NCBI GenBank assembly: GCA_030619985.1
Contig: JAUXAI010000025.1
Location: 1-16,750 of the forward strand
DNA length: 16,750 bases
Source of the DNA: a bacterium
GTDB lineage: Bacteria > UBP18 > UBA7526
Direction: 5' to 3'
The translations under genes were made by a program, and so were the position numbers. The notes beneath the pieces were generated by a model. The model was not told the origin of the DNA, ran no database searches, and saw nothing but the letters and a program-made list of their open reading frames with translations. Positions 1 to 16,750 of this stretch are shown here, piece after piece; the stretch's first letter is position 1; each line of letters begins with the position of its first letter.

Positions 1-836
1 CCGGGAACAGCAAAGACCTCCCTTCCCTGCTCCAGGGCAAGACGAGCGGTGATGAGTGCCCCACTCTTCTGGGCGGCCTCAACGATTATTACTCCTAAGG
101 AGAGGCCGCTTATTATCCTGTTCCTCTTAGGAAAGTTTCCCGCAAAGGGCCGGGTGCCAAAGGGAAATTCAGTGATCACCGCTCCGAATGAGGTGATTTT
201 TTCTTCAAGCGCCCTATTCTCTGGAGGATAGACAACGTCTATTCCACATCCTAAGACAGCGATGGTCCTCCCTCCTACGGCTAAGGCACCCTTGTGGGCT
301 TCAGAGTCAATCCCCCGAGCCATGCCGCTTACTATGGTTATCCCCTGGGCTGCTAATTGAGCAGAGAGCCTCTGGGCGGTTAACCGGCCGTAAGTGGTGG
401 CCCTTCTGGAGCCCACGATGGCAATAGCGTTCTTATCTCTTCTCTTTATCTCTCCTTTAACATATAATAAGGGTGGAGGATCATAGATCGTTTTCAGGCT
501 TTTGGGATAGGATTCATCATTTAAGGTAATAATGTCTATCTTATGCCTTTTAATCAGTTCTAATTCTTCCGTAACGTCAACCCCTTTCCCTATTTCGAAC
601 GCAGTGGAGAAACAAGGTTCTTGAGCGTTAGCGAAAGGCTTCCTTATAATGGCTCGGACAACATCCCTCTTTATCTCGGGAACTTTAGCTAAATCCTTTT
701 CTTCTGCTTTTAAGACCCCTTTTGGTGAACCGAACTTCTCAATTAACCTCTTATATAAATTATCCGTAATACCAGGTATTGCTTTCAGAATTAACCAATC
801 CTTTATTCTTGAGTTTTTTAACTTTTCATTTTGCAT
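1..836 (-). CDS. dprA: DNA processing protein DprA (3' end cut by window edge)
   Basis: DprA binds incoming single-stranded DNA in the cytoplasm and loads RecA during natural transformation. The 278 codons present show an N-terminal helix-hairpin-helix-like region (about residues 12-64) and then the Rossmann-like DprA domain: GSRRATTYG (about 142-150), SGMARGID (170-177), FPKRNRIISGLS (235-246) and SGALITA (258-264). The C-terminus lies off the left edge. The chosen start is the ATG at 836, which sits inside a 7-bp tandem repeat with no good Shine-Dalgarno, 10 bases after the stop of the upstream charged protein, so coupled translation is likely. Residues about 66-78 (KPFANAQEPCFST) are encoded by a dispersed repeat found three more times in the window; most DprA proteins have a much shorter join here. 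Family assignment is firm; the exact start is less certain. Confidence 0.95.
   Translation of the reverse strand, partial: MQNEKLKNSRIKDWLILKAIPGITDNLYKRLIEKFGSPKGVLKAEEKDLAKVPEIKRDVVRAIIRKPFANAQEPCFSTAFEIGKGVDVTEELELIKRHKIDIITLNDESYPKSLKTIYDPPPLLYVKGEIKRRDKNAIAIVGSRRATTYGRLTAQRLSAQLAAQGITIVSGMARGIDSEAHKGALAVGGRTIAVLGCGIDVVYPPENRALEEKITSFGAVITEFPFGTRPFAGNFPKRNRIISGLSLGVIIVEAAQKSGALITARLALEQGREVFAVP
607..646 (-). repeat. Dispersed element copy A, inside dprA
   Basis: The plus strand here shares a core (AACAAGGTTCTTGAGCG, then TTAGCGAAAGG) with copies at 11828-11865 and 13852-13901, and more loosely 12795-12827. In this copy the element is read in frame as part of DprA, between its N-terminal domain and the Rossmann domain. 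It contains the small hairpin CAAG-GTT-CTTG. Confidence 0.75.
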
Positions 837-843
837 TTCGCAT
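823..843 (-). repeat. 7-bp tandem repeat over the dprA start codon
   Basis: Three heptamers in a row on the plus strand: TTTTCAT, TTTGCAT, TTCGCAT. On the coding strand each unit carries an ATG, so three ATGs lie 7 bases apart and therefore in three different frames. Only the middle one (834-836) opens dprA; the others end after a few codons. Confidence 0.75.
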
Positions 844-846
844 TGT

Positions 847-1098
847 TTACTTGTGGGCTCCTCTTGATCCTCGGGTGGGCTTTCCCCTCACTCCACCCAG
901 AAACTTCTCCTTTCTCTGCCTCTTGATAAGATAGTCCTTCTTTATTCTCTCCTTCTGATAATCCTTGAACTTCTCTTTCTCCTTCTCCTTCTCTACCTCC
1001 TCTTCTTCCCGCCACTCTTCATGCTCTGCTTTCATCTCTTCATCGTGAACTTCCTTCATATACTCTTCTTCCGGACTCTTGGGTCTCCTCTTAATCAT
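847..1098 (-). CDS. Small highly charged protein, unknown function
   Basis: An 83-residue protein made largely of Glu, Lys and Arg, with runs such as EEEEVEKEKEKEKFK, probably forming a long helix or disordered chain; the last third is basic. No Cys pair, membrane segment or signal peptide is visible, and I do not recognise a family. It is supported as a gene by a strong Shine-Dalgarno (TAGGAGG, spaced 5 bases from the ATG at 1098) and by a promoter about 125 bases upstream (1223-1251). It ends 10 bases before dprA and probably shares its transcript. The alternative reading in another frame over 818-1015 lacks such a ribosome site. Confidence 0.6.
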   Translation of the reverse strand: MIKRRPKSPEEEYMKEVHDEEMKAEHEEWREEEEVEKEKEKEKFKDYQKERIKKDYLIKRQRKEKFLGGVRGKPTRGSRGAHK

Positions 1099-1175
1099 TT
1101 ATTCCTCCTATTACACGGATAAAACAATGGATTACCCAGATAATCATGGTGATACTTTTTTGCTGGTTAAGAGAT

Positions 1176-1208
1176 GCGGGTGACTCGGCAGATTTCTATA
1201 ATACCCGC
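1176..1208 (-). promoter_or_regulatory. Hairpin in the leader of the charged protein-dprA transcript
   Basis: GCGGGT (1176-1181 on plus) pairs with ACCCGC (1203-1208) around a 21-base loop. It lies at the start of the roughly 120-base leader expected from the promoter at 1223-1251. No T-tract follows, so it looks like leader structure rather than a terminator. No known riboswitch was recognised. Confidence 0.4.
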
Positions 1209-1222
1209 TTGCAATTGTAAAT

Positions 1223-1251
1223 ATAATACCATATATAAGCAGGAAAGTCAA
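1223..1251 (-). promoter_or_regulatory. Sigma70-type promoter before charged protein-dprA
   Basis: On the minus strand TTGACT (1246-1251), a 17-base spacer and TATTAT (1223-1228), with TGG immediately before the -10 box (extended -10 form). The -35 box overlaps the stop codon of the CxxC protein, so transcription of the 847-1098 gene and dprA can start independently. Confidence 0.65.
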
Positions 1252-1538
1252 AGTTCCTCAGTGTTTACCAGACCCAAGGGGCTTTTAAGATAGATATCCC
1301 GACACTTCTTGCAGAGATCAAAGGAGAAATTCTTCCAGATATCCTCCATTAGCTCCTCCTCATCCATATCCTTCATCTTCTCCAGAAGTCTCTTAATCTC
1401 TTTCTGAAAATCCCTCTTCAAATCCTCTTTGGTAATGACTAAGGTATCATAGGCGGCAATAACGTCGATATTCACCTTATACCTCAAGATATGAGGCTTT
1501 ATCTCCCTCCCGCACATATCACAGGTATACCTAATCAT
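1248..1538 (-). CDS. Small CxxC/CxxC putative zinc-binding protein
   Basis: A 96-residue protein that starts with a treble-clef-like half, CDMCGRE (residues 6-12), and ends with a second pair, CKKC (about 75-78). The two pairs are separated by about 65 residues holding an acidic and basic helix (KRLLEKMKDMDEEEL). Two CxxC pairs at the two ends suggest one structural zinc site bringing the termini together, although no metal binding is shown by sequence alone. Start: ATG at 1538 with Shine-Dalgarno GAGGAGG. A terminator-like hairpin lies just upstream (1558-1577), between it and the XRE gene, so it may depend on read-through or on an undetected promoter. I do not recognise a named family. Confidence 0.75.
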   Translation of the reverse strand: MIRYTCDMCGREIKPHILRYKVNIDVIAAYDTLVITKEDLKRDFQKEIKRLLEKMKDMDEEELMEDIWKNFSFDLCKKCRDIYLKSPLGLVNTEEL

Positions 1539-1557
1539 CTCTCACTCCTCCTCTAAT

Positions 1558-1577
1558 AAAAAATGCCCCTCAGGGCA
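1558..1577 (-). terminator. Rho-independent terminator after the XRE gene
   Basis: On the minus strand TGCCC-TGAG-GGGCA followed directly by six T. The stem is only 5 bp (6 with a G-T pair), so termination may be partial, which would let the CxxC gene downstream be transcribed at a lower level. Confidence 0.6.
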
Positions 1578-1635
1578 CCCCTCTCTTTTTGCGTCTTTCA
1601 GTTAAATTTTGCGCTTCGGCGGTTGCAATTCGTGT

Positions 1636-2007
1636 CTAAAGGAGCTCATCCGGCATCTCTTCTTTAACTACCTTCTTAACCTTCCTCACTCTCTCGCGCG
1701 CTGCCTCCACCTCGGGCATGGCACGAACTCTGCCTAACAGTCTTATTGCTCCCGGTTTCTCTAAATCCTTCTGATACTTTGCTGGAATCCTTCCCGCATA
1801 GACAACCAGACTATCCGAATCGATGTCCAACTTCTGGGCTAACCTGATAATTATTCTCTCATCTGAGGGGGGGTTGCGCTTTCCGCTCAATACCTTGGAA
1901 AGGAAACTGGAGTCAAGACCCGCCTCCCGGGCTGCTCTTCTCATACTCCAGCCCTTCTTCTTCAGGGCCTCCTTAACCGCTTTAATGAATGTAGCGTGAA
2001 GAACCAT
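1636..2007 (-). CDS. XRE-family helix-turn-helix regulator
   Basis: A 123-residue protein with a Cro/C1-type helix-turn-helix at about residues 8-63: the paired helices read MRRAAREAG and SSFLSKVLSGKRNPP, then ERIIIRLAQKLDID. A basic C-terminal region (AARERVRKVKKVVKEE) follows and ends the protein; no ligand domain or peptidase domain is visible. It probably binds DNA as a dimer. Start: ATG at 2007 with Shine-Dalgarno CAGGAG. A promoter-like pair lies at 2040-2069. It has its own promoter and terminator, so it may be a single-gene unit; its targets cannot be told from the sequence, though the nearby dprA leader or its own promoter are natural candidates. Confidence 0.85.
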   Translation of the reverse strand: MVLHATFIKAVKEALKKKGWSMRRAAREAGLDSSFLSKVLSGKRNPPSDERIIIRLAQKLDIDSDSLVVYAGRIPAKYQKDLEKPGAIRLLGRVRAMPEVEAARERVRKVKKVVKEEMPDELL

Positions 2008-2039
2008 CTATATCTCCTGAGCTTATTGCTTGATATTTT

Positions 2040-2069
2040 ACTTTATCATATTTCTTTAGGGGATGTCAA
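2040..2069 (-). promoter_or_regulatory. Promoter-like pair before the XRE gene
   Basis: Minus strand TTGACA (2064-2069), an 18-base spacer and TAAAGT (2040-2045). The -35 box is perfect; the -10 box is weaker and the spacing one base long. The site starts about 20 bases after the stop codon of the upstream NTF2-like gene. Confidence 0.5.
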
Positions 2070-2089
2070 CAAAAATTTTCTAAAGGAGG

Positions 2090-2527
2090 TTATCTGATTT
2101 TTAAGGGAGAGGCTTTTATGATTCTCCAGTGGCCATTCTCTTTTCTAAGGTATAAGGTGAATTTCTCTTGACCTTTGATGAGGCCGGTCTCATTGCTGGA
2201 GAGAGAAATAATGATTCCTAAGTTTACCTCCGCTTCTGAATCCTTCAGAACAACCTCTCTCTTTCTTAGCCAGATGTTAATCTCATCATATTTTTCGAAT
2301 GCCTTCTTAGCATCCTCTTCTATTGATTGATAGGTCTGGTCATATTCATCAGAATAGTCTTGTGAAATATATCTCATGCAAGTCTCTAAGTCTTCCCTTC
2401 CAATGGCCTCTTGTCCCCGATTAATAATAACCTTTAATCTTCTCTCTTCTGAGGTGAAGTAGTTAAAGGCCTGGTAAGCAGCCACGATCAAAATCAAGAT
2501 TAGTATAATTCTAAAAAATTCTCTCAT
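2090..2527 (-). CDS. Membrane-anchored NTF2-like protein, unknown role
   Basis: A 145-residue protein with one N-terminal membrane segment (about residues 5-24, IILILILIVAAYQAF) and a small alpha+beta domain outside. The domain pattern, an amphipathic helix with ISQDYSDEY, a further helix, then alternating strands ending in LYLRKENGHWRIIKASP, is that of the NTF2/SnoaL-like fold, where such proteins usually bind small ligands or partner proteins. No catalytic residues can be named. Start: ATG at 2527 with AGGA about 10 bases upstream. It follows lnt by 61 bases that contain a hairpin. The fold call is from pattern only and the function is unknown. Confidence 0.7.
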   Translation of the reverse strand: MREFFRIILILILIVAAYQAFNYFTSEERRLKVIINRGQEAIGREDLETCMRYISQDYSDEYDQTYQSIEEDAKKAFEKYDEINIWLRKREVVLKDSEAEVNLGIIISLSSNETGLIKGQEKFTLYLRKENGHWRIIKASPLKIR

Positions 2528-2559
2528 ACTTTTTTCTTCCTAACATATAAACTTACCCG

Positions 2560-2588
2560 CCCCGTGGGAGCGAAGCGACTTTACGGGG
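2560..2588 (-). repeat. GC-rich inverted repeat directly after lnt
   Basis: CCCCGT (2560-2565) and ACGGGG (2583-2588) pair around a 17-base loop, starting one base after the lnt stop codon. The loop contains the self-complementary GCGAAGCG-like core. No T-tract follows on the minus strand, so a terminator role is doubtful; it resembles the inverted repeat at 4739-4791, which also ends CGGGGT. Confidence 0.5.
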
Positions 2589-4001
2589 TCAACTTCTCCT
2601 TTTAAAGATAGCAAAGAGGAATAGGCCTATGGTAATCCCCTGGCAGAGATAGGGAAGAAGAAAACCATATCTTATGTAGAAGGAAATTTCCTTATTTAGT
2701 CTTACCTCACCAATTAAAATATCTGAGATACCAAAGTCCAGTCCCTTTATTATTCTGCCATAGGGATCGATAATCTGTGAGATTCCAGAACTTGCTGCCC
2801 GCACAATATATCTTTTGGCCTCCACTGCCCGTAGGGGGCTCATAGCAGAATGCTGGATATGCTGTATCCTCCCCCATCTCTTGGGATCATAGTTGGGAAC
2901 CACTAAGAGTTGAGCGCCATTTTTTATTAACTCTCTGGTGATATCCGTATAGTCTAGGTCATAACAGATTTCAATGCCCAGTTTACCCAAAGAAGTATCA
3001 AATGCCTTTGCTTCCTTTCCCGGGACAAGAAGGCCCTCCACAAACTGAACAGTATGAATCTTTGTATACTCACCAATCAAATCCCCTTGAGGAGAGAGGA
3101 GCAAGGCCTTGTTAGTAAATTTACCTGGAATTTGAGCGGAGTCTATAACCCCTACAATGAGATGGCTCTTTATTCCTTTTGCTAAATTAGTGAGCTCTTC
3201 AAACTTTTCTTCCCTACCTTCAAAGAAAGAGGGAAGGCTATACTCCGGCCAGACGACCAAATCTATTCTTTCTTTAGCTGTCTGGCGGGTTAAGAAAGAG
3301 AGACGAGTTAGGCTATGGGATTCGTCTTGGATAATGGCCACCTTGATCTTGGATCCTTGATCCTGGATCTTTGATCTAATTATAACCCACTTGCCGTAAG
3401 TAAAAAAGACGCCAATAACGATTGCTACCATTATGACTGGGAGAATCTTTTGAACTTTGGACTTTGGACTTTGGACTTCGCCTATCGAATGGGCGATAAC
3501 AGCATTCACGAGAACAATCAAGAAGGATATCCCGTATACTCCAAAGAGGGGGGCGGATTGCAATAAAGGTAAGTTCTGCCACTGGCTATAACCTAAGGAG
3601 AGCCAACTAAATCTCAAAGGATAGCACTCGCTTCTGAAGAACTCAACCGCTACCCAGATGATAGGAGCGAAAATGATGTGAGATATGGGATGTGGGATGT
3701 GGGATGAAACGAACCTATAGAAGAAAGAGAAGAGGGCGATGAATAGGGCGAGAAGGGAAAGGAGGCCGATACAGGTAATACTCGGTCCAAAGAGGCGGAT
3801 GAACCACCAGAGGCTTCCACAGTAGAGAACCAGGCCAGTGATTGCTCCCAAGTTTACTGCTTCCTTAATCTTGGCATCTTTAATGGTGATGAGTAGAGGA
3901 ACTAAGGCGATCCAGACAAGAATCGAGAAATTAAAGGGGGGGAAGGAAAATATTAAAAGTAACCCAGACAATATAGCCAGTGAGATTTTCTTTAAAGTCA
4001 T
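2589..4001 (-). CDS. lnt: Apolipoprotein N-acyltransferase
   Basis: Lnt transfers a fatty acid from phospholipid to the N-terminal cysteine of lipoproteins in the inner membrane. The 470 residues show about six N-terminal membrane segments (residues 5-200), a periplasmic carbon-nitrogen hydrolase domain (220-430) and a C-terminal membrane helix (447-466). The catalytic triad is visible: E253 in WPEYSLP, K314 in EYTKIH and C346 in IEICYD. The usual HLVPFGE after the lysine is here HTVQFVEG, a divergent form. Three 7-bp tandem repeats lie inside the gene and encode HIPHPISH (101-108), EVQSPKSKVQ (175-184) and RSKIQDQGSK (209-218), all in loops or linkers between membrane helices or before the catalytic domain. 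The start at 4001 lies only 18 bases after the T-tract of the previous gene's terminator, and its ribosome site is weak, so expression may rely on read-through. Confidence 0.93.
   Translation of the reverse strand: MTLKKISLAILSGLLLIFSFPPFNFSILVWIALVPLLITIKDAKIKEAVNLGAITGLVLYCGSLWWFIRLFGPSITCIGLLSLLALFIALFSFFYRFVSSHIPHPISHIIFAPIIWVAVEFFRSECYPLRFSWLSLGYSQWQNLPLLQSAPLFGVYGISFLIVLVNAVIAHSIGEVQSPKSKVQKILPVIMVAIVIGVFFTYGKWVIIRSKIQDQGSKIKVAIIQDESHSLTRLSFLTRQTAKERIDLVVWPEYSLPSFFEGREEKFEELTNLAKGIKSHLIVGVIDSAQIPGKFTNKALLLSPQGDLIGEYTKIHTVQFVEGLLVPGKEAKAFDTSLGKLGIEICYDLDYTDITRELIKNGAQLLVVPNYDPKRWGRIQHIQHSAMSPLRAVEAKRYIVRAASSGISQIIDPYGRIIKGLDFGISDILIGEVRLNKEISFYIRYGFLLPYLCQGITIGLFLFAIFKRRS
3345..3379 (-). 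repeat. 7-bp tandem repeat in lnt (linker before catalytic domain)
   Basis: Five plus-strand heptamers: GATCTTG, GATCCTT, GATCCTG, GATCTTT, GATCTAA. They encode part of the linker between the last N-terminal membrane helix and the hydrolase domain of Lnt. Confidence 0.8.
3454..3481 (-). repeat. 7-bp tandem repeat in lnt (loop before last N-terminal helix)
   Basis: Four plus-strand heptamers: ACTTTGG three times exactly, then ACTTCGC. On the coding strand this reads EVQSPKSKVQ, a hydrophilic stretch between two membrane helices. Confidence 0.85.
3678..3705 (-). repeat. 7-bp tandem repeat in lnt (third membrane-helix loop)
   Basis: Four plus-strand heptamers: GTGAGAT, ATGGGAT, GTGGGAT, GTGGGAT. 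They encode SHIPHPISHI between two membrane helices. Confidence 0.85.
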
Positions 4002-4018
4002 TTTAGGATCCAGTTCTC

Positions 4019-4055
4019 AAAAAGAAAGGCCTATCCCAAATTAAGGACAGGCCTT
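4019..4055 (-). terminator. Strong Rho-independent terminator after the DJ-1 lipoprotein gene
   Basis: An 11-bp stem on the minus strand (AAGGCCTGTCC with GGATAGGCCTT, one G-T pair) and a short AT-rich loop, followed by TCTTTTT. It lies 16 bases beyond the stop codon of the gene at 4072-4677 and immediately before lnt. Confidence 0.85.
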
Positions 4056-4071
4056 CCCAACATCTATTTTT

Positions 4072-4677
4072 CTATTTGCCAGAGAGGGCCTTTACTATCG
4101 CCTCCCCAAATGCCTTTGCTGATTTCGGGCCATCGGCAGTGATAATCTTCCCATCGACCTGAATACTGGAGGGGATATACTGTGCTCCCAGGTTGCGTAT
4201 CTTTATCCCCTCTGAAGGCCAGACGGTTGCTCTCTTCCCCTTCAATACTCCCGCGTTAGCCAGGGTAACGGGAGCGATGCATATGGCGCCCAGGACTTTG
4301 TTCTGCTTCACTGCTTCCTGAGCGATACCATGGGCTATTTTGCTATCCCAGTATTCGCTTGCTCCCGAGCCACCGATGAAGAGAATGGTGTCATAATCCT
4401 CTACCTTAACTTGACTGAGAAGGACGTCGGGTTGAGCGAAGAGGCCCAGCATCCCCCGACAACCCTTCAAGGTAGAAGAGGCAACGGTCACCCTCGCGCC
4501 CTGAGCCTCCAGGATTTCCCTGGGATGTTTATACTCCTCATCCCTGAAATTACTCGAGGCGATAATCATTAAGACCTTCTTTCCTTCAATTCTTTCCAAC
4601 TTCTCACCTCCTTGGGCACAGCCGGCGACTAATATCCCGGCCAATAGGATCAATAGCATCTTTCTCATCTTCCTCAT
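4072..4677 (-). CDS. DJ-1/PfpI-family lipoprotein
   Basis: A 201-residue protein with an N-terminal lipoprotein signal: basic MRKMRK, a hydrophobic stretch and the lipobox LVAGC with the lipidated cysteine at 20. The rest is a DJ-1/PfpI domain: E47 in FRDEEY, the IGGSGA turn (101-106) and the nucleophile-elbow cysteine C133 in GAICIAP. The family includes deglycases, chaperones, proteases and glutamine-amidotransferase-like proteins, so the reaction cannot be named. A lipid-anchored, exported DJ-1 protein is uncommon; most members are cytoplasmic. It has a promoter at 4711-4739 and a strong terminator after it, so it is probably its own transcription unit. The first three Met codons (1, 4, 7) are all possible starts; the longest is listed. 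Confidence 0.88.
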   Translation of the reverse strand: MRKMRKMLLILLAGILVAGCAQGGEKLERIEGKKVLMIIASSNFRDEEYKHPREILEAQGARVTVASSTLKGCRGMLGLFAQPDVLLSQVKVEDYDTILFIGGSGASEYWDSKIAHGIAQEAVKQNKVLGAICIAPVTLANAGVLKGKRATVWPSEGIKIRNLGAQYIPSSIQVDGKIITADGPKSAKAFGEAIVKALSGK

Positions 4678-4710
4678 AATCTTATCTCTTCTTTAGCAAT
4701 CTTTATTATT

Positions 4711-4739
4711 TTTATACCACATTTCTCAGAAAAAGTCAA
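4711..4739 (-). promoter_or_regulatory. Sigma70-type promoter before the DJ-1 lipoprotein gene
   Basis: Minus strand TTGACT (4734-4739), a 17-base spacer and TATAAA (4711-4716), with TGG just before the -10 box. The -35 box touches the inner end of the 13-bp inverted repeat at 4739-4791, so the upstream terminator-like element and this promoter are fused end to end. Confidence 0.7.
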
Positions 4740-4791
4740 CCCCGCACCTTTTTACTTTAAAATATTTCTTCGTAGCAGAAAGGTGCGGGGT
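4739..4791 (-). repeat. 13-bp perfect inverted repeat after the TM2-like gene
   Basis: ACCCCGCACCTTT (4739-4751) and its exact reverse complement (4779-4791) flank a 27-base AT-rich loop. It starts 5 bases after the stop codon of the TM2-like gene. On the minus strand it is followed by TGACTTTTT, so it could end transcription, and it also leads straight into the next promoter. Confidence 0.75.
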
Positions 4792-4796
4792 CAATC

Positions 4797-5150
4797 TTAC
4801 TCTATCCTCTGGGCGTTGATCTTCTGGGCACTCTCTTTGGCATCCCTGATGGAATGGATTCCCAGAAGAGCAATCCCCAGGATGCCCACCACTAATAGGA
4901 TAATCCCCGGGATAGAAACCCTTGCTCCCAGACAGCCAAAGTAGATGAGGATAGCGCCCAGGATGACCAGGATCATCCCTACTGCTGAGAAGGTCATCTG
5001 GATTAGCCCTTTATTTATCTGGCCATTATAAATCTGGCCCAGTCCGGTCCATAGAAAAGAATAGATCCCGGCCAATCCCGGGTCCTTGAGGGAGCGCCTT
5101 ATCCTCTCCTCCTCTAAGATTCTCTCCTTCTCTTCGCTGGTCAAAGCCAT
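4797..5150 (-). CDS. Small TM2-like membrane protein
   Basis: A 117-residue protein: a charged N-terminal helix (residues 5-21, EEKERILEEERIRRS), then two or three membrane segments (about 26-36, 52-74 and 80-99) and a polar tail. The segment LWTGLGQIYNGQINKG (33-48) is the hallmark of TM2-like small membrane proteins, which lack a known enzymatic function. The start is the ATG at 5150, with Shine-Dalgarno AAAGGAGGGG just upstream; a longer version beginning at an upstream TTG codon would place this ribosome site inside the gene and was rejected. It follows the kinase gene across an 8-bp-repeat region that also forms a promoter-like pair. Confidence 0.75.
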   Translation of the reverse strand: MALTSEEKERILEEERIRRSLKDPGLAGIYSFLWTGLGQIYNGQINKGLIQMTFSAVGMILVILGAILIYFGCLGARVSIPGIILLVVGILGIALLGIHSIRDAKESAQKINAQRIE

Positions 5151-5185
5151 CTCACCCCTCCTTTGCAATCATAGAATGCAAAATC

Positions 5186-5264
5186 AGTTAATAAGTTGAT
5201 TAGTTGACAAGTTAATAAGTTTCTTCTGTTTCCTTGTCAACTTGTATACTTGTATACTTGTTAA
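5186..5264. repeat. Inverted pair of 8-bp tandem arrays (4 + 4 units)
   Basis: Left arm 5186-5217 is four octamers (AGTTAATA, AGTTGATT, AGTTGACA, AGTTAATA). Right arm 5233-5264 is four octamers of the same family on the other strand (CTTGTCAA, CTTGTATA twice, CTTGTTAA). The arms are separated by 15 bases and could fold into an imperfect long hairpin. The stop codon of the kinase gene lies in the right arm. A longer version is at 8201-8353. Confidence 0.85.
5212..5240 (-). promoter_or_regulatory. Promoter-like pair built from the 8-bp repeat arms
   Basis: Minus strand TTGACA (5235-5240) from the right arm, a 17-base spacer and TATTAA (5212-5217) from the left arm. It lies about 60 bases before the start of the TM2-like gene. 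The -35 box is perfect and the -10 box fair, but both arise from the repeat unit, so chance is a real possibility. Confidence 0.4.
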
Positions 5265-5782
5265 CTACTGTCTTCTGTCTTCGATAGAAATATTAAAAGC
5301 TTATCGAGCTGGACAAGCATCTTTTCTAAGGGAAGATTGCCATCCAGGATATTCTCTATCTTAACATCATCCATGGCCGTCTCGCTCTCGTCATCCAACC
5401 TCTCAATGGCGGCCGTCCCATCCCTTTCGGTTAGCCTCTTGATACAGATCTCCCTATCAGCAACCACCTTTATTATCTTAAAACCCTCCTTCTTTAGTGC
5501 TTCATATTCATTGGGATAGCGTATATCATCTACCACGACCTTGTCCTTTCCTCTTATCTGGTCAATGAGAAAATCGATCCAGACGCTGGGCCTGATCTCC
5601 CTCATTTTAAAACCAATATCTTGTAAAAGTTTCCTATCCTTTTCCTTCATTTTGAAAAGCCTTACGGCAATCCTTTTTACCTCGTCCGCAATGGAATACC
5701 TCTTATAGCCATACTTGTTGACTAAATGGTCAGCGACCGCTGTCTTTCCCGTCCCGGCTTTTCCACATATACCGATATTCAT
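5261..5782 (-). CDS. P-loop nucleotide (dNMP-like) kinase
   Basis: A 173-residue P-loop protein. The Walker A motif GKAGTGKT is at residues 7-14, a helical substrate-binding region follows, and VVVDDIRYPNEYEAL (82-96) is the signature seen in deoxynucleoside monophosphate kinases of phage and bacteria, followed by the strand IIKVVAD. The expected reaction is ATP-dependent phosphorylation of a nucleoside monophosphate in the cytoplasm; the substrate is not readable. The start is the ATG at 5782, chosen for its Shine-Dalgarno GAGGAGGT 6 bases upstream; a TTG five codons earlier would overlap the stop of the lytic transglycosylase gene and ignores that site. The last residues (TEDSS) and the stop are encoded within the flanking short-repeat region. 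Confidence 0.8.
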   Translation of the reverse strand: MNIGICGKAGTGKTAVADHLVNKYGYKRYSIADEVKRIAVRLFKMKEKDRKLLQDIGFKMREIRPSVWIDFLIDQIRGKDKVVVDDIRYPNEYEALKKEGFKIIKVVADREICIKRLTERDGTAAIERLDDESETAMDDVKIENILDGNLPLEKMLVQLDKLLIFLSKTEDSS

Positions 5783-5793
5783 CCCGCACCTCC

Positions 5794-6447
5794 TCAATCA
5801 ATTCTTTTCCAGGATACTCCTTTGGGAATATTAGAAAAGATGTTGGTATAACAGCGATTCCCGCCTTCATCAGTATAAACATAGAGGGCATTACTTTGAG
5901 CCTTATAGTATTGATAATACTTTATTACCTTCCAGACAAATCGTTGTGTTTCAGGATAGGGTGGCATCCTTCCATACTGCTTAACCTTATTGGGGCCAGC
6001 ATTGTAGGCTGCCAAAGCCAAAGACAAATTGTTGTTAAACTTATTGAGCATTTTGCGTAGATACTTTACTCCCCCTTCAATGTTATGATGGGGGTCCCAG
6101 ACATCTTTTACCTTCAGATCCCGAGCCGTCTGGGGCATGAGCTGCATCAGGCCCTGTGCTCCTTTCCGTGATAGGGCCTCTACCTCAAAGTCACTCTCCA
6201 CCTTAATAACCGCCTTAACCAGTAAGGGGTCAAGGTTATGTTTTTCAGCTAATCTTTTTATAAATAGGTCAAAGCCATCCTCCCTAGTCTCAATCGCCAA
6301 TCCCTCTTCTTGGTAGATAGCATAGATCTGTCCCTTCTCATCTGTATAGACATAGACTCCTGCCCAAGCATTACCAATGGTAATCAGTAACCAGTAACCA
6401 GTAACCAGTACTACTAAAAAAGATGTAACTAAACCTTTTCTTACCAT
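5794..6447 (-). CDS. Secreted lytic transglycosylase (SLT domain) flanked by DUF4124-like segments
   Basis: It cleaves peptidoglycan glycan strands with formation of anhydromuramic acid, in the periplasm. Of 217 residues, 1-29 form a signal peptide ending AWA. A DUF4124-like segment (YVYTDEKGQIY, 32-42) follows, then the SLT domain: catalytic E84 in KVESDF, GLMQLMP (99-105) and AAYNAGP (146-152). The C-terminus repeats the DUF4124-like pattern more completely (YVYTDEGGNRCYTN, 189-202). The hydrophobic core of the signal (LVTGYWLLIT) is encoded by a 7-bp tandem repeat. The ribosome site is weak. The stop codon lies 11 bases before the start of the kinase gene, so the two probably form one operon. 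It could serve cell-wall turnover or the assembly of an envelope-spanning machine. Confidence 0.92.
   Translation of the reverse strand: MVRKGLVTSFLVVLVTGYWLLITIGNAWAGVYVYTDEKGQIYAIYQEEGLAIETREDGFDLFIKRLAEKHNLDPLLVKAVIKVESDFEVEALSRKGAQGLMQLMPQTARDLKVKDVWDPHHNIEGGVKYLRKMLNKFNNNLSLALAAYNAGPNKVKQYGRMPPYPETQRFVWKVIKYYQYYKAQSNALYVYTDEGGNRCYTNIFSNIPKGVSWKRID
6382..6409 (-). repeat. 7-bp tandem repeat encoding a signal-peptide core
   Basis: Four plus-strand heptamers: AATCAGT, then AACCAGT three times. Coding strand units ACTGGTT give TGYWLL, a hydrophobic run. The same heptamer family recurs in an operon gap at 8363-8397. Confidence 0.85.
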
Positions 6448-6462
6448 GTTTTTATCCGTGCC

Positions 6463-6517
6463 AATGCTTAATTATTAAACGGCGCACTTCGTTCTCCGCC
6501 GTTGATGATTAAGTATT
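6463..6517 (-). repeat. Long imperfect hairpin between comM and the lytic transglycosylase gene
   Basis: An outer stem of 10 positions (6463-6472 with 6508-6517, one mismatch on the transcribed strand) and an inner 7-bp stem AACGGCG/CGCCGTT (6478-6484 with 6497-6503), separated by a small internal loop. The rest of the 188-base gap (6448-6635) holds degenerate short repeats such as TCTGCGTCAATCAGCGTC. No T-tract follows, so a simple terminator is unlikely. Confidence 0.5.
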
Positions 6518-6635
6518 AATCAATTTGATACTCTCCCTAATGCCAGCGAAGCGCATCCTGTAATTCGTTACTAAAATCTGCGTCAATCAGCGTCTTTTAA
6601 GCCCAAGCAGTCTGCAGTAAAAAGAAATCTGCGTC

Positions 6636-8177
6636 TTACATCCAGAGAGTTCGATCCAGACTGCGATAGCCGATGGCCTCTGAGACATGGGCCGGTTCGA
6701 TATCTTCCTTTTCTTCTAAATCAGCGATAGTTCGGGAGACTTTCAGTATCCTATCGTAGGCCCGGGCAGATAGACCTAACTGGGTAATGGCCAACTTAAT
6801 GAGATCTTGAGACTCTTCACCAATCTTACAGAACTCCTTTATCTCTTTGGCCTCCATATGGGCATTGCAGAAGATTCCCTTCCGGCCTTTGAACCTCTTC
6901 TGTTGAATGATCCTTGCCTTATTCACCCTCTTTCTAATCACCTCTGACCTCTCCCCCGTCTCCTGAGAGGCAAGCTCCTTATACTTCACCCTGGGAACCT
7001 CCAAATGAATATCGATCCTGTCAAGCAAAGGTCCGGATATCCGCGATCTATATTTCTGAATCTTGGGAGGGGTGCAGGTGCACTCGTTTACTGGATCACC
7101 GAAGAAGCCACAGGGACAGGGGTTCATGGCGCAGGCGAGCATGAACTTTGCCGGGTAGGATAGAGAAGTAACCGCCCGTGATATGGTAACTACCCCATCC
7201 TCAAGGGGCTGGCGCAGGACCTCCAAGACATTCCTCTTAAACTCTGGTAGTTCATCTAAGAATAAAACCCCATGATGGGAGAGGCTCACCTCGCCTGGAC
7301 GGGGGATCCTCCCTCCCCCTATTAGAGAAATATCCGATGCCGTATGGTGGGGGCTTCTAAAGGGACGGGTAGCGATGAGCGCTGTCTGGGGAGACATAAG
7401 GCCAGCGATGGAATGAATCTTTGTCGTCTCCAGGGCTTCTTCCAGAGTCATATTGGGAAGAATGGTAGGAAGTCTCCGGGCAAGCATGGTCTTCCCTGAG
7501 CCGGGAGGACCGATCATGATTACGTTGTGCCCTCCGGCAGCTGCTATCTCTAAGGCCCTTTTGGCGTGCTCCTGTCCCTTGACATCTGTAAAATCCACCT
7601 TATATTCTCTCCCTCTCTCAAAGACTCCTTCTAAATCTAGGGAGAAGGGTTCGATCTCTGTCTTTCCCGCTAAGAAATCCACTGTCTGGGAAAGATTTTC
7701 TACAGGATAGACATTTAGACCCTTCACTACCGCTGCCTCTGCCCTATTATCCAGAGGAAGAATAATGCCCTCTCTCCCTTCTTTCTGACCGGCCAGGGCA
7801 ATGGGCAGGGCACCGGGAATGGAGCGTACCCCTCCATCCAGAGATAATTCTCCTAAGACGACGTATTTTTTGAAATTTGCCTTTTCAATCTGCCCAGTGG
7901 CCGCCAAGATTCCCAAAGCAATGGGTAAATCGAATAAAGAGCCCTCTTTCTTAACATCCGCTGGAGCGAGGTTGACGGTAATTCTCTTTGTCGGAAATTT
8001 AAAGTCTGAGTTCTTTATTGCTGCCTTCACCCTATCTTTTGACTCCTTCACCGCCACATCGGGCAGACCCACGGTATTAAATGAGGGGAGACCTTTGGCA
8101 ATATCCACCTCTACCTCAACGGAATAGGCATCTATACCCAATACTGCGCTACTATAGACCTTGGCTAAACCCATCAT
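6636..8177 (-). CDS. comM: ComM/YifB family AAA+ ATPase (Mg-chelatase-like)
   Basis: ComM is a ring-forming helicase that promotes branch migration of transforming DNA; YifB is the general family name. The 513 residues show the N-terminal LonC-like domain (about 1-170, with GLPSFNTVGLPD and GELSLDGGV), the AAA+ module with Walker A GPPGSGKT (223-230) and Walker B VLFLDEL (304-310), a cysteine cluster CPCGFFG...CTC (354-368), the LLDRIDIH segment (384-391) and the C-terminal helical domain. Length and motifs are complete. Start: the first of two adjacent ATGs, with Shine-Dalgarno GGGAGG upstream; the second ATG is equally possible. It is separated from yraN by 216 bases of short tandem repeats, unlike the tight spacing upstream. 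Confidence 0.95.
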   Translation of the reverse strand: MMGLAKVYSSAVLGIDAYSVEVEVDIAKGLPSFNTVGLPDVAVKESKDRVKAAIKNSDFKFPTKRITVNLAPADVKKEGSLFDLPIALGILAATGQIEKANFKKYVVLGELSLDGGVRSIPGALPIALAGQKEGREGIILPLDNRAEAAVVKGLNVYPVENLSQTVDFLAGKTEIEPFSLDLEGVFERGREYKVDFTDVKGQEHAKRALEIAAAGGHNVIMIGPPGSGKTMLARRLPTILPNMTLEEALETTKIHSIAGLMSPQTALIATRPFRSPHHTASDISLIGGGRIPRPGEVSLSHHGVLFLDELPEFKRNVLEVLRQPLEDGVVTISRAVTSLSYPAKFMLACAMNPCPCGFFGDPVNECTCTPPKIQKYRSRISGPLLDRIDIHLEVPRVKYKELASQETGERSEVIRKRVNKARIIQQKRFKGRKGIFCNAHMEAKEIKEFCKIGEESQDLIKLAITQLGLSARAYDRILKVSRTIADLEEKEDIEPAHVSEAIGYRSLDRTLWM

Positions 8178-8200
8178 CTATCCTCCCTTCGGTCGGGGTT

Positions 8201-8353
8201 AGTTAACAAGTTGATTAGTTGACAAGTTAATAAGGTAATTAGTTAGATTAGGATATTAGGTGGATTTTAATCCAACCAGTCCAACTAATCCACTTATTTC
8301 ACTATCTTGTATCCTTGTTAACTTGTATCCTTGTTAACTTGTATACTTGTTAA
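8201..8353. repeat. Inverted pair of 8-bp tandem arrays (6 + 6 units)
   Basis: Left arm 8201-8248 is six octamers (AGTTAACA, AGTTGATT, AGTTGACA, AGTTAATA, AGGTAATT, AGTTAGAT). Right arm 8306-8353 is six octamers on the other strand, alternating CTTGTATC or CTTGTATA with CTTGTTAA. The 57 bases between hold a small hairpin (GGATT/AATCC). It occupies most of the yraN-comM gap and matches the smaller pair at 5186-5264. Confidence 0.85.
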
Positions 8354-8362
8354 CTTCTGTCT

Positions 8363-8397
8363 ACTGGTCACTGGTTACTGGTTACTGTTCACTGTTC
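8363..8397. repeat. 7-bp tandem repeat abutting the yraN stop codon
   Basis: Five plus-strand heptamers: ACTGGTC, ACTGGTT, ACTGGTT, ACTGTTC, ACTGTTC. The array ends on the base before the yraN stop codon (8398-8400). Same unit family as the signal-peptide repeat at 6382-6409, in the opposite strand sense. Confidence 0.85.
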
Positions 8398-8781
8398 TCA
8401 ATAAAGGTATCTATCATCTGATTGAAAGGCATCCTTGATGAGTTCTATCTCTGGCTCATTGCCTAATGAGAAGACGACCGCCACGCAGTCAAACCGGCAG
8501 TCGGCATCCTTCAGGCCCTTTGCCTTGAGATAGGAAAGAGCAACCCTTATTATCTGCTCCTGCTTTTTCTTATTTAGCATCTCCTGGGGAAGGATATAAC
8601 TGGTATAGGATAAAGACTTAACTTCAACAAAGACCAACTTCTCCTTATCCTGGGCAATGATGTCTATCTCACCCAAAGGGGTCTTGTAATTTCTCTCTAA
8701 GATACGGTATCCTTTCTTCCTTAAGAACTCGAAGGCTGCCTCTTCCCCTGACTCACCAAGTATTTGTCTCTCTCTGGTCAT
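8398..8781 (-). CDS. yraN: YraN family (UPF0102) nuclease-fold protein
   Basis: A 127-residue protein of the UPF0102 family, predicted to have a restriction-endonuclease-like fold. The family signature is intact: GESGEEAAFEFLRKKGY (9-25), then LGEIDIIAQD (36-45) and VFVEVKS (50-56), giving the PD-(D/E)xK-like residues E38, D40, E53 and K55. The biochemical role of the family is not settled. It overlaps rnhB by 4 bases (ATGA), indicating translational coupling, and rnhB-yraN-comM-dprA is a conserved neighbourhood in many bacteria. The length is normal. Confidence 0.93.
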   Translation of the reverse strand: MTRERQILGESGEEAAFEFLRKKGYRILERNYKTPLGEIDIIAQDKEKLVFVEVKSLSYTSYILPQEMLNKKKQEQIIRVALSYLKAKGLKDADCRFDCVAVVFSLGNEPEIELIKDAFQSDDRYLY

Positions 8782-9374
8782 ACCCTCACTCCAGAAAAAG
8801 TCCTTCTGTGAATCCGAGTAGGACCATGCCTCTTCAGGGCTCTTAGGTGTCTTTTAGTTCCATAGCCTTTGTGATGGTGAAAGCCATACTCTGGATGCCT
8901 CTTGTGGTATCTCACCATCAATCTATCCCTGGTAACTTTAGCGATGATTGAAGCAGCAGCGATGGAGGCGCTCTTCTCATCCCCTCTTACTATTGCCTTC
9001 TGAGGAATCTTTACTCCTGGAATCTCAAATCCGTCCACCAGTAATAGATCTGGCTCGATCTTGAGATGGGAGATGGCCCTTTTCATGGCAAGATGGGTTG
9101 CTCTTAAGATATTTATTCCATCTACCTTTCTCTCTCCCACCCGGCCCGATCCCATAGCCAGGACCTTCTCTTTAATTATGGAATAGAGTTCCTCCCTCTT
9201 CTTAGAACTCAGTCTCTTTGAGCTGTTCAGACCCCTTATCCTGCATTTTGGAGGGAGGATGAGGGCGCAGGCCACCACCGGTCCAGCCAATGGCCCCCTT
9301 CCTACTTCATCCACCCCAGCGATTAGTCGATAGCCCTTCTTCCTCATCCTTCTCTCATATCTTCTCATATCCAT
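8778..9374 (-). CDS. rnhB: Ribonuclease HII
   Basis: It cuts RNA in RNA-DNA hybrids and at single misincorporated ribonucleotides in the cytoplasm. The 198 residues carry the catalytic acids: D22 and E23 in AGVDEVGRGPLAGPV, D114 in LLVDGF and D150 in KVTRDRLM. The loop usually written DSKKL is here SSKRL, so the acidic residue that normally opens it is replaced by Ser. Start: ATG at 9374 with GAGG about 10 bases upstream. It overlaps yraN by ATGA. It follows lepB after a 135-base gap that holds a long hairpin. Confidence 0.95.
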   Translation of the reverse strand: MDMRRYERRMRKKGYRLIAGVDEVGRGPLAGPVVACALILPPKCRIRGLNSSKRLSSKKREELYSIIKEKVLAMGSGRVGERKVDGINILRATHLAMKRAISHLKIEPDLLLVDGFEIPGVKIPQKAIVRGDEKSASIAAASIIAKVTRDRLMVRYHKRHPEYGFHHHKGYGTKRHLRALKRHGPTRIHRRTFSGVRV

Positions 9375-9404
9375 TACAAATAGGCCTCACTTTGTTCGGC
9401 ATAG

Positions 9405-9473
9405 GCAGATGCATACAGATTGTTGCGGATGTAAACGGACCCTCTTTGCAGCAATCTATCCGTTTGCATCTGC
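9405..9473. repeat. Long stem-loop with alternative pairings between lepB and rnhB
   Basis: GCAGATGCA (9405-9413) pairs with TGCATCTGC (9465-9473), and AGATTGTTGC (9417-9426) pairs with GCAGCAATCT (9448-9457, one G-T). A second scheme pairs GATGTAAACGGA (9428-9439) with TCCGTTTGCATC (9459-9470, one mismatch), and the two schemes compete for 9465-9470. A further ATCCGTTTGAATCCGT follows. The rest of the 135-base gap is unremarkable. Confidence 0.6.
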
Positions 9474-9509
9474 TGTCATCCGTTTGAATCCGTAATTACT
9501 CTTTGAATT

Positions 9510-10145
9510 TTATCTAATTATCCCCATCCTATTAGGCGGCCAGTAGACGAAGAGCGCCTTTCCCTTGATATGCCTTCTCTCCAGAAAGCCCCAGACCCGG
9601 GAATCGCTCGAGTGCTCCCGATTATCCCCCATCATAAAGTAGGAATCAGAAGGAACCGTTAGCGGTCCATAATGATTAAAGGAGAGGTCCTCTACCGTAT
9701 GGAAGGCATAGGGCTCGTTCAAGGGTCTATCGTCAATATAGACCTTTCCTTCCCGAATCTCGAGCACCTCTCCCGGAAGTCCGATGACCCTTTTAATATA
9801 ATCCCTGTGAGGATCGGGGTTTATTCTCTTGAAGGTCAGAATACGAATGGCGGGAGCAATCAGCCTGATAGAGAGCTTGCGATAGGGATCCCCGGGATAG
9901 CGAAAGACGATGACATCCCCCCTCTTGGGATGGCGCCGGAAGACCTTCTTATCCGTAAAGGGAAGGGAGAGCCCATAACTGAACTTACAAGCAAATAGCC
10001 TGTCCCTTATCTTCAGGGTAGGCTCCATGCTGGAAGAAGGAATATGAAAACTCTGGATAACAAAAGTTACAATAATGAGATAGAGAAAAAAGGCAGTAAA
10101 GATTACCTCTATCCATTCTCTTAAGACAGATTTTTTTCTTCTCAT
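9510..10145 (-). CDS. lepB: Signal peptidase I
   Basis: It cleaves signal peptides of exported proteins at the outer face of the inner membrane. The 211 residues have one N-terminal membrane helix (about 12-31), the catalytic serine S39 in PSSSMEPTL, the general-base lysine K118 in YIKRVIGLPGE, and the box GDNREHSSDSR (173-183). Between FRYPGDP (81-87) and DYIKRV (115-120) there is an extra stretch of about 25 residues (LSIRLIAPAIRILTF and more) where most signal peptidases have only a few; it is hydrophobic and basic and could add membrane contact. It starts 3 bases after rplS with no clear Shine-Dalgarno, so translation is probably coupled to rplS. Confidence 0.95.
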   Translation of the reverse strand: MRRKKSVLREWIEVIFTAFFLYLIIVTFVIQSFHIPSSSMEPTLKIRDRLFACKFSYGLSLPFTDKKVFRRHPKRGDVIVFRYPGDPYRKLSIRLIAPAIRILTFKRINPDPHRDYIKRVIGLPGEVLEIREGKVYIDDRPLNEPYAFHTVEDLSFNHYGPLTVPSDSYFMMGDNREHSSDSRVWGFLERRHIKGKALFVYWPPNRMGIIR

Positions 10146-10148
10146 TTT

Positions 10149-10412
10149 TTATTTTTTACGCAGGTAATAGAGCCGGGCTCTTCTCCCCTTGCCCTCTTTT
10201 TTAACTTCGATCCTATCTATTCTCGGAGAATTGAGGGGGAAAGTTCTTTCCACCCCTACCCCATAGGAAACCTTCCTCACAGTGAAAGAGCCCTGGCGAC
10301 CTTTCTTCTTCCTGATCACTACTCCCTCAAAGGCAGAGATTCTTTCTTTATCTTTCTCCTTAATCTTAACATATACCCTGATCTTATCCCCAGGCCTGAA
10401 ATCTTTCTCCAT
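10149..10412 (-). CDS. rplS: Ribosomal protein bL19, short form
   Basis: bL19 sits at the interface of the two ribosomal subunits. The core is clear: [56 protein letters not shown] and [11 protein letters not shown] (read in three separate stretches over the 87 residues). Both ends are short compared with the usual 110-120 residues: the N-terminal helix before FRPGD and the tail after LYYLR are missing. The start is taken as the ATG at 10412, which has AGGAG 7 bases upstream; a GTG two codons earlier overlaps the trmD stop but leaves only one base to that ribosome site. It is tightly packed between trmD and lepB. Confidence 0.93.
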
Positions 10413-10414
10413 AA

Positions 10415-11230
10415 TCACTCTCCTTCCGGGTCAGAGACCCCTCTGGGTCGGAGACCTTTAATCTCTCTTAGCAATCTCTTATCCTCATTAGATAATTTGA
10501 TTTCTTTCAATAGGTCTGGCCTCCTCTTTAGGGTCCTTCTCAGGGCCTCCTTCCTCCTCCATTGGGCAACTTTTTTATGATCCCCGCTTAAAAGCACCTT
10601 GGGAACTCTCATTCCTTGGTACTCTTCTGGCCTGGTATAGTGGGGATAGTCCAGGAGACCAGAATAGAAGGAGTCCCAGATTATAGACTCTTCCTTCCCC
10701 AAGACCCCGGGAATGAGACGCACCAGAGCATCGATGACTACTAATGAGGCCAATTCTCCGCCAGTGAGGACATAGTCGCCGATGGATATTTCATCCGTTA
10801 CTACTCTTTTTATTCTCTCATCTATTCCCTCATAATGGCCGCAGATGAAGACCAAATGTTTCTCTCTTGCTAATCCCTTTGCCATCCCCTGATCAAACCT
10901 TTTCCCCTGTGGAGTCAATAATATTATACGCTGCAGGTCACAAGCCACAGGCTTCAGGCCTTTATCTTTACTTGGAGCTTGAAGCTTGGAGCTTGGAGCT
11001 TGTTTTATGAGCGATTCCACGGCCTCAAATATGGGCTCTGGCTTCAAAATCATTCCCGCTCCCCCACCATAGGGCGCATCGTCTGCTGTCCTATGCTTAT
11101 CGTGGGTAAAGGAGCGAATATCTAAAACGTTTATCTTCACTAACCCTTTCTCCTGGGCTCTCTTCAATATGCTCTCTTTCAGAGGCCCTTTTACCATGTT
11201 GGGGAAGAGGGTTAAGATGTCGATTCTCAC
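10415..11230 (-). CDS. trmD: tRNA (guanine-37-N1)-methyltransferase
   Basis: TrmD methylates G37 of tRNAs using S-adenosylmethionine, preventing frameshifts. The 271 residues contain [20 protein letters not shown] (41-60), [12 protein letters not shown] (129-140) and the trefoil-knot cofactor site YVLTGGELA (153-161). Residues about 77-100 ([12 protein letters not shown] and on to ACDLQ) are an insertion of about 20 residues before the strand RIILLTPQG, encoded by two 7-bp tandem arrays (10940-10960 and 10970-11004). The start is GTG at 11230, overlapping the rimM stop (GTGA), with GGAG upstream. The C-terminal residues GVSDPEGE are encoded by a short direct repeat (GGTCTCCGACC-like). Confidence 0.95.
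10940..11004 (-). repeat. Two adjoining 7-bp tandem arrays inside trmD
   Basis: Array one, 10940-10960: ACAAGCC, ACAGGCT, TCAGGCC. Array two, 10970-11004: ACTTGGA, GCTTGAA, GCTTGGA, GCTTGGA, GCTTGTT. They are separated by 9 bases and together account for the extra residues of TrmD. The reading frame is kept through both. Confidence 0.85.
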
Positions 11231-11754
11231 AGGCTCTCCAATCCCTCCATCATGTGAATAGTCATCTTCTTATTCTCTAAATCAATCCTTTTGATTACTT
11301 CCTTTGTGGCTGGAATCCATAGCTCCTTATCATTCCGCACAACGTAGATGTCGTTGCCTGGATTTTTTATGACATCAATGATCTTTCCCAATCTCTTCCC
11401 CTTATCACTCTCTACCTCCAGGCCGATAAGATCATCGATATAATACTCGTCCATCCTTAGCTTTATTCTCTCTTCTTTGGGAATGGCAATAAGGGAACCT
11501 TTTAGTTCCTTTGCCTGGCTGATACTATCATAACCTTTGATCTTTAAAATGATAAATCCCTTATGATTCCAGGCCCTCTCTACCTCTGTGGTAATGGGTT
11601 CTTTCCCCTCTTGAATCAAATAGACCCTCTTCAGATTTCGGAATCTATCTGGAAAATCGGTTAGGGAAATAACTCTCACCTCGCCCCTGTTCCCCTGAGT
11701 GGCAACCACCCTTCCAATATTTACCAAACTTTCTTTTTGCACCATTTCTATCAT
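11227..11754 (-). CDS. rimM: 16S rRNA processing protein RimM
   Basis: RimM helps maturation of the 30S subunit head and binds ribosomal protein uS19. The 175 residues have the N-terminal RimM domain ([18 protein letters not shown], 11-28; then the [20 protein letters not shown] region) and the C-terminal PRC-barrel-like domain ([13 protein letters not shown], 101-113; GNDIYVV, 133-139; LWIPA, 144-148). Start: ATG at 11754; ATG at 11745 is an alternative. Neither has a good Shine-Dalgarno, because the sequence just upstream (11759-11790) is an 8-bp tandem repeat that appears to have replaced the native leader. The stop overlaps the trmD start by 4 bases. Confidence 0.93.
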
Positions 11755-11758
11755 TTAA

Positions 11759-11812
11759 AGTTGATAAGTTAATACGTTAATAAGTTGATACGTATTCTCT
11801 TATTCTCTTATT
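11759..11812. repeat. 8-bp tandem array in the khpA-rimM gap
   Basis: Four octamers AGTTGATA, AGTTAATA, CGTTAATA, AGTTGATA (11759-11790), then CGTATT and two copies of CTCTTATT up to 11812. Same unit family as at 5186 and 8201, but here only one arm is present. It begins 4 bases before the rimM start. Confidence 0.8.
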
Positions 11813-11827
11813 TCTGAGTGGTAACGA

Positions 11828-11865
11828 AGAAACAAGATTCTTGAGCGCCAGCGAAAGGTTCTTAT
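11828..11865. repeat. Dispersed element copy B, khpA-rimM gap
   Basis: It shares AACAAGATTCTTGAGCG and CAGCGAAAGGTTCTTAT with copy A in dprA (only a few differences). With the 8-bp array it fills nearly all of the 131-base gap between khpA and rimM, in an operon that otherwise has overlapping or adjoining genes. Confidence 0.8.
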
Positions 11866-11885
11866 TTTCGTATTTTCTTATTTTT

Positions 11886-12119
11886 TTACTCTACGATCTT
11901 TAGAATGGCTCTCTTGTCCGCTTTGGCTGCTGCGGCATTTAGGAGGATGCGCAGGGCATTTGCTATCTTTCCCCCTTTTCCAATCACCTTTCCCAGTTCC
12001 TCAGGCGCGGTGCGCAGCTCGAAGACAGTTACTCCCCCTTCCTCTTCTATCTCTCTCACCTCTACTTTATCTTTCTCATCAACCAAAGACTTAGCAATAT
12101 ACTCGATCAATTCCTTCAT
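11886..12119 (-). CDS. khpA: KH-domain RNA-binding protein KhpA
   Basis: A 77-residue single KH domain of the KhpA/YlqC family. The RNA-binding GxxG loop is in [15 protein letters not shown] (about 43-57). In other bacteria KhpA pairs with KhpB and affects RNA stability and cell elongation. It starts at ATG 12119, overlapping the rpsP stop (ATGA), with AAGGAG 5 bases upstream inside rpsP. The rpsP-khpA-rimM order is standard. Confidence 0.93.
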
Positions 12120-12379
12120 CTTTTCTCCTTAAACTTCGTCAGGATCCCCTCTCTTTGAAAGAGACTCCTCACAGTATCCGAGGGTTTGGCTCCCTTCTTC
12201 AACCACTCCAATGCCTTCTCTTCATTGATATTGACTATTGCCGGCTCTTTCCTGGGGTCATAGTATCCCAGGGCCTCGATGTACTTTCCAACCACCGCCT
12301 TCCGGGAATCGGTGACCACCAATCTATAGAAGGGCTTCTTCTTCGTCCCCATCCTCTTCAATCTAATTACCGTTGCCAT
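12116..12379 (-). CDS. rpsP: Ribosomal protein bS16
   Basis: bS16 is a 30S subunit assembly protein. The 87 residues begin [19 protein letters not shown], followed by [22 protein letters not shown] (in two stretches) and the C-terminal [16 protein letters not shown]; the length is normal. The start is ATG at 12379 within a TAATG overlap with the ylxM stop, with a strong Shine-Dalgarno AGGAGGT 6 bases upstream. Confidence 0.97.
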
Positions 12380-12612
12380 TATCTTACCTCCTGGGTTAAG
12401 TGCAACTTCTTCTCATACTTCTCTAAAGACTCTCTGGCCTTCTTTAGGGTATCATAGACCGCCTGACGAGAGATCCTAAACCTCTGGGCGATCTCACCCA
12501 AAGAAAGGTCTTCACAGAAGTATAATTTGACAAACTTCTTCTGTCTCTCAGTCAATAGCGATCCATAGAAATCGAATAAAAGATTTGTCCTCACCCTTTG
12601 AGAAAGTTCCAT
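12379..12612 (-). CDS. ylxM: YlxM family HTH protein (UPF0122)
   Basis: A 77-residue helix-turn-helix protein resembling sigma-70 region 4: [46 protein letters not shown] (read in two parts). Family members normally lie just before ffh and are thought to affect the signal recognition particle pathway; here ffh is absent and rpsP follows directly by a TAATG overlap. It is shorter than typical YlxM (about 105-110 residues), lacking the C-terminal part. Start: ATG at 12612 with AGGGG 6 bases upstream. A near-consensus promoter at 12644-12672 makes it the first gene of the ribosomal operon. Confidence 0.9.
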
Positions 12613-12643
12613 TTCTTTCCCCTGTCAAGTTAATTCACTTTAC

Positions 12644-12672
12644 AGTATAATCTACTTCTCTCTAAAAGTCAA
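12644..12672 (-). promoter_or_regulatory. Strong sigma70-type promoter of the ylxM-rpsP operon
   Basis: Minus strand TTGACT (12667-12672), a 17-base spacer and TATACT (12644-12649). The expected start of transcription is about 25 bases before the ylxM ATG. It is the best promoter match in the window. Confidence 0.8.
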
Positions 12673-12742
12673 GGAAAATTACGTTTGATTCCTTTTATTT
12701 CCTTATAGCAAATTTCAACATCATATTTCCAAATTCTTATGT

Positions 12743-12761
12743 TTTTTGCTTATAGCAAAAA
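12743..12761. terminator. AT-rich hairpin after the smaller nuclease gene
   Basis: TTTTTGCT and AGCAAAAA (8 bp) flank a 3-base loop. It directly follows the hairpin at 12766-12781 and shares its T-tract. Because it begins and ends with homopolymer runs it could stop transcription in either direction. The rest of the 314-base gap (12613-12926) holds the operon promoter, the repeat at 12795-12827 and no gene. Confidence 0.5.
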
Positions 12762-12781
12762 CCCATCCCGATATATCGGGA
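12757..12781 (-). terminator. Palindromic terminator of the smaller nuclease gene
   Basis: TCCCGATATATCGGGA (12766-12781) is a perfect 16-base palindrome; on the minus strand it is followed by TGGG and TTTTT. A 6-bp GC-rich stem with a 4-base loop. Confidence 0.65.
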
Positions 12782-12794
12782 CGAGCATTTAAAA

Positions 12795-12827
12795 ATAAGA
12801 ACCTGCTCTACGGGCAGAACCTTGTTA
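12795..12827. repeat. Dispersed element copy D (divergent), 3' of the smaller nuclease gene
   Basis: Minus strand AACAAGGTTCT, a different 12-base middle (GCCCGTAGAGCA), then GGTTCTTAT. The two ends match copies A-C; the middle does not. It lies between the nuclease stop and its terminator, the same place as copy C after the larger nuclease. Confidence 0.6.
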
Positions 12828-12926
12828 CTCTGTGGGCAAAACTTTGGTTAGGACGTAATAAAAAGAAAAATGAAAATAAGTCGGTTCAGAAAGTTTAGGG
12901 AGTAAAGAAAGAGCCTTTTATCTTCT

Positions 12927-13712
12927 TTATCTTGAATGTCTCCATTCCCAAGGTGGAGTTGGATTGGGTTCTTGCCATAACCCAATCTTTTTCGCTCTCG
13001 CTTCCTCTTCAAGTATGGCCAATTCTTTCTCCTGGGAATACTCCTTGTAGTGCCAGGCTAAACCGGCTTTAAGAAGTTCTTTGTCCAGGCATTCTCCATC
13101 AACATAAACCCAGGCAATAGTCCTACCGTATTTGTCAGTAGTGACCGGGCTGATATTAACTGTTTCTCCCAAGATCATATCTTTAGTAAATTGCGTTGCC
13201 CTTTTTCCGAAAGGCTGTCGCCTCTCAGGACAGTCTACTCCATAGAGCCTTACACTCTCCACTGAGTCGTCATCTAATCGCACCTTAATGGTATCCCCAT
13301 CAGATACCCTGATGCAGGTGGCTTCTATCAGATTGGAAGGCAGATCGGGCTTTTTGGTTTTAGTCTTTGTCGAAGAGACAGGTTTCTTTCTAGGTTCTCC
13401 TTTAATAATAAAGGTATCCGGGATGCCATCCCCATCGGTATCTATCTTCTCCATCACTAAAGAGGGGGTCTTGGACGGTGGAGCAGTCTCCTCTACCTCG
13501 ACCTCTACTGGCTTTTCTTCTACTACCGAAGTTTTTATGGGAATCGGCTCTTGGGAAGGGGCAGGGACCTGAGCCACTGGTGGAGCACTTTCCGAAGTTG
13601 TATCAGGCTGTATTCCCCTGTTTACCTGTCTATGGAGTATAAACATTCCCAAAATGACAGTTGCCGTAACTACCACGGCTAATATTAAGAATCGATCACG
13701 TAAGAATTGCAT
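12927..13712 (-). CDS. Membrane-anchored thermonuclease (SNase) with TSP3-like calcium motif
   Basis: A 261-residue protein predicted to cut DNA or RNA outside the cytoplasm. One N-terminal membrane helix (about 8-27) is followed by a Pro/Glu-rich linker (35-85), the calcium-type loop DTDGDGIPDTF (91-101), a basic linker, and the staphylococcal-nuclease domain (124-250). Catalytic residues match the family: R155 in VRLYGVD, E163 in CPERRQPFG and R197 in DKYGRTIAWVY, with D138 and D140 in SDGDT for calcium. The start is the ATG at 13712 with GGAG 8 bases upstream; a TTG two codons earlier was rejected. It is a paralogue of the next gene upstream (14008-15456), sharing the DTDGDG motif, linker and nuclease domain but lacking the OB folds. 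It has its own promoter and terminator. Confidence 0.92.
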   Translation of the reverse strand: MQFLRDRFLILAVVVTATVILGMFILHRQVNRGIQPDTTSESAPPVAQVPAPSQEPIPIKTSVVEEKPVEVEVEETAPPSKTPSLVMEKIDTDGDGIPDTFIIKGEPRKKPVSSTKTKTKKPDLPSNLIEATCIRVSDGDTIKVRLDDDSVESVRLYGVDCPERRQPFGKRATQFTKDMILGETVNISPVTTDKYGRTIAWVYVDGECLDKELLKAGLAWHYKEYSQEKELAILEEEARAKKIGLWQEPNPTPPWEWRHSR

Positions 13713-13774
13713 CGTCAAACTCCAAAAAAGTTTTGTCCAATATTATGTTTCTTACCCCTTAATTTCTACCTAAA

Positions 13775-13803
13775 ATCTTAGCATATTTTGAAAAAAATTG
13801 CAA
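13775..13803 (-). promoter_or_regulatory. Promoter of the smaller nuclease gene
   Basis: Minus strand TTGCAA (13798-13803), a 17-base spacer and TAAGAT (13775-13780), preceded by TGC (extended -10). The T-tract of the upstream terminator forms the -35/spacer region. The sequence from -35 to +10 resembles the promoter at 15483-15511. Confidence 0.7.
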
Positions 13804-13838
13804 AAACAACAGCAGGAGTCTTCTAAGACTCCCGCTGT
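13802..13838 (-). terminator. Strong terminator of the larger nuclease gene
   Basis: A 13-bp stem (ACAGCGGGAGTCT with AGACTCCTGCTGT, one G-T pair) and a 4-base loop, followed on the minus strand by TGTTTTT. It lies about 170 bases after the larger nuclease stop codon, beyond the repeats of that 3' region. Confidence 0.88.
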
Positions 13839-13851
13839 TTTCGTTATGCGT

Positions 13852-13901
13852 TATAAGAACCTCTCGCTAACGCTCGAGAACCTTGTTTTCTCGCTAACGC
13901 T
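13852..13901. repeat. Dispersed element copy C, 3' of the larger nuclease gene
   Basis: On the minus strand it reads AGCGTTAGCGAGA, AACAAGGTTCTCGAGCG, TTAGCGAGAGGTTCTTAT. The AGCGTTAGCGAGA part occurs twice. It matches copy A closely and is the longest copy in the window. Confidence 0.8.
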
Positions 13902-13940
13902 AAAAATACGGTTACCGGGCTTGCTACGTTACTCAATCCT

Positions 13941-13975
13941 TGATCCAGCATCCAGGATCAAGGATCCAACATCTA
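13941..13975. repeat. 7-bp tandem repeat 3' of the larger nuclease gene
   Basis: Five plus-strand heptamers: TGATCCA, GCATCCA, GGATCAA, GGATCCA, ACATCTA. Within it CCTTGATCC (13938-13946) and GGATCAAGG (13955-13963) form a 9-bp hairpin. The unit is close to the GATCCTT family in lnt. Confidence 0.8.
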
Positions 13976-14007
13976 CTCTTTCAACCTTGCCTTCTACTAT
14001 AGCAATG

Positions 14008-15456
14008 CTATTCCCACGAATAGGGGTCAAATTCCGAGGGTGGTATAAAGAGTACCTTGGCAAGGCCCTTCTGGAGAAGTTTTGCGTTTAGCGAATAACG
14101 AGGACCTTTCTTTGCATCGGACAGGTTAGTATAAACTAAAGCCAGCGTGCGCCCATAGTGGTCCGCGGGTTCTTCATCGTCTACATCAAGATATACTGTC
14201 TTACCCAGCACTTCTTTTTCTGTGAAATCACTGGCCTCTTTTCCTCCCGGTTCAGGATCGGAGACCCAACGCCCACCTTCTTTCCTCCAACATTCTGGGG
14301 TATCTATTCCCACCAGCCGCACTTTCTTTATTGAGCCATCACTGAGTGCTACTGTGATAGTATCGCCATCAGCTATACGAGTACAGGTGGCCTTAAGAAG
14401 ATTGGATGGTATCTTGGGTTCTGGAGTAGATGGAGAAATAGGACTCTTTTTAGCTTCTCCTTTGAGAATAAAAGTATCCGGAACCCCATCCCCATCTGTA
14501 TCTATCTTCTTGTAAACTGGTTTTGCCGCGATCTGGATATCTGAGGAATTCCCTGGTTCTATCTGGAACTTGTCCTGGTAACTTTTGATCTTCCCACTCA
14601 CCTGGAGGGACGTTCCGGGATTAAGACTCGCTCTCTGCGGGATTTGTTCGTAGAGTTTCTTCCAGATTAAAACATCTATTGTTCCCGTCCCATCGCTAAT
14701 CTTTAAGGTGCGACCCTTCGCCTCCTTGAAAACCCGGACCAAGGTTATAGTCCCTTTTAAGGTTGCCTTCTGACCAACTGAGGCCTGGGTGATGCTCGAT
14801 ATGGGAGCCACTCCGGCAGCCGGAGCCGCAACAGTTGGTGCTTGGGCAGTGGGAGCGAAGGTAACTGGGGGACCGGTGGCTTTGCCTTTCACGATTTCTA
14901 TTTGGCTCGGATCTTCTACAATGATCTCCGGTTTTGGTGGGTACTTTCCTCCCTTCCCCCGGTACTCTTTAATGTAACCGGTCACACGAACTTTTGTTCC
15001 CTGGTAGTAATCCGTTAGATTCGCTGGAAATTTATTGAAATGTTTAGAGAAGATAACGGCTGTGAAGGTATGCTTCCAATCTGGATCAAAGTTAAGGAAG
15101 CATACCTTTCCTGTTTTCGAAATAGCGGCTTGGACAATCGTACCTTCTACTGTTGTGTGCTCCCCGTAATGCTTCGCAGCATCCTTCCAGGAGATTACCT
15201 TGGTTGCCGGTGGTTGAGGTATGGAAACGGGTTTAATCTCTTTCTCTTTTACCTTAACAACGGGCTTGAGTGCTTCTTCTTTTGCCTTAAGGGATGTGTC
15301 TACTTGTTCGCTCACCGGTCTTTGTAAAGACAAAACAGCAAGTCGTTGGTCAATGAACCAGACCTTGGCCAGGTACATCACCAAAACCACCGCTACCACT
15401 GTAGTCCCAAGCCTGACAAGAAACTCTTTAAGCCCAGGATTATTCTTTATTGTCAT
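14008..15456 (-). CDS. Membrane-anchored nuclease: two OB-fold-like domains, TSP3-like motif, SNase domain
   Basis: A 482-residue protein. In order: a membrane helix (about 14-34), a charged linker, an OB-fold-like domain (87-190: TTVEGTIVQA, VRVTGYIKEY), an Ala/Pro linker, a second OB fold of the tRNA-anti type (219-311: ATLKGTITLVRVF, ISDGTGTIDVLIW, LQVSGKIKSY), the calcium-type loop DTDGDGVPDTF (319-329), and a staphylococcal-nuclease domain (350-482) with R380 in VRLVGID, E388 in TPECW and R436 in HYGRTLALVY. The active site appears complete. The nuclease domain has an insert (WRKEGGRWVSDPEPGG) after the catalytic Glu. The start is the ATG at 15456 (GAGGG upstream): an ATG at 15549 would put the terminator and promoter inside the gene. 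It probably acts at the cell surface on nucleic acid bound by the OB folds. Confidence 0.92.
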   Translation of the reverse strand: MTIKNNPGLKEFLVRLGTTVVAVVLVMYLAKVWFIDQRLAVLSLQRPVSEQVDTSLKAKEEALKPVVKVKEKEIKPVSIPQPPATKVISWKDAAKHYGEHTTVEGTIVQAAISKTGKVCFLNFDPDWKHTFTAVIFSKHFNKFPANLTDYYQGTKVRVTGYIKEYRGKGGKYPPKPEIIVEDPSQIEIVKGKATGPPVTFAPTAQAPTVAAPAAGVAPISSITQASVGQKATLKGTITLVRVFKEAKGRTLKISDGTGTIDVLIWKKLYEQIPQRASLNPGTSLQVSGKIKSYQDKFQIEPGNSSDIQIAAKPVYKKIDTDGDGVPDTFILKGEAKKSPISPSTPEPKIPSNLLKATCTRIADGDTITVALSDGSIKKVRLVGIDTPECWRKEGGRWVSDPEPGGKEASDFTEKEVLGKTVYLDVDDEEPADHYGRTLALVYTNLSDAKKGPRYSLNAKLLQKGLAKVLFIPPSEFDPYSWE

Positions 15457-15482
15457 ATTTTTCCCTCTAGTTCCTACCCAAA

Positions 15483-15511
15483 ATTTTAGCACATTCTGGG
15501 AAAAATGGCAA
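15483..15511 (-). promoter_or_regulatory. Promoter of the larger nuclease gene
   Basis: Minus strand TTGCCA (15506-15511), a 17-base spacer and TAAAAT (15483-15488) with TGC before the -10 box. The -35 box begins directly at the foot of the hairpin that ends the rpe-acid phosphatase transcript. This site decides for the start codon at 15456. Confidence 0.7.
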
Positions 15512-15543
15512 GCCCCGTAGATAAGCTTCACTATCAACGGGGC
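15501..15543 (-). terminator. Terminator of the rpe-acid phosphatase unit
   Basis: Minus strand GCCCCGT pairs with ACGGGGC (15512-15518 with 15537-15543); after one mismatch, GATA/TATC extends the stem. The sequence TTGCCATTTTT follows. It starts 18 bases after the phosphatase stop codon. Confidence 0.75.
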
Positions 15544-15561
15544 AGGCATTTGACAATAAGT

Positions 15562-16104
15562 TTAATCTGAGAAGGGGAGGATGCATTCCTTATACTGGCC
15601 GGGATGGTATTTTCCTTTATAATCACTCTCTTTGCTTCTCTTCACCCTTATTGGCTTGACCCCAGCCTTCAGGGCCTCGGTGATGTCTGAATCGCTATCC
15701 CCGAAGAAGGCGACGAATCTTCCCTTTTCTAAGATAGACGATTTATTTCTTTCAAAGTAGAACTCCTTGGCCAGCCACTTCCAGTGTTCTTGAAGCTTCT
15801 CTCCCCCGTATCCTTGGCGAGCGGTAATAATTACCACATCGAAGCCCAGAGCCTTATAAAGTAAGGCAGTGGTCATGGGTACCAGTTTTACTTTTTCTAA
15901 GTTAAAGCTATTGTTGACTACTCTCCAGTATTCCGGGGAATAGTAAGGATTCCCACTCCTCTCCCCTGCCCGGAAGGCTTGGGTGGAGAAGATCAGGGTA
16001 TCGTCATAGTCAAAGCCCACCTTTAAATCAGCGATATTTACCGAGGTAAAGGTAACAAGGTAAATACAGACTATTGTCAAGACAACTTTTGTTCTTCTTC
16101 TCAT
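15562..16104 (-). CDS. Class B acid phosphatase (AphA-like, HAD superfamily)
   Basis: A 180-residue exported phosphatase that would release phosphate from nucleotides and other organic phosphates. The N-terminus (residues 6-25, KVVLTIVCIYLVTF) is a signal peptide or anchor. HAD motif I is FDYDDT (31-36, nucleophile D32), motif II IITAR (93-97) with T95, and motif IV FFGDSDSDI (133-141). The C-terminal part (GVKPIRVKRSKESDYKG) follows the class B pattern found in E. coli AphA, as does YSPEYWRVVNN (55-65). It is shorter than AphA (about 215 mature residues). It starts 4 bases after the rpe stop with GGAGG in the end of rpe, so the two are translated together, although their roles are not obviously linked. 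Confidence 0.88.
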   Translation of the reverse strand: MRRRTKVVLTIVCIYLVTFTSVNIADLKVGFDYDDTLIFSTQAFRAGERSGNPYYSPEYWRVVNNSFNLEKVKLVPMTTALLYKALGFDVVIITARQGYGGEKLQEHWKWLAKEFYFERNKSSILEKGRFVAFFGDSDSDITEALKAGVKPIRVKRSKESDYKGKYHPGQYKECILPFSD

Positions 16105-16108
16105 TTAA

Positions 16109-16750
16109 CTATCCTCCTTTTAGTTTTTTTATTGTCTTTTTGATATCTTTAGAGCCGAAGATTCCTAATCCGCTTGCTAAGATACTTGTTCCGGCCTTAA
16201 TTACCGCCGGGGCAGTGGTAGTATTTATCCCTCCATCCACCTCGATATCTACTTTTAGATTCCTCTTAGTTATCAGATCCTTCAACTCTTTTATCTTGGG
16301 GATTACTGCCGGGATGAATATCTGACCAGCAAAGCCAGGATGGACGCTCATCACAGTAACCATCTCCACCTTCTCCAGAAACTCTTCGATGGCAAGAAGA
16401 GGGGTTTTGGGATTGATAGCTATGCCGGCTTTCTTCTTTCCTTCTTTAATCAACCCTATCGCCTCTTCTATATTACCACTGGCTTCGATATGTACTGTCA
16501 ATATATCGCTTCCTGCCTGGAGAAAGGGCTTTATGAACTTCTGGGGATTATTAATCATGAGATGGACATCCAGGGGAAGTTCTGTTATCTTTCTTACTGC
16601 CCGAACCATCTCCGGTCCAAAGGTAATGTTGGGGGCAAAAGCCCCATCCATAATATCGATATGAACCAGATCTGCTCCTGCCTCTTCTACTCTCCTTATC
16701 TCTTCTCTCAAAGAAGTGAGGTTCGCTGCTAATATAGAAGGCGCTATCTT
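16109..16750 (-). CDS. rpe: Ribulose-phosphate 3-epimerase (5' end cut by window edge)
   Basis: It interconverts ribulose-5-phosphate and xylulose-5-phosphate in the cytoplasm (pentose phosphate pathway). The reading frame is open to the right edge; the visible N-terminus KIAPSILAANLTSLREEI shows that only a very few residues are missing. Conserved parts: HIDIMDG and DVHLM (metal-binding His and Asp), VHPGFAGQIF, and EVDGGI near the C-terminus (phosphate binding). The ATG at 16711 is an internal Met, not the start. The stop TAG lies 4 bases before the phosphatase start. Confidence 0.95.
   Translation of the reverse strand, partial: KIAPSILAANLTSLREEIRRVEEAGADLVHIDIMDGAFAPNITFGPEMVRAVRKITELPLDVHLMINNPQKFIKPFLQAGSDILTVHIEASGNIEEAIGLIKEGKKKAGIAINPKTPLLAIEEFLEKVEMVTVMSVHPGFAGQIFIPAVIPKIKELKDLITKRNLKVDIEVDGGINTTTAPAVIKAGTSILASGLGIFGSKDIKKTIKKLKGG

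Follow-up and report, generated by a model that had tools for sequence, protein, structure and literature searches.

An excess of tandem arrays with 7-bp units has been noted in bacteria for years without a tested mechanism, and Mrazek et al. (2007), as cited in PMC4692102 and PMC4679880, observed it in many bacteria and put forward the idea of polymerase slippage. The accessible part of PMC2700814 describes, in Geobacter metallireducens, multicopy arrays of 4 × 7 and 4 × 8 bp that belong to a few families and are read as regulator sites. The GGGAATC arrays of Xanthomonas and the GGGGA(C/T)T arrays of Nostoc are all G-rich, and their bias toward four units has been ascribed to G-quadruplexes (PMC4692102).

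The arrays described here are a variant within this scattered kind, known from Geobacter, Xanthomonas, Beggiatoaceae and the Nostoc trnL intron. As in G. metallireducens, we find arrays of four to five units of 7 or 8 bp, within genes as well as between them, some of them paired on opposite strands with varying spacing, and the Geobacter octamer family TWGTTGAY resembles the AAGTTGAT and TAGTTGAC octamers found here, the consensus words being compared by eye only; the accessible part of PMC2700814 describes no cross-species turnover, however. Period 7, a four-unit preference, inverted pairs and unit variation among related species are shared with Xanthomonas and Nostoc (PMC4692102), whereas a G-tract of at least three per unit is missing here in 140 of 160 arrays. 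The P6b stem of the Nostoc trnL intron likewise offers a slot built of heptamers in which one heptamer class is repeatedly replaced by another (PMC4476775), but it concerns one slot in an RNA and two classes only, whereas the slots here number in the hundreds across the genome and the words in the dozens. The TAACTGA arrays of Beggiatoaceae are also dispersed, with two to six copies, yet consist of one word, are mostly intergenic and have rare related words (PMC4679880). REP/BIME and MITE elements share dispersed hairpins with rapid gain and loss, while the arms here are tandem arrays and the six genomes examined hold no RAYT/Y1 transposase. Relative to the Mrazek heptamers, as far as the citing papers present them, this system adds a second, 8-bp class, a four-unit size, a shared lexicon, kept slots with changing words and many in-frame arrays.

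Tandem repeats were detected with TRF over the whole window, that is, the entire stretch of 16,750 nucleotides, and genes were called from ORFs and Pfam. The following features were obtained, with the basis of each in parentheses:

823–844: TTTGCAT array, period 7, 3.1 units, 86% match, at the start-codon end of dprA, an ORF on the minus strand (TRF, ORF, Pfam).
3341–3377: GATCCTT/GATCTTG array, period 7/14, about five units, in frame within lnt (TRF at 3341–3376, Pfam).
3449–3478: GGACTTT array, period 7, in frame within lnt (TRF, orthologue alignment).
3675–3706: GATGTGG array, period 7, in frame within lnt, missing from genome G003 (TRF).
5186–5261: inverted pair of period-8 arrays (AGTTGATA..., ACTTGTAT...), called at 5186–5221 and 5240–5261, a predicted hairpin located partly at the 3' end of a kinase ORF, partly in the spacer (TRF).
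6380–6410: GTAACCA array, period 7, in frame, where an SLT-domain lytic transglycosylase has its N-terminal hydrophobic stretch (TRF, Pfam).
8199–8251: left period-8 array of an inverted pair, in the spacer between a Mg-chelatase-like (comM/yifB type) ORF and a yraN-like ORF (TRF).
8306–8356: right array, period 8/16, (CTTGTATCCTTGTTAA)n, inverted partner of 8199–8251 (TRF).
8363–8397: ACTGGTT/ACTGTTC array, period 7, adjoining the 8-bp array at 8306–8356 (TRF at 8363–8394).
10940–10962: imperfect heptamer stretch (CACAAGC, CACAGGC, TTCAGGC) in the trmD insert (sequence, alignment).
10971–11002: CTTGGAG array, period 7, in frame, within a variable trmD loop (TRF, alignment, Pfam).
11758–11888: period-8/16 arrays (AAGTTAAT, TATTCTCT, TTCTTATT) at 11758–11812 and 11859–11888, in the spacer between rimM and a KH gene (TRF).
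13943–13973: ATCCAGC/GATCAAG array, period 7/14, in a spacer (TRF).

The initial annotation had claimed numerous arrays of a strict 7-bp period in this DNA. The arrays themselves are confirmed, with eight period-7 arrays found by TRF and five perfect period-7 runs of at least 10 matched bases in the window against 0.08 expected from dinucleotide shuffles. In the whole genome (1.24 Mb unmasked), 130 such runs occur vs 3.4 expected, and 36 vs 0.0 when at least 14 bases are required. The strictness does not hold, since the window also carries period-8/16 arrays and period 8 forms an independent class genome-wide, nearly as strong as period 7 (77 runs vs 2.6 expected). The predicted peak at 7 stands out from periods 6 and 9, which are near background with 12 and 15 runs, but not from 8, which peaks as well; compared with the heptanucleotide repeat class (STRR/LSSR), the 7-bp excess over shuffles is present but the restriction to period 7 is not. 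The 8-bp arrays are not a chance by-product of the 7-bp ones, as their words are separate and they have their own harmonics at 16 and 24. Foreign loci carrying such arrays show 165.6 per Mb at period 7 vs 19.5 at 8 and 21.9 at 9; despite this missing 8 peak, the idea of an octamer class unique to the clade was dropped because the Geobacter octamers are published.

Array size is sharply modal at four units plus 3 nt. Period-7 arrays fall at the modal 4.5 units in 75 of 160 cases in this genome and in 50 of 96 in its sister species, and intergenic array lengths peak near 17, 24 and 31 nt, corresponding to n × 7 + 3. A detection-threshold artefact is out, given that shorter arrays would pass the threshold and shuffled sequence yields none. 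The modal length is unchanged in the 140 arrays whose unit is devoid of GGG/CCC, 62 of them being 30–33 nt long, which means that G-quadruplexes, the published explanation, cannot account for all cases: the four-unit preference needs no G-runs, and 8 bp is a second allowed step that any explanation by polymerase footprint must meet. Long reading frames, including those of housekeeping enzymes, contain 42% of the 7-bp and 20% of the 8-bp arrays. A general rule of a constant 4-nt core with a variable 3-nt linker, suggested by the CAGT and CAAG families, was rejected, contiguous variable columns (k = 3) being barely above chance (18 of 57 vs 11.4).

The phylum, a little-known one, comprises six genomes from one family, among which the sister species (G002) has about 90% identical DNA; nothing found contradicts the initial view that this is not a cyanobacterium. 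Out of 62 alignable 7-bp slots, 44 also hold a 7-bp array in G002, where chance would give 3.9%, and 25 of the 44 retained slots, 16 of them within reading frames, carry a different word there. The window illustrates this behavior. The dprA array is weak on its own, but the G002 copy is longer at the equal position by 21 nt, that is, three units. At the aligned place of the first lnt array, a lnt homologue in G002 has a GAGGTGT array and G003 a GC-rich insert within the array, while in the second lnt array GGACTTT has become GGACTTC across successive units in G003. The transglycosylase slot is kept in G001, in G002 (AGTAACC) and in G003 (AGTGAAC throughout the array). The trmD slot reads TTTGATT in G002 and TTTGGAC in G001, holds the window's word plus a nested insert in G004 and has no array in G003. 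As for the spacers, the period-8 array at 8199–8251 is missing from the corresponding place of G002, the spacer holding the 8363–8397 array carries an ACCGTNN array in that species, the rimM/KH-gene spacer contains different periodic material in G001, G002 and G004, and an ACTCCGA-type array occupies the 13943–13973 position in G002.

Units mismatch at 0.84 and 0.77 positions within arrays and at 2.25 positions per unit between orthologous arrays, where flank divergence predicts 0.66. Orthologous units thus diverge more than units inside one array, and array units therefore change in concert within inherited slots, in agreement with the earlier claim of a fixed step with varied sequence. Several slots show three to five of seven positions changed despite about 10% genome divergence; judged by sequence, such changes look more like word replacement than stepwise drift. 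Recombination with relatives could lie behind some of the swaps, as around the trmD array, where G004 and the window are 96–100% identical vs about 85% elsewhere. Because the phylum offers hundreds of slots in alignable genomes, including essential genes where the frame keeps register, slippage, replacement and selection become distinguishable.

The words themselves are shared. At period 7, 67 of the 96 arrays of G002 use words of this genome (11.6 expected), and at period 8, 41 of 67 (2.7 expected). Furthermore, the composite AGTAACCAGCGAACAGTAACCAG occurs 21 times in this genome with at most one mismatch, and the (CTTGTATCCTTGTTAA)n composite is family-restricted. The recurrence of identical composites and this family-specific lexicon point to copying between loci in addition to local stepping. 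The initial view of local stepping instead of a spreading element is therefore half sustained: units are rewritten locally in concert, but a composite recurring 21 times and shared words go beyond it. Part of the arrays also face each other as hairpin arms, with 16 inverted pairs vs 4.0 by chance at period 8 and 10 vs 3.0 at period 7. Inserted segments likewise exceed random ones in structure (median z −2.97 vs 0.03).

Two periods, a modal size, slots, a shared lexicon, units changing in concert and some hairpin pairing are thus observed. We favor, with a probability of roughly 55%, the reading that these are fast-evolving dispersed micro-arrays which occupy inherited slots, are rewritten in place by slippage and acquire new words by copying. 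Such micro-arrays would form a large class that favors steps of 7 and 8 bp and a length of about four units plus 3 nt, sitting in slots made of spacers and tolerant protein loops. DNA polymerase would slip by one unit, copy the neighboring unit and realign (transient misalignment), or units would be gained and lost; either way, a change in one unit would spread through the array. Where an array lies in a gene, only frame-preserving length changes would survive, and new words would arrive when arrays or hairpins are copied in from other loci of the same genome or from relatives. Slippage, the route of copying and the mostly neutral or selfish, not regulatory, nature of the arrays are what we infer. 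Weighing against this reading are the four-unit peak, since slippage alone predicts length distributions that fall off, and the slots with three to five changed positions. The MutS_V domain is found in none of the six phylum genomes (11 of 14 controls are positive), and this absence may contribute to the arrays. MutS acts mainly on loops of fewer than 7 nt; its absence leaves the period unexplained and alone cannot choose 7 and 8.

A possible but less probable explanation is that the arrays are the inverted ends or arms of many small non-autonomous mobile elements, which a transposase would move and of which different ones would insert repeatedly at the few tolerated sites; existing arrays and loops would be favored targets, hence the differing orthologous slots. 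Identical composites at many loci, inverted pairs and nested inserts within arrays are in line with it, as are the many clean indels of hairpin segments between the sister genomes. Some of these segments, other than 7/8-bp arrays, have terminal inverted repeats with a short flanking repeat such as TGAA/TTCA. However, the in-place unit changes at unchanged lnt and transglycosylase positions are not insertions, and the Y1 HUH transposase (PF01797, TnpA_REP) is found in none of the six phylum genomes (5 of 14 controls are positive), and HUH/RAYT mobilization and REP/RAYT membership were rejected accordingly. Likewise, reverse transcriptase (PF00078, RVT_1; 3 of 14 controls positive) is not found in this genome, which is 83.65% complete, and a retroelement or telomerase-like origin was set aside on that ground.

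We regard as unlikely an undescribed array-writing process, at work in many phyla, that would always produce four 7- or 8-bp steps plus 3 nt and would draw on a lexicon spanning the genome to overwrite the word of an existing slot. On that view, what was read in earlier cases as G-quadruplexes or regulator sites would be a secondary effect. The proposal of Mrazek and co-workers, in which replication slippage follows a polymerase footprint of 7 and nothing is copied between loci, agrees with the dominance of period 7 here and in foreign loci but is very improbable in view of the second peak at 8, the shared lexicon, the identical multi-locus composites and the modal size of four units. Least probable of all, by analogy with Geobacter and Beggiatoaceae, would be binding sites for regulators or nucleoid proteins, or regulatory RNA hairpins, under selection, for which the fixed unit number, the inverted pairs and the assignment of the G. 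metallireducens arrays to a global regulator (accessible part of PMC2700814) would speak, against the large share of arrays inside reading frames, including those of housekeeping enzymes, and the sequence shifts at unchanged slots.

Finally, viral carriage of the composites was set aside, as no array composite was found in IMG/VR viral sequences; simple AGTAACC arrays are present in 13 viral contig stretches.

The genome that carries the window (G000; 1.25 Mb in 91 contigs, 83.65% complete, the window being contig C65) contains real periodic arrays, and these follow two steps, 7 and 8 bp, not one. The period-7 arrays named by the initial annotation are each confirmed by TRF; its view of a strict single 7-bp step is not confirmed, as TRF shows period-8 and period-16 arrays in the window that were absent from its list. 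Perfect runs with 10 or more matched bases, with the expectation taken from shuffles, number 5 for period 7 and 2 for period 8 in the window (0.08 and 0.02 in shuffles). Across the genome, 130 such runs occur at period 7 and 77 at period 8 (3.4 and 2.6 expected), compared with 12 at period 6 (4.2 expected) and 15 at period 9 (1.4 expected), and harmonics appear at 14, 16, 21 and 24. Genome-wide, neither period-1 nor period-2 runs of this length were found (7.2 and 5.0 expected). The absence of extended mono- and dinucleotide repeats is consistent with missing mismatch repair, and a MutS_V domain (MutS1 or MutS2), present in 11 of 14 controls, was detected in none of the six genomes of the phylum (53 to 93% complete). 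MutS acts poorly, however, on loops as large as 7-8 nt, so that its absence does not select the period.

A tolerant detector retrieved 160 period-7 and 134 period-8 arrays from G000 and none from its shuffled sequence. Unit number peaks sharply for period 7, with 4.5 units in 75 of the 160 arrays (50 of 96 in the sister species, G002), and the period-8 peak, at 4 to 4.5 units, is broader. Intergenic array lengths group near 17, 24 and 31 nt, following the series n x 7 + 3. ORFs cover about 91% of the genome, yet reading frames of 150 aa or more contain 42% of the period-7 and 20% of the period-8 arrays, so that the arrays favour spacers without sparing genes. Inverted pairs of neighbouring arrays of the same period exceed expectation for both period 8 (16 versus 4.0) and period 7 (10 versus 3.0).

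Coding arrays and predicted hairpins in the window
Coding arrays (ORFs and Pfam): dprA, lnt (three arrays), lytic transglycosylase, trmD
5186-5261: predicted hairpin
8199-8356: predicted hairpin

The six genomes of the phylum form one family, with G001 and G002 in a common genus, and G002 can be aligned over long stretches, at about 90% identity. Among the period-7 slots (inherited spacers or protein loops occupied by an array) with both flanks mapped between G000 and G002, 44 of 62 hold a period-7 array in G002, against 3.9% of random windows of equal size. The word, or unit sequence, differs by at least two positions in 25 of these 44, and 16 of the changed slots are genic. Period-8 arrays are retained at 22 of 52 slots (chance 2%), 10 with a different word. 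Three examples are named from reading of the translations, without profile search: an asnB-like slot has GTCCAAA versus ATGCAAA, its array being missing in G001 and G003; an amidohydrolase-like ORF has AATGCAA and CGTCACT in G000 and ACTCCGA at both slots in G002; and a dapF-like ORF has AAATCAA units with a final AATGCAA in G000 and AATGCAA throughout in G002. The trmD loop carries CTTGGAG in the window, TTTGATT in G002, TTTGGAC in G001 and CTTGGAG plus a nested insert in G004, and has no array in G003. Across the trmD array region (10905-11000), the window and contig C136 of G004, a member of another genus, are 96-100% identical, with about 85% around it, a pattern for which recent recombination is possible. 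Some heptamer arrays are also interrupted in their middle by small GC-rich hairpin inserts (trmD of G001 and G004; G000 C80:4931 and C70:14269; G002 C6:34166), as if they served other elements as landing places.

Units of one array differ by 0.84 positions in G000 and 0.77 in G002; orthologous arrays are 2.25 positions apart, versus 0.66 predicted from flank divergence. Three cases show this concerted process in place: the transglycosylase array reads AGTGAAC in G003 and AGTAACC in the window, G001 and G002; one of the lnt arrays has GGACTTC in successive G003 units versus GGACTTT; and the dprA array differs in length between the window and G002 by 21 nt, or three units, which keeps the reading frame.

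The lexicon of words is largely common to the sister genomes: of the 96 period-7 arrays in G002, 67 are built from a word also present in G000 (11.6 ± 3.1 with letters shuffled), as are 41 of 67 period-8 arrays (2.7 expected), a sharing that is in part plain inheritance of unaltered arrays at common slots. Moreover, 60% (G000) and 48% (G002) of period-7 arrays carry a word that their own genome has at three loci or more. Each of the six genomes contains between 2 and 21 copies of the composite, or multi-unit sequence, AGTAACCAGCGAACAGTAACCAG, counted with at most one mismatch, and AAGTTAACAAGGATACAAGTTAACAAG is restricted to the family (4 of 193 genomes).

Periods, size, slots, lexicon and concerted change are demonstrated. 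The most likely explanation is that slots are inherited, that slippage or transient misalignment would make the units within a slot alike, and that copying from other arrays would supply new words. We infer the molecular step of unit change and the copying route, together with an absence of function. The main rival is that small hairpin elements insert repeatedly at a few tolerated places. Between G000 and G002, 64 clean insertions or deletions are listed, and the inserted segments fold better than random (median z -2.97 versus 0.03); some belong to other element families, so that they do not demonstrate transposition of the arrays themselves. No RVT_1 domain was detected in G000, and no Y1 transposase was found in the six genomes. 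Other dispersed elements have GC-rich inverted ends, CCCCGCACCTT...AAGGTGCGGGG and relatives, with short flanking repeats TGAA/TTCA, and further quasi-periodic word families of about 10-11 bp (CGCAGATGACCGCAGAT, AATCTGTGCTAATCTGTG and CGGATG types) reach 25 copies.

Other dispersed elements and word families
G000 C14:9506-9586 and C43:11745-11865; G002 C3:53723-53828: GC-rich-inverted-end elements, in one sister genome and missing in the other
Window 6575-6630 and 9380-9500, and many other genome loci: 10-11 bp quasi-periodic words

The arrays belong to a kind already known from scattered cases, of which they are a variant of their own. They have in common with the heptamers of Xanthomonas, attributed to a need for G-quadruplexes (PMC4692102), the four-unit size and the inverted pairs; this cause cannot be general, since G000 arrays whose unit lacks GGG or CCC have the same size, 62 of these 140 falling at 30-33 nt. 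In Geobacter metallireducens, 4 x 7 and 4 x 8 arrays lie inside and between genes, with opposite-strand pairs (PMC2700814), one heptamer class repeatedly replaces another in a single stem of the Nostoc trnL intron (PMC4476775), and Beggiatoaceae carry TAACTGA arrays (PMC4679880). No paper uniting these cases, or describing slot-wise turnover inside genes, was found in the open-access literature. Beyond the phylum, AGTAACCAGTAACCAGTAACCAG is present in named genomes from many phyla, with at least 119 matching stretches. With the query array masked, the listed matches hold 165.6 period-7 runs per Mb, against 19.5 and 21.9 for periods 8 and 9, rates that are no survey because the stretches were picked for bearing an array; for the other arrays in them, too, the length peak lies at 30-35 nt. 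Simple AGTAACC arrays are present in 13 stretches of IMG/VR viral contigs (L288-L300).
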